Shown one piece after another: positions 1 through 64,000 of a stretch of 64,000 nt of DNA. Under the pieces are notes generated by a model. It had not been told where the DNA came from, searched no databases, and worked only from the letters and a program-made list of their open reading frames with translations. Within the stretch, counting starts at the first letter, position 1, and the number at the start of each line of letters is the position of its first letter. Source of the stretch: Phycomyces nitens (Eukaryota; Mucoromycota; Mucoromycetes; Mucorales; Phycomycetaceae); assembly GCA_022702545.1 (NCBI GenBank), contig JAHRBC010000008.1, positions 124,001 to 188,000 on the forward strand, read 5' to 3'. Both the position numbers and the translations under genes were made by a program.

Positions 1-647
1 TTTCAAAGGAGAGGACCAAAGCAAAGATAAAACAGCTAAAGGAAAAGAGGAAAAGAAAAAGTGCGCTAAAACATATACTAAAAATATGAGAGAACCAATA
101 AGAGCAGCCTAAAGAATATTAAAGACTTAGTCTGTTTCTCTTAGATGAAGGCTCATTGCTCATTCCTAGTGGTGTAAACCTATATCAAACAGTAGAAATA
201 TTATATTAATATTAAATTGAGAATAGATGAGCAACAAAAAAGCTCTAACTTATAGTACATCTGTCATGATTGGGGATTCAGCCTCGTCATCCGTTTGAAA
301 TACCTCATCTTCCGAAAGAAAAGAACTGCTTGCTCTTTCCTGCTATAACATAATAAAAATATTGTATTAATTATAATGTATATTCAAATGTTTGTTAATT
401 AATAAACTTGCCTGGCTGTTCTCTGCTATTTTTCTCTTACAAGTCTGGTTTGCACTCTTAAAGGTGTCTTGAAGAAGATTCTTGGCACACCACATTCTTT
501 TGCACTTGTAAATGTGGAGTGCTATTGTCCTAGCCGTGCCTCACTGGCCACAATCATTGATGACAGGTACGTTGATTTTGTCATCATTGACCAAGAAGTG
601 TCTTTGCTGCTGTTGCTATTATTAGTCAAATAATCTCTTACCTACCC

Positions 648-1524
648 ATGGAAAAAGTAATTAGAGTATACTCCAAGCTTATCACGTCAAACTTGAAGGG
701 CGGTAGAAATGCCAGTTTGCTTGTTGAGCACTTTGCTGTTAATAGCTTTGTCAGTTCAGCAAACAGCTCTCAGAATTATCCTAGTACAAGTCAGCCATCC
801 ACATATAATGAAGCAAGTTTCTTAGATCTTCCAGATGGTGTAAGTGCTGCCCAGCTATGGGAGCCATTCAACTGACATGCCAGCTTGAATGATGATGACT
901 TGGAAGGTGTCAGCAGCCCTGTTGTCAAGAATACTTTGGCAAAGTACTATGTGCGAAACAGTGGTATGGACAGTATTGAACTTGATGACCCGACAATTGT
1001 TGTTGCTTCTCGTCTTTGGAAAAATTCAACCGTACATTCTTCATGTATGTACCGAAGAATAAAAACGAGACCAGACGTGGCAATCATCATGTGATGTTCA
1101 CCTGTCCATACAGAAAGTGAGTATTGGTATTAGTCAAAATACAAAATAGAGATCACTCGCATTTTTTATATTTTTATCTAGCCGTCGCAATATAACTATT
1201 CAAAGCTGGTTTGTTGGCACCATGGAATTTTATTTTGAGCATAAAGAGGTTGATGGCACACCGCACTTTCTGGCATTCGTTGAAGTGATGAAAGAGCATG
1301 GTACAGCAGCCCATGACTCATCTGTGCCAATCGTAATACGGCGGTCACACAGCTCAACTGGACAAACAACCCAGCCAAAATATGCTGTTAATGTGGATGA
1401 CATTCAGCATCAAGTTGGGCTCATCCAGTACCCTCCGAGTAGTAATCAGTTCTTTATCATTGCACCATATTACGTGTTTAATGACAATCTGCGTGTGACC
1501 ATGGGGAACCTTGCCACTTTATAA
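648..1524 (+). pseudogene. CACTA transposase C-terminal remnant
   Basis: Three ORF pieces (648-875, 885-1094, 1222-1524) together match the C-terminal third of the CACTA transposase at 43413-46252. The first piece starts at a segment like SIERAIGEYSRAIKSN, which carries the last catalytic Glu. The second matches the region after LWGPL/LWEPF. The third has the FYFEH...FVEV block that aligns with FFEHVF...LVLVY. A TGA at 873-875 and further breaks separate the pieces, and the catalytic Asp residues lie off the left edge or are lost. A short intron-like gap with a tag acceptor precedes 1183. It is not expected to be active. Confidence 0.7.
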
Positions 1525-1564
1525 AAATTTTCTTTTTTTTTTCTTTCTTTATAAATATCAATAC

Positions 1565-2247
1565 CAAATAAAATAAAATAAAATGGCTAATAATGTCAAA
1601 AACAAAAAAATTGTTTCAAAAAAACGGTAGCATAACTACCGTTTTGTTCACAGGCGAAAAATTATTTTTCTCAAAAATGCGCAACATCTTTAACACCAAA
1701 TAAAATGCTCATTTCAATAAACAAGGTTGCCTAAAAACTTACGAGCCCTTTCTATGGTACTACAACTACCTCATTGCCTGATAAAAAGACATTCCATGCA
1801 ACTTTTATGATTTGGGATCGATGACATTACCTTTCAACCACAATCTGCGGAGATAAAGTGCTCTAATAAATATTAATGTCATATAAAATAAAATAAAATG
1901 GCTAATAATATCAAAAACAAAAAATTGGTTTCAAAAAAACGGTAGTTATGCTACCGTTTTGTTCACACAGGCGAAAAATTATTTTTCTCAAAAATGCGCA
2001 ACATCGTTAACACCAAATAAAATGCTCATTTCAATAAATAACGTTGCCTAAAAACTTACGAGCCCTTTCTATGGTACTACAACTACCTCATTGCCTGATG
2101 AAAAGACATTCCATGCGACTTTTATGAATCGGCATCGATGACATTACCTTTCAACCACAATCTGCGGAGATAAAGTGCTCAAAAATCATAAAAAACGGTA
2201 GTTATGCTACCGTTTTCGGCACAGCTACCGGTCCTTCCGCCGTAGTG
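1565..2247. repeat. Subterminal tandem repeat with hairpins, CACTA relict 1
   Basis: A unit of about 310 bp beginning AATAAAATAAAATGGCTAAT occurs at about 1566 and 1885 and is partly repeated before the right end. Each unit holds a hairpin with arms AAAACGGTAG and CTACCGTTTT (about 1622-1645, 1937-1958, 2190-2213). A related unit occurs at 6078-6439 and at 37214-37581. Position and repetition fit subterminal transposase-binding repeats of CACTA elements; binding itself is inference. Confidence 0.6.
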
Positions 2248-3109
2248 CTACGAGTATGGGAGTAAGCAAGGTTTCTCCTGGGCTCAAAGTCGAATCTCAT
2301 ACAGGTGCAAAGTTGAAAACTTTTGGGAGAGTAGGGTTCGTTAGCTTTTTCTGCATATAGATTTTTGGTGTTTACCAGATTTTTGTGCTTAAAACTATGT
2401 TTTTAGTGTAATAGATTATGTGTTTATAAATTGAAAAGACGATTACACACAGCAAATAAAGTTGGGGAGAAGCTGGCTTTCTCCATGGTATCAAGGATAT
2501 CCTCAAGCAATTAACCAATCATCGAATACTATTACTGTGCAATCAAGCATAGAATGATCCCCCCATTGTTTTATACCCCGTACTTATTAGGTTTATGGTT
2601 TATATTTGTGTTTATTGGAAAGAATAGAATGGCTCTGTACACAAGCTCTAATACTATTACTGTTTATCCTTGCCGCTTCTACCGGCCTACTTGATACTAC
2701 TTGGATCGGGTGCTTCACTACTGAACAATACCTGAAAATAGGGACCGACGGCAATTTGGGTGGTTGCGGCAGTATTCTAATACAATAAAAGTTATATTAG
2801 TGACATATATTCAAGAGTGCGGGTGTTGTTCAAGATGCGAGGTATATTATACTTACATTGTAAGGGATGGATAAGAACGGACAAAGTGGGGCTGAGTTGT
2901 GTGGCATGGCATGGCATGACATGGCATCTTGTGTGATTAGATTGACTAGAGATGGGGTAAAGTAAATTACTATGGGTGAATTGAGTGATAGAATAATCGA
3001 TTTACATACCAGAAACAGAGTTAACAATTAAGTAGAGGGATGTTACGTGATGACCAACAATAGATTCTTATTAAGAGTATAGAACAATATTAGTAAATAG
3101 CCAGAATAA

Positions 3110-4040
3110 TATTATGGAAAGAGATAAAGACCAAGAAAAGGCATTACCATTATGATAACCAGTCGTAGATGATGAAGGGGCCAGATGGGGTGGACAGTGA
3201 TGGCGGCGGTCTATAGTAGAATAAGAAACGTTAAAGGATAAAATAGTTTGACACAAAAATACTTTTTACCAAGCCACCAATGACGATACCATATAATAGA
3301 CCATTTGAGTAGAGGAGGTCTATAAGTTAAAAAGAGAGAATCAGAATAGTGTTATGGAAAGCATAAATACTAAGAGACAGTATTACCATTATGATAACAG
3401 TTGTAGATGATGGAGGAGCCAGATGGGGTGATTGATGGCGGCGGTCTATAGTAGAATAAGAAATGTTAAAGGAGAAAATTATTTGACACGATTTTTTACC
3501 ATGCCACTGATGACCATACCATATAATAGACGTGTGAGCGGAATATATCTATAAAATAAAAAGAGAGAATAAGAATAATATTATAGAAAAGTATAGACCA
3601 AGAAACGGCATTACCATTATGATAACCAGTTGTAGATGATGGAAGAGATGGACAGGGTGTGATGGGGGTGACCCAAGTAGAATAAACAACGTTGGACAAA
3701 AAAAGGTTTGACACCAAAAGGTTCTTTTTACCATGACACTGATGACGATACCCATATAATAGACCGTGTGAGTGGCGGAGGGCTATAAGAGAAAAAGAGA
3801 GGATCAGAATAATATTATAAAAAATATAAAGACTAAGAAAAGATATTACCATTATGATTCCAATCGTACATGAAGGAAGAGGTAGATGGGGTGAATGGTG
3901 GTGTGATCTACAATGAAATAAGCAACGTTAGAATAGAAAATTGTTTGACACGAAAAGATTTTTTTAGCCCAATATTGATGATAGAACCATATAATAAGCT
4001 GTGTGAGTTGAGGAGGTCTATAAAATAAAAAAGAGAGTCA
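3110..4040. repeat. Four tandem ~235-bp subterminal repeats
   Basis: The anchor ATTACCATTATGAT recurs at about 3143, 3382, 3609 and 3845 (spacing 227-240). Each anchor is followed by a GGCGGYCTATAGTAGAATAAG-like block, a TTTGACACRAAAA block, and ATGACGATACCATATAATAG. The same unit appears twice at 23790-24250 and about once, reversed, at 60760-61020. Always located beside the partner-gene end of a CACTG element, it looks like a variable-copy subterminal repeat. No gene is visible here; short ORFs across it are artefacts. Confidence 0.7.
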
Positions 4041-4239
4041 GGATAATTTGCGAGATGCTAAAGGCACATTCAACTGACCACAGATTGTTTGGATGAGCAA
4101 TGCAAGCAGGATGTATTGGAATGAGCACATGTTTATAAAGAAGCCGCCAATTTTTTAGTGTAAAGATGTGTAAAAAAGAAAGAAAAAATGGGCCCGGATA
4201 TAGGAAACGAGGGAAAGGAAAAAGAGCAAAAAAGAAAAG

Positions 4240-6439
4240 AACGACTTAGACTTTGCTGCTATATTGTAATAAATAATATTGTATTAACTATAATGTGTAT
4301 TCAAAACATATATTAGAGTCAACTTACTTTATTATTCTCTATTATTTATTTATGAGCCTGATTATTGATTGTAAAGCCTTTTCCAAGACTTGGTGCACAG
4401 CATTCTATAATATTTATATTGATTCTGTGACAGACCATTATATTATTTTATGGCCATATGATAGTGTTCTTGTCAATTAAATAGTGTTTGATAATATAAG
4501 ACCATGCTTTTAGTTGATGCCGCGATTCATAGTCAAAGCATGGTTTGAGAAAAATATTAACATAAACAAAGGTTATTCTCTATGGGTTCTCTTGTGCTGT
4601 ATTTTTTGATCTTATTGATAAAGCGTATTATGTAAATGAAGTTTACTCTTTTCTTTGAGACCACCACTTGTATCAATTACTAACTTACCAAGCTAATCAA
4701 GGTATTTGTCCAATTGATCCCTTTTTATACCAGATATCTATTTATAATAAATGAAAAATATATACAAACCAAACACTTTAACAAACTATTGACTTTTGAA
4801 TATTCCTTTGGGTTGATCAATCTTCATTTGACTGCAAAGGTTTTTGGTGAAAATATTAATAAAATAGCTTGCTGTCTGATACTTGCCAAGCATGGATAAT
4901 AATCATATCCTTTAGATTGTGAACAAAGGAATGGCCCTTGTATCTTAATATAACTTTTGCGTTGCCAGATAAAATAAAAACACAAGTTAAATCATAGTAT
5001 AGTATTTTATTGTTGTTACAATCGATTATTACCTTTTCCATAAGATACACTTTGAGAATCTGCGCAACTTACTTTCCCAACAAGTTTATAGCAAGGCTAT
5101 ATCTCGGTCTCTTTTAAACTATTCAAAATTACCTGATACACCTTTTTTCATATAATAAATCGCCGAGGCCCATTACAAAGCTGCTCCACTCAATTCATAG
5201 AGAGAATTATAAGTAAACTGGATAAGCTCATTAGATACTCTGAAATCCGCAACTATATCAATATAATAATTAAGATCTATCCTAATATTAACCTTTTGCA
5301 ACCACATATATATACTAAAGCTCGTTTTTGTGATATTTTCAATGGGAGAAGTGGTGACCAACTGTGTAAGCTTTTCAGTCAATTTGTCTATTTAAATAGT
5401 AATGTTATACACGGCATAATAATAGTATAAATGAAGTTCTGTTTAGTTATTACCTGTGGCATACTGATTTGAATGCTATGGAGGTTGATGTTTCCACTGT
5501 CATTGTTAATGTCCATCATTGGATGGATTCAACTTTGCATTCTTCATTTATATACCCAAACGGCGATATTAGCACCAACAATCACCACCCAACACCCCCT
5601 TGTCCTTATAGAAAATAAATATAGTATTAGTAAAAACACAAAATAAGAATCACTTGCTATTTGTACATGCTTACCTAGCAATCACAATATAACTAATGAA
5701 AACCAGCTCATTAGTATTGTTCATCTCTACTTTTAGTATAGAGATTAAGACTTTAGTCAATATTTTGTTACTTTAGAAAAAACTCATGAAGGAGCTTGAC
5801 ATTACAAACGATGACTTGTATATAGCAGAAATAAAGTAGCAGCCCGCACTTTGTACAATGGGCTATATACTACAACCGACATTTGCAGTTGTTAATGTAG
5901 ATGACGTCCAACATCAACGACTCAATCAATACCTACCAGACGGAAATAATTCTATTTTATTGCACTGTACTACATATTCAAGAATAATTGACGCGTCACC
6001 ATGAGTAGCCTCTTTATTTTATAATTCTTTCTTTATAATGCTCTCTCTATACTTCTTTATATTATTATACGGACACCAAATAAAATAAAATGGCTAATAA
6101 TGTCAAAAACAAAAAATTGGTTTCAAAAAAACAGTAGTTATGCTACCGTTTTGTTCACACAGCCAAAAAATTATTTTTCTCAAGAATGCGCAACATCTTT
6201 AACACCAAATAAAATGCTCATTTCAATAAACAAGGTTGCCTAAAAATTTACGGGCCCTTTCTATGGTACTACAACTACCTCATTATCAGATGAAAAGAGA
6301 TTCCATGCGACTTTTATGAATCGGCATCGATGACATTACCTTTCAACCACAATCTGCAGAGAAAAAGCACTCTAAAATCATAAAAAATGGCAGTTATGTT
6401 ACCGTTTCGGTAGCTGTTCCCACTCCTTTTGCCGTAGTG
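4240..6439 (+). mobile_element. Degenerate CACTA element (relict 3)
   Basis: A heavily decayed copy of relicts 1 and 2. Local matches include the sequence around 4290-4400 (compare 395-500), a disrupted coding remnant to about 6022, and the terminal unit 6078-6439 with the hairpin block, ending GCCGTAGTG at 6439. No reading frame longer than about 60 codons survives. Its left boundary at about 4240 is where similarity to the CACTG subterminal region stops, and no clear left terminus is seen. Flanks are element R sequence on both sides, so it probably inserted into R. Confidence 0.5.
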
Positions 6440-6833
6440 TATAATCGGCAAAAGGATTGGCTTCCAAAAAACAGCGAGTTATCCTGATCACCAAGTACAT
6501 CTGAGGACCCGACTTTATGGAACAAGGTAGCCAAATATAGAATATAGTAGTTATTTAGTTTCTGTTGCTATGCCAATAAATAATCCTTACGTTCAAAATC
6601 AACATCTATCATATTGCATTGGGAGGAGATTTCTAGTAAAATATATTATGATACAATTCATAGAGTGTTTACAAAAGTAACTTGCCCCTTTCACAATCTT
6701 CAAGACGCTCTAATCTTGCTCTCTTTGCATAACGTTGAGCAGTCAGTTTCTGGACAAGACTGTAACCATTCTTGCTTGTACTGCATCTAGGGCAAAAGCA
6801 CTTCTCATTGTAGACATCGGAAGTAGAAGACAT
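6440..6833 (-). pseudogene. 5' exons of a Tnp2-type transposase (element R)
   Basis: On the minus strand from ATG at 6833, exon 1 runs to 6686. This is 148 nt, the same exon-1 length as in the related genes. It encodes a Cys/His cluster with CFCPRC followed by LTAQRYAKRARLE. The donor would be GC (gcaagt). A short exon 2 (about 6637-6596) and the start of exon 3 (about 6535-6440, including SSDVLGDQDNSLF) follow, and are cut by the CACTA relict at 6439. The main catalytic exon is absent. This is an orphan 5' gene end, not a functional gene. Confidence 0.6.
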
Positions 6834-7086
6834 GATATTTGTGTATTGAAGTTTAAACAAAAAGGAAACAAGTGTTACATATGCTTTATTTGCTATGGTT
6901 TTATAAGAGTGTAAAAATATTATCTCCTGTTCTTTATATTCGAGCCAATTAAATACAAGAAAATAATATTTTCAAGGTGATCACAAAAAAACATGTTGAG
7001 TTGCAAAATTGCTTCAGCTTTCTCCACGTTCTCAGTTAACTGTGCACAGTAGAACAGCCCACCGTTTTCCCAGTGACACCTCTTCA

Positions 7087-7265
7087 GTGTAGTCAAAGAT
7101 GAATAATCATTTAGAAAACTATATAAGATATCCAAATTCAAAACAATAAAAATTATCTTTTATCCTCTCTCTTATTTTGAATACTCCTGTGTATTAAAGC
7201 TTGACCAATTCGACTACGTTTACAGTGAATTAGAAGATAGCCTAGATCAGGAACAATAATGGTCT
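7087..7265. repeat. Segment shared with 37724-37888
   Basis: About 180 bp starting GTCAAAGATGAATAAT and ending near GCCTAGATCAGGAA is closely matched at 37724-37888. In both places it abuts the 3' end of a minus-oriented LTR starting TGTCGTTTTGG. I recognise no gene. It could be the shared target sequence of a duplicated LTR insertion or internal sequence of the retroelement. Confidence 0.6.
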
Positions 7266-7313
7266 TGTCGTTTTGGATCTGGGTTGTTCTTTCTGTCAAG
7301 TCTCGATCTGGTA

Positions 7314-7677
7314 TGTCAGAGTTGACATCGGCAACCAAAATCGGCTCTTGATAGGCAACCAGTAATGGTTGACCTTGTTGGGTAAACGATCAAGACCTTG
7401 CCGATTGGTTTCCCTATATATGTTTCTAAATGTCTCAAGTGTCTTAGATTGCGAATATCTCTTAAGTATATTCTACTGGACAATAGCCATCTAAGACATA
7501 TTAACGTAGCTATACATTTAGCCATAAATCTAATTACATTTTGTATAAATCGTAAAAGGATTTGTATCAATAAAAAGTATCTATATTCTATCTAAAAACT
7601 ATTCTCTAAACTTGACAATCCCCAGTGGTATTGATTCTGCGACTTAGTTACAAGTGCCAGAAAAGAAATACCTGTCA
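7314..7677 (+). mobile_element. Solo LTR of element C family
   Basis: A plus-oriented LTR starts TGTCAGAG at 7314 and ends ATACCTGTCA at 7677. It is flanked by GGTA on both sides (7310-7313 and 7678-7681), consistent with a 4-bp target duplication. It is inserted in the opposite orientation into the LTR of element C. As a result 7464-7677 and 7683-7902 form a large inverted repeat centred near 7678. The 3' tail is shorter than that of the host LTR, so the exact 3' end is less certain than the 5' end. Confidence 0.65.
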
Positions 7678-9591
7678 GGTATCGATCTGGTATTTCTTTT
7701 CTGGCACTTGTAACTAAGTCGCAGAATCAATACCACTGGGGATTGTCAAGTTTAGAGAATAGTTTTTAGATAGAATATAGATACTTTTTATTGAGACAAA
7801 TCCTTTTACTATTTATACAAAATATAATCGGATTTAAGGCTAAATGTATAGCTACGTTAATATGTCTTAGATGATGATTGTCCAGTAGGATATACTGACA
7901 AGCACTGCAAAAAATAATCTAAATCATTACAATATTAAAAGTTTATAATTGTAATTTTATGTATTAATTTAATATCTGATAGATAAATTTTAATAAATGC
8001 CCAGTCAGTATGTTAAAGAATAACTGACCAGATATTATATATTAACATGTCAGATTTGAAAATTCGGTGTGAGCTTAGTTATAAAGATTGTGTATAAACT
8101 CTATTCCAAAAGCAAACATACATACTATTACAAATTAAGAAAAAAACATGTACTGTTTGAGAACACCTGTCTGAGAAGAACATATATCTAGGCACGTAAT
8201 AACAGCAGTGTTTTGCATTTTTTGATGGCAATGATTCGATCAATTGCTTCGGAAAAGCTGTTCTTTTTGGTCTTAATTCTAAAAATAATATTCTCAATTG
8301 GAAATTGGTTTGTAGGAATATATTTTTATTTTTATTTTTATTTTTATTTTGAATAAAAAAGAATTGCTCATAATAATAATTGCTCTATAATATTTATTCT
8401 AATATATATATATATAATTCTTGATTGTATGAGAGAGATGTAGATACTTGCTTTATGGATATATTCTATAATAAATAGCAAATGTTATTAATATGATTGA
8501 TTTTAATACTATTAATCAAATTATATAATACCTTGCTTCCTTGATTTGCTTGATATCTTTTTAGAGCTAGAGAATATTATGAGAAAAATTATTAAATATT
8601 TATACCAGCTTACTTATTATATATAGTCCTTGGAAATCTTGAATACTTTGATTTAATAAAGGCAAAGACAAACTTTTGAAATAGAATACTAAGTAGAGAT
8701 AGCAATGAGTAAGGATATTAAAAAATATTTTTCAAGTATATATACTTACTAGAGGTATGAATTTCTGGAGGGCGGCTATATAGATACATAACATTTCTAA
8801 TAAAATATATATCAGTAAGAAAAATAATCGAATGTAATAAAGAACATAGTACTTATCTTTGTATACCAGAATGATTTTGATTTTGTTTGCCAGGAGTATA
8901 TATAGCAAACCGCGCTTTAGAAGAAGTACTTGGATGATAATAAAAAGTAGAGAAAGAAAAAAATGGATGAATAAAAAACAATCCTTGAAATAGCCGTAGA
9001 ATCTGAGAGATGATTACGTATTTTTTTTTGAAAATAAAAAAGAAAAATATGTTTGTTGTGAATACCAAGTATGCAAAAAAGGCGATTAACACACTGTGCA
9101 CAAATGCAGTCTGTAATATTCGTTGTACTCTCAGTGCTACATGAATGGTTTAGGAAATAAAAATATAAAAACAATAGAAATAGGCATACTCGTAAAAGAT
9201 ATTATTTTATAAAACGAATGAATATTTAGTTATATGGTTGGAATGAATATTCAAGTAATTAATCAAACTAAAGATCTGAAGATATTAAATAATAATTATA
9301 TATATATATGTATCATTGTCAAATCTAGATTTTATAAATATTAAGATAGACAACATTTATTGATATCGGGCAAGTACCAACTGGAACACAGATAGATCCT
9401 CTGCTTGATTGATATGTCATAAGAATAACAATTCATTTTTATATTTATAATCAAAATACTCAAAGATTTTTTCAAGCAGACCTTAACACTAAATAGTAAA
9501 ATGTATGTTGATACATGAACAACTATATTCTATAGAGTGATTACTATCAGACAAATACTTACAATTGAATAAATACCAGAATCTGTAAATT

Positions 9592-10821
9592 ATGAGCCAG
9601 CAATTAAACAAGGGAAAGAAGAACATGTCTGCAAGAGCGTCATCCTCCAGATCACTACTTACCACAGTGAACACTGGCCGTGTTGTCACCCCTCGCCCAT
9701 TACTTGCTTCTAGATCTGACGATGTAACAATCCCCAGGAGTGAATATAACACTATGGTTGGCCTTTTATCCACCGTTGATAAAAAGTTAACTGGTGTATC
9801 AACACAAGTTGGTGCAGTGTATGATAACGAAAGGCAAATGATGTTGTCTCTCAATGGTCTTGTTGCTTGCCAAGCCAGAGACCAAGTATCAGTCCAAATG
9901 CCCGTGGTAGAAAATGATGAGATCGTGAATATCATCCAACCTGAAGATATTCTTTCTGTCTCTAACTCACAAGTTAGCCTTCAGGATATCGTCAGTGCAA
10001 CAAGATATCCAAAGTTATCTGTAAGTTCTAAATGAAACAGTAATATCAAAATATATTATTAATATATACTTTTAGAAAGTTATTCGAGATTACTTGAAAA
10101 ACTTTCATCTTAAATCAGACGATCCCAGTTTGATCAAGGATAATGAAGAGAAGCCAACTTGGGATGTCAGTGTTGGATTGGCTGATGATGTCAATCAGAA
10201 TCTAGCAAACGCTCTGATCATATATGCCCGTGAACAGCCTGAATCAACATCAGTAACAGGAAAAGAACTGGGCACAATAATTATAAATAATTATTATAAC
10301 CGTTTGGCTGATAGCAAGCTTGTGCCAGAGCTTAGAGAAGCAAAAAAGACAGCAAACCGAAGAGGCAACCGAAAAACTGAAGTAAGTGAATATTAAATAA
10401 AATGCGCAAATATTTATATATTATGCTTTTTCACTTTAGCTTTTCAAGAGACGAAAGAGAACCTTTGTAAAGCACAAGGAAGCTGTTGAAAGAAGATTCA
10501 ACAGGGATGCCAGTGGCGTCTTTCATAGAGATGTAATGTCAGATGATGAAACAGACATGGAGATCACTGTGAGGGTACTTCGTCCAAATTGGAGGAGTGA
10601 TGAGGTAAAACACAGGCAGATTGATATTTCTTATGTTTTATGTCTAATGATAAAATATATCTGTATAGCTGAATGAGCTGTTTGACTTTTTGGACATGCT
10701 TGCCAAAAAAGATCTAGGAAAGAAAGCCAGTCAATTGAAGACTCGTCATTATGTTGTCATACAAAAGACAATTCCTCGCGGCTTAGTAGCCAAAATTCCC
10801 GCATGGTCAAAGCGTGAATAA
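9592..10821 (+). CDS. Partner protein of CACTG transposon, four exons
   Basis: Exons 9592-10020, 10076-10381, 10440-10604 and 10669-10821 join in frame at GT-AG introns of 55, 58 and 64 nt to give about 350 residues. The N-terminus is Ser/Thr/Arg-rich and followed by a likely coiled coil (MVGLLSTVDKKLTGVSTQ). Exon 2 starts KVIRDYL, holds KPTWDVSV, and ends in a basic RRGNRKT patch. Exon 3 is basic (LFKRRKRTFVKHKEA), then acidic (MSDDETD), then RPNWRSDE. Exon 4 ends with IPAWSKRE. It converges on the transposase gene with 97 bp between stop codons. I do not recognise the family. By analogy with two-component transposons it may bind the element ends; that is inference. The start could also be the Met at 9625. 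Confidence 0.8.
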
Positions 10822-10918
10822 ATCAACAAGCATCTCTTTTTCACTCCTTCATCTATATTGATTTTGGCATATATATATTGCATATTTTATGTAAGAAAGT
10901 AAAAAAATAAGAAGAAGA

Positions 10919-13416
10919 TTAAGCATAAATTTTTCTAGGCAATGGAATAACAATGACTTTGGCTGCACCACGGCCAGAAGCTTGATTGCCGATTGCAATT
11001 GGAGATAGAATTCGATGAACTGGTAGAATGTTGTCATAGTCATATTTTTGAAAGGTCAGCTTATACATATCAATTCCTTGGTCTATTCTTGGCTGATGTT
11101 GAAGAACTTCGTACCATTCAACAAAAGCAAAGACATGCTGAGGATTGAGTCGTGTCATAAAGTTGTCATAGGTGGGTTTTGGAGAAAAATTGTGGGCAAA
11201 AAGATACTTGATATAGCCAGCATAGGTATAGCTCGACTCACTATTTTTCTCAATGTATATAGCCTGGATATACGACCCTCTTGTATTTGACCCTTCACCA
11301 CCTTTGTAGACTTGGCCAAGAAGATTAATGAATGGAATCTTCTGGATTCGGTCATTGACAAAATTTGAGCTCTGGACTACACCTTTGGCGCTTTGCAAGA
11401 GATTGTCTTGGTACTCAATGCGATAGAACTTGAGAAGGCAATTGTACTCGGCCGTTCTCATTGTTGTTGGCTCTTGGAGTTTTAATGGCAAGGCTGATGG
11501 TGGAAGAGACTCGTTTCCTAATATGCATGTTTCAGTTTCAGTTGCAGAGTCAACAAACGTAGGCAAGTGAAATATGGTAATCATATTGTTTTGGGGAGGG
11601 ATTGTGGCATAGGTTTTTGTTATACTGGTAGACAGTTTTTGGAAGAGGGAGAGATGAGATGGGTTGGTGAGGGTGGTGAGGTGTGATCTGTAAAAATCGC
11701 CCTTTGATGCATTTTCGATAAATTTATCCATATAGGTTTTTTCAAAACCATTCTTCTTGTTCGTGTTGAAACCTTTGATCAGGCCATTGTATCGTTCAAA
11801 GCTGAAAAGCCAGTATCCGTATATTGGGCCAAAATCTTGGATCGTTTCTTTCAGGTGAAGATGAAGGTGCATATTGGGCGATAAAAGATCGGGCTCATAT
11901 AATTTCTCACATCCAATACAGAATTTCTCCAGACTGTTGTGAGCTTGGCTTAATTCTTCATTGGTGATACTTGGCTTTGTTAATAATCGGCATGCATCAA
12001 CGAAATGAATCCAGTTGACAAAAAGATCATTGGGTAATCGAGACTTGAGCACGACAGGAGAATATACTAAGCACCAGGATTTCCATTCATCGGCTTTCAT
12101 GAAAGGAAATCCCTTTCCAATCTTTGTGGTTAACGTGGTATAGTCTGGTGGCAGAGTCATGGTATTTGCTTCATTTTGCATTTCCGCAAGATCATGGTCA
12201 TTGAGAAGATTATCAAATAACCATTTTTCGATCATTCTCTTTGCAGTTCCCAGGAAAAGGTTGTGCATTGGATCAATTATTGTTGATCTTACGGGCTCAA
12301 AGTATCCTAGTCGATGGAGCTCTGACCAGCGAACCCCGTTTTCAACCTCCAATCGTTTTCTCTCTGTATTGGTTACTGCATTCTTCCACATACTAGCATG
12401 CTTCATATTTTCTTCTTTGGTTCTGCCTGTCCATTCAGACGACTTGAAACCAGAATAATCGACGATGCTGGTACCTTCAAACCGATGGAAGTGGCGATTA
12501 CACTTATGGCATGCATTTGTACTGTTGTGCGAAGTGAATCCACATGTTTTTCTTGCAGCAGGTATATCGCATGCAACCATTAGCAGAGCAGCACAGACCA
12601 GAGTCTTGGAGCATGTGTGGGTGTTGATATAGATGCCTTTGTACAAGTCTTTCAGCTCATCAACAAGAGGACGAAGATAGTTATTTATCTCTGAAGTGCT
12701 GGCTTCTTTTGGTCCAGGCATCAGACCCACAAGTATGACATTCTCTGCCTTATTTCGCTCTTCTCTTGGGAGGTTGTTGATTGTCAGGTATATTGCTCCA
12801 CAGGAATATGTTACCCCATCAAAGGGTTGAAACCAATCGATGTTGAGAGTGAGCAGCAACGACCTTTCCTTGGCAACAAATTGTAAACCAGCTTCATCTA
12901 CGAACTCCTTCCACATTCTTCCATCATATACGTCAAACATTGTTCCATCAATCTTTGGTCCACGATTCCACTTGTTAATTTGATTCTCAAATGTAGGGCG
13001 CTGGAACATTTTTTTCAAGGCTGTTTTGAGTGAGTTATATACATATGTGCGGTTTGGTCTCATAGTTTTGTTGTTGCTGATTTTGTACAATGCGTTTCCA
13101 CACTCTCTATTGCTTCCAAGTTTCGTGAAGTCGCATGTACTAGGAGCTCCATTAACATCACTGAAGATACTATGACAATTTCCACATGCTACATATTTTG
13201 ACACGCCACTTGTTAAGTTGCTGAATCCACTCATTTTCTTCAAGCCAGGAATACTAGTAGGAAGACGAAATTCCTCACCATAGTGCTCAAGAACGGAATT
13301 GATAAAGGTAATCAAAATGGCGCTGCCCTCATCAACAACAAAACAAGATATGAACATGACAATGAACACCGTTATCAGTCGGTGCCATGGATCTTGAGGA
13401 AGGTTTGGTAAATTAT
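10919..13416 (-). CDS. Tnp2-like CACTG transposase, main exon (outer element)
   Basis: This 832-codon exon (acceptor at 13417-13418) carries the catalytic region. It contains LTLNIDWFQPF, IIDPMHNLFLG and FSFERYNG, giving a plausible D-D-E triad at about residues 201, 389 and 548, counted from the in-frame Met at 13438. A zinc-ribbon-like set (CGNC...TC...EC) lies at residues 85-113 and a second Cys cluster (ACHKCNRHF) near 310. These blocks fit the Tnp2/Transposase_21 class of CACTA transposases. The reading frame is uninterrupted. The 5' exons are at 20119-19607, separated by a 6.2-kb intron created by the inner transposon. The Met at 13438 lies in intron sequence and is probably not the real start. 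Confidence 0.85.
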
Positions 13417-13675
13417 CTATAAGTTGATTGAGCCGCATGTTAACACTGCAAAAATGGTGTTAAATCAATGATTAATTGTGGGGTGTTATTATCAATAACA
13501 GTATATGAAAAATTGCAACTCAGGGAAAATCCTTTGGTTAGTATCATTGACAGATATAAGCATGTCTTATTGGTTAGATAGATTACGGAGTACCTGAAAG
13601 TAATAATAAAACTATAAAGGAATGGGCAATAAACTACTGCTATTATATATTCTCTTTTGATATAAACCCTAAAAA

Positions 13676-16600
13676 ATGTTTGCCATTCCCAATGCTAATG
13701 AAGTTGAATGCCGATGCTCGAAATGCGTTTGCAATCCTGCTGGCTACATGATCACTGCCAAAAGAACTGCCAAGCGTCATGCTCAGAGTGACAAAGACAG
13801 AGAATTGGATAGAAATATCAATCGTAAATAAAATGGCTATTATATAGTGTGGGCTGTAATATTAATAATATTTTAAATAGTCTTGCCCGTCCATCAAAGC
13901 AGTGTTGATGTGGACATGGAAGCAATTGAATTTGAAGAGGACATTGAATGTACATAGTATTTTATTTTTTATACTCAATATACACTTTACTTATGCTCGG
14001 TTTCAATAGATGACAGTTACTCTAATGATGTACCGTCATCCATGGAATATCCCGATGGGTTCTTACCTCTTTCGGCCGAAGATTTTCTTTTTGGAACAGA
14101 TGAGCTCATTGAAGAATATTCATCTGAGCATGAATCGTCTGATGAAGATGCCGAGGAAGAAGAGGCCGAGCAGGGTGAAGGTCAGCAATAAACAAGTGTT
14201 GCTAGTGCCTTTGGATAAAAGATATTAATATTTAATTATCATTAATACTCACAGAGAATTCAGCCAATCTTCCTGAAGATCCATGGCATAGATTGATAGC
14301 CATTTTTCTTGTCATGTTTATTTCTTCCTTTGTTGTTGATGAGGGTGATATTGATTTCATTCATTAACGCAATCTTGGAGCACTATGGGGAAAGCTTCAG
14401 ACTCCCAACAAGTATCCCCGGTTTAAAGAAGATGACTGGATACAGTGCTATGACAAGTGGTGTGTCAACATTTGTTGCATGCAGTGATTGTCACACTCTG
14501 TATAAAAGCAATAGTGAAGTACCTACTTGTTGTACCGGAAAGAAACTTGGCCGCCAGAATGAATGTGGAAACAGTCTGTTCAAGTCTGGAATTAGTAATG
14601 GATTGACTGCAAAGCGCACTTTTGTATACAACTCGCTGAAAACTGCCTTGGCAAAGCTTTTCAAGCGTCCTTCATTTGAAACAGCCATAAACATGTGGAA
14701 TCGTGGTCCAAAGGTTCCTGGCACCATGTTTGATGTTTATGATGGAAAGATGTGGAAGGAGTTTGTGGACGAGGACGGCATGCAGTTTGTGGCCAAAGAA
14801 AGATCATTGCTGTTAACACTCAACATCGATTGGTTCCAGCCTTTTGATGGGGTAACTTATTCTTGCGGTGCGATATATCTTACAATCAACAATTTGCCAA
14901 GAGATGAACGTAATAAGATGGAGAATGTGATTCTCATTGGGCTCATGCCAGGTCCCAAAGAAGCAAGCACTGCTGAGATCAACAACTACCTGCGCCCCCT
15001 TGTTGATGAGCTCAAGGATCTGTACACTGGTATCAGTATTGATACGTATAGTCGTTCTGGTGCTTTGGTTCGTGCTGCTCTGCTGATGGTTGCATGTGAT
15101 ATACCTGCTGCAAGAAAGACATGCGGATTCACTTCTCACAACAGCAGAAACGCATGCCATAAGTGCAATCGGCACTTTTTCCGTTTTGAAGGCACATCCA
15201 TTGTTGACTATTCTGGATTCAACTCTTCAGAGTGGATTGGCCGCACAAAAGAAGAGAACCGCCAGCATGCCATCATGTGGAAAAACGCAGCAAGCTTGAC
15301 AGAGAGAAAGCAATTGGAAGTTGAGAATGGAGTGCGGTGGTCTGAGCTTCACCGCCTTTCATACTTTGAGCCAGTCATGGCAACCATTGTGGACCCGATG
15401 CACAACCTCTTCCTTGGAACGGCCAAGCGCATGATGGAAAAGTGGATCCTGTGTGGTCATCTTGATGATAACGACCTTTGTGAGATGCAGGTTGAGGCAA
15501 ACACGATTACATTGCCCATGGAATATGCCACTCTCACCACCAAGATCGCAAAGGGATTTCCATTCATGAAGGCAGATGAATGGAAATCATGGTGCTTGAT
15601 TTACTCGCCTGTTGTGCTGAAGGGACGGTTGGAAGATAATCTGTTTGCCAACTGGATCGAGTTTGTTGATGCCTGCCGATTATTGACGAAGCCAACAATC
15701 AGTGAAGAAGAGGTTGAGCTTGCTCATGATAGTCTCGAGAGATTCTGCAGTGGGTGTGAAGAATTGTACGAGCATGACGTCCTGTCTCCAAACATGCACC
15801 TTCACCTCCATTTGAAAGAGACAATCCAAGATTTCGGGCCCATTTATGGATATTGGCTGTTCAGCTTTGAACGCTACAATGGGCTTGTCAAAGGCTTTAA
15901 TACCAATCGTAAAGCCGGTTTTGAGAAGACGTACATGAATAAGTTTGTCCAAAGTGGTTCAAAAGGTGACTTTTACCAAGCTCATCTCGCCACCATCACC
16001 AGCCCAAGTCATCTTGCTCTGTTCAACAGACTGTCTCCCACCACTGTGTTTGCGCCTCAGCAAAATAGGCTGTCGATTTTTTCTCTCCCTGCCTTTTTGG
16101 AATCAGCAATGGATCCAACAAAGCAAACGTTTGGCAATGAGCCCCTTCCGTCATCTGCCCTGCCATTGGTCCTGAAAACACCAACAACAATGAGGAAAAT
16201 TGAGTACGAATGCCTGCTGAAGTATTACAAGATGGAATATGCCGATGATGATCTTTGCAGTGCAAAGAACATCATTAGAAGCACAAACTTTGTCAATGAC
16301 AGAATCCAGAAGTTTACCTCGATAAATCTTCTTGGACAAGTCTATAAAGGCAGCGAGGGGGCAAACGGAAGAGGTTCATATATCCAGGCAATGTATATTG
16401 AGAAAAACGGTGATTCTGGGGAGATATACGCTGGTCGTATTAAATATCTTTTCGTTCACAATTTTTTGCCAACCCCTACTCCAGCCAACTTTCTTGTGCG
16501 CCTGAATCCTCAGCATGTTTTTGCTTTTGTTGAGTGGTATGAAATCCCTTACCATCAACCAAGAATCAACCAGGGTATTGAGCTGTATAAGCCAACTTTT

Positions 16601-16732
16601 CAAAAGTACAACTATGATAATATTTTGCCTGTCCATCGCATCCTTTCGCCAATTGCGATAGGCAATCATATTTCTGGTCGTGGTGCAGCCAAAGTTCTTG
16701 TCATTCCCTTGCCTAGAAAGCTTTATGCTTAG
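13676..16732 (+). pseudogene. Tnp2-like CACTG transposase with one frameshift (inner element)
   Basis: Exons are 13676-13823 (Cys cluster CRCSKC and KRTAKRHAQSD), 13881-13949, 14010-14180 (very acidic) and 14255-16732 (main). The main exon matches the outer transposase closely and keeps NIDWFQPF, IVDPMHNLFLG and FSFERYNG. Compared with the outer copy, 5 nt are missing near 14347, just after FVVDEG. This shifts the frame and creates a stop. The exon length of 2478 nt is out of phase, while the other four copies are in phase. Downstream of the shift about 795 codons remain open. So the gene is probably broken by a single recent lesion, unless translation starts at a later site. Confidence 0.75.
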
Positions 16733-16853
16733 ACTTCTTTTTCTTTTTATTATTATTATTATTATCTTTCACTATCTTATATAAAACATACAATACTTGT
16801 GTATTCAAAACAATATTAATGAAAGTATAGGAATGAGAGATGCAAGTAATTGT

Positions 16854-18039
16854 TTATTCACGTTTTGTCCACGCGGGCATTTTGGCTACTAAGCCACGAG
16901 GAATTGCTTTTGATACAACTATGTGATGGCGAGCCTTCAGCTGGCCTGCTCTCTTTCCCAAATCACTTATTGCAAGAGTATCGAGAAAGTCAAAGAACTC
17001 ATTCAACTATCCAAATATTTTCTTTGTTAAACATATAATAAAAGTGGAAATATATGTTATAGCTACCTCATCACTTCGCCAGTTTGGGCGAAGCACTGTT
17101 ACAGTTGTGTCTGTATCACTTTCGTCATCAGACATGATATCTCTATAAAAGACGCCACTGTAGTCTCTCCCAAACTTTTCGATGGAGGCGGCCTTGTGTT
17201 TGGCAAACGTTCTCTTCCGTCTCTTGAAGAGCTAAAAAATATAATGATAAATATATTTATGTTTCTCTTATTTTTTATAGAGCCACCTACGTCTGTCTTG
17301 CGATTACCTCTTCTGTTTGCCTTTTTTTTGGCTTCTTTGCCCTCCAGTGAGAGCTTGCTGTTGGCCATGCAGTTGTAATAGTTGTTTACTATCATACCAC
17401 ATAATTCTTTTGTTGGAACAAAGGCAGACTCACTCTGGCCACGCAGATACACCAACAAGTCATCTGCCACATTCTTGTTGACCTCATCAGACAACCCAAC
17501 ACTGACATCCCAAGTCATCTTTGCATCATTCTCACTTATTGTTTGGGGATCATCAGTGTTGAGATTCATGTTTCTGAGGCGATCACGAATGAGTTTCTAG
17601 TTTATATTGATTAATAATGATTCAAGCAGTGTTTACTTTTAATATTTACTGAGATCTTTGGGTTTCTGCTATTGCCAACAACATCTCGCAGTTGGATCTC
17701 AAAATTACTACTCTGGATAGCCTGTGGACCGGCCAACTGAGGAGCTTCTTGTCTCTTCATTGCATCAAAGACAAGACCATCCACGGAAGTCATCATTTTG
17801 CTTCCACTATCCTTGAGTGTGCCGACATCATTGCACATAGTTGTCATTTTTTTGTCCAAGGTGGACAAGAGGTTGACTATGTTATCAAATTCCTCTCTAG
17901 AAACCCCAACAACATCTTGTCTAGGAACAAGAGAAGGACGAACAGGTCCTACACGGCCATTGCTGACAGTATTAATCAATGGTCTGGACATTGATCCATT
18001 TGCAGATGCATTTCTGGCGGTATTGATTCTTGGTGCCAT
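16854..18039 (-). CDS. Partner protein of inner CACTG transposon, four exons
   Basis: Exons 18039-17650, 17596-17291, 17231-17067 and 17006-16854 join in frame, giving about 337 residues. Exons 2, 3 and 4 have exactly the same lengths (306, 165, 153 nt) as the outer element's partner. Landmarks: coiled-coil-like IVNLLSTLDKKMTTMCND, KLIRDRL at the exon-2 start, MTWDVSVGL, YYNCMANSKL, basic RRGNRKTD, acidic MSDDESD, RPNWRSDE and the terminal MPAWTKRE. It converges on the transposase gene with 121 bp between stops. All reading frames and splice sites look intact even though the transposase beside it is frameshifted. Function unknown; probably DNA-binding or transposase-assisting (inference). Confidence 0.8.
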
Positions 18040-19606
18040 TTTCTTAATTATTCAATAAATAAATCAGCATATATAATATATTTTGATAGCCCATTATGAA
18101 CTTACATGATAAAGAAGATGGTGGTTAGAGTTATTGAAAGAGTAAAGAAGTATATGTAGATATTAATAAGAATATAAGAGACTCTATTATACTTTGTCTA
18201 TAAACCAAGACGGAGTCAAATTCTTATTAATATATAGACCAAAACCTTTTTCTTGGGCACTTTCAATGTATAACTAACATGACTCTCCGATTTCAAAGCA
18301 AGAGAGAATGATCATGCGTATTTCAGGGGGCATAGATATTTTAATCGTAATTTTTATTTTTTATTCTTTTACCCTTTTTCTGCTCTTTAACACTATGTAA
18401 GTATATCACCTAAAATTCTCGCACCTTACATTATATACACATAGGGTGCCAAACATCAGATTTCTTTTATACAAAAGGTAATTACTATCAATCACATTCT
18501 TTACACGTTGGTCATGTCTCTTACCATAATATTTTCAAATAGCTGCGACTTGCCATGATATCATTTTATAATCCATGTTTATCAAAAAAGTTATTATTGC
18601 ACCCATGTATGTATTTCTTCCTTTCTTTACTTTCTCATTTATAAAAAAGACATTGCTCTAACATGATTGCAGTTTACATTGTATACTCTTAGTAAACCAA
18701 ATATCCATTTATTCAACTGCCAAAGGTATGTATTTTCAACTATTTCTCTTGTTAAAAATATTTTTCTAATATCAATTATAGTATATCCATGCCCAAATGT
18801 ATCCATTATTACGAGCATATGAATATATACTGGCTTGTTTATATCAGTATACTCTTGTTTCTTTCATTTAATGAAATACCCGGTTGCCAAGTAAGTACCT
18901 TGCCTTTCAACTCTATAAAATGCTATAACAAAAAATCTAAAATGTGCTCTTTTACTCAATTACTAGACTATAAAACTTGGTCAGGTAAATATAATCGGAA
19001 TCCATGTTCTTCAGGTAGGAAATAAAATATGGTCTGCAAGAACCATTAGACGTATTATTAGAATAAGACCATGTAGTCCAGATCAAGAGATTATATTACT
19101 GCAAGTGCTTTTACAAATAAAAATATTATAATAAAATATACAAAATTATTATATCCTACCAAAACAAAATCAATATCAAATGTGTTTTTTTAAAAATCCG
19201 ATCAATACCAGGTGTTGTTGAAGCAATTGATCCAATAGAATGAATCAATAGGCAGCCGAAACCACCTAGTATTGAAAAAATAACAGCTCTCTCAAATCCA
19301 GGTGGTTTATAAATGGGGTTTTTTAGTAATCTATATTTGTAATTTTACAGATACTTGGCTTTCAATTAAGGTTCGCACACAGATAATGTACCTAAGCTCC
19401 CTTTCATAATGACAAAGTAATCAATACCATTTGGGCAAAAATCCAATATTATGTCAGCTAGGTATTCTATAATATTATGCTGTCAAGCATTATTATGTTA
19501 CATAATATCCCAATAACCAACACCTGTTATTTCCATGATTTGCGTATATTTTTCCAGTGTAATGTATTCCTTTTAGTAATAACATCATCCTTTTTTTATT
19601 TTGCAC

Positions 19607-20119
19607 CTGTTTCTTCATCCTGGTCCTGCTCTTCATCGTCATCACTCTTCTCATAGTCTTCAGAGTCAGAGAAAGCATCAAGATCTTCTTCACCTGTTCC
19701 AAAAATAGACTCTTCCACTGAAAGAGGTAAGAAGAACTCTATATTCTCAATTGGTAAAGGTGTACCAGGAGAAGAAATATTGTCTATGGATACACAATTT
19801 AAATACAGTTGAATATCCCTTTGGTAAATAAAATAAAATTACACTCAAAACTCTCTTCAGTCTGGTCTATGTCCATAGTATTATTGATAGTGTTTACTTG
19901 GCTTGAATATGCTATTTGGTTTGGATTATATATTATTATTATTAAGGTCTATATTTCTGTAGCTTATTTACTATTAATCTGGCTGTTAAACAATTTGTCC
20001 TCATCACTTTGGACATGGCGTGCTGCAGTTCTTTTGCTCGTCATTGTGAAGCCAGAATGATTGCGAGAGCATTTCGAGCATCTGCATTGCACTTCATTGG
20101 AATTACGAATGGAAGACAT
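19607..20119 (-). CDS. 5' exons of the outer-element transposase
   Basis: On the minus strand, exon 1 (20119-19972, 148 nt) encodes a Cys/His cluster, CRCSKCSRNHSGF followed by KRTAARHVQSDED. Exon 2 is 19911-19843 (69 nt). Exon 3 (19783-19607, 177 nt) is strongly acidic (YEKSDDDEEQDQDEE). Phases join exactly to the main exon at 13416, where the codon split gives DNLPNLPQDPWHR, matching ENSANLPEDPWHR of the inner copy. Start Met at 20119 is chosen because it gives the conserved exon-1 length. The intron to the main exon (19606-13417) starts GTGCAA and contains the whole inner transposon. Confidence 0.75.
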
Positions 20120-20465
20120 TTTTCTTGTTACTTAGTATAGTAAAGAAGGAGTACAAAGTATCCAGTACTAATAATTAAAAAATACTTTTTTACTTGAGAA
20201 TAATAAATCAAATGATTGAATATCATTCAGCCAATAAAAACATTCAAATCAATCTCTATTGTTAATGCAAGATTTTGCCTGAGTTATAAATATTTTTACT
20301 CATGTTATTGATAATTCCAGATAACTATTAAATTATGATTTAAATTGATTTTTGCAGTGAAGATATTTGCAATCTAAGACATTTGAGACATTTGAGACAT
20401 TTTCCAAAACATATGCAAGAAGACCCATCGGCAAGGTCTGAGTGTTTACCCAACAAGGTCAACCA

Positions 20466-22824
20466 TTACTGGTTACCTATTAAAAGCCGATTTTGGTTAC
20501 CGATGTCAACTCTGACATTACCCCCCTCCTGGCTTTGTGATCGTCCACGAGCACTAATATCGTCGGGAGAAGCCACAGGGTCAACGGCATTGTTGGGGAC
20601 CTCAGTATCTAGAAGTCGCATCACAGCGTGCCAAGCTGAACAAGAGGCGGTCGGGTTGTACCACGTGTCATGAGGGGTGTCACCGTGGGTCTTGTACAGG
20701 CGGTCAACATGGACCCAGGATGCGAGAGGCTTGCCTTCCATGGTCTTCAACTGGTATGTCCCATAATTATCGTTCTTGTTCATGATGACAAAAGGACCCT
20801 TGAACCGAGGTTCCAAACCAAAATGGCCTTTGTGCGTGAGTTTGACATGGTCGCCAATCTCGAATGACACTTTCTTGATCATGGCATCCCATTTCTCTTT
20901 ATCCTTCTCACTCATCACTCGCATGCGTAGCTCTGCAGCTTCACGAGCTCTTCCTACGTTTTCAAGTTGATCGGCGGTCTTATCAGCAATGGCCCGAGGG
21001 TCTTCAGAAGTGACTGTGTCCAAATAAGGCAGTTGCGGATCCCCAGGGAGAACAGGATGGCGGCCATATGTGAGGAAAAACGGACTGTAGCCAGTAGTAG
21101 AGTGGGTGCGGATGCGGCAGGCCCACAGGGCAGCAAACAGGAATTCATCCCAGCAGTGGAGAGCACCATTCATGTACTTGCGCAACATTTGCTTGAGGGT
21201 TCCGTTGAGGCGCTCACACTTACCATTGGTGTGTGGGTGGAAGGCAGAGGTGAGGCGGTGGTTGGTCTTGATACAGCTTAAGTAGGTGGCTACAAGTTTG
21301 CTCGTAAAGTTGGCCCCACGGTCCGTTAGAATCTTGCCTGGACACCCAAAACGCATCACGATCTCTTCATAAATGAAGTCGGCCACGGCTTCAGCAGATG
21401 CTACTGGGACAGCGTGGGCAATTGGCCAGTTGGTGGTGTAGTTGACGGCAACAAGGATCCACCGGTTTCCTTTTAAGGTTGTGGGAAGTCTGCCAATGAA
21501 GTCTAGATGCCATCGCTGGAATGCTTTGGGAACCTTCAATGGGTGCATCTTGTCATGGTGCTGGCCATCCTTCCTTGCATTTAATTGACATTCAGGGCAC
21601 GAGCTCAACCATTCTTTCAAGTCATTACGCATGGTGGGCCACCAGTAATGAGGCTTCAACATATCCATCATGGTCACCAGTCCTGAGTGACCAAAGCCTT
21701 TATGAAAAGACTGAACAGTGTCGGCACGACGGGCAAAAGGCAGGAACGGCACTTCTCTCACTTCGTCTTCTTTCAGCTGTACTCTTCGGTATACCTTCCG
21801 ATCCCTTGTTACGAAGTGCTCTTGATTCTTCTCGACGATCTGCCTGGCCTCAGGAGGTACCTGGTCTGGTCGGAAGAGATAATAGTTTGGCCAGTCAGTC
21901 GTGTGGGTCAGCGGTGTGGCATACAGATAGTCAGGTTCTATTGAGTCTGCAGCACTCTTGCTTTCAGGACCTCCAACACGGGACAGGGCATCGGGTACAT
22001 CGTTCTCTTTTCCTAGCTTGTACTGAATGTTGGGGGCATATAGTTCTAACTCGGCGATCCATCTGACTAAGCGTGGGGCTGGTGTCACTTGAGACCGGAA
22101 ATACTTGAGAGGAAAGTGGTCCGAGAACACAGTATACGGTCTACCATCGATGAGGCAACGCCAGGTGCGGAGAGCATGCATAATTCTGAGTAATTCTCTT
22201 TCTTGGGCCGGATAGGATCGCTCTGCCGAAGAGAACTTCTTGGACTCGTATGCCAGAGGGTGCCACAAACCATCCTTGCCTTCTTGCAACAATACCGCAC
22301 CAACACCAAAATCAGACGCATCGGTTTCTATACGGTATGGTCTGTGCACATCCGGAGCTTGAAGGACCAGAGGCGAGGTCAGCTTTTCCTTGATTAGGTC
22401 AAAGCTCCTTTGGCACTCCTCCGTCCATACAATCGGTCTATGCTTAGCACTGGTACCCTTGGTCAGGTCTGTCAGGGGGGACGCTATGCTGGCATAACCG
22501 GGAATAAACCTTCTGTAGTGCTGGGCTAACCCACAGAACTGGCGGACCTCTTGGACATTGGTCGGTGCAGGCCATTCCTTGACAGCCATGATCTTTCCAG
22601 GTGCAGGGAGAATGCCTCGTGCCAAGATGTGGAATCCAACAAAGATAAGGTCTTTCTTGTTGAACTCACACTTCTTCAGATTGGCCACGAGCTTCTCCTT
22701 TTGCAACCTTTCCAGTACATGTCGGACATGGCGGTGGTAGTCTTCCTCGGTCTTGCTGAAGATGAGAATGTCATCGAGATACACAAGTGCGAACTTATCC
22801 AAACAGTCACCCAGGACATGGTTC
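20466..22824 (-). pseudogene. Ty3-type pol, C-terminal part (RT end, RNase H, integrase)
   Basis: An open 778-codon frame starts inside reverse transcriptase. It contains the YLDD catalytic motif (residues 8-11), the RNase H ETDAS motif (D161) and NDVPDALSR. Its integrase has an HHCC finger (H367, H372, C402, C405) and a D434-D494-E530 core (WHLDFIG, TDRGANF, KCERLNG). The frame runs through the polypurine tract into the LTR (stop at 20466). The upstream codons (to about 22819) still read HVLGDCL, then stop abruptly at the transposon end at 22825. Gag, protease and most of RT are missing, so the element cannot be autonomous. No chromodomain is evident. Confidence 0.85.
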
Positions 22825-22830
22825 CAATGG

Positions 22831-24756
22831 AAAAATGGGTCTGAATACTCATGTGTAAAAGTGCGGTTACTAAGGGGTAAAATTAAGATTTATTAGATAC
22901 GCTGTATGGGTTTCTGTATGTGCCAAAGCCAAGTTTTACACAATGAGTTATGACCTGGTTTCTGCATGAGTATTTACTTCATGGGCTGACCAAGTGGGGG
23001 TTGTTAGTATGAGCGGGTCATTAATTTGACCTGATGTACAGAATAAAAGTCTATTTGAAACCAAGTTTCGTTGTTGTACACTCTTTATATAAGAGGAAAG
23101 TTGAAAGCAAAAGAACCTCTTGACATGATTAAAATCCGATTATACTCAGGTGGATTGAAGGCTTTCTTAATTTTTAACCAATATTTGAAGGCTATTACTG
23201 TGTAATCAAGCATTGAATGCTCCCCCATTATTTTATATCCTGTACTTATTAGGTTGTTTATGGTTTATATTTGTGTTTATTGGAAAGAATAGAATGGTTC
23301 TATACACGAGTTCTAATACTATTACTGTCTATCCTTGCCGCTTCTACCGGCCTACTTGATACTACTTGGATCGGGTGCTTCTCTACTGAACAATACCTGA
23401 AAATAAGGTCCGACGGCGATTTGGGTGGTTGCGGTAGTGTTCTGATATAATAAAAGTTATATTAGTGACATATATTCAAAAGTGCGGGTGCTATTCAAGA
23501 TGCGAGGTATATTATACTTACATTGTAAGGGATGGACAAGAATGGACAAAGAGGGGCTGAGTTGTGCGGCATGGCATCTTGTATGATTAGGTTGACTAGA
23601 GATGGGGTAAAATAAATTATTACAGGTGAATTGAGTGATAAAATAATTAATTTACATACCAGAAGCAGAGTTGGCGATTATAGTAGAGGGATGGTATATG
23701 GCGGCCAACAATAGCTTCTTATTAAGAGTATAAAAAATTATTAGTAAATAGCCAGAATAATATTTTGAAAAGCACAAAGACCAAGAAACGGCATTACCAT
23801 TATGATAACCAGTCGTAGATGATGAGGGAGGCAGATGAGGTAGACAGTGATGGCGGCGGCCTATTGTAGAATAAGAAATGTTAGAAAAGAAAATTATTAT
23901 TTTTTTGACACAAAAAGATTTTTTTACCATAGCACCAATGACGATACCATATAATAGACCATGCCAGTAGAGGAGGTCTATAAGATCAAAAGAGATAGTC
24001 AGAATAAATATATAAAAAAGTATAAAAGCTAAAAGACAGCATTACCATTATGATGACAGTTGTAGATGATAGAAGACGCAGATGGGGTATAGGGTGATTG
24101 ATGGCGGCGGCCTATAGGAGAATAAGAAGCATTAGAGAAAAAAGTTTGACACGAAAATATTTTTTTACACTGGGACTGATGACGTTATCATATAATAGGC
24201 TATGAAAGTGGAAGAGGTCTATAAAATAGAAAGAGAGAATCAGAATAATTTGCAAGATGGCACCGGCACATTTAACTGACCATGATTAGTTTGGAGGAGC
24301 AATGCAGGCAGGATGTATTGGAATGAGTGCGTGTTTATAAAGAAGCCGCCAATTTTTTAGTCTAAAGAGGTGTAAAAAAAGAAAGAGAAAATAGGCGCGG
24401 ATATAAGGAAACAAGAGAAAGGAAAAAAGGCTAAAAAGAAAAAAAAATACAAGGATATATAATTTGAAACAGAGACAGAATAGGTGTAATGGATAGAGTC
24501 CAAAAGCAATAATGGTGCCGTTCATTAATGTGTACAAGAAGTCTTTTTGGATTTATAAATAAAGCTGTCTTTACTAATATATAATATGTATTTTATGTTA
24601 TTAAATCCTTTTGACCAACTTGTTCACTCTTCCCACTCAAATCCAATTTTTCTATCTATCTGTCTCTTGTGCGTTTTAAGTAAAAGATATGTTGAAAGTT
24701 AAAGTAGTAAACGAGTATTAAATATTGTGTATTTTTGATATAATTTATAATAGAAA
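22831..24756. repeat. Subterminal region of CACTG-3 with ~248-bp tandem repeats
   Basis: There is no gene in this stretch. From about 23196 it matches 2526-4240 and the reverse of 60600-61560. Two copies of the ~235-248-bp unit occur (anchors ATTACCATTATGAT at about 23793 and 24040). The region ends in a purine-rich block near 24370-24460 ahead of the partner gene. A promoter for the partner gene probably lies at about 24560-24750. Confidence 0.65.
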
Positions 24757-25871
24757 ATGTCAAACCAAAGAAGGAATATTGCTCCACGACCTGCTGACGA
24801 CGATGTCAATATGCAGACGGTCATCACGAATCTCCAAGAGGATCTTGCCTCAATTAGAGGCGACATGACCACGATGAACAGAAGAATGGGGACTCTTATT
24901 GAGTCCAACCTCACTGTCATTGCTGCCACAAGTATTGTGGCTCCAGTACCTGTTCTTGCCTCTGTTGCTGCCCCAACTGCTGAGGCCAAAAATGAATCGA
25001 TGTCTGATGCAAAGAAACGTGTGTTTGTAGGTGTCACCAGATATAATATCCTATCAACTAAATTCTTATTTTGATCAAACAGAAAGATATTCGTGAATAT
25101 TTGTGGCAGCCAAAGTTGAGGTCAAGGGCGTTGGTTGACATCCAGGCAAATAACAACAAGCCAAGGTGGGATGTCCATACTCACTTTGACGAGAGTCCCA
25201 ACAAGGAGCTGGTAGAACGTCTACTGGCTTACCTTGGGCCAAATTTTGTTGGCTCGCCCTTGAGAAGAAGTGACATTCGAGAGAAGGTCTACAGAAACTT
25301 CTGTAGCCGTCGTCAGGAGCAGAGAAAGTCTTCTGAGAAGAAGGCAGTCTCCAACGCTCGTTCGAGAAGGGCAAACCGTGAAAAAGATGTAGGTTGTATA
25401 CTATTCAAACTAGAGACAAATATTAATGAATACATGTTGGATATCTGTTAGCATTTCGAACGTCGCATGACTGCCTTTCTCAAACATAAGGAGGCCATTG
25501 AGCAGGCAATGGGGCAAGTTTGTTCTGGTCTGCTTCAGAAAGAAGCAATGTCTGAAGGAGAATCAGACAACGATACTTCAAAGACTCTTGGCAAGCGTCG
25601 GGTCTCCGTTTATCGCCCAAGCTGGAGAAGCAATGAGGTAAATTATTCTGTAAACAATATATAATAATATATTTATTAAGATATCGTTTTTGAAATATTA
25701 ACAAATGCTATTTAGTTCAACCGGTTTATTGAAATCGTTGACTCATTCGTTTCTCTTGACTTGGGGATGAATGCTCATCAGATGCTGTCAAGAGATCTCA
25801 AAGGAGTCAGAGACTTAGCAGTCCCTGGTGACTTGGCCGCCCGTCTGCCTCCTTGGGTCATAAGAAATTAA
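24757..25871 (+). CDS. Partner protein of CACTG-3, four exons
   Basis: Exons 24757-25026, 25083-25388, 25452-25637 and 25716-25871 give about 305 residues in one frame. The exon-1 donor is probably GTAGGT at 25027. Exon 1 holds a coiled coil (ITNLQEDLASIRGDMTTMNR). Exon 2 is again 306 nt: KDIREYLW, NKPRWDVHTHF, LLAYLG, VYRNFCSRRQE, and a basic SRRANREKD end. Exon 3 has HKEAIEQAMG, MSEGESD and RPSWRSNE. Exon 4 has DLGMNAHQML and ends LPPWVIRN. It converges on the transposase gene with 132 bp between stops. It is closest to the partner at 59119-60305. No known family recognised. Confidence 0.8.
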
Positions 25872-26003
25872 ATAAAAAATAAATAAAAAACAATTGTTTT
25901 ATTTTACTCTTGCTTACGTATTTAATCCCAAAGACATGTTTAAAGGCAATGAATGTTTTGTTTTGTTCTTTTTAAAAGAAACAAGTATTTATTTATTAAT
26001 GCT

Positions 26004-29000
26004 TTAAGCATACATCTTTTTTGGTAAAGGAATGACCAGCATCTTCACATTAACACCAGACACCAGCTCAGCAGTCGCGACTTCCAAAAGAATACGATGT
26101 ACTGGCAATATACAATGATAATCATCTGGAGAGAAACTTGGCAAGCAGACCTCAACTCCTTCGTATTCACGTGTTCTACTTGGCATGTTGATGAGCCATC
26201 TCACGAAAGCAAAGACATGAGTGGAATTATTTCCGATTGATGAACAACTGAGCTTGTGGAGGAACAAGTACTGAATTTGTCCTGTGTATGCTCGTGGAGG
26301 ATCACCAACTCTACCCAGGAATAGTGCTTGAATGAATGACCCATGGTCTACGGAACCATTTTTGCCTTTATACGTCTGGCCGAGAAGATTGATAGATTTT
26401 ATCTTTGTGATATGATTATCAATAAAGATATCTGAAGACGTTGCCTGATGATAATGCTGAAGACTTGGTATACCATACGATAGCCGATAGTACTCCAACA
26501 ACTGGAGATAATCTGTATCATCCATTACAGATGGCTTTCTCACCAAGAGAGGGAAGGCAGAGAGAGGAAGGGGCTCATTTCCCTTTATCGGAAATTCAGG
26601 CTTTAAAGATGCACGCACAAATAGCTGAAGTATAAATGGCGTGTGTGAAAGAGGGGCAGAGGAGGAGGTGGCAGTTGTGGATGATGATGTGAGTTTTGAC
26701 AGAAGAGGACGGAAAGAAGCTTGGTTCAGACAGGAGAGCATTTTTTGTACGTAGTCGCCCTTGTACATGTCTTCAACAAAAGTCTTCATGAATGTGGACT
26801 CAAATCCATCTCTTCTGTTGGTGTCGATCTTCTTCAACAGGCCATTGTACCTCTCGAACCCAAACAGCCAATAACCATACACAGGTCCAAAATCACGAAT
26901 GGTTTCGCGAAGATGGATGTGCAGGTGCATGTTGCAGGTGAGAGTGGGAGCAGGATATAATTCTTTGCATTTCTGACAGAATCTTTCCAAATGGGCATGG
27001 GCGTCATCAAGGTCATCAAACGTGATTGTTGGTGTTGCAAGGAGATGGCAAGCATCAACAAAGTCGATCCAATTCTTGAACTTATCCAGAGGAAGAACGT
27101 CTCTGAGCAGCACAGGAGAATACACCAACACCCAGGATTTCCATTCATCAGCCTTCATATATGGAAATCCTCTACTGATCTTCGTCTTCAAAATGGTGTA
27201 GTCAGTTGGCACCACCATTGATTCGGCCATTACTTGCATAGAAGCCAGCTTCCTATCCGTGATTAGACCACTAGTAGTCCACGTCTCGACCATCCTCTTG
27301 GCTGTACCCAAGAGTAGGTTATGCATGGGATCAATGATCGTTCCACGTACTAGATCAAAGTATCCAAGGTGATGGAGTTGCGACCATCGAACACCATTTT
27401 CGACCTCCAACTCATGCCTTTCTGAGGGCGTACTTGCACTCTTCCACACCTCAGCATGCAAACGGTTCTCCACACCGCGACAACGACGCCACCCAGGCTC
27501 ATTGAACCCACGGAAGTCCACACTGCTTGTCCCAGGAAGACGAGAAAATTTGCAACAACACTTGTAACAGGCGTTTGTGCTGTTATGGGACGTGAATCCA
27601 CTTGTCTTTCTGGCTGCAGGGATGTCACATGCTACCATGAACAAAGCTGCACGGACGGTTGCTCCAGAAATGCATTCAAAGGTTGGGATAGTCATTCCCA
27701 CGTACAGTTGTTCCAACTCATCAACCAAAGGCTTGAGATAATGGTTAATCTCTTCGGACTTTGGCTCCTTTGGCCCAGGCATGAGTCCAACAAGGATAGT
27801 GTTCTCTGCCTTAAACCGCTCCTCACGAGGCAAGTTGTTAACCACCAAGTAAATGGCCCCACAAGAGTATGTGACCCTGTCAAAGGGCTGGAACCAATCA
27901 ATGTTCAACGTCAACATCAAAGAATGAGGATGGGCAACAAAAGATTCACCACTGATGTCTTTCAACTCCTTCCACATAACACCGTCAAAGATGTTGCACA
28001 TTGTATCCATGATCTTGAGCTCCTGATTCCAGTGTTGAATGCTTGCTTCAAAATCAGGGCGAAGGAAAAGAATTTTCAAGGCATGCTTCAATGACTGGTA
28101 TTGGAACACGCGCTTGGGAACCAATGCTCCAGACGATGTAACCTTGGTCAACTTGCAGTTGCAGGTCAGACGTGCACCAACTTTTGTGAAAACACAGTGA
28201 GGGGGGACAGACTGGTTTTCTTCATAAACTGCGTGGCAATCAGGACAGGCTACGAATCTCCTGATACCGTTGGAAATCGCAGAATATCCTGTCATTCTTT
28301 GCAGACCAAGAAGACTGGATGCGAGCTGGAAATCCTGCTCGTAAATCGTCAAGAGTGTGTTGATGAACTCGATCAAGACAACAGCACCCTTGTTGACCAC
28401 ATAGCGGGATGCAAAGAGGACAACAAAAACGGCAATAAACCTGTGCACAGGATTTTCAGGCATATTGGGGGTTGGGAAAGGGTCTATTTTAAAATCGAAA
28501 AAATTAATATTCAATTCTTTTCAGGCTTTTTTCTTTGCTGCTTTCTCTTTGCTTTTGGCTATGCAACACGCACCTTCACTGTCAAATTCCTCAACCTCGA
28601 TCTCAACTTCATCTTCGCCTTCATCTTCTTCATCATCGCTTTCGTCATCGCGTTCGCCATCGGCATTGGCCTCATTAGCAACTGAATCGCCCTCATCCAG
28701 CATTACATCGGCATCCCAAAAGGTGAGTTGGTCTGACCGTCCAATACATCCGAGGGTCCAGACTGTTGAGTAGAAATGACCGCTTATAGAATATAATAGT
28801 TTCTTAGTCTCTACTTTTTTCAAATAAACTTTTCTTACATTGAATATCAATATCCATGTCTGCTTGAGTGTCTGTGTTTCATACCGCCGAAATTATTATA
28901 CAATACATAAAAATAAACACTGAAATTATCATACCAATCTCATTTGAGTTGCTCTGTTCAATTCTTGCTCTCTTGCTATGACGCTGAGCAGTTCGGCTTG

Positions 29001-29082
29001 CTACCAATGTGTAGCCTTGGCCATTGTTGTTGCATCTATTGCAATAGCACTTGGTGTTGTAAAAAGTATTTGAAGATGACAT
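26004..29082 (-). CDS. Tnp2-like CACTG transposase (CACTG-3)
   Basis: Exon 1 is 29082-28935 (148 nt; CYCNRC...RTAQRHSKRARIE). Exon 2 is 28871-28839. The acidic exon 3 ends at 28574. The main exon is 28483-26004 (826 codons, uninterrupted). The catalytic blocks LTLNIDWFQPF, IIDPMHNLLLG and FGFERYNG are all present, with a zinc-ribbon-like CPDC...HC...CNC set and ACYKCCCKF. Exon 3 is uncertain. With the acceptor at 28783 the exon is 209 nt and out of frame. With an acceptor at 28763 it is 189 nt and in frame. Either the splice site moved or 1 nt was lost, so activity is uncertain. The main exon looks fully coding. Confidence 0.8.
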
Positions 29083-29326
29083 TGTGTTTGTGTTTATAAT
29101 GTTAAAACAAAAAGGAAACGAGTGTTACATATACTTTATTTATTAATATTTTATAGTGGTAAAAAAGCAACGTTGTTTTATTCTTTTTAATCAAGCCAAT
29201 GGGGTCAAGCAAAAGAACGTTTTTAATCAGAACACAAAAAAAGGTGTTGAGCTGCAAATTTGCCCTAATTTTTCTCAGGTAGACAGCTTTGCTCACACAT
29301 GAGTATTCAGACCCATTTTTCCAGTG

Positions 29327-29881
29327 ATAGTTGAAGACAAAGTCAAGTTCATGCAAGAAGTCTTCAATAACGTAAAAGCAAACATGAAGCAAGCCCAAGT
29401 CACATACTCCCAACATGCCAACAAACATCGCAAGGATATTCCTGCTCTGCTTCCTGGTTCCCAAGTCTGGCTCTCAAGTAGCAATATCAGAACTTCTCAC
29501 CCAAGCAATAAGCTGGATTACAAGCGATTGGGTCCTTTCACTATCGAAGAACAGATCAACCCAGTAGCATACCGAGTCAAGCTTCCCTCATCCATGAAAG
29601 TACACAATGTTTTCCATGTCTCTCTGCTAGAACCTGTCATCCGAAATGAATTATCTGCAAGATACCAAGACCCACCGCCACCAGTGATTGTAGATAATGA
29701 GCAAGAGTATGAAGTAGAAGAGATCTTGGCAAAAAGGTTACATCGTAGGAAAATTCAGTACCTGGTAGACTGGAAAGAGTATGGGCCAGAAGAGCATACT
29801 TGGGAACCTTTGGAGAATCTTGCCAATGCTGCCATCAAGATCCAAGAATTTGAGAACAGTTCAGCCTTGAGAGGGAGGTAA
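29327..29881 (+). pseudogene. Chromovirus A pol 3' end (integrase C-terminus plus chromodomain)
   Basis: An open frame begins abruptly at the transposon end. It shows the integrase C-terminal part (YSQHANKHRKDIPALLPG, VWLSSSNIRT, KLDYKRLGPF, VFHVSLLEP), then a chromodomain at about residues 125-165 (YEVEEILAKR, YLVDWKEYGPEEHTWEP). It ends at a purine-rich GAGAGGGAGG and the LTR. This places it among Ty3 chromoviruses. All upstream gag-pol is missing in this window. Confidence 0.85.
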
Positions 29882-30182
29882 TGTTAGGATTGGTTCCTAA
29901 CAGCCTTCGCGCCACACTCCCGAAATGGACACTAGCTAGAAGGCCAATACATCATAGCTATCTTTAGACTTTCCTTTCTTGTACACCCACCCGCCACAGT
30001 TACCAATCATTATATTTAGACACATCTTTATCCTAGCTAGAAAACATATAAATACCAGTAGAGCTTGATCATAGAAAGATCAAGCGAACAACATCTTTTA
30101 TTAAATAACTTATCCTTGAAACTCCTGTTTCTGTCTCTTGCCTTGTCTGCTTGGATCAGTTCCTGACACCTGTTCTATTACA
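29882..30182 (+). mobile_element. 3' LTR of chromovirus A
   Basis: A 301-bp LTR starts TGTTAGGATTGG right after the polypurine tract and ends CTGTTCTATTACA at 30182. A TATA-like CATATAAATACC lies near 30048. It is joined directly to the protease region of element B, so A appears inserted into B, or fused to it, with the left partner lost. No matching target duplication can be checked because the 5' end of A is absent. Confidence 0.75.
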
Positions 30183-33100
30183 GAGTGAGCACCAACTTGT
30201 GGGCTTGTTGGACTCAGGAGCAGAGGTCTCCTGTGTTGATGTAAATTTTTACAATAATAAAATAAATTTACCTATAATTAAAATGGAAGGAAATATAACA
30301 TTTGCAAGTAAAGCACAATCTGTGCAACGTATTGGGAGGACCCCTCCTTTGCTAGTTAGTTACGCTAATGGGCACACTTTTACACATGAGTTTGAACTTA
30401 TCGATATGGATATCAAAGGTGTTGATCTTATTCTTGGTTTTGATATTATGCCAAAGATGGGAATTGCTTTCACAGGCGTTGCCACATCTTGGAATGCAAA
30501 TGATTATAAAGAAAATATGAAAAAGGAACAACTCATTATGGATGACCTAGAGCCAAACAATGCACCTTATGGCACAGAGGCTGAAAGAGCAAAGTTTTTC
30601 TTGACAGTCACACCATATATTGAGGCAAATGAAGCAATACCGAAAGAGTCATTTTGTACGGTACCAGAATCGATTGTGGCACTGCACACACCAGAATCTG
30701 AGACAATATATCAGAGACAATATCCTATCCCATATGCCCTAAGACCCATCATTGATGAGGCTGTGAATACTTGGCTAAAGGAAGGAACCATTATAAAATC
30801 TTCAGTAAACTCAGCATGGAATAGTCCATTGACTTTAGCTGACAAAAAGGATGCGCAAGGAAATAAAACAGGCAAAAGGCCATGCCTTGATCCTCGGCAC
30901 ATTAACAAATTGCTTCCTGATGACAGATACCCTTTGCCATTAATCCGAGAGATCTTCGATACTCTAGCCGGAGCAAGTGTATTTTCAACACTTGATTTGA
31001 AAAGCGCCTTCCATCGCTTCCAAATACGCAAAGAGGATCAACACAAAACAACATTTACGCACAATAATCTGCAGTATATGTTTCAGGGATGTCCTTTTGG
31101 ACTCAAACCCTTGTCATCAAAGTTCCAAAGAGTCATGTCTTTGATATTCCAAGACATGCCTTTTATACAAACGTTTGTGGATGACATCGTCATTTTCTCT
31201 AAGAATCTAGAGGAACACACACATCATGTTTGTCAGGCTATAAACAAATTGACGGAGGTTAACCTTATTTTAAACCCCAACAAATGTCATTTTGCGCAAA
31301 AGTCAGTGTATTTATTGGGATTCTCAGTTGATGCAGAAGGCAGTCGAATTGACAAAAGAAAGATTACAAATGTACTGCAATGGCCTATACCAAAGACCAG
31401 AAAAGATATCCAGAGTTTTCTGGGCGTCATCAATTATTTCCGCGAATATATACCAGTGGCAGCTCATATCACTGCGCCACTGGATGCACTCAGAAATGCT
31501 GGAGGCTTATCCAAAATTTGGAATAATGATCACCAGCGTAGTTTCGAGCAGCTCAAGGCCATTTTGCAAACGAATCCTATATTGCACTTCCCTGACTTAT
31601 CCCAAACATTCTTTGTTGCAACAGATGCTTCAAATTTGGGAATCGGTGCCACACTCTACCAAAATATCAATGGCTAGAAAAAGTACATTGGATTTATGGC
31701 CAGAGCTTTATCAAAATCAGAACGTAACTATTCTACCACGAAACGTGAGCTACTAGCCATGGTATTCACACAAGAAATTCCACAAATTCTTATGGGGACA
31801 AAAATTCACACTGTACACTGACCACAAGGCATTGACATATATCCACACACAAAAAGTGGCATATCCCATGATGATCCAGTGGATGGATACGTTACTTGAT
31901 TATACATATGATGTGGTACACATACCTGGCATCAGCAATAAGCTGCCAGATTATTTATCTCGTCTATTCTCCCCAGAAAATAGTCTGGAGGGGGGTAATG
32001 CTGCACTGAAGCCATTGCAAGACAAAATAGAGGCTCAGCACAATTCAAAGTTTGAACAAATGGAATATACATCGAAGCCAAAAGACCAAAGAGTATTTAC
32101 GGTCAAGGCTAAGAATGATACCATAGATTATATGACACCTCCAGAAGAAGAGTGCAAAGAAATATTAATGAAAGCGCATCTCTTTGGACACTTTGGTGCA
32201 GAACATATAGTGGAATTGACCCACAAGAACGGCATGCACTGGACAAATATGATCCAAGACGCACTTGAATGTGTAAAAGAATGTCTGTCTTGTCAGAAGT
32301 ACAATATCACTAAGAAAGGCTACAATCCACTAAGACCTATCCATGCATATATACCAGGAGACTACTGGACAATTGACCTAGCTGGCCCATTACATCCTAC
32401 AACAGAGGGGAATGTATATTTATTTGTAATGGTAGATGTCTGTACACGCTTCTGCTTATTAAGAGCAATTCCGAACAAACAATTGGACACAATTGTCAAA
32501 ACACTAGTATAAATATTTGGTAATTTCGGTTTTCCACGAATCATACAATCTGATAATGGCACAGAGTTCAAGAATGAACTGATGAAGAAATTACTGCAGA
32601 ATACAGGAGTCAATCATAGACTTGTAACACCATACCACCCTAGAGCAAATGGCCTAGCAGAGAGATGGGTACAAACGTCGATGCAAGTCATCAGAAAAAT
32701 GGTAGAAGGAACTGGAAAAGATTGGGACTATTATCTCCCAGCTATTCAATTGGCAATCAACAATAAGATGTCAAAAAGATTATCCACAGCGCCTTTTTCA
32801 TTGATGTTTGCGAGATATATGAACGCTTTTGAGGACTATAGAGATCCCAACTCCACACCATCGAAACCATTGACCTATGACGAACTTATCAAATGTATCA
32901 ATCATATGACAGAAGTTGTGTTTCCAGCCATAAAAGACAGAACTGATCGAATCACAGCTATACAAAAGGAAAAGTTTGATAGTACGCATCGAATCGCAAG
33001 TATTGACAATGGTGTGATATTTGGTAGTAGAAAAGGGATGGTAGATACTTTGAGACTCTTTATTGTGATTGAGAAAAAGTTAAAGTTATATCCAGTTATT

Positions 33101-33883
33101 GATTCAAGAAGTGTGTTAACTTAGTATTTATAATTATTGTTATAATTCTTATCAGCTTGGATATTCATTATCATAATAGCTGTGTTATCAGTTAATAAGT
33201 ATTTTGGGACTTTGTCCCACGATAGATTGGGTATGGTATTTTCATATTTGGATAAGGATTTCTGGATGGTATAGTTTGTCTTGATTTTAGATAATCCAGC
33301 TATCTGGGTTTATATATCACTTCTCTGATATACCATTATGCCAAATACAACAAATGGTAGTTATGTAATGATAAGACTACCCACAAGAAGCAGCAAACTA
33401 GCCCCAGCATATCAAGGACCATACACTGTAATTCGTCAAACCAAAGGAGGCTCATATGTACTACAAGATGAGACAGGAGCACTCCTACCCAGAGATTACC
33501 CACCATCAGATCTGAAATTAATATCAATGGATGAGGCAATACTTGAAGACGAATTGTTTGAGGTACAGGCAATCATCAACCATAGAGGCAACGCTGGCAA
33601 GCATGAGTTTCTAGTAAGATAGAAAGGATATGGACCAGAAGAAGATTCCTGGATCACACCGGATAAATTTACAGATCTCCAAACGATCCAAGAATATTGG
33701 ACACGCAGAGATAAACAAAACATCGCAAATGAGCTTGTAGTGAAAAGACCAAGAGGACGTCCAAGAAAGGAACAGACAAAGATTTTCAATGCACAAAACA
33801 AGACAAACTTCATCTCCAAGAAGAACTATAATAACAGACACCAAAGAAAGCGCTTAACTAAAGTCAAGTCTGGAGGGGGGTAA
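30183..33883 (+). pseudogene. Chromovirus B gag-pol remnant
   Basis: Order of domains: aspartic protease (LLDSGAEVSC near 30205), reverse transcriptase (PLTLADKKD, FSTLDLKSAFH, TFVDDIVIFS near 31175), RNase H (ATDASNLGIG near 31620), integrase finger (HLFGHFGAEH, CLSCQK), integrase core (TIDLAGP, QSDNGTEF, GLAERWVQT) and chromodomain (FEVQAIINHRG, KGYGPEEDSWI near 33560-33660). Damage includes in-frame TAG at about 31675, a frameshift near 31775, TAA at about 32510, a solo LTR inserted at 33013-33352, and TAG at about 33620 where Trp is expected in the chromodomain. The 5' end is missing. Confidence 0.85.
33013..33352 (-). mobile_element. Solo LTR inserted in chromovirus B pol
   Basis: A 340-bp LTR on the minus strand begins TGTTGTATTTGGC (at 33352) and ends AAATATCACA (at 33013). 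It is flanked by AATGG on both sides (33008-33012 and 33353-33357), a clean 5-bp target duplication. Its ends match the LTR of element B itself (33884-34234). Close relative of the interrupted LTR at 41628-46700, for which it gives the empty-site sequence. Confidence 0.9.
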
Positions 33884-34234
33884 TGTTGTATTTGGTATAA
33901 TATAATACCCAAGACAAAGTATGTTATGAACCCAGACATCTGGAACATACTGAGTCCAATAATAACAATTAACAATAAAGTCCTACTTGAAACATAAAGA
34001 TGATGTTTGATCCACCATTGGACATCGTCAAGAAGTATCTTATCAGACCATCACTACAACTGTCGTGATGACTCATATCCAGGGTGACTAGATAAATCTC
34101 AATAGTTATAAATACTCATAGAAAAATAGACAATTAAACAATTAATTTGATTTGACTTAATTTCTCTTCTATCACATAATAAAGAGTCTCAAAGTACTTA
34201 TCGTCCCTTTCCAATTACACATCCAAATATCACA
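33884..34234 (+). mobile_element. 3' LTR of chromovirus B
   Basis: It begins TGTTGTATTTGGTATAA immediately after the polypurine tract CTGGAGGGGGGTAA (33870-33883) and ends CCAAATATCACA at 34234, 351 bp. An internal TATAAATACTC lies near 34108 and an AATAAAGAGTC polyadenylation-like signal near 34180. A diverged subfamily of the LTRs at 33013 and 41628. Confidence 0.85.
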
Positions 34235-34399
34235 CTCTCTTTTATATTACTTTATATACTAGCACCCATTCTTTTTTTACTGCCATTTATTTGAAATAAT
34301 AGTTTATTTTTTATTATAATTTCGATTTATTTCAAATTGTTGTATCCAACATAATCGTAGATTGAAACATTGACACAAATTACCAATATTGAAACATAT

Positions 34400-34716
34400 T
34401 GAATAACCGACCTACTGGAAGTGCACTAAAGAGTGTACCTTTCCAAATACATTATTCATACGTAAAGACACACTAACAACCAGTACTAACACACTGGTTA
34501 ATAGTACTAAGTAAAATAACAAGTCATATCTAATAGTTGGCAGAGAGAACAGACATTACATGATATCATCATATCATCACCAGCACTCATCTCAATGTCT
34601 ATATAAACGCACAATACGAATAGCAATAGTCTGGATCTTATTCACAAATTCTTTCTCTCTCAATAAACAAAGTCTCACCGTACTCTTGTCCGTGCTTTGT
34701 TTTCCTCTGATTTAAC
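34400..34716 (+). mobile_element. Solo LTR, TGAATAACC family
   Basis: 317 bp from TGAATAACCGACC to CTGATTTAACA, with a TATA box (TCTATATAAACGC near 34599) and an AATAAACAAAG signal near 34664. Flanks are CATAT and CAAAT, a one-mismatch 5-bp duplication. The same LTR occurs on the minus strand at 63249-63566. Sequence 34235-34399 to its left shows no gene. Confidence 0.75.
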
Positions 34717-35249
34717 ACAAATAATATTAAAATATATATAATAATAATATAGAAACATACCAAAAGCAAATACTATTTAATATTATAAAACGTATATGGT
34801 ACAAACCTTTTACTCAATCTATACACGATGCCAACAACATGTTGTTATGACTTGGAAGGCCTTTGGTCTTCATCAATTGCTATAAAGATATCGTGGTCAG
34901 AGAATGAAGCGATCAAATAAACCAAGCATATTGTTTTAGATAGCATACCAGTATATATTGTGTTTGTTAATCGGTATACCAAGCATCTCTTGAATTAATG
35001 CCACTATATGAAACGTACAGATGTAAATACTAGATGCAGTAGAAGGAGAATAGAGAATGCGCAATATGATTAATTAAAGAGTGTAAACATATTATAATAT
35101 TCTTACCATAGAAAATATATTGCTGTAAAGTCAGCTCATAAGATTTAAAACTAATTCGAATATAATGGTAATTGGCAGAATGAGTACATCATTAAGAAAA
35201 CAATATGCATATTCTACAGAGATTCCCAGGTGGAGAGGTGGGAAACGAC
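34717..35249. other. AT-rich stretch without recognisable genes
   Basis: No ORF of note, RNA gene or transposon terminus seen. It may be part of the CACTA relict to its right, but no CACTACGG end is present. Confidence 0.4.
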
Positions 35250-37720
35250 AAACTTTAGTGTAATATAGCTGTAAAAAAATTTCACCTTTTTTTAGTGTCT
35301 GAAAAATTATGAGATGAGTGTTTCATTCCTTGATTAAAGATAGCAGAGCTGAAGATGTGGTATACAAGATTCCAATTGGATGTTTATGTCAGTGACAACC
35401 TTACATAAGGGAGGGTCATTTAGTTTTACTTCAAAAAAGTAGAGCAAAGAAAAGAAAAGAAATATAAACTAACCTCGGCATAATACAGCTATAAAAAAAT
35501 TTCATTTTTTTGATGCTTGAAAAAGGGTGAGATGTGTGTTTCATTCCTAGATTAAAAACAACAGAGCTGAAGATGTGGTATACAAGATGCCAATCGGGCA
35601 TTTATTAAGGTGGCAATCTTACGTGATGGAGAGTTATTTGATTTTATTTCAAAGGAGAGGACCAAAGCAAAGATAAAACAGCTAAAGGAAAAGAGGAAAA
35701 GAAAAAGTGCGCTAAAACATATACTAAAAATATGAGAGAACCAATAAGAGCAGCCTAAAGAATATTAAAGACTTAGTTTGTTTCTCTTAGATGAAGGCTC
35801 ATTGCTCATTCCTAGTGGTGTAAACCTATATCAAACAGTAGAAATATTATATTAATATTAAATTGAGAATAGATGAGCAACAGAAAAGCTCTAACTTATA
35901 GTACATCTGTCATGATTGGGGATTCAGCCTTGTCATCCGTTTGAAATACCTCATTTTCCGAAAGAAAAGAACTGCTTGCTCTTTCCTGCTATAACATAAT
36001 AAAAATATTGTATTAATTATAATGTATATTCAAATGTTTGTTAATTAATAAACTTGCCTGGCTGTTCTCTGCTATTTTTCTCTTACGAGTCTGGTTTGCA
36101 CTCTTAAAGGTGTCTTGAACAAGATTCTTGGCACACCACATTCTTTTGCACTTGTAAATGTGGAGTGCTATTGTCCTAGCCGTGCCTCACTGGCCACAAT
36201 CATTGATGACAGGTACGTTGATTTTGTCATCATTGACCAAGAAGTGTCTTTGCTGCTATTGCTATTATTAGTCAAATAATCTCTTACCTACCCATGGAAA
36301 AAGTAATTAGAGTATACTCCAAGCTTATCACGTCAAACTTGAAGGGCGGTAGAAATGCCAGTTTGCTTGTTGAGTGCTTTGCTGTTCATAGCTTTGTCAG
36401 TTCAGCAAACAGCTCTCAGAATTATCCTAGTACAAGTCAGCCATCCACATATAATGAAGCAAGTTTCTTAGATCTTCCAGATGGTGTAAGTGCTGCCCAG
36501 CTATGGGAGCCATTCAACTGACATGCCAGCTTGAATGATGATGACTTGGAAGGTGTCAGCAGCCCTGTTGTCAAGAATACTTTGGCAAAGTACTATGTGC
36601 AAAACAGTGGTATGAACAGTATTGAACTTGGTGACCCAACGATTGTTGTTGCTTCTCATCTTTGGAAAAATTCAACCATACATTCTTCATGTATGTACTG
36701 AAGAATAAAAAACAAGATCAGACGTGGCAATCATCATGTGATGTTCACCTGTCTATACAGAAAGTGAGTATTGGTATTAGTCAAAATACAAAATAGAGAT
36801 CACTCGCATTTTTTATATTTTTATCTAGCTGTCGCAATATAACTATTCAAAGCTGGTTTGTTGGCACCGTGGAATTTTATTTTGAGCATAAAGAGGTTGA
36901 TGGCATACCACACTTTCTGGCATTCGTTGAAGTGATGAAAGAGCATGGTACAGCAGCCCATGACTCATCTGTGCCAATCGTAATACGGCAGTCACACAGC
37001 TCAACTGGACAAACAACCCAGCCAAAATATGCTGTTAATGTGGATGACATTCAGCATCAAGTTGGGCTCATCCAGTACCCTCCAAGTAGTAATCAGTTCT
37101 TTATCATTGCACCATATTACGTGTTTAATGACAATCTGCGTGTGACCATGGGGAACCTTGCCACTTTATAAAAATTTTCTTTTTCTTTTTTCTTTCCTTA
37201 TAAATATCAATACCAAATAAAATAAAATAAAATGGCTAATAATGTCAAAAACAAAAAAATTGTTTCAAAAAAATGGTAGCATAACTACCATTTTGTTCAC
37301 ACAGGCAAAAACTTATTTTTCTCAAAAATGCGCAACATCTTTAACACTGAATAAAATGCTCATTTCAATAAACAAGGTTGTCTAAAAACTTACGAGCCCT
37401 TTCTATGGTACTACAACTACCTCATTGCCTGATGAAAAGACATTCCATGTGACTTTTATGAATTGGCATCGATGACATTACCTTTCAACCACAATCTGCG
37501 GAGATAAAGTGCTCTAAAATCATAAAAAACGGTAGTTATGCTACTGTTTTTGGCACAGCTACCGGTCCTTCCGCCGTAGTGTATTTTGGTTAGATAAAAA
37601 AAACAGTAGCTGTGCCTATTCCTGCCTCATAACTACCCTTTTTTTTGCACTAAAAAAATGGTAACAGCTACCAAAATCGCCTTATACAGAGTCTTTACTA
37701 CTGTTTTTTCCGCCGTAGTG
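35250..37720 (+). mobile_element. Degenerate CACTA element (relict 2)
   Basis: Positions 35647-37581 duplicate 1-2247 at near identity. The left part adds two subterminal repeats of about 220 bp (anchors TAAAAAAATTTCA at about 35272 and 35492). The right side has two successive termini, CCGCCGTAGTG ending at 37581 and again at 37720. The sequence between them carries a rearranged end. It contains the transposase remnant at 36294-37171. The left terminus was not found. Confidence 0.65.
36294..37171 (+). pseudogene. CACTA transposase C-terminal remnant (copy of 648-1524)
   Basis: Same ORF pieces as the first copy: 36294-36521, a now broken middle piece, and 36869-37171. It shares the TGA after LWEPFN, with additional substitutions (for example the Met start at 36869 is read from GTG). 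Shared lesions show that the element was already dead when it was copied. Confidence 0.7.
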
Positions 37721-37723
37721 GTG

Positions 37724-37888
37724 GTCAAAGATGAATAATTATTTAGAAAACTATATAAGATATCCCAATTCAAAACAATAAAAATTATCTTTTTATCCTC
37801 TCTCTTATTTTGAATACTCCTGTGTATTAAAGCTTGACCAATTCAACTATGTTTACAGTGAATTGGAAGATAGCCTAGATCAGGAATG
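37724..37888. repeat. Segment shared with 7087-7265
   Basis: Close match to 7087-7265, bounded on the left by a CACTA right end (37720) and on the right by a minus-strand LTR (37889). The last four bases, AATG, are repeated after that LTR. Confidence 0.6.
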
Positions 37889-38216
37889 TGTCGTTTTGGA
37901 TCTGGGTTGTTCTTCCACTGCTATAACACAGCCAATATTGGTCAAACCCACTGGAAATTGTAAACGAGGATAAAAGAGTAAAAAGAGGATAGAAAGATAG
38001 ATACTTTTTATTCAATGAAATATTATCCTCTTTTATATCTTTTCTAAACCTACTCAGCCATCATAAATGTCTGTTTCGGTTTCTAATCTACTTTTGTTAT
38101 AACTAATGTCTTCTAGGTCTTCAGAGAGCAAAAGGGAATCAATTCAGTCGTCGTTCTCAAAAGAGAACTCTGTGTAATTGTCATCCTGATTGGCTGACAT
38201 TAATTCAGGCACGACA
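37889..38216 (-). mobile_element. Solo LTR (minus), left arm of palindrome
   Basis: A 328-bp LTR. On the minus strand it starts TGTCGTGCC (at 38216) and ends CCAAAACGACA (at 37889). It is flanked by AATG on both sides (37885-37888 and 38217-38220), a 4-bp duplication. It contains TATAAAAGAGG-like and CAATGAAATA/AATAAAAAG signals. Its 3' tail resembles the tail of the element C LTR at 7266-7313. Confidence 0.8.
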
Positions 38217-38230
38217 AATGTCCGACACAG

Positions 38231-38557
38231 TGTCGTGCCTGAATTAATGTCAGCCAATCAGGATGACAATTACACAGAGTTCTCTTTTGAGAACGACGAC
38301 TGAATTGATTCCCTTTTGCTCTCTGAAGACCTAGAAGACATTAGTTATAACAAAAGTAGATTAGAAACCGAAACAGACATTTATGATGGCTGAGTGGGTT
38401 TAGAAAAGATATAAAAGAGGACAATATTTCATTGAATAAAAAGTATCTATCTTCTATCCTCTTTTTACTCTTTTATCCTCGTTTACGATTCCCAGTGGGT
38501 TTGACCAATATTGGCTGTGTTATAGCATTGGAAGAACAACCCAGATCCAAAACGACA
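38231..38557 (+). mobile_element. Solo LTR (plus), right arm of palindrome
   Basis: A 327-bp LTR from TGTCGTGCC to CCAAAACGACA, flanked by ACAG on both sides (38227-38230 and 38558-38561). About 98% identical to the inverted LTR at 37889-38216. Their 5' ends face each other across 14 bp. It ends 33 bp from the 3' end of the tRNA-Met gene. Confidence 0.85.
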
Positions 38558-38573
38558 ACAGGCATGACAAAAT

Positions 38574-38579
38574 AAAAAA
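38574..38579 (-). terminator. Pol III T-run terminator of tRNA-Met
   Basis: Six T residues on the minus strand, starting 11 nt beyond the tRNA 3' end, as expected for RNA polymerase III termination. Confidence 0.75.
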
Positions 38580-38589
38580 TAATATTTTC

Positions 38590-38662
38590 TGCTCCCTGCC
38601 AGGATCGAACTGGCGACCTTCAGATTATGAGACTAACGCGCTGCCAACTGCGCTAAGGAAGC
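38590..38662 (-). tRNA. tRNA-Met (CAU), elongator
   Basis: 73 nt, no intron. The acceptor stem is GCTTCCT paired with AGGGAGC, with discriminator A. The D-arm GCGC...GCGC encloses AGTTGGCA. The anticodon loop is CTCATAA (anticodon CAT). The T-arm is GCCAG-TTCGATC-CTGGC. The internal B box GTTCGATCC is canonical. The anticodon stem and the TCTGAAGGTCG context match fungal elongator tRNA-Met. A T6 terminator follows. It is the only clear host gene in the window. Confidence 0.95.
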
Positions 38663-38879
38663 AGTACTCTTTTAACACGGTTGTGGTGGGGTGATCGCCA
38701 AAACCCCGAATCTCGCCTTGGTCCGACCAGTCCGGCCAGTCCGACCGAAGGGCCCAGGAGTTTGGTCCGGTCCGCATGGTCGGAAGGTGGAAGGCCGGCA
38801 TGGAAAGCCTGGCCTAAGTCACGGAGCACGTGACATTGGAAATTGGTGCCTTGGGTAGTTGAGAGGGTCGGTAAGCCTG
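38663..38879. other. GC-richer tRNA 5' flank with short direct repeats
   Basis: Locally GC-rich with repeats of CAGTCCGRCC and GGTCCGGTCCG. It resembles, without clear alignment, the GGCCGGACCAGTCC blocks at 39540-39610 and 40300-40380. No gene supported; the ORF at 38653-38907 overlaps the tRNA and is not credible. Confidence 0.4.
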
Positions 38880-40955
38880 TCGCATTTTCCCGCCAAACCT
38901 TATTCATGTACGCATGTACACGAAAAATCGCAAGTGATGTTTTTACCTCGTTCTTTGTACAAACTTGCGTTTACCCTTCTCACCTCAACCTTCTGTCAAC
39001 ATCTATCACATTTAAACAACCACTTCCTTACATTTCCTCTTTTGTCATTCGTTGGAAATCGCCAACCAACATCTTGTCTCTTTTATTTCTCTTTTCTCCT
39101 TCTCTGATTCGCGGATCCGTACTATTCACATCTAGTTTTACTATTTTCCTTTCTTCTTATTTCTTCTTATCCAAATCTCTTATTATTATTTTACTATCCT
39201 CTTGTTTTTCCCAACAAATGACTCATTCATTATGTTGTGGTTTTTTCCTTATTTTATTTTCTCATATTTTTATTCAAAAGGATTGTCTATAAAAGACACC
39301 TTATTTTCAATCAATAAACAACATCTATTCTGTGATCAATTTTCTGTCTTGAAAGAAATCTTTGTTTCATTTATCTGAACATTCAATAATTGCCAGTATT
39401 TTGGGGCTAAGTTGAACTGTTAGTTTTTGTTTCGAATATTTCTATTTTCTTTGACCTTTGGTTATTCATACACACACAACCAAAACACACACGCATCATT
39501 TTTGACACGTGTGTTGTGGGCAGGTTCGGTTTCGACCATGAAGCCGGACCAAGGGCCCGGACATAGACGTAGGAGGGGTCGGTGGCCGGACAAGTCCGAG
39601 TAAGAAGTCCGAGCCGAGTGAGTTGGGCGGGTTTCTGGTGAGGTGACGTTGGCTGGGCGATCCCCGAGTTTCTATATTTTTCTTTCTTCCCAGTCTTTTC
39701 CCGTTTTTATTTTATCACATTTATTTATTTCCTTTTTTATATTATTTCCTTTCCTATTTCTTTTGTGAATCCTTGACACCTTCTTGCAGGATTGCACCAT
39801 TTTACACCTCTTTAAACAATTGTCTTTGTACAATGTACTTCTTCCATTTTTACCTTTATTATTTTTACAATATTTTTATACTATACTTTATCACACTTGT
39901 CTAGAATTACATCATTTTATTCACTTATTTCTTTATTCTTTGTTTTACCTTGACTGCGATGGCACAATTCCATCCATTTATTTTATTATTTTCAGTTATT
40001 CTTTTTCGATTCTGAATGTCTATAAAAGACATTCAGTTTTCAATCAATAAAACATATCTTTCGTTGGGTTTAATACTGGTTCTATTTTATTTTATTTGTA
40101 CTTTTCGATCTCTGAAGAGCAGTGATATTTTGCCCGGTTACATTTTGGGAATATACTGTTGAGTTTCGTTAGTCATTTTCTTTATCTTTATTATCGTTTT
40201 ATTATTTGCCGTCGTTCGTCACTATACACAACCGTATACACACATCACGCGTCATTTTGATGACACGTGTGTTGTAACCAGGTTCGGTTTTGACCATGAA
40301 GCCAGACCAAGGGCCCGGAACAGGCCTAGGAGGGGTTGGAGGCCGGACCAGTCCAAAGAAGAAGTCCGAGCCGAGTAAGGATGGCCGATCCCCGAGTTTC
40401 TTTATTTCTCTTTCTTTTCAATTTTTCTTTATTTTATTTTATCACATTTTATTATTTCCTTTTTTATACTCTTTCCTTTTATATTTCCTTTGTGAATCCT
40501 TTCTCACTTTCTTGCAGGATTGCACCATTCTGTACTTCTTTAGTTTATTTCCCCTACTTCTTTGTCTTACCCTTTTCTTTACTATGTTATAGTATTTTTT
40601 TTATTATATTTTTCCTTTGGCCTTGATGGCATCATTTTATTATTTTATTATTTCATTTTTCGGTTATTCTTTTAGTTATTTTCTTTGTCTATAAAAAACA
40701 TTCTTTTCTAATGAATAAAGATCATCAGTCAGTTTTATGATCAATTTTACGGTTATTTTATTCTTTTGAGTTTAAGCTCTCGATCTCTGAAGAGCAGTTA
40801 TATTTTGCCCGGTCATTTTGGGGATATTTCTGTTGAGTTTCGTTAGTCTTTTACTGGTTCTTTCATTTTTTCTTTTATATATTTTATTTGTCGCCCGTTC
40901 GGTTACCATACACAACCATACAAACACATCACACATCATTTTTTGACATGGGTGT
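38880..40955 (+). repeat. Tandem array of ~690-760-bp LTR-like units
   Basis: Three successive units share a TATA box and polyadenylation-like signals (CTATAAAAGACA then CAATCAATAAA at about 39289, 40020 and 40689). Each has an end of the form CACACATCA...TTTTGACACGTG followed by TGTTGT (39510, 40268, 40948). Units 2 and 3 also share CAGGTTCGGTTT, GACCAAGGGCCCGGA and CTTGCAGGATTGCACCAT. The first unit lacks the GC-rich head. This looks like LTRs fused in tandem. No internal coding sequence or reverse transcriptase is seen, so the family is unassigned. Confidence 0.5.
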
Positions 40956-41044
40956 TGTAGGATTTCCAGCTTCGCCCACTTCTCTCCATTTCACGTGACT
41001 TTTCCAAGGCCTTCCCTGCTAGAAAGCATGACGTAGCATCCTGA

Positions 41045-41622
41045 TCAACTTGGCAACGTCACCTTTCTCCATTTGCAAGTCACCTTATTTCTCATATCTC
41101 CCTTTTCTCTGCACTTCTTTGATTTTCCATATTTGTCACCCTCGCTCTCATTTCAAACCCCTCCTATCCATTTCCATATTTATCCATTGTACACTATTTT
41201 TGTCATCTATCTTCCTTTCCCTTCTCCCCATGTTGCTGTCTGTGCGCACTTATCTTTCTCTTCATGTTATCTATCTTTTTACACCCTCTCACATATCGGC
41301 ACTTCATTTTATTCATACCTCTTCATATCTCTGTCCCTTCTCTCACACTGCTCACTTTATCATATTACTGTTATCCATATCTTCATACTTCATATTTACA
41401 TTGTCTTTGCACATTTTCATATCTCATTTTGTCTTATCATATTTGTCCTCCATTTTTATACTATCACCTTCACTGTATATCCCATTTTCTCATACTATCA
41501 TATCTTATTTTGTCTTATCATCTCATACCCCTCCCCCCAAAGTCATTATTATCCTTATCCATTATCTCATATACTGTTCTATTTTTCATTCACACACCCA
41601 ATTCCTACATTTTATTATTAAT
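41045..41622. other. Pyrimidine-rich tract
   Basis: About 580 bp of strongly C/T-biased plus strand. It keeps several frames open (Ser/Phe/Leu/Ile-rich), but these are compositional artefacts with no domain or splice pattern. Confidence 0.5.
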
Positions 41623-42375
41623 CAATTTGTTGTATTTGGCATAATGGTATATCAGAGAAAAGTGATATATAAACCCAGATAGCTGGATTATCTAAAATCA
41701 AGACAAACTATACCATCTAGAAATCCTTATCCAAATATGAAAATACCATACCCAATCTATTGTGGGACAAAGTCCCAAAATACCTATTAACTGATAACAC
41801 AGCTATTATGATAATGAATCACTACGGGAAAAAAGGGTGCGGTTCTGGGTGCGGTTTACAGTAAACCGCACCCATTATACAAATTACATTTATGGACTAT
41901 TAAATATCTCCGCTTTATTAGAGATGTACAGTGATTTTTTAATACACCGATAACACATCCTGGATTTTATACAACATTCTCTATTGGTTCTAACTTATGT
42001 AGTCTTTGGCTATTTAACATTTTTAATTGGACATTGTGGGTTTAACTTGGCTTTGCTATTATACTTAATTGGCCATTATTACAATAGAATTCATTCAATT
42101 GGTTCTTCATTTTATATATTTTAGGTTAATAATATATTTATTACAATAATGATACAGATTTAATTGGTTCTTAATTATATTTATTTTAAATAATAATATT
42201 TATTAAACAATAATATTGATTCAATTAGTTCTTATTTTATATATATTTTAGCTTTATTATACATTTATCATATAATAATTTTTAATTGATAGCGATTTTA
42301 ATGTCATTAATGTTAATGTTAGTATTATTTAATAATAATAATAATCATATTCTTACCAGTTTAATAACTTACTGA

Positions 42376-42968
42376 TTATTGTTGTCTTCTGCAACGGTCT
42401 CGCCAAAGTTGACAAATTCTTGCTGCAGATGCCCAATTATCATGGCATCTAGTAAAGTCAATTCCTTGTGCTTTAAGGAGAAGTGCATGTCGGGTACAAG
42501 CTGTATGCTTGTCTTCTTTAGATATAGATTTCCAACCAGCAGAAGGTCCAAGAGCCAAGACAGAAGGGAAAGAAGCCAGCTGATCACATACTAGTTTCGT
42601 ACAAGTATGGACTGTAGATTTGTTTTCATGGTTTACTTCAATCCCAAGATCTTGGCTCATCATGTTAAGAATATGCGCCCAAGTTATTTGAGAGATCTTA
42701 GACACTGGTCTTGGTATAGTGCCATTGGAAGTCTATTATTTCAAAGTTAGTCAAGCGCAGTATTGTTTCATTAGTTACTTACATTGCAAGAGATAATAAC
42801 ATCTTCCTTTGGGCACATGATTTTGTCCAAATCATTACGAATGCATACAATCTCTTGTTTCGTGACTTGTTGTTCATTTTGGATTGCTTCTTGGCCTTTC
42901 TGCAAAGTATGCAGAGTCTCTTGGATGCTCTGGAGTAATTGGATGACTGAATTATCTGTGTTGTTCAT
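42376..42968 (-). CDS. Small coiled-coil protein of the CACTA element, two exons
   Basis: Exons 42968-42783 and 42732-42376 join at a GT-AG intron of 50 nt, giving about 180 residues. The N-terminal half is a strong coiled-coil candidate (QSIQETLHTLQKGQEAIQ, then QEIVCIRNDLDKIM). The C-terminal half (ITWAHILNMMSQDLG, SAGWKSISKEDKHTACT, ending RDRCRRQQ) is basic at the end and unrecognised. It is transcribed away from the transposase gene, with 444 bp between start codons that likely hold a shared promoter. By position and coiled coil it may be the TnpA-like helper; there is no sequence proof. Confidence 0.65.
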
Positions 42969-43412
42969 AATAAAAGAAATATTGTCAGAACTGAGGGTTT
43001 GTTGTGAAGAAAGTAAAGAAAATTTTTTCTTGGACTTGTGATTATTTTCATAATCTATGAGCTAAATCTATTGGTTCTTTTCAGTGAAACTTAGTATTTT
43101 AGTTTTTATAGGTACTTATAATGTTCTGAACATATCCAATCATCTTCATCAAAAGGTTTCAGTATGTTTAGAACGTATAGGAGTGGATAAATGTTTAGTA
43201 TCTAATAGCAATGGATTAAATATCTTACCTTTGTCTCAAGGAGGAGTTTACAGAAATAGTTTATATCAACCTCTTTAATAGGTTCCCCTGTCTAGGTGTT
43301 ATATTGCTGATATTTAAAACATCTTTGAAAGATTACTATAAATATGAGTTCTCTAAAATCATTTATCTCTATTCTCACTTTCCAAAACATACCTTATTTC
43401 CTCTCTCAAAAA

Positions 43413-46252
43413 ATGTCCTCAATCACAAAGCCCTTCTGCTACCAATGTGCCGTCTGTAACAAGTCTTACAGTTGCGTTAGAAGAGCCTCCAATTGCAAAA
43501 CCCGTTGCCTGAAGAGAAAACTGGAAAGAATTGCACATGAAGCAAATGTTCAAGATGTTTCCCCTTTAGAAATCGCATCTGATATGTCTGCAGAGTAAGT
43601 TTATAAAGCGTAAATGCATGATCAGTATGATGTATACTTACTTTATACTTATAAACAAATAGGGTGTTGTCCGAGATGTCCGATATTGAATATGCTGATG
43701 ATTTCAACAACAATGATGTTAATGAGCCTATGGTAAGTAATAAACATGGCTATATAAGCACATTATATTAATCACTTATCTTATTAAAGAATGACGATGA
43801 GACAACCACACCCTTGGTATTTGATTTCACTCGCCCAATTCCTTCTCCAAGCAAAGATGATCTCTTGAATCTTGAATTCATGAGAATCATCAAGGAGTTT
43901 GATATTTCCCGCCAGGCCCATGAGATGATTGCCAAACATTTCAACAGCATCCTCAGCACAACAGAGCTATCGTACAGAGCATGTACACCATATCTTGGAA
44001 AAGATCTTTTGGAACGCTTCTCTGGTGTAAAAGAAGACAGATATGACATCTGCCGCAATGGTTGCATGCTGTTCAATAACGAGGACGAATACGAGTGCCA
44101 TAACTGTGGCAAATCTCGATACAACATTCAGCAAGACAATGAATCACTGGTTCCTGCCACCACCATGGTTCAGCTTCCTTTGGCAAGACAGATTGCTTTG
44201 GCATTGGCCAACAATAGTACCAGAGAGGCGATGATGTACTGTCACAATCATGAGCTCAACACCAATGGAACCAAGGCTGATGTATTTGATGGAGAAGTAT
44301 ACCAGTCGATGAAGCACATTTTTTCTGGAAAACACGATGTTGCCATCTCGTTGTCTGTTGATGGGTTTGCACCCCACAAGGTCCCTGGGTCAGTGACCAT
44401 CGTTCATGCAACCATCCTGAACATGGATCTGATGATCCGTTATGAGCACAAGAATATGCTCCAAATTGCAATGATCCCTGGCCCAACTGCACCTGCTGAT
44501 TTCTGGTCGTTCCTTGAGCCGACAATAGAAGCTCTTCACACAATGCAGACAGGAGGGTTGGTGGTAACAACACCAACAGACACAATCAAGGCAAAGGTCC
44601 ATGTCCTCATGGTTACTGGTGATATCCTGGCTTTGGCAAAGCTGGCGTGCCATGCTGGGCACATGAGCAAGAATGGATGTCACATCTGCCATGTTGTTGG
44701 CCAGTCTCCTGGACACGGCCAATATTTCCGTATGTCACCTTCAACCTCTTTGCAATCATTGGAGAGTTTCCAGAACTTTGCTGCCGCCCCTATCTCCCAC
44801 ACCCAAGGCCTTACTGGTCAGTCTCCTCTGGCCACCTTAAGGTCATTTTCTGGTCCCTTTTTCTTTGCTCTTGATGAGATGCACGGCCTTTGCCATGGCA
44901 TTGGTAAACAAGTCTGGGGCCTCCTTTCAGGTAAATATGGAAAGACCAACCCGTTTTTTCTTTCTGCTGCCGCCCAGAAAGAGATTGGTGCTGTGATGGT
45001 CAGCACAAGAAAAACCATCCCCACATCATTCCACGGTGCCTGGAGAGATGTTTCCACAAAGGCTGGATACTTCCATGCCGTTGACTGGGCAGACTTTCTC
45101 ATTTTTGTTGTCCCCACCTTGGTCGCCGAGCGGATTCGCGACAAGGATGCCAGGAAGGAATTGCTTGGTCTTGTGCAGGCCTGTAACTTGCTCATGAGCT
45201 GGGAGCTATCAGCAGAAGAGCAATGCTCAATAAACAGGTATGTTTAGCAATATATGTATATATGTATTTGTCATTTTTAACTTATTGTGTGAATATTTTT
45301 TAGAAAATTGGTGTCATGGAATGCCTACCTTGACATTCTCGTGACAAATGGTAGTGTGGATCTCCAAATCTTTACCATTAACCAGCACATGCTCCAGCAC
45401 TACCCTGCCATGATCAACGCATATGGCCCCCCAAGAGCGTACAGTGCCAGATCTATTGAACGCGCAATTGGTGAGTACTCTAGAGCAATCAAGAGTAACT
45501 CTGCCGTAGGTGTGAACGCAGGGAATGTCATGGTCACTCTGGCCCATATCCAGCAACAACAACAACAAAGCAACAATAACCGAGCAACAACAACAAAGAC
45601 AGTGACAATCCTGACATACGAAGATGCCTCTGCTGGCTGGCCAAGATGTGAAGAAGGTTGACTTGTTAATGCCAATTGCGATATTGAGTTCTGGGGCCCT
45701 TTGAGAAACAGAACTATCTTTGATACTTTTGAAGGCATTAATTGTCTTTCAGAACTTCTTAGAGAATTCTATGTATCGAAGGGGGAAGAGTGCAGTGGTC
45801 TTGAAGCAGCCATACAAACAAGCTGCAAGGCATTCATTAATGGTTGTGTGATTGACTCTGCACTTGACCAAAATACATCAAGAGAGGCTTATCATGTTCG
45901 TCTTCAACTACAAGTGGATAAGAACCGCCGCAACTGCCGCAGGTATTCTGGTGTCTATAAGGATTTCTTTGGCAAAGTCGTTCTGTTCTTTGAGCATGTG
46001 TTTGGTGGGAAGAGGTGGCCCCTTGCTCTTGTGTTGGTGTACCCTGTTCATGTCACTAATGGCATTCCAATTGTGTCAAATGTTGAGGGCAAGATCAAAG
46101 TCGTGCATCTTTCAGTTGTGAAGGAGCTTGTCGGCCTGGTTGTCTCTGAACCAACACATAACACTATCACAACCAGTGTTACAAAATATGTTGTTTGGCC
46201 AGAGCTCAACCGTGGCTCAAAACTCGTCCTTGGTCAACTAGCTGACCTTTAA
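43413..46252 (+). pseudogene. CACTA (Tnp2-type) transposase with one in-frame TGA
   Basis: Exons 43413-43594 (CYQCAVC Cys cluster, basic CLKRKLERIA), 43663-43732, 43790-45237 and 45304-46252. The main region has a zinc ribbon (CRNGC...ECHNCGK) and the catalytic blocks SLSVDGFAPH, FALDEMHGLCHG and SARSIERAIGEYS (D-D-E order). The C-terminus has FFEHVFGGKRWPLALVLVYP. The frame is continuous across 45304-46252 except for a TGA at 45659-45661 after a Gln/Asn-rich linker. This could be a point mutation or a read-through stop. The ATG at 43413 is favoured because it resembles the starts of the other transposases, though an in-frame ATG lies at 43344. Confidence 0.8.
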
Positions 46253-46721
46253 TTTATTTTTTATTTGTAATATTTTCTTTTAATTTTTTCAATATATTTT
46301 AATCAACCAAGTAATAATACATATATTCTTGAGTTTCATACAACTGTCTTTAAATAATTCTTTATTGCAATCTATATTTTCCAAAAGTGTAAGATCTGTA
46401 GTTTAAATCTTGTTTTTCTCTCCTCTGAGTTTATATTTTGGGATTTATCTTGTTTTTTGTTTCAATTCCAAAGAATCATCGAGTTTTTGCTATTATAGAC
46501 CTAAAATAAAGCTCCGAATTCAAAAAACCGCTCCTTTTTCCCGTAGTGAATATCCAAGCTGATAAGAATTATAACAATAATTATAAATACTAAGTTAACG
46601 TACTTCTTGAATCAAAAAGGTGATATACTTTAACTTTTTCTAAACCACAATAAAGAGTCTCAAAGTATCTACCGTCCCAATTTCTACTACAAATATCACA
46701 CAATTCATCATTTATGACTAA

Positions 46722-47333
46722 CACTGGAAAAACAACCCTGAATACACTAGTGGCCAAGTTGCCCTGAACTGGTATTAATGTGGGGTTGTTTTCCAACTCA
46801 ACTGTTTTTCTTGTGTTCATGTCAAAAATATAATATTGGCATTTTCTATTGGCCCAGATATAATAAGCATTAGAGTATTACTTTGTATTGTTATAAAAGT
46901 ATAGCAAATAAAATATATGTAACACTCGTTTCCTTTTAATTTTATCATTACAAACATAAACAACATGTCTTCTGCCAGCAGTATCTACAATGTCAAGTGC
47001 TATTGCACTGTATGTGGTGATAATGAGGAAGGATATACCTTTGTGACAAGAAGAACGGCTCAACATCATAACAAAAGAGCGAGAGTAGAGGAAGCATTTA
47101 GAACTTCAAGAGGTATTTTATTTAAAACAACAGTAGTGTATTTTAATACTAATATTATATAATAATAAAAGACTTGCAAATAAGTGTGATGGAAGTTGAT
47201 ACTGAGTGTAAGAAATATTTATTAAAATGTTACTAGTGTCTAACCAACTATTATATTCTATATTCGTAGCTATTCTTATTCACCAACCTGGAGCCGCGGA
47301 GGAGAGTGGTCAGACAAATGTACCTGTTTCGGA
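46722..47333 (+). mobile_element. Left end of a truncated CACTG element (X)
   Basis: Begins CACTGGAAAAACAACCC at 46722, with a fold-back partner GGGTTGTTTTCC near 46785-46796. Transposase exons 1-3 follow until the next CACTG transposon starts at 47334. The rest of X is not found on the other side of that transposon, so X is truncated. Confidence 0.65.
46965..47333 (+). pseudogene. 5' exons of a Tnp2-type transposase (element X)
   Basis: Exon 1 is 46965-47112 (148 nt; CYCTVCGDNEEGY and RRTAQHHNKRARVEE), exon 2 is 47172-47216 (45 nt), and exon 3 starts at 47270 (ILIHQPGAAEESGQTNVPVS). Exon 3 is cut by the transposon at 47334. Splice sites and phases match the CACTG-3 and CACTG-5 genes. The catalytic exon is absent. 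Confidence 0.7.
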
Positions 47334-47936
47334 CACTGCAAAAGAAGGGTTGTATTAGCCAGAATTAGAGATTTTGAATTATTACGAATTTTTAAAAATG
47401 AATTCTAACTCCATCATTTTGACAATTTTTTAATGATGAGACCTAATTTCGCATTTTATTTCATATATGAGCTCTAAATCGCATATTTGACGCAAAATAG
47501 CACACATTTTAATTGACTTTGCAAAATAAATAAATTAAATTGGCATTATTTTTTTTTCATTTTTATAAACTATATCGATTTTTACGATTATTGCTTTTTT
47601 ATTGATTGTATAGACAAAACATTCAATATAGTTAAGATGAATCAATGTGTACATAATAATAATGACCAATATTTTAAAATAAAAAAATAATATTCAAGGA
47701 TAATTAATAATTTCGGCACCATTAGTAATCCACCAATTTTTTTGAATGTAAGAGATTGGGTTTGTAATGCTTATAAATATTAAGGGAGATTGATTCAAAG
47801 CCCAGATATCAAAAGACGATGATGAATAAATGGTGTGTTTGATAATAGGATTAATAATATATATCGTCTCGCTCTGAAATACGATTCATATAAAAAAGAG
47901 CCAAATATAATACCTCTTGCTCATATAATCTTTATT

Positions 47937-50900
47937 ATGAATAACATTAAAAACGAAACATACAACCTCCTGTGCAAATGTTCGGCCTGTACCAAATATA
48001 CAGCCAATGGAATATTGCAGAATGCACAGACATTCATGCGCCATAAGAATTCTGATAATGTGTCAAGCATTGGTCCCAAGGATAGAGATGATTGTAAGTG
48101 AAATTGTATATCGTTATTCATAATCTAATAATGTTTGTTGTTAATTATTACAGCCAATGTCAGAAGCACAGTTGAAGAAGAGTCAGATATCATAATGCCT
48201 GATATTTCTAATGAGTTTATTGATTGTAAGTGCGATATATTTTGGTTATCAATTACAGGTACTAACTTTTATTTTATTATAGATGAAGACAGCTTTTCTA
48301 TCATGTCAGTCGAAACTACTGGACAACAGATACCTTTCTTGAGAGAAGACGATGTTTTTGATGTTGAGGAGGAATCAGATGTTGAGTCATCACTCATTGC
48401 AGCTGACAATGAGGATTCCGATTCAAATGATGAATCTAGCGATGAAGATGAGACTGAGATTGATGGCGGCAATGGTTTTGAACAAATGATGGCTTCAAGT
48501 ATGTATACATAAAATACAAACATATTTAATTGTATACAAGTTATTTATCATATACTTTCCTTTGTAGTTGGATCCTTGAAGATTCATAACATGTCCCAAA
48601 CCAGCCAGTTCATGGCTATCTTTGGCGTTATCTTCCAAGCATTCTACTTGGTTCAAACAGGAGGATCGGCCATGCTCAAATTCTTTCACCATCTTCTTGT
48701 TGCCTTTGAGAAGGATGCTGACCTGCCACTTACTGTCAATGCCTTGAAAGCAATGACCGGATTTGACGTAATGACCAAAGGCATTGTAAAGTACACCGTT
48801 TGCAACAAGTGCTTTGCAATCTACTCGCCAGACAATCATCAGCCAACATGCACTTTCAAGAAATACTCCAGCACGCATACCCAAATTTGCAACAATCCAA
48901 TTTTCACCGATCCATCTGCCAGAGATCCAATCCCGTTCATGGTATTCCCATACAGCTCACTCAAGAATACTTTGACACAGTATCTCTGTAAGCCTGGATT
49001 TGAGGACAAGCTGTTCCAATGGAGATCAAGAGAGACCGTGGAGAACACCTTCCTTGACATATATGATGGTGCAATGTGGAATGAGTTGCTCGATGATAAT
49101 GATATGCCATTTGTTGACGATGACTATTCCCTCATGTTGACATTGAACGTGGATTGGTTTCAGCCATTCGATGGGCGCACTCATGCCAGTGGTGCTTTAT
49201 ATCTGTCGATTAATAACTTGCCCAAAGAGGAAAGGATGAAGCCAGAAAACATCATTCTTGTTGGCGTCATGCCAGGGCCAAAGGAAGCAAAGACCGATCA
49301 GATGAACAACTTTCTTGAGCCTCTTGTTGACGAGTTGGTTGACTTTTACACTGGAATGACAATCAAGACGGCCATGTTCCCTGGTGGTGTTCGTGTTCGT
49401 GCTGCTCTCATGTGTGTTGCCTGCGATATACCAGCTGCAAGAAAAACCGCGGGATTTACAGGGCATGCAAGCACCAACGCTTGTCACAAGTGTGCACGTC
49501 AGTTTTCGGTGATCGATGGATCGAGCAAGATCGATTACTCTGGGTTTGACGTTGAGAATTGGACACCAAGAGAAAAGGCAGCCAATGCTGTGCATGCCGA
49601 AATGTGGTTCAATGCAGAATCAGACGTCGAACGGGCAGAGTTGGAGAAAAACAATGGTACCCGATATTCTGAATTGCATCGCCTACACTACTTTGATCCT
49701 GTCCGGTGTACGATCGTAGATCCTATGCACAACTTGTTTCTTGGTACAGCCAAACGGATGATCAGCATTTGGAGAGACCTCGGTTATTTTCCCAGCACCA
49801 CTCTTGCCCGCATGCAACATCTGGCAGATTCCATTCTTGTTCCTCCTGGATATGCTGTATTGTCCAACAAAATTGCTTCTGGGTTCCCATATATGAAGGC
49901 AGACGAGTGGCGATCGTGGTGTCTTGTGTATTCGCTGGTTGTCCTGGAGAATGCTTTGCCAGAAACAGACTACAATAACTGGCTAGTATTCGTTGATGCA
50001 TGCCGTCTATTGACAGGACCATCTGTCACGACTCAGAGTATAGACGAGGCACACCAGCTCCTTGGCAATTTTGGTGAAAAGTGCGAGATTTTGTATGGAA
50101 CTGTCAGCATCACACCAAACATGCATCTGCATATGCACTTACGTGAGTCCATGCTTGACTTTGGCCCTGTCTATGCATTCTGGTTGTATAGCTTTGAACG
50201 ATACAATGGCAAGCTCAAGAATATCAAGACAAATCGCCGCAATGGATTCGAGGTCACTTTCATGAAGGTCTTCTTGGAAAAGGGATTCATCAGCAACTTT
50301 CTTCAGTTCTATTCTGCCAAACTTTCACCACCCATGGTAGAATTTCTCCAAGAAGTTGCTCAAATAGCACCGACGCCTGTAAGATCCTTGGTGAACTCTG
50401 AGTACGGCCACCCTCCATATATGCAATTCAATCTCAACATGTTCCTCCAAGCTGCCACCAATCCATGGTTTAATGTCACTGGAAGTGAAGCCCTGCCATT
50501 GACCTCGTTGCCATTGAAATTGTCGCCTTTATCTATAATGACTGGCAATCATTATAAGTACTTGGTCGAATTCTATAACAAGGCTTACCAAGACACTGGG
50601 ATTTCCTTCTGTGCCACGGATAGCATCCCACTTGGAGGGCATGTCTATATCAATGACCGGATTCGCAAGATGAAGAAGATTTCGTTGCTAGGACAAGAGT
50701 ATTGGAGTGGTGAAAAGAAAAAGCGCGGTTCTTTTGTACAAGTCTTGTTTCTGGACAATTCGACAAGTGAATTCGTTGCATTTCCCGGCCAGATTGAGTA
50801 TTTATTTACTCATGTTATCAAGATTGGTGGAATCGAAAGAGTTTCTACTTTTGCTTTCGTCAAATGGTTTCCGACGTATAATGCTGGCAGATATCAACCG

Positions 50901-51071
50901 TTGATCAACCAAGGTCTGGAGCTGTGGGAAAAGGGGTTTTTAGAGGAGACCATTGAGTGTATTATTCCAGTACATCGTCTGCATTCTTGCTTTGCATTGA
51001 CAACTCACAATCTCCAACAAGGGTCTCAAAAACGCCTGATTATTCCATTACCTAGAAAAGTCGTCACTTAA
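47937..51071 (+). CDS. Tnp2-like CACTG transposase (CACTG-4)
   Basis: Exons 47937-48093 (157 nt; CKCSACTKYTANG...MRHKN), 48154-48225, 48283-48498 (acidic, EDSDSNDESSDEDE) and 48568-51071 join in frame, giving about 980 residues with no stop or frameshift. The main exon keeps LTLNVDWFQPF, IVDPMHNLFLG and YSFERYNG as the D-D-E blocks, plus a zinc ribbon (CNKCF...TC...ICNN) and ACHKCARQF. It is the most diverged of the five, with a longer exon 1. All splice sites are GT-AG. Of the five CACTG units this is one of only two (with the outer element) whose whole transposase reading frame looks intact. Confidence 0.88.
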
Positions 51072-51604
51072 TAAAAAAAATTGCGTTTTTGACCACAAAC
51101 ATCAGCCACGTAATGCTTATTTTTCTTGTTTTACTTTACCATCTGTTATTTTATCAATACATTTTTAAGATTGATTAAAATATTAGATTGATATATACAA
51201 GTTTCATGTTCTTTAAAACAGATATCAAAACAAATATTTATTTTCTTCAGCTCATTATGCGATAAGCCAAGTAGCTGTTTATTTAATACCCGATAATCAG
51301 CTATATTTTAAAGTTTATACTACATAATATACTAAAAATTTTCATTTAAATTCCAAGTTTATAAAGCCGATGAAAATATTTTATTTTACTATTAAATATT
51401 TGTTTTGCAATAATTATGACTAAAATAAAATAACCATTAAAAATAATATTGTTTCTCACCATCTTGTCTTTCTTTATTTTTTAATGCTTCAACAATACAA
51501 AAACGAGTAATGCCAATCCTACCACCATCATCTTCCAGCCCAACAACTTGTTTCAACTTATTCAATAAAGACCATTATATCAAGACAACCAAATACAAAT
51601 ATTT
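51072..51604. other. Convergent intergenic region of CACTG-4
   Basis: 533 bp between the stop codons, against 97-132 bp in the other four units. AT-rich, no gene, with several AATAAA-like signals on both strands suitable for polyadenylation. Confidence 0.5.
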
Positions 51605-52702
51605 TTATTGCCGTGTTGCAATCCACTTGGCAACACGCGCCTTCTGCTCTTTTGACAATTCAATATGTCTACTTTCAACAGGACAAGAAGAAAAGTCAAT
51701 GACCTTCATCTTCTTTTCCTTGCTCCTCTGGGCTTTCAACTCGCCCAAGTACTCCTCGACCTATATCATAATCAAATTAATTAATTATATGAAGCACATC
51801 AAATTTGCCCGAACAATATCTTACCAAAGGATGTCTGTTACTGGGAGTATAAACGGTATACTCCCGTTGCTCATCATCAGACTCAATGTCAGACAAAATC
51901 TCTTTGTCTAAGAGATCCTCGACTGTCTCTCCATACTTGGACTCCAAGTTCGCCCTGTCTGCCAAATGCAGCCTCTTGTAGGCGGCGAGGACCTATTTCA
52001 AAATCAAGTATTATAAGTATGAAAACAAATATTATATTATACTAACTCTTGTTTTTCTCGTACGTCTACGAGAAGACTGGTTTCGCTTAGCTAACTTTTC
52101 TGGCGAGGTGTTAGCTCTGTTTAGCTTGTACGAGATATGCCGTCTTGTTTTTTCCTCTATGACTGCAGACGCAAGAGGCTGTCCTTCGGGCTGTTGATGG
52201 ATATACATCCGGACCTTGTCTGCAATAGGCCGGTTGGATGAAGAGAGTGCCCCCTCATTCATTGTCAATGGTGTAGACACCAAGACATTCCTTGTCTCTG
52301 ATCGTATGAGGCGCTATATGACATAGGGTAAGTAATTCATCAATATAAAATTAATATTTATATATAGATATCCTACCGAGACCGATGGAAGTCGATACTT
52401 CATATACATCTGTGGTGGTGGAGCTTGATGGGGGAAACTTGGCTACTGTTGCCATTCGAGTTCTTGAGGGATTCCATCCCTTGGTGGACCTGCTGCAACA
52501 GGACATGCGACTCATTCAGTCTTGTCTGAAGAGCCGACAGGTTTGACAACACTGCGCCGTCCTGTTCAGCGTTGTTGCTTGGAGCAGGAAGGATCGTCTG
52601 CATCACGGTTCCTGCTGGTCTAGTGCCACTAGTCTTACCAATCGACTTCTTGGTAGTCGACTTGTAGGTCTTTTTAGAGCTTGATGATATAAATTGAGAC
52701 AT
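51605..52702 (-). pseudogene. Partner protein of CACTG-4, probably frameshifted
   Basis: Exons 52702-52377, 52313-52047, 51992-51825 and 51760-51605. Exon 1 has a Ser/Lys/Thr-rich start and a coiled coil (LSNLSALQTRLNESHVLLQQ). It is 326 nt and not a multiple of 3, unlike the other partners; the frame is lost near the G-run at 52430-52434. Exon 2 (267 nt) starts RLIRSE, lacks the conserved Trp block, and ends in basic SSRRRTRKTR. Exon 3 has ILSDIESDDEQRE and TPSNRHPL in place of RPxWRSDE. Exon 4 ends RVAKWIATRQ. It is the most divergent family member. An undetected splice choice could rescue the frame. Confidence 0.6.
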
Positions 52703-54407
52703 TGAATACTAGAAAAATATATTAAAGTGTGAGGTTCGTTGATTATGAATATCTATTTTCCAATAGATTTTGAAATATTCCGTAAATAATACATACATGA
52801 GAAAGTAATTAAAAGTAATTAAAAAGTATACTTCTTTCTAAAGAGGTTTTATAGTATTTTGATCTTTGCTTACATTATGCTGTCAGGTATACTTAGTAAT
52901 CTGCTTCAACTGGCTAATCCATTTAATTTGCTTGCACTGACTAATCCATTTGTAATATTTGGGCTCTGTTTCAAAAATACAAATCGTTTTATTAAGTGGG
53001 CTTATTAGTTCCACGTCACGTTCGGGACACTCAATATCGCCATTGATCTCTATTGGATTATTGCTTTCAACCTTTGTTCTTTTCTTTTCTTTTCCTTTCC
53101 TTTACTTTTCGGCATAGTAAGCATCATTCTCTTTTAAAATTTTTTTTTACTCATCATGACTTTATATTTGTCCAGATATTCTTTTCTATATCCATACAAG
53201 GGCTGCTGGTTTATGTCAATAACTCTGGTATACTGGTAATGTTCTTTTTATTATCTCATTCAGTTTCCACAAGCTCATTGCTCTGCTTAGTAATTCACGG
53301 CCTCCCATTACAAACAAATACAGAGGAGCACTTTGCTGTATATTATGGTATGATAACACTCCTTTATACACTAGACATGCTTTATTAACATTCGTTCCAT
53401 TCATTAGAATTTTTTCGGTCATCTGGTATGTGCCGATTCCATGTCATCTGGTCAGTAATTGTGTCCGCTATACCCATTACCAAGTAAGTATACAACCTTT
53501 CAGCCCTTATATTACTTTACTAATCTCTTATCTAATAGATGTAATCAAAATATTTTTCATCTGGTTGGCCATTGCGCCCATTGCGCCCATTACACTGATG
53601 ACCAAGTAAGTATATAACCACTCAACGTTTATATTATTTTCCTGACATATTCTTCATAGATATTACCGAAATTTTTTATACCATTTATCAAAGTATTCAA
53701 GTTTTCTCGATATAAATACCAATGTAAGTATTGTTGTTCCATTCAAATTATTTTACAGTCTGCTAAAATACACCTATGAAAATTATCTAGCCACCCTTTT
53801 TTTTCAAAAGAAAACAAACACCCACGTAAGCAGTGCCGCAGCAAGTAACAAAGGAAGGTAGGGGGGGTCTAGTAGACCAGGGTAACCCATATATTCTCCG
53901 GATGAGTAAAAGAATACCCATCCAATTGAGAAAAGGGCAAGGCTAGCATATTAGGCAATAAAATTAGGAGGGAGTAGAAATGAGAACGAATAGAAAACAT
54001 TAGAAAAGCTTTTTATCCAATAAAAACTATTATAAACTACATCTTTGGCCTGTATCTGCCATGAATTCATACCGAATTCATACTGAATCCTATGAGGACA
54101 CTGCTTTAATATTGAAAAGAGCAACCTATATAAAGTAATTTAAAGAACTGAATCCTTCGGGGCTAGAAAATATGGGACGAAAAAAAAAGAAACCCCCCAA
54201 TTTTCGTGACAAAAAAAAGCACAAAAAAAATAACCCACCTTTTGCTTTTTGCGCTTTGACGTTTCAGTATACTGATTGGAATCATTCAGACAACGAATCC
54301 TAAAAATTTAATATTAAAAAATTTGGCAAATTTTATATCAAATCTTTATCATTCAGTCAAGAATTTTATAAATATCAGTATACTAAAATGGCCCTTCTTT
54401 TGCAGTG

Positions 54408-55653
54408 GCAAAAGGCTGTAGTAGGCATGCAGAGGTAGTCTCAGACAAATGAAGAGAAGGTGGAAGGTGAGTGAGCATATTGTCAATGGCAGTTTGGAAG
54501 GGATTGTCTGGGGTGTATAGATCCTGATAAAAGGTGGCGGCAGCTTCAGTGAGATCCTCTTTAGACATACAAAGTGAATTGGTAGTGGGGTGACAAAGAC
54601 TGGTGATGGTCGTGCGGGCTTGACAATTGCTGATGGTACATTTCAGATAACCAGCTGAGGTTTTGCCCTGCTCACGCCAGTGTTTCCCAGCTCTAAAGGC
54701 TAGAATTTCTATGTGTTCCTGTTGGATTTGTTGGATCTGGCATTTGACAATAGGAAGCTGAAAATTCTGGGTCAGTTGATGGCAAAATCTGTGGATCAGG
54801 TGGTCTTGTTTACTTTGCAATTTGACTTTCAGTGTAGCAAGAGAAGGGTGGGATTTGTGAGAGAATGAGCATGCAAATCGAGCAACTTCCTTTTTGAGGA
54901 TATCACATTGGAGCTGTGGGGAGGAATGCTGGGGAAGAGATGGGACGAAAGTGGTCAGACAACTAGAAAGGGCAGAACAAAAGGAAGGATTGCGATCTAA
55001 GCGCGGATTGGCACGCCACAAGCCCTTGCCGACATCAGAGGGAATGGGAAAGCAAAGAAAGGTCCGTACGAGGCAGTGGTCAGTCCATAGTGGCTGCACA
55101 TATGTGACTGTGAAAGACCCACTACAATGAGTGAGGTCAGTAGAGGCATAGATGTAATTGATAGTAGAGGAAGACAGGTCACGGTGGAAAGTGGGCATGG
55201 GTGTTGAGGGCAATGGTGTGACACAGTCAACAAGAGTATTGGACACGAACTGTAGCCAAGGTCTCAGAGCCAAATGGGCCCTGGGGGCGGTAGCATGGGA
55301 AGCATAGTTAAAATCCCCAAGCATGAGGAAGCATGAAGGAGTAGAAGGAACCAAATGAGGGGAGGATAAAAGAGAAGTGAGGAATTCATATCAAGGGCAG
55401 GCAGAGGCGGGTATGTACAAAACACAAATATGAAAATGTGAGAACAGGTTGGTGGAGTGGACAACAGTGGCCGTGATGCAACAACCACATACAGAGAACA
55501 GAGGATCAGTAAAGGAGAGAAAAGGGGAGAGGGAAACCAGGCCGCAGTGTGGAGACCACAGGGAATCTTTGGCTTGGAATTGTAAGGTGAAGGTGTGTTA
55601 GAGGTCTTCTATTTGGGCATGGGTTTCCTGCAAAGTGAGGATATCTAGGGTTG
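54408..55653 (-). pseudogene. LINE ORF2: endonuclease domain and linker
   Basis: It continues ORF2 from 61907 across the inserted transposon. The AP-endonuclease motifs LDILTLQETHA, LMLGDFNYASHA, STINYIYAST and PLWTDHCLV are visible, followed by a Cys/Gln-rich linker to LLQPF. At least two nonsense codons occur in the N-terminal part (after QIEDL, and before YEFLTSLL). The reverse transcriptase domain is absent because the sequence stops at the CACTG-4 end at 54407. The class is a non-LTR element of the Tad/L1 type by domain order. Confidence 0.8.
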
Positions 55654-55896
55654 CACTGGGAAAATGGTCCTGAAGTACAATGATAAGAAGTAACCTTTAA
55701 AATCTATGCAAAACTGGAGTGATTTTGTATCTCAGAAAGTTTTTCATATTCAGGTTAAAGATAAAGCTTTACTCTATCTTATTGGCTTAGACACAATAGA
55801 CATATGAATATCAATTTGTAAGATTATAAAGTTGTTGAGAATAAAGTATATGTAACACTTGTTTCCTTATTATCTTAATATTTAAAAGCATACAAT

Positions 55897-58800
55897 ATGT
55901 CTTCTATTACTCAACTTTGCAATGAGGCCTGTTATTGCACTAAATGCAATGGTAACGCCCAAGGTTACAGTCTGGTAACAAAGAGAACCTCTCAGCGTCA
56001 TAATAAGATAGCAAGAATTGACAAACTTGAAAGAATTGTGATGGGTATGATGATTTTGGTATTGTTTTTTGGCCCTTGTATAATAACACGGTTTTTTATT
56101 AAACACAGAAAGACAAAGAGAAATGGTGGAGATTGATATTGAATGTAAGGAATATTTATTTGAAGAGCAGCAGATAGTAACAAGCTATTGTATTCTATAT
56201 GTAGCTATCACAACCCATCAATCTGGTTCTATGGAAAGATAGAATGATTTTTCCCACTCACCCATCGTGGAATCTGAGCTGATGCTGGATGGCGATGATT
56301 CAGCTGCCAATGAGGTGAATGGCAATGTCAGCAACAATGAAGATGAGAGCAATGCCAAAGACAGTGATGGTGACAATGTCAAGGAGATTGAAGTTGAGGA
56401 TCTTAGCAGTGAAGGCGAGTGTTAAATAAAGAAAAAGAACCTGAAAAAATTGAGTGTTAATAATTATCATTTTAAAATAGACCCCTTTTCCTCCCCCGAG
56501 ATGCCAGAGAATCCAGTGCATAGGTCTATTGCCATATTTGTGGTCCTGTTTGCATCCCGCTACGTGGTCAACAAGGGTGCTGTTGTCTTGATCAAGTTTA
56601 TCAACAAGCTCTTGAAGATCTACGAGCAGGATTTTCAATTGCCCTCTAGCCTTCCTGGTCTCCAAAAGATGATAGGTTTCTCAGCCTTGACCAAAGGAAT
56701 AAAGAAATCTGTTGTGTGCCAGGATTGCCACAAGGTGTACGAGAAAGCTGGGTCTGTTCCTGAGTTCTGTAACTCATCCAAGGTTGGTTCCTGCTCTTCC
56801 TGTGGGTGCAAGTTGATGAAGGCGTCCTTTTTGGGTACTTTGATTCCAAGACGCCAATTCCACTATCAGTCCGTCAAGCAGGCGTTGAGTGTCCTTTTCC
56901 TCTGCCCAGATTTTGTGGCCAATATCCGCCATTGGAACAAAGAGCTTAAGGTTATGGACACCAAGTGCGATGTGTATGATGGTGCCATGTGGAAGGACCT
57001 GAAGGATAAGGATGGTGTCTCCTTTGTTGCTGACCCACGTTCATTGATGCTGACATTGAACATCGATTGGTTTCAGCCATTCAATGGGGTGACTTATTCC
57101 TGTGGAGCAATCTACTTGGCAATAAACAATCTTCCTAGGGCTGAGCGGTTCAAGCCCAAGAATATCATCCTTTTTGGTCTGATGCCTGGGCTGAAGGAGC
57201 CAAAATCCAAAGAGATTAACAACTACCTGGAGCTGCTGGTCAATGACCTGAACCAGCTGTACATTGGTGTTTCCATCCCAACGTTTGAGTGCCCTTCTTC
57301 TGTGGTTGCCTGTGCTGCCTTAATGATAGTCGCCTGCAACATCCCTGCTACCAGGAAGACTAGTGGCTTCACAGCCCATAACAGCACTCGGCCGTGCTAT
57401 AAGTGCAGTCACAGTTTCTCCTGTCTGGAAGACACAAGCCATGTGGACTTTCATGGGTTTGAGTTTGTCAAGTGGAGGCTTGCCAATGGTGAAGAAAACC
57501 GGGTGCATGCTGAGGAGTGGAAGAGTGCAAGTACGCCCTCAGAAAGGCATCAACTGGAGGTCAAAAATGGTGTTCGATGGTTGCAGTTGCATCGCCTTGG
57601 ATATTTTGATCTAGTACGTGGAACAATCATTGATCTCATGCACAACCTATTCCTGGGTACGGCCAAGAAGATGGTCAAGACATGGACTGCCAGTGGTCTG
57701 ATCACAGACCGGGATCTTTGTCAGATGCAAAAGGTGGCAGAGACGATGGTGTTGCCTGTGGGATATACCATGTTGAAGACGAAGATTGGAAAGGGGTTCC
57801 CCTGAATGAAAGCCAACAAGTGGAAGTCCTGGGTGTTGATTTACTCTCCTGTTCTGCTGCGGTCTGTTCTTTCTGGAATGAAGTTCAAGAATTGGATCAG
57901 CTTTGTTGATGCCTGCTGTCTCCTCACCAAGCCTACCATCACTTTTGATGAACTTGATGAGGCCCATAGTCACCTGGAGAAGTTTGGTCGGGAGTGTGAA
58001 CAACAATACCCTAGTACCATCCTCACCTGCAACATGCACCTACATCTCCATCTTTGCAACACTGTTTGTGATTTTGGACCAGTGTATGGTTATTGGCTCT
58101 TTGGGTTTGAGCGATATAATGGGTTGTTAAAGAATGTTGATACAAACAGGAGAGATGGGTTTGAATCAACATACATAAAAAGTTTTACTGAAAATATGTA
58201 TAAGGGTGATCTTGTCCAAAGACTTACATGTCAGAGCCAAGTCCCCTTCAAAGTACTATTGAAAAAACTCACCTCCTTGTCTAATACTTTGATAGTAGCC
58301 CCAGCCCCAGCACCAGCACCTCAACGCCGTTTCCGTCTTGATGCATTCCTGCAAGCCTCGTTGGATGTCAGTCTTACGATTAAGGGTAATGAAGCTCTCC
58401 CTCCGTCAGCATTACCTTTACCAACAGCAACAGCAACAACACAGATGGGTGATATCAACTATCCCCATCTCCTAGAATATTACAAGAGAGCATATGACAA
58501 TGAGCACCTTGTTGACTACTGCCATGCATCTTCTTCACCATTCTTTGTCAATGACCAAATCACAAAGATCAAGGCTATTGATCCTCTTGGTCAGACATAC
58601 AAGGGCAAAGGTGGATCTGGCAGTCGCGGGTCATATATCCAAGCTCTTTTTCTGGATTTTGAGGGCAGAAAGACAAACGCGTACACAGGAGAAATTCAAT
58701 ACCTGTTTGCCCATAACCTCGTTCCTCCTCCCAGCCCCTCCAACAGCCGCCCTCATCTCCACCACAAGCAACATGTGTTTGCATTCGTCCACTGGCTTGT

Positions 58801-58987
58801 TCCAGATCCTGACAATCTCAGACCAGTTGAGCAAGTTGACATCTGCCTCCCTGGTTTTGCACCAAACACGTTTGACAGCATCTTGCCAGTGTACAGGATT
58901 ATTTTGGAAGTGGCTACGGCCAAATTAAAAATTGAAAACAATGCAAGGATGCTGGTCATTCCACTGCCAAAAAAAATATATGCATAA
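55897..58987 (+). pseudogene. Tnp2-like CACTG transposase with two nonsense codons (CACTG-5)
   Basis: Exons 55897-56044 (148 nt; CYCTKCNGNAQGY, KRTSQRHNKIARID), 56109-56144, 56205-56414 and 56481-58987. Exon 3 contains TAG at 56240-56242, and its donor is GC (gcgagt) where the sister gene has GT. The main exon has TGA at 57803-57805, inside the conserved GFPYMKADEWKSW block. Catalytic blocks LTLNIDWFQPF, IIDLMHNLFLG and FGFERYNG remain. No frameshift is seen in the main exon, so decay is by point mutation. It is closest to the CACTG-3 transposase. Confidence 0.85.
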
Positions 58988-59118
58988 ATACAAATAAAAC
59001 TTTTCTCTCTCTCTCTCTCTTTTAAAGAAGCAAAAAACAAAACAAAGCCAAAATATACATATAGTCCAAATAGTGCGTATGTGAAACAGGGTGAAAATTA
59101 AGAGAAAAAGAAAACATT

Positions 59119-60305
59119 TTATTGTCTCAGTGACCACTGAGGAAGGGAGGGAGAAAGCCCCTCAGGGACTGCTAAATCCGCAACACGGCCAAATACTCTT
59201 AGTAGCATTTGGCGCACGTTGACACCCAAGCCAAGGAGTGAGTACAAGTCCAACAACTCAATCAACTGATTGAACTAATACACATTCATTAGAATATTAT
59301 TTTATGATTAAAAAGCAATAAAAAATCTTATTTAAATAATATGTTACCTCATCGCTCCTCCAGCTTGGGCGTACTGTGCAGATCATCCGCTGGCCAGGAA
59401 CTCCAGGAAACTCATCCTCAGACTCACCCTCAGACATTGCTGCCTTTTGGATGAGTGCTGAGCAATCATTGCCTATCGCATTGTCAATGGCATCCTTGTT
59501 GGAGAGGTATGCCATTCAATGGCAATGGAAATGCTAATCAAACATATGTTTAATATTGTTTTTCAATCTCAAGTCTTTTAGATGCTATACTATTACATAC
59601 ATCAGCTTCCCGGCTGGCTTTTCTGGCACAAACATTTGCGGCTACCCATGCCTCAGGAGATACCCTCTCCTGGCAACGCCTTCCGCAAAAGTTCCAGTAG
59701 ACACTGTCCCGAAGATCCCTTTGGCACAAGCCAGTGTTGATGAAAGTTGCACCCAGGTAGGCAAGGAGTTCAAGAACCAACTCCTTGTTGGGCGATTCAT
59801 TGAAATGAACCTCCGTTCTCTACCTGGGCCTGTTGTTGTTGGCTTGCACCATAGCCGGGTTGTTTGACCTGAAATTGGGTCTCCACAGATAGTCTCGTAT
59901 ATGTTGCTATTAAATTTTTATAAGCCAATGAATTGGTAAGCTATTGAGAATATTAATACTTACAAACACTTCTGTGGCGGCACTGGGGTTATACTCCACC
60001 ACAGCCGGGATGATGGGAACTGGGCCAGTGGCAGGGATGGCAACATGACTAGGAGCAGGGTCAACAATGGTGAATAGCTCCTCACCAAAGGCAGAAGCAA
60101 GCTCGGCGGCAGGAACTGCACTGTTGTTGGCAGCCACCAACTCAGCCAAACTGTCAATAGCCTCGACAGTACTGGCGTTGCCTTCGATGCTGGTGCCAAT
60201 GCGAGAATCTACCCTGACAAGGATGTTTTGAATATCCCGCAAGGTCTCCAACAATTGGAGTTGCTCATCGGTTGAGCGAGAAGTGGGAGTGGATCTTGGT
60301 GCCAT
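59119..60305 (-). pseudogene. Partner protein of CACTG-5 with two nonsense codons
   Basis: Exons 60305-59964, 59906-59601 (306 nt), 59533-59348 (186 nt) and 59274-59119 (156 nt). Exons 2-4 are identical in length to those of the CACTG-3 partner. Landmarks: coiled coil LLETLRDIQNILVRVDSR, QHIRDYLW, LLAYLGATF, basic RKASREAD, MSEGESEDE, RPSWRSDE and the end LPQWSLRQ. TAG replaces the conserved Trp after NNNRPR in exon 2 (near 59821), and TGA lies six codons into exon 3. Stop-to-stop distance to the transposase is 131 bp. Confidence 0.8.
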
Positions 60306-61653
60306 GGTCTATAGAATATCATATGTTTTCAAAATTAGCTTTATATTCTATTTATAAATTATAGACTCTACTCTTTACATACAAAATAATTGGTTTGCGA
60401 GTGCAGGAGGGTCGATTCAATTGTAAATAGATGGTCTTTATATACACAGATGAGTTTAATAAACAGATTCCTAATTACCCTTTGTATACTCTGTATAAAT
60501 TAATAAAAAATAATTTTGGATCTCTGCTTGAAATTAAATATCATTTCTTTCTTTCTTTTTGTTCTATCTTCTTATCTCTGTTGTTTTATCTCTACGTGGG
60601 TTTCTAATAAGACATTCTTTATACTAACAAATTAATGGCTTCTTTATAAATGTATACTCATCCCAATACATTCTCTCTACATTGCCCATCTAGACTAATC
60701 ATGATCAGTTACATGTGCCGGTGCCATCTTGCAAGTTATTCTGATTGTCTCTTTCTATCCTGTAGACCTCTTCCACTTGTACAGCCTATTATATGGTGCC
60801 ATCATCAGTGCCAGGGTAAATAAAATCTTTTCGTGTCCAATTTCTTTTTTCTCAATGTTTGTTATTCTACAATAGGCCGCCGCCATCACTGTCTACCCCA
60901 TCTGCCTCCTTCATCATCTACGACTGGTTATCATAATGGTAATGCCATTTCTTGGTCTTTGTGCTTTTCCCTAATATTATTCTGGCTATTTACTAATACT
61001 TTTCTATATTCTTAAAAAGTTATTGTTGGCCGCCATATACCATCCCTCTACTATAATCGCCAACTCTGTTTTTGGTATGTAAATCGATTTTTCTATCACT
61101 CAATTCACCCATATTAATTTATTTTATCCCATCTCTAGTCAATCTAATCATACAAGATGCCATGCCGCACAACTCTGCCCCTCTTTGCCCATTCTTATCC
61201 AATCCTTGCAATGTAAGTATAATATCCCTTGCATCTTGAATAGCACCCGCACTTTTGAATATATGTCACTAATATAACTTTTATTATATCAGAATACTAC
61301 TGCAACCACCCAAATTGCTGCCGGACCCTATTTTCAGGTATTGTTCAGTAGAGAAGTATCCGATCCAAGTAATATCAAATAGGCTGGTAGAAGCGGCAAG
61401 GATAGACAGTAATAGTATTAGAGCTTGTGTATAGAACCATTCTATTCTTTCCAATAAACACAAATATAAACCATAAACCTTTTAAGTACGGGGTATAAAA
61501 TGATGGAAAGAGTAATTATTGCTTGATTATACAATAATGAGTTTCAAAGAGTGGTCAATACTGGCAGTTTGAATGGGTAAACAATAATAAACCCTCACTA
61601 TTAGCGTATGAAAAACAACAATAAGATCGCCCTTTCAAGATGTAAACACAATA
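60306..61653. repeat. Subterminal region of CACTG-5
   Basis: No gene here. From about 60600 to 61560 it is the reverse complement of the region at 23196-24430 (and 2526-4240), with only about one copy of the ~235-bp unit (anchor ATCATAATGGTAAT at 60930). A block near 61330-61500 contains the conserved GCCGCTTCTACCGGCC-type sequence in reverse. Confidence 0.65.
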
Positions 61654-61906
61654 CCTGTACACCAAAAACATAATGTCGGATGTAACAATTGAGTATATCA
61701 AGTCAGTTAAGCATGTCAAAAATGCTAACAAACCTTTGTTCTATTTGCTGTCCCAACTTTTACCATGTTTATTTCGAGTCTTACAACCTGATAGGAACCT
61801 AGGTTCTCCTATCTGTCATATCTGTGTTTTACCATAGAAAATTCACAACTTTTCACATATTTATTTACAGTTTTACACATGATCTACTTTTACCATTTTC
61901 CCAGTG

Positions 61907-62000
61907 TTAGTGAACAAAGATAGCAAATAAAATGGGATTGGGTTTGAGGATTGCCAGATTTGACAAGCCCTCGGCAGTTCATGGTGGCAATGTTAATCAT
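61907..62000 (-). pseudogene. LINE ORF2 start
   Basis: ATG at 62000 opens ORF2 (MINIATMNCRGLVKSGN). It reads 31 codons before the CACTG-5 insertion, then continues in frame at 55653 with TLDILTLQETHA. The ATG overlaps the ORF1 stop as ATGA, suggesting coupled translation (inference from LINE biology). Confidence 0.75.
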
Positions 62001-63053
62001 AATTGAGTGGGAGAAGTATCCTCCATATCATCATCAGAGAATGAGGGGTTGTTGGGATCATTGAGGGCATTTTCATGAAATTCTTCCACAAGGTCAGTAG
62101 AGCTGGAACCGGTGCCCTCTGGTAGGAAGGCATTCCGCAGGGAATGGAAGATCAGACAGTGAGGAGGGTCAGGGACAGGGCTATCAATCTCCTGGTATTG
62201 GAGCTCATGGGAGTCAGTGGCCTTGAAGACTTCTGCCAGCACAGCAAAAGGGTTGGCAGTTTTGACACCAGGGGATGCCCGTGTAGCATAGGTGTGAGGA
62301 AGGGAGGTGTTCACTGAGTGAGGCAAAATAGGATGTTTTGCCATCTCAAATAGAATGACATCTTCTGAAGGTGGAGGGTGGGAGGGAGTGGCGGGGTAGG
62401 TTTTTTGGGCCTGGGGGGGGGGGGTAGGAATGTCTTTGGCAGTTTCTGTGAGCACTTAGAGGCTCCAGAGTCTGCCACAGAAAGTCTTGGGCATGCGATC
62501 TGGAAGTGACCGGGTTGGTGGCAGGTGAAGCATTTCTGGGTGTCTTGTGGGCGGGTAGGACAGGCTTCAATATTGTGGCCCATAGCGCGGCAATATGTGC
62601 AGTGAGAACCCATGCATGTCCATGTGGCCAGGATATGAGAAGAGTCAGACATGGGAATCTTGTAGAACAGTGGTAGGAGAGGTGTTGTTAGCATAGAAGG
62701 TCTTTCTACATAAGTGTAGCCTGAGCTGTCAAAGCATCTGCAGTGAAAGTGGATGCCTATCTTGCAGACAGTTTCATATAGAGCAAGACTGTCCATGATG
62801 AGGTGTTCAAGAGTTGGACGAGGTAGGAAGGGGAGTTTTGTCAAGTATAAGCAAAGAATTTTGGTGCCATTGGGTATTCCCTGAGAAGAGAAATACTATT
62901 CACCGTTAACCAGGAAGCCTTTGGTACAGATGTCAATACATGTGGCAGAGTCAAAAAGATGTATTTCATGCATCGTGGATTGTTTGGTGGGGAAAGATAC
63001 ACTGGCGATCTTGTTTTCGGGGATGGCTTCAAGGAGTGAGTCTCAGAAGGCAT
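61997..63053 (-). pseudogene. LINE ORF1 with CCHC zinc knuckles
   Basis: The region encodes an ORF1-type protein. An N-terminal part (TKILCLYLTKLPFLPRP) leads to two zinc knuckles (CTYCRAMGHNIEACP and CFTCHQPGHFQIACP near 62480-62590). A Pro-rich linker and an acidic C-terminus (FSDDDMEDTSPTQL) follow, with the stop at 61997. The frame changes between the knuckles and the C-terminus, next to a run of 12 G on the plus strand (62413-62424). It changes again near 62845-63053. The homopolymer shift could be a real lesion or an assembly error. It lies upstream of ORF2 on the same strand. Confidence 0.7.
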
Positions 63054-63248
63054 CTTCTTAAGAAGTTCTGACGGGGGGTTGAAGAAGAAAGAGTGGGATG
63101 TGATGCTTTTGCGCCAGACCCAGGAGGACGAGGCAGAGAGGGTAGAAAACAGGATAGATGGGACCTGAGCAGGTTTAGCAGAAGTGGTTTATGCATATGA
63201 TGGTTGTGTTGAGGTGTGAGCTATGGGGGTAGTAGTGGATTGACCTAT
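63054..63248 (-). other. LINE 5' region, no gene resolved
   Basis: Purine-rich plus strand continuing in the composition of ORF1. Presumed LINE 5' sequence, cut by the LTR at 63249. Confidence 0.35.
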
Positions 63249-63566
63249 TGTTAAATCAGAGGAAAACAAAGCACGGACAAGAGTACGGTGAGACTTTGTT
63301 TATTGAGAGAGAAAGAATTTGTGAATAAGATGAAGACTATTGCTATTCGTATTGTGCGTTTATATAGACATTGAGATGAGTGCTAGTGATGATATGATGA
63401 TATCATATAATGTCTGTTCTCTCTACCGACTATTAGATATGACTTGTTATTTTACTTAGTACTATTAACCAGTGTGTTAGTACTGGTTGTTAGTGTGTCT
63501 TTACGTATGAATAATGTATTTGGAAAGGTACACTCTTTAGTGCACTTCCAGTAGGTCGGTTATTCA
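63249..63566 (-). mobile_element. Solo LTR, TGAATAACC family (minus)
   Basis: On the minus strand, starts TGAATAACCGACC (at 63566) and ends GATTTAACA (at 63249). Nearly identical to 34400-34716 in the other orientation. Flanks CCTAT and CACTG do not match, because a CACTG transposon end begins exactly at 63567. Confidence 0.8.
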
Positions 63567-64000
63567 CACTGCAAAAAATACCCGATTTCAACTCTGAATA
63601 CATCAATTGAAACGAGGGGAGTATAGGTCTTGGATTAGCCCTTTTCTTGATTGCTCACTTTAGATGGCGTTAAGAATATTTGGTAGTTCTATTGGATGGA
63701 CATTAGAATATGTCTTTATTTTTGTTGATTATTCAACTACGATATTTTCTCTGTCTTTTGAAGGTCGCGAAATTAATATTCTTGGGGATGTTGAAAATAA
63801 ATTATCAAATATGGGCAAGAGTGCGCAGCTGAGACTACTTGAAATATATATTTAGTTAAAGTATATTTTAATGACGATGTACTTTGGTTAATGAAGAGTT
63901 GGAGAAATAGACATGATATCATATTATTAAAAGATGTATATACAAAACAACTACTTGGTATATAGTCATATATTTAAAATGAAATAATGTCAATTTCCAA
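63567..64000 (+). mobile_element. Left end of a further CACTG element (runs off window)
   Basis: Starts CACTGCAAAAAATACCC, the same terminal sequence as CACTG-1, immediately after an LTR. The rest is AT-rich subterminal sequence. A 63-codon ORF at 63664-63855 has no recognisable feature. The other end and genes, if any, lie beyond the window. Confidence 0.5.

What the first reader, a model, noticed from the sequence alone, without database searches (positions are those of the whole stretch)
7903..61906. A repeated two-gene transposon: CACTG ends, Tnp2 transposase and a convergent partner gene
Five units (7903-20359, 13444-19559, 22825-29326, 47334-54407, 55654-61906) share the same plan: CACTG inverted ends, a transposase with a Cys-cluster exon 1 and acidic exon 3, and a four-exon partner gene facing it tail to tail. 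Classical elements of this class end in CACTA. The CACTG terminus plus an obligate convergent partner may define an undescribed lineage of CACTA-like transposons.
Basis: partly seen in the sequence, partly recalled or inferred. Interest (0 to 1): 0.88.

Follow-up and report, generated by a model that had tools for sequence, protein, structure and literature searches.

The report
Two-gene CACTA transposons in a fungus
The window holds five copies of a common kind of cut-and-paste jumping gene of a mould, each carrying, besides its cutting enzyme, a second faster-changing gene of no named family, and the two genes appear to have been inherited together as a pair.

Summary
Five units with CACTG-type ends, a Tnp2 (PF02992) transposase and a facing partner gene are present; unit 2 is nested in unit 1, one of ten ends reads CAATG, two of five have a perfect 3-bp target duplication, and unit 5 is decayed. 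They are CACTA/EnSpm elements of a Mucorales genome (49 Mb) with at least 616 Tnp2 motif sites. CACTG is not diagnostic: a plant guide gives CACTA or CACTG (PMC10741241), and Cryptococcus CNIRT6 has CACTG (PMC12810828). Unusual is the partner: a basic, mostly helical protein of about 310-350 residues without a convincing family or fold match. Of 100 Tnp2 sites listed in genome order, 75 have a facing partner within 4.5 kb (1.9 expected); 25 of 25 stretches fetched for Tnp2 hits have one. Over nine representatives the two proteins' distances correlate at r = 0.96. Capped protein searches found partner relatives only in Phycomyces and Mucor saturninus. Best explanation: the partner is the element's second transposition protein, working like plant TnpA, but from its own convergent gene. 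That role is inferred, not shown. Novelty: new variant of a known kind.

The parts
7903..20359 (-). Unit 1, CACTA element interrupted by unit 2; ends CACTGCAAAAA, TSD AAG/AAG
9592..10821 (+). Unit 1 partner gene, exons 9592-10020, 10076-10381, 10440-10604, 10669-10821 (350 aa)
   Evidence: 98-100% identical block by block to P0124 of Phycomyces nitens
10919..13443 (-). Unit 1 transposase main exon (Tnp2)
13444..19559 (+). Unit 2, nested in unit 1; TSD TAA/TAA
13679..13823 (+). Unit 2 transposase exon 1 with Cys motif (boundaries by eye, approximate)
14300..16732 (+). Unit 2 transposase main exon, PF02992; looks frameshifted near its start
16854..18039 (-). Unit 2 partner gene, exons 18039-17650, 17596-17291, 17231-17067, 17006-16854 (337 aa)
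22825..29326 (-). Unit 3; ends CACTGGAAAAA (at 29326) and CAATGGAAAAA (at 22825); no perfect TSD
24757..25871 (+). Unit 3 partner gene, exons 24757-25026, 25083-25388, 25452-25649, 25716-25871 (309 aa)
26004..28520 (-). Unit 3 transposase main exon
47334..54407 (+). Unit 4; ends CACTGCAAAAGAAGGG; no perfect TSD
48513..51071 (+). Unit 4 transposase main exon (open frame; 5' limit approximate)
51605..52702 (-). Unit 4 partner gene (most divergent; exon model rough, family link weak)
55654..61906 (+). Unit 5, decayed copy; ends CACTGGGAAAATGGT; no perfect TSD
56426..58987 (+). Unit 5 transposase main exon with in-frame TGA at 57803-57805
59122..60305 (-). Unit 5 partner gene (four blocks, not fully open)

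Best explanation
Each unit is a CACTA/EnSpm transposon of a Mucorales fungus, autonomous in type or decayed. The transposase (Cys-motif exon, acidic exon, DDE core with C(2)C and H(3)H) cuts at CACTG...CAGTG ends and makes 3-bp target duplications. The facing partner gene makes the second transposition protein: a mostly helical protein with a possible N-terminal coiled coil, a central helical domain, a basic patch, an acidic stretch and, in all but unit 4's, a C-terminal RPxWRS segment. Most likely it binds the element's end regions, multimerises and brings the two ends together for the transposase, the job TnpA does in maize Spm. Shown here: presence, convergent order, co-inheritance, make-up. 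Inferred: DNA binding, pairing of ends, need for transposition.
For: Tnp2 domain; DDE, C(2)C and H(3)H in 13 of 13 representatives; TSD in 10 of 16 copies with both canonical ends of one subfamily. Facing partner in 75 of 100 listed Tnp2 sites against 1.9 expected, 102 of 118 full-length copies by the first three partner queries, and 25 of 25 stretches fetched for Tnp2 hits. Nearest partner on the facing strand in 56, on the same strand in 2, of the first-pass hits among 100. Tnp2 and partner distances r = 0.96, 0 of 20,000 permutations as high. Same pairing suggested by adjacent locus tags on one contig in Mucor saturninus (two pairs) and P. blakesleeanus (one). A basic 25-residue stretch (net +7 to +12) and RPxWRS in 11 of 11 partner proteins examined (unit 4 not among them). 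Partner diverges faster than Tnp2 (56% against 73-74% for units 1/2), as reported for the second proteins of a Schistosoma CACTA element (PMC1636069, passages).
Against: No DNA-binding family or fold was found for the partner. The R206/R207/R210 patch is invariant in the 7-row alignment A1 but not in the 14-row A2. No excess of exact short repeats near the ends, as Spm TnpA sites would predict; part of the group has 235-bp tandem repeats there instead. 25 of 100 sites have no facing partner within 4.5 kb in capped searches. Selection on the partner is weak in the one pair of middling divergence (omega 0.64-0.68 for L032/L035 against 0.08-0.11 for Tnp2). No expression or binding data.
Confidence: 0.55

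Rival explanations
1. The partner is an anti-silencing factor that relieves host DNA methylation or RNA silencing of the element, and is not needed for the cut-and-paste reaction.
For: Fast divergence, basic protein, near-constant company of the transposase. Fungal DNA transposons often carry TET/JBP genes thought to counter silencing (PMC12730594, passages), and repeats of Phycomyces are enriched in 5mC (PMC11258239, passages).
Against: No dioxygenase or other enzyme domain. Maize TnpA is reported to act on the methylated promoter as well as being essential for transposition (PMC1636069 background), so this need not exclude the best explanation.
Confidence: 0.2
2. The partner is a self-made brake: a DNA-binding repressor of transposase expression or of end cleavage.
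For: Opposite strand and tail-to-tail order would allow repressor or antisense control (inference).
Against: No direct evidence; families of many near-identical copies suggest recent spread, which argues against strong self-repression.
Confidence: 0.12
3. The partner is a passenger gene captured once in the ancestor and kept by hitchhiking.
For: 25 of 100 sites show none nearby in capped searches; omega up to 0.68 in one pair; L031 has a partner with only a fragment of Tnp2.
Against: Present in every subfamily sampled, with 23 invariant columns in A1 although groups are only 23-29% identical; a dispensable passenger would likely have been lost from many.
Confidence: 0.08

Closest known systems
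CACTA/EnSpm superfamily (CMC), fungal branch
   Same: PF02992 transposase with DDE, C(2)C, H(3)H; CACTG ends; 3-bp TSD
   Different: Independent convergent second gene without a named family, near-constant in this group
Maize Spm/En with TnpD and TnpA
   Same: Two element proteins, one the Tnp2 transposase, the other smaller; the second proteins evolve fast
   Different: Spm makes both from one transcription unit by alternative splicing (PMC1636069 background); here the second gene lies on the other strand; no short subterminal repeat arrays seen; no sequence comparison with TnpA was run
CNIRT6 of Cryptococcus neoformans
   Same: About 7.5 kb, 24-bp TIRs beginning CACTG, 3-bp TSDs, CACTA superfamily (PMC12810828, passages)
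   Different: The passages seen describe one 6.9-kb gene annotation and mention no second gene
TET/JBP-carrying fungal DNA transposons (EnSpm, Plavaka, KDZ)
   Same: Transposase plus a second gene (PMC12730594, passages)
   Different: No TET/JBP match in the partner

Membership tests
CACTA/EnSpm superfamily | Tnp2/Transposase_21 transposase | tested here: met
   PF02992 above cut-off in all five units
CACTA/EnSpm superfamily | DDE core with C(2)C and H(3-4)H between second D and E | tested here: met
   13 of 13 representatives by pattern: 9, the other 4 with a looser E pattern; decayed unit 5 has N for D in two motifs
CACTA/EnSpm superfamily | TIRs beginning CACTA or CACTG | tested here: met
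   9 of 10 window ends CACTG; 16 of 20 copies L009-L028 with both canonical ends. In 7 further stretches convincing CACTG end pairs were found in 2 (L033, L034) and not in 5. Definition from PMC10741241
CACTA/EnSpm superfamily | 3-bp target site duplication | tested here: met
   2 of 5 window units; 10 of 16 copies with both canonical ends, 4 of the 20 dropped for lack of such a pair; my pairing score favoured TSDs
CACTA/EnSpm superfamily | Subterminal repeats | tested here: inconclusive
   No excess of exact 9-mers at the ends of 9 elements; 235-241-bp tandem repeats near the 3' end in unit 3, L020, L032 and a fragment at 2400-4300, not in units 2, 4, 5, L033, L034
Spm-type TnpA | Made from the transposase transcription unit by alternative splicing | tested here: not met
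   Partner lies on the opposite strand in every fetched pair
Spm-type TnpA | Binds subterminal sites and promotes transposition | not testable with these tools
   needs biochemistry
Spm-type TnpA | Sequence relation to TnpA | not tested
   TnpA sequence not fetched; no shared Pfam family and no PDB relative of the partner
TET/JBP-carrying fungal transposons | Second gene is a TET/JBP dioxygenase | tested here: not met
   No such Pfam match in the 7 and 14 partner sequences scanned

The most novel reading that the evidence does not exclude
Mucorales CACTA elements form an obligate two-gene lineage whose second, independently transcribed, convergent gene founds an undescribed protein family that has coevolved with the transposase over all subfamilies: a separate solution to the TnpA job.
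Probability: 0.45. Interest if true: 0.6.

Novelty: new variant of a known kind. Interest (0 to 1): 0.45.

Why it matters
Why CACTA elements need a second protein, and what it does outside plants, is open. Here is a genome with hundreds of copies, many near identical, and a partner family with conserved residues, so the question could be tested directly in a small two-gene system. It would also let annotators recognise some orphan 'hypothetical proteins' of Phycomyces and Mucor as transposon genes.

Full report
WHAT IS THERE. The window is contig C10:124001-188000 of a 49-Mb, 11-contig genome. Protein matches place it in the Mucorales: the Tnp2 of unit 2 is 96% identical over 62% of its length to a Mucor saturninus protein, and the unit 1 partner is 98-100% identical block by block to a Phycomyces nitens protein. 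Nine of ten ends begin CACTG followed by (C/G)(A/G)AAAA; the tenth reads CAATG. Two of five units have perfect 3-bp duplications. Unit 2 sits inside unit 1. Unit 5 is decayed (TGA at 57803-57805), and unit 2's transposase looks frameshifted near its start.

TRANSPOSASE. PF02992 matches above cut-off in all five units. [quoted passage not shown] unit 5 has two D-to-N differences. A CxCxxC-x16-RH motif precedes the main exon in 11 of 13 by pattern, all five window units included; none was found for L032 and L035. The C(2)C/H(3-4)H criterion is that of PMC12730594 (passages).

PARTNER. In unit 2 four exons give 337 residues; units 1 and 3 give four-exon models of 350 and 309 residues, and L032 and L034 fit the same plan. 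Models for L020, L030, L036 and units 4 and 5 are incomplete or rough. Seven aligned sequences share 23 invariant columns, among them RR..R and RPxWRS (one of the seven, P0124, is nearly the unit 1 protein); in the 14-row alignment A2, which includes truncated gene models, 10 columns are invariant and the RR..R columns are not among them. All 11 partner proteins examined carry a strongly basic 25-residue stretch and RPxWRS. Unit 4's partner is the most remote, 16-23% identical to the others, shows no RPxWRS in its rough model, and is tied to the family by position, layout and weak matches (E 0.001-0.01). No Pfam family matched more than one member (7 members; 14), no solved structure matched below E 0.1, and no fold match was found.

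HOW CONSTANT IS THE PAIR. (a) Stretches fetched because of a Tnp2 hit: 25 of 25 have a facing partner: L009-L028, all of one subfamily, 20 of 20; L032; L033-L036 4 of 4. Three more were fetched because of a partner hit: L029 and L030 also have a facing Tnp2, L031 only a fragment of its end. The short loci L001-L008 were left out. (b) Of full-length Tnp2 copies from three searches (scored hits only), 40 of 41, 22 of 31 and 40 of 46 had a facing partner hit within 4 kb; random placement gives 1.6%. Comparing coordinates by eye, 7 of the 9 misses in the second set have a facing partner. (c) A motif pattern finds 616 Tnp2 sites in the genome and none with the reversed control; it catches 3 of the 5 window units, so 616 is a lower bound. 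Of the 100 sites listed, in genome order (78 on C1, 22 on C4), 75 have a facing partner within 4.5 kb (1.9 expected by uniform placement) and 82 within 12 kb (5.7 expected). The 25 misses may be unqueried subfamilies, insertions or real losses; the partner searches scored at most 150 candidates each. Conversely 58 of 87 distinct partner loci on C1 face a pattern-matched Tnp2 within 4.5 kb; 29 do not.

CO-INHERITANCE. For nine representatives the identity matrices of transposase and partner correlate at r = 0.96 (0 of 20,000 permutations; without unit 4, 1 of 20,000). In Mucor saturninus INT47_012155/012156 and INT47_005589/005588, and in P. blakesleeanus 167209/167210, consecutive locus tags on contigs of equal length are Tnp2 and partner; I saw no map of them. 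Partner relatives: 7 hits and 15, all from P. blakesleeanus, P. nitens or M. saturninus, in a search limited to shared words. In the tree the 22 Phycomyces, M. saturninus and window-genome rows form one side of a branch (100/99), apart from Rhizopus, Circinella and unnamed rows.

ENDS IN OTHER SUBFAMILIES. In L009-L028, 16 of 20 show both canonical CACTG ends, 10 of these with a 3-bp TSD. In seven further stretches convincing end pairs were found for L033 (no TSD) and L034 (CAG/CAG), not for L029, L030, L032, L035, L036.

SELECTION. Tnp2 is under strong constraint in the two usable pairs (omega 0.06 with saturated dS for units 1/2; 0.08-0.11 for L032/L035); the partner is looser (0.15 with saturated dS; 0.64-0.68). 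Close pairs are uninformative.

HOW IT LIKELY WORKS. The transposase does the chemistry. A basic, mostly helical partner without a recognised enzyme domain, kept by every subfamily sampled and tracking the transposase, is best read as a second transposition protein that binds ends and helps pair them, as TnpA does for Spm. This step is inferred. Anti-silencing is the main rival, and the two can coexist. Absence of short subterminal repeat arrays is against a close copy of the Spm mechanism; 235-241-bp tandem repeats lie near the 3' end in unit 3, L020, L032 and the fragment at 2400-4300, not in units 2, 4, 5, L033 or L034.

AGAINST THE LITERATURE. CACTG ends are ordinary: a guide to plant transposons gives CACTA or CACTG as the typical start (PMC10741241, one passage); CNIRT6 has CACTG and 3-bp TSDs (PMC12810828, passages). 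Two-ORF CACTA elements are known in plants (PMC8978399, passage; PMC1636069, passages). EnSpm is among the DNA elements reported from one up to a hundred copies in all Mucorales sequenced in PMC7928374 (passages). No listing of my ten literature searches described this partner.

VERDICT. Real; ordinary as a superfamily member; unusual in its near-constant convergent partner of no named family.

Noticed in passing
2400-4300: About four 235-bp tandem repeats matching the 3' subterminal region of units 3 and 5: a stranded fragment of a related element.
   Followed up: partly
43772-46252: Open frames of 491 and 196 aa without a Pfam match; the first has an MPGP-like motif resembling Tnp2 by eye, perhaps a remote CACTA-type transposase lineage beside unit 4.
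   Followed up: partly
Several transposases of this genome are nearly identical to Mucor saturninus INT47 proteins on small contigs, while the unit 1 partner is 98-100% identical to a Phycomyces nitens protein. Contamination, a label problem or horizontal transfer; not resolved.
   Followed up: no
20466-22886 and 30109-31674: Gypsy-type retroelement pol frames (reverse transcriptase, RNase H; integrase in the first) lie on either side of unit 3.
   Followed up: partly
54383-55387: A frame with a sub-threshold endonuclease/exonuclease match (E 3.5e-4) directly beside unit 4, perhaps a LINE fragment.
   Followed up: no
L031:5733-6854: A partner gene with only a fragment of Tnp2 nearby: a deleted or interrupted copy, or a partner-only derivative.
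   Followed up: no
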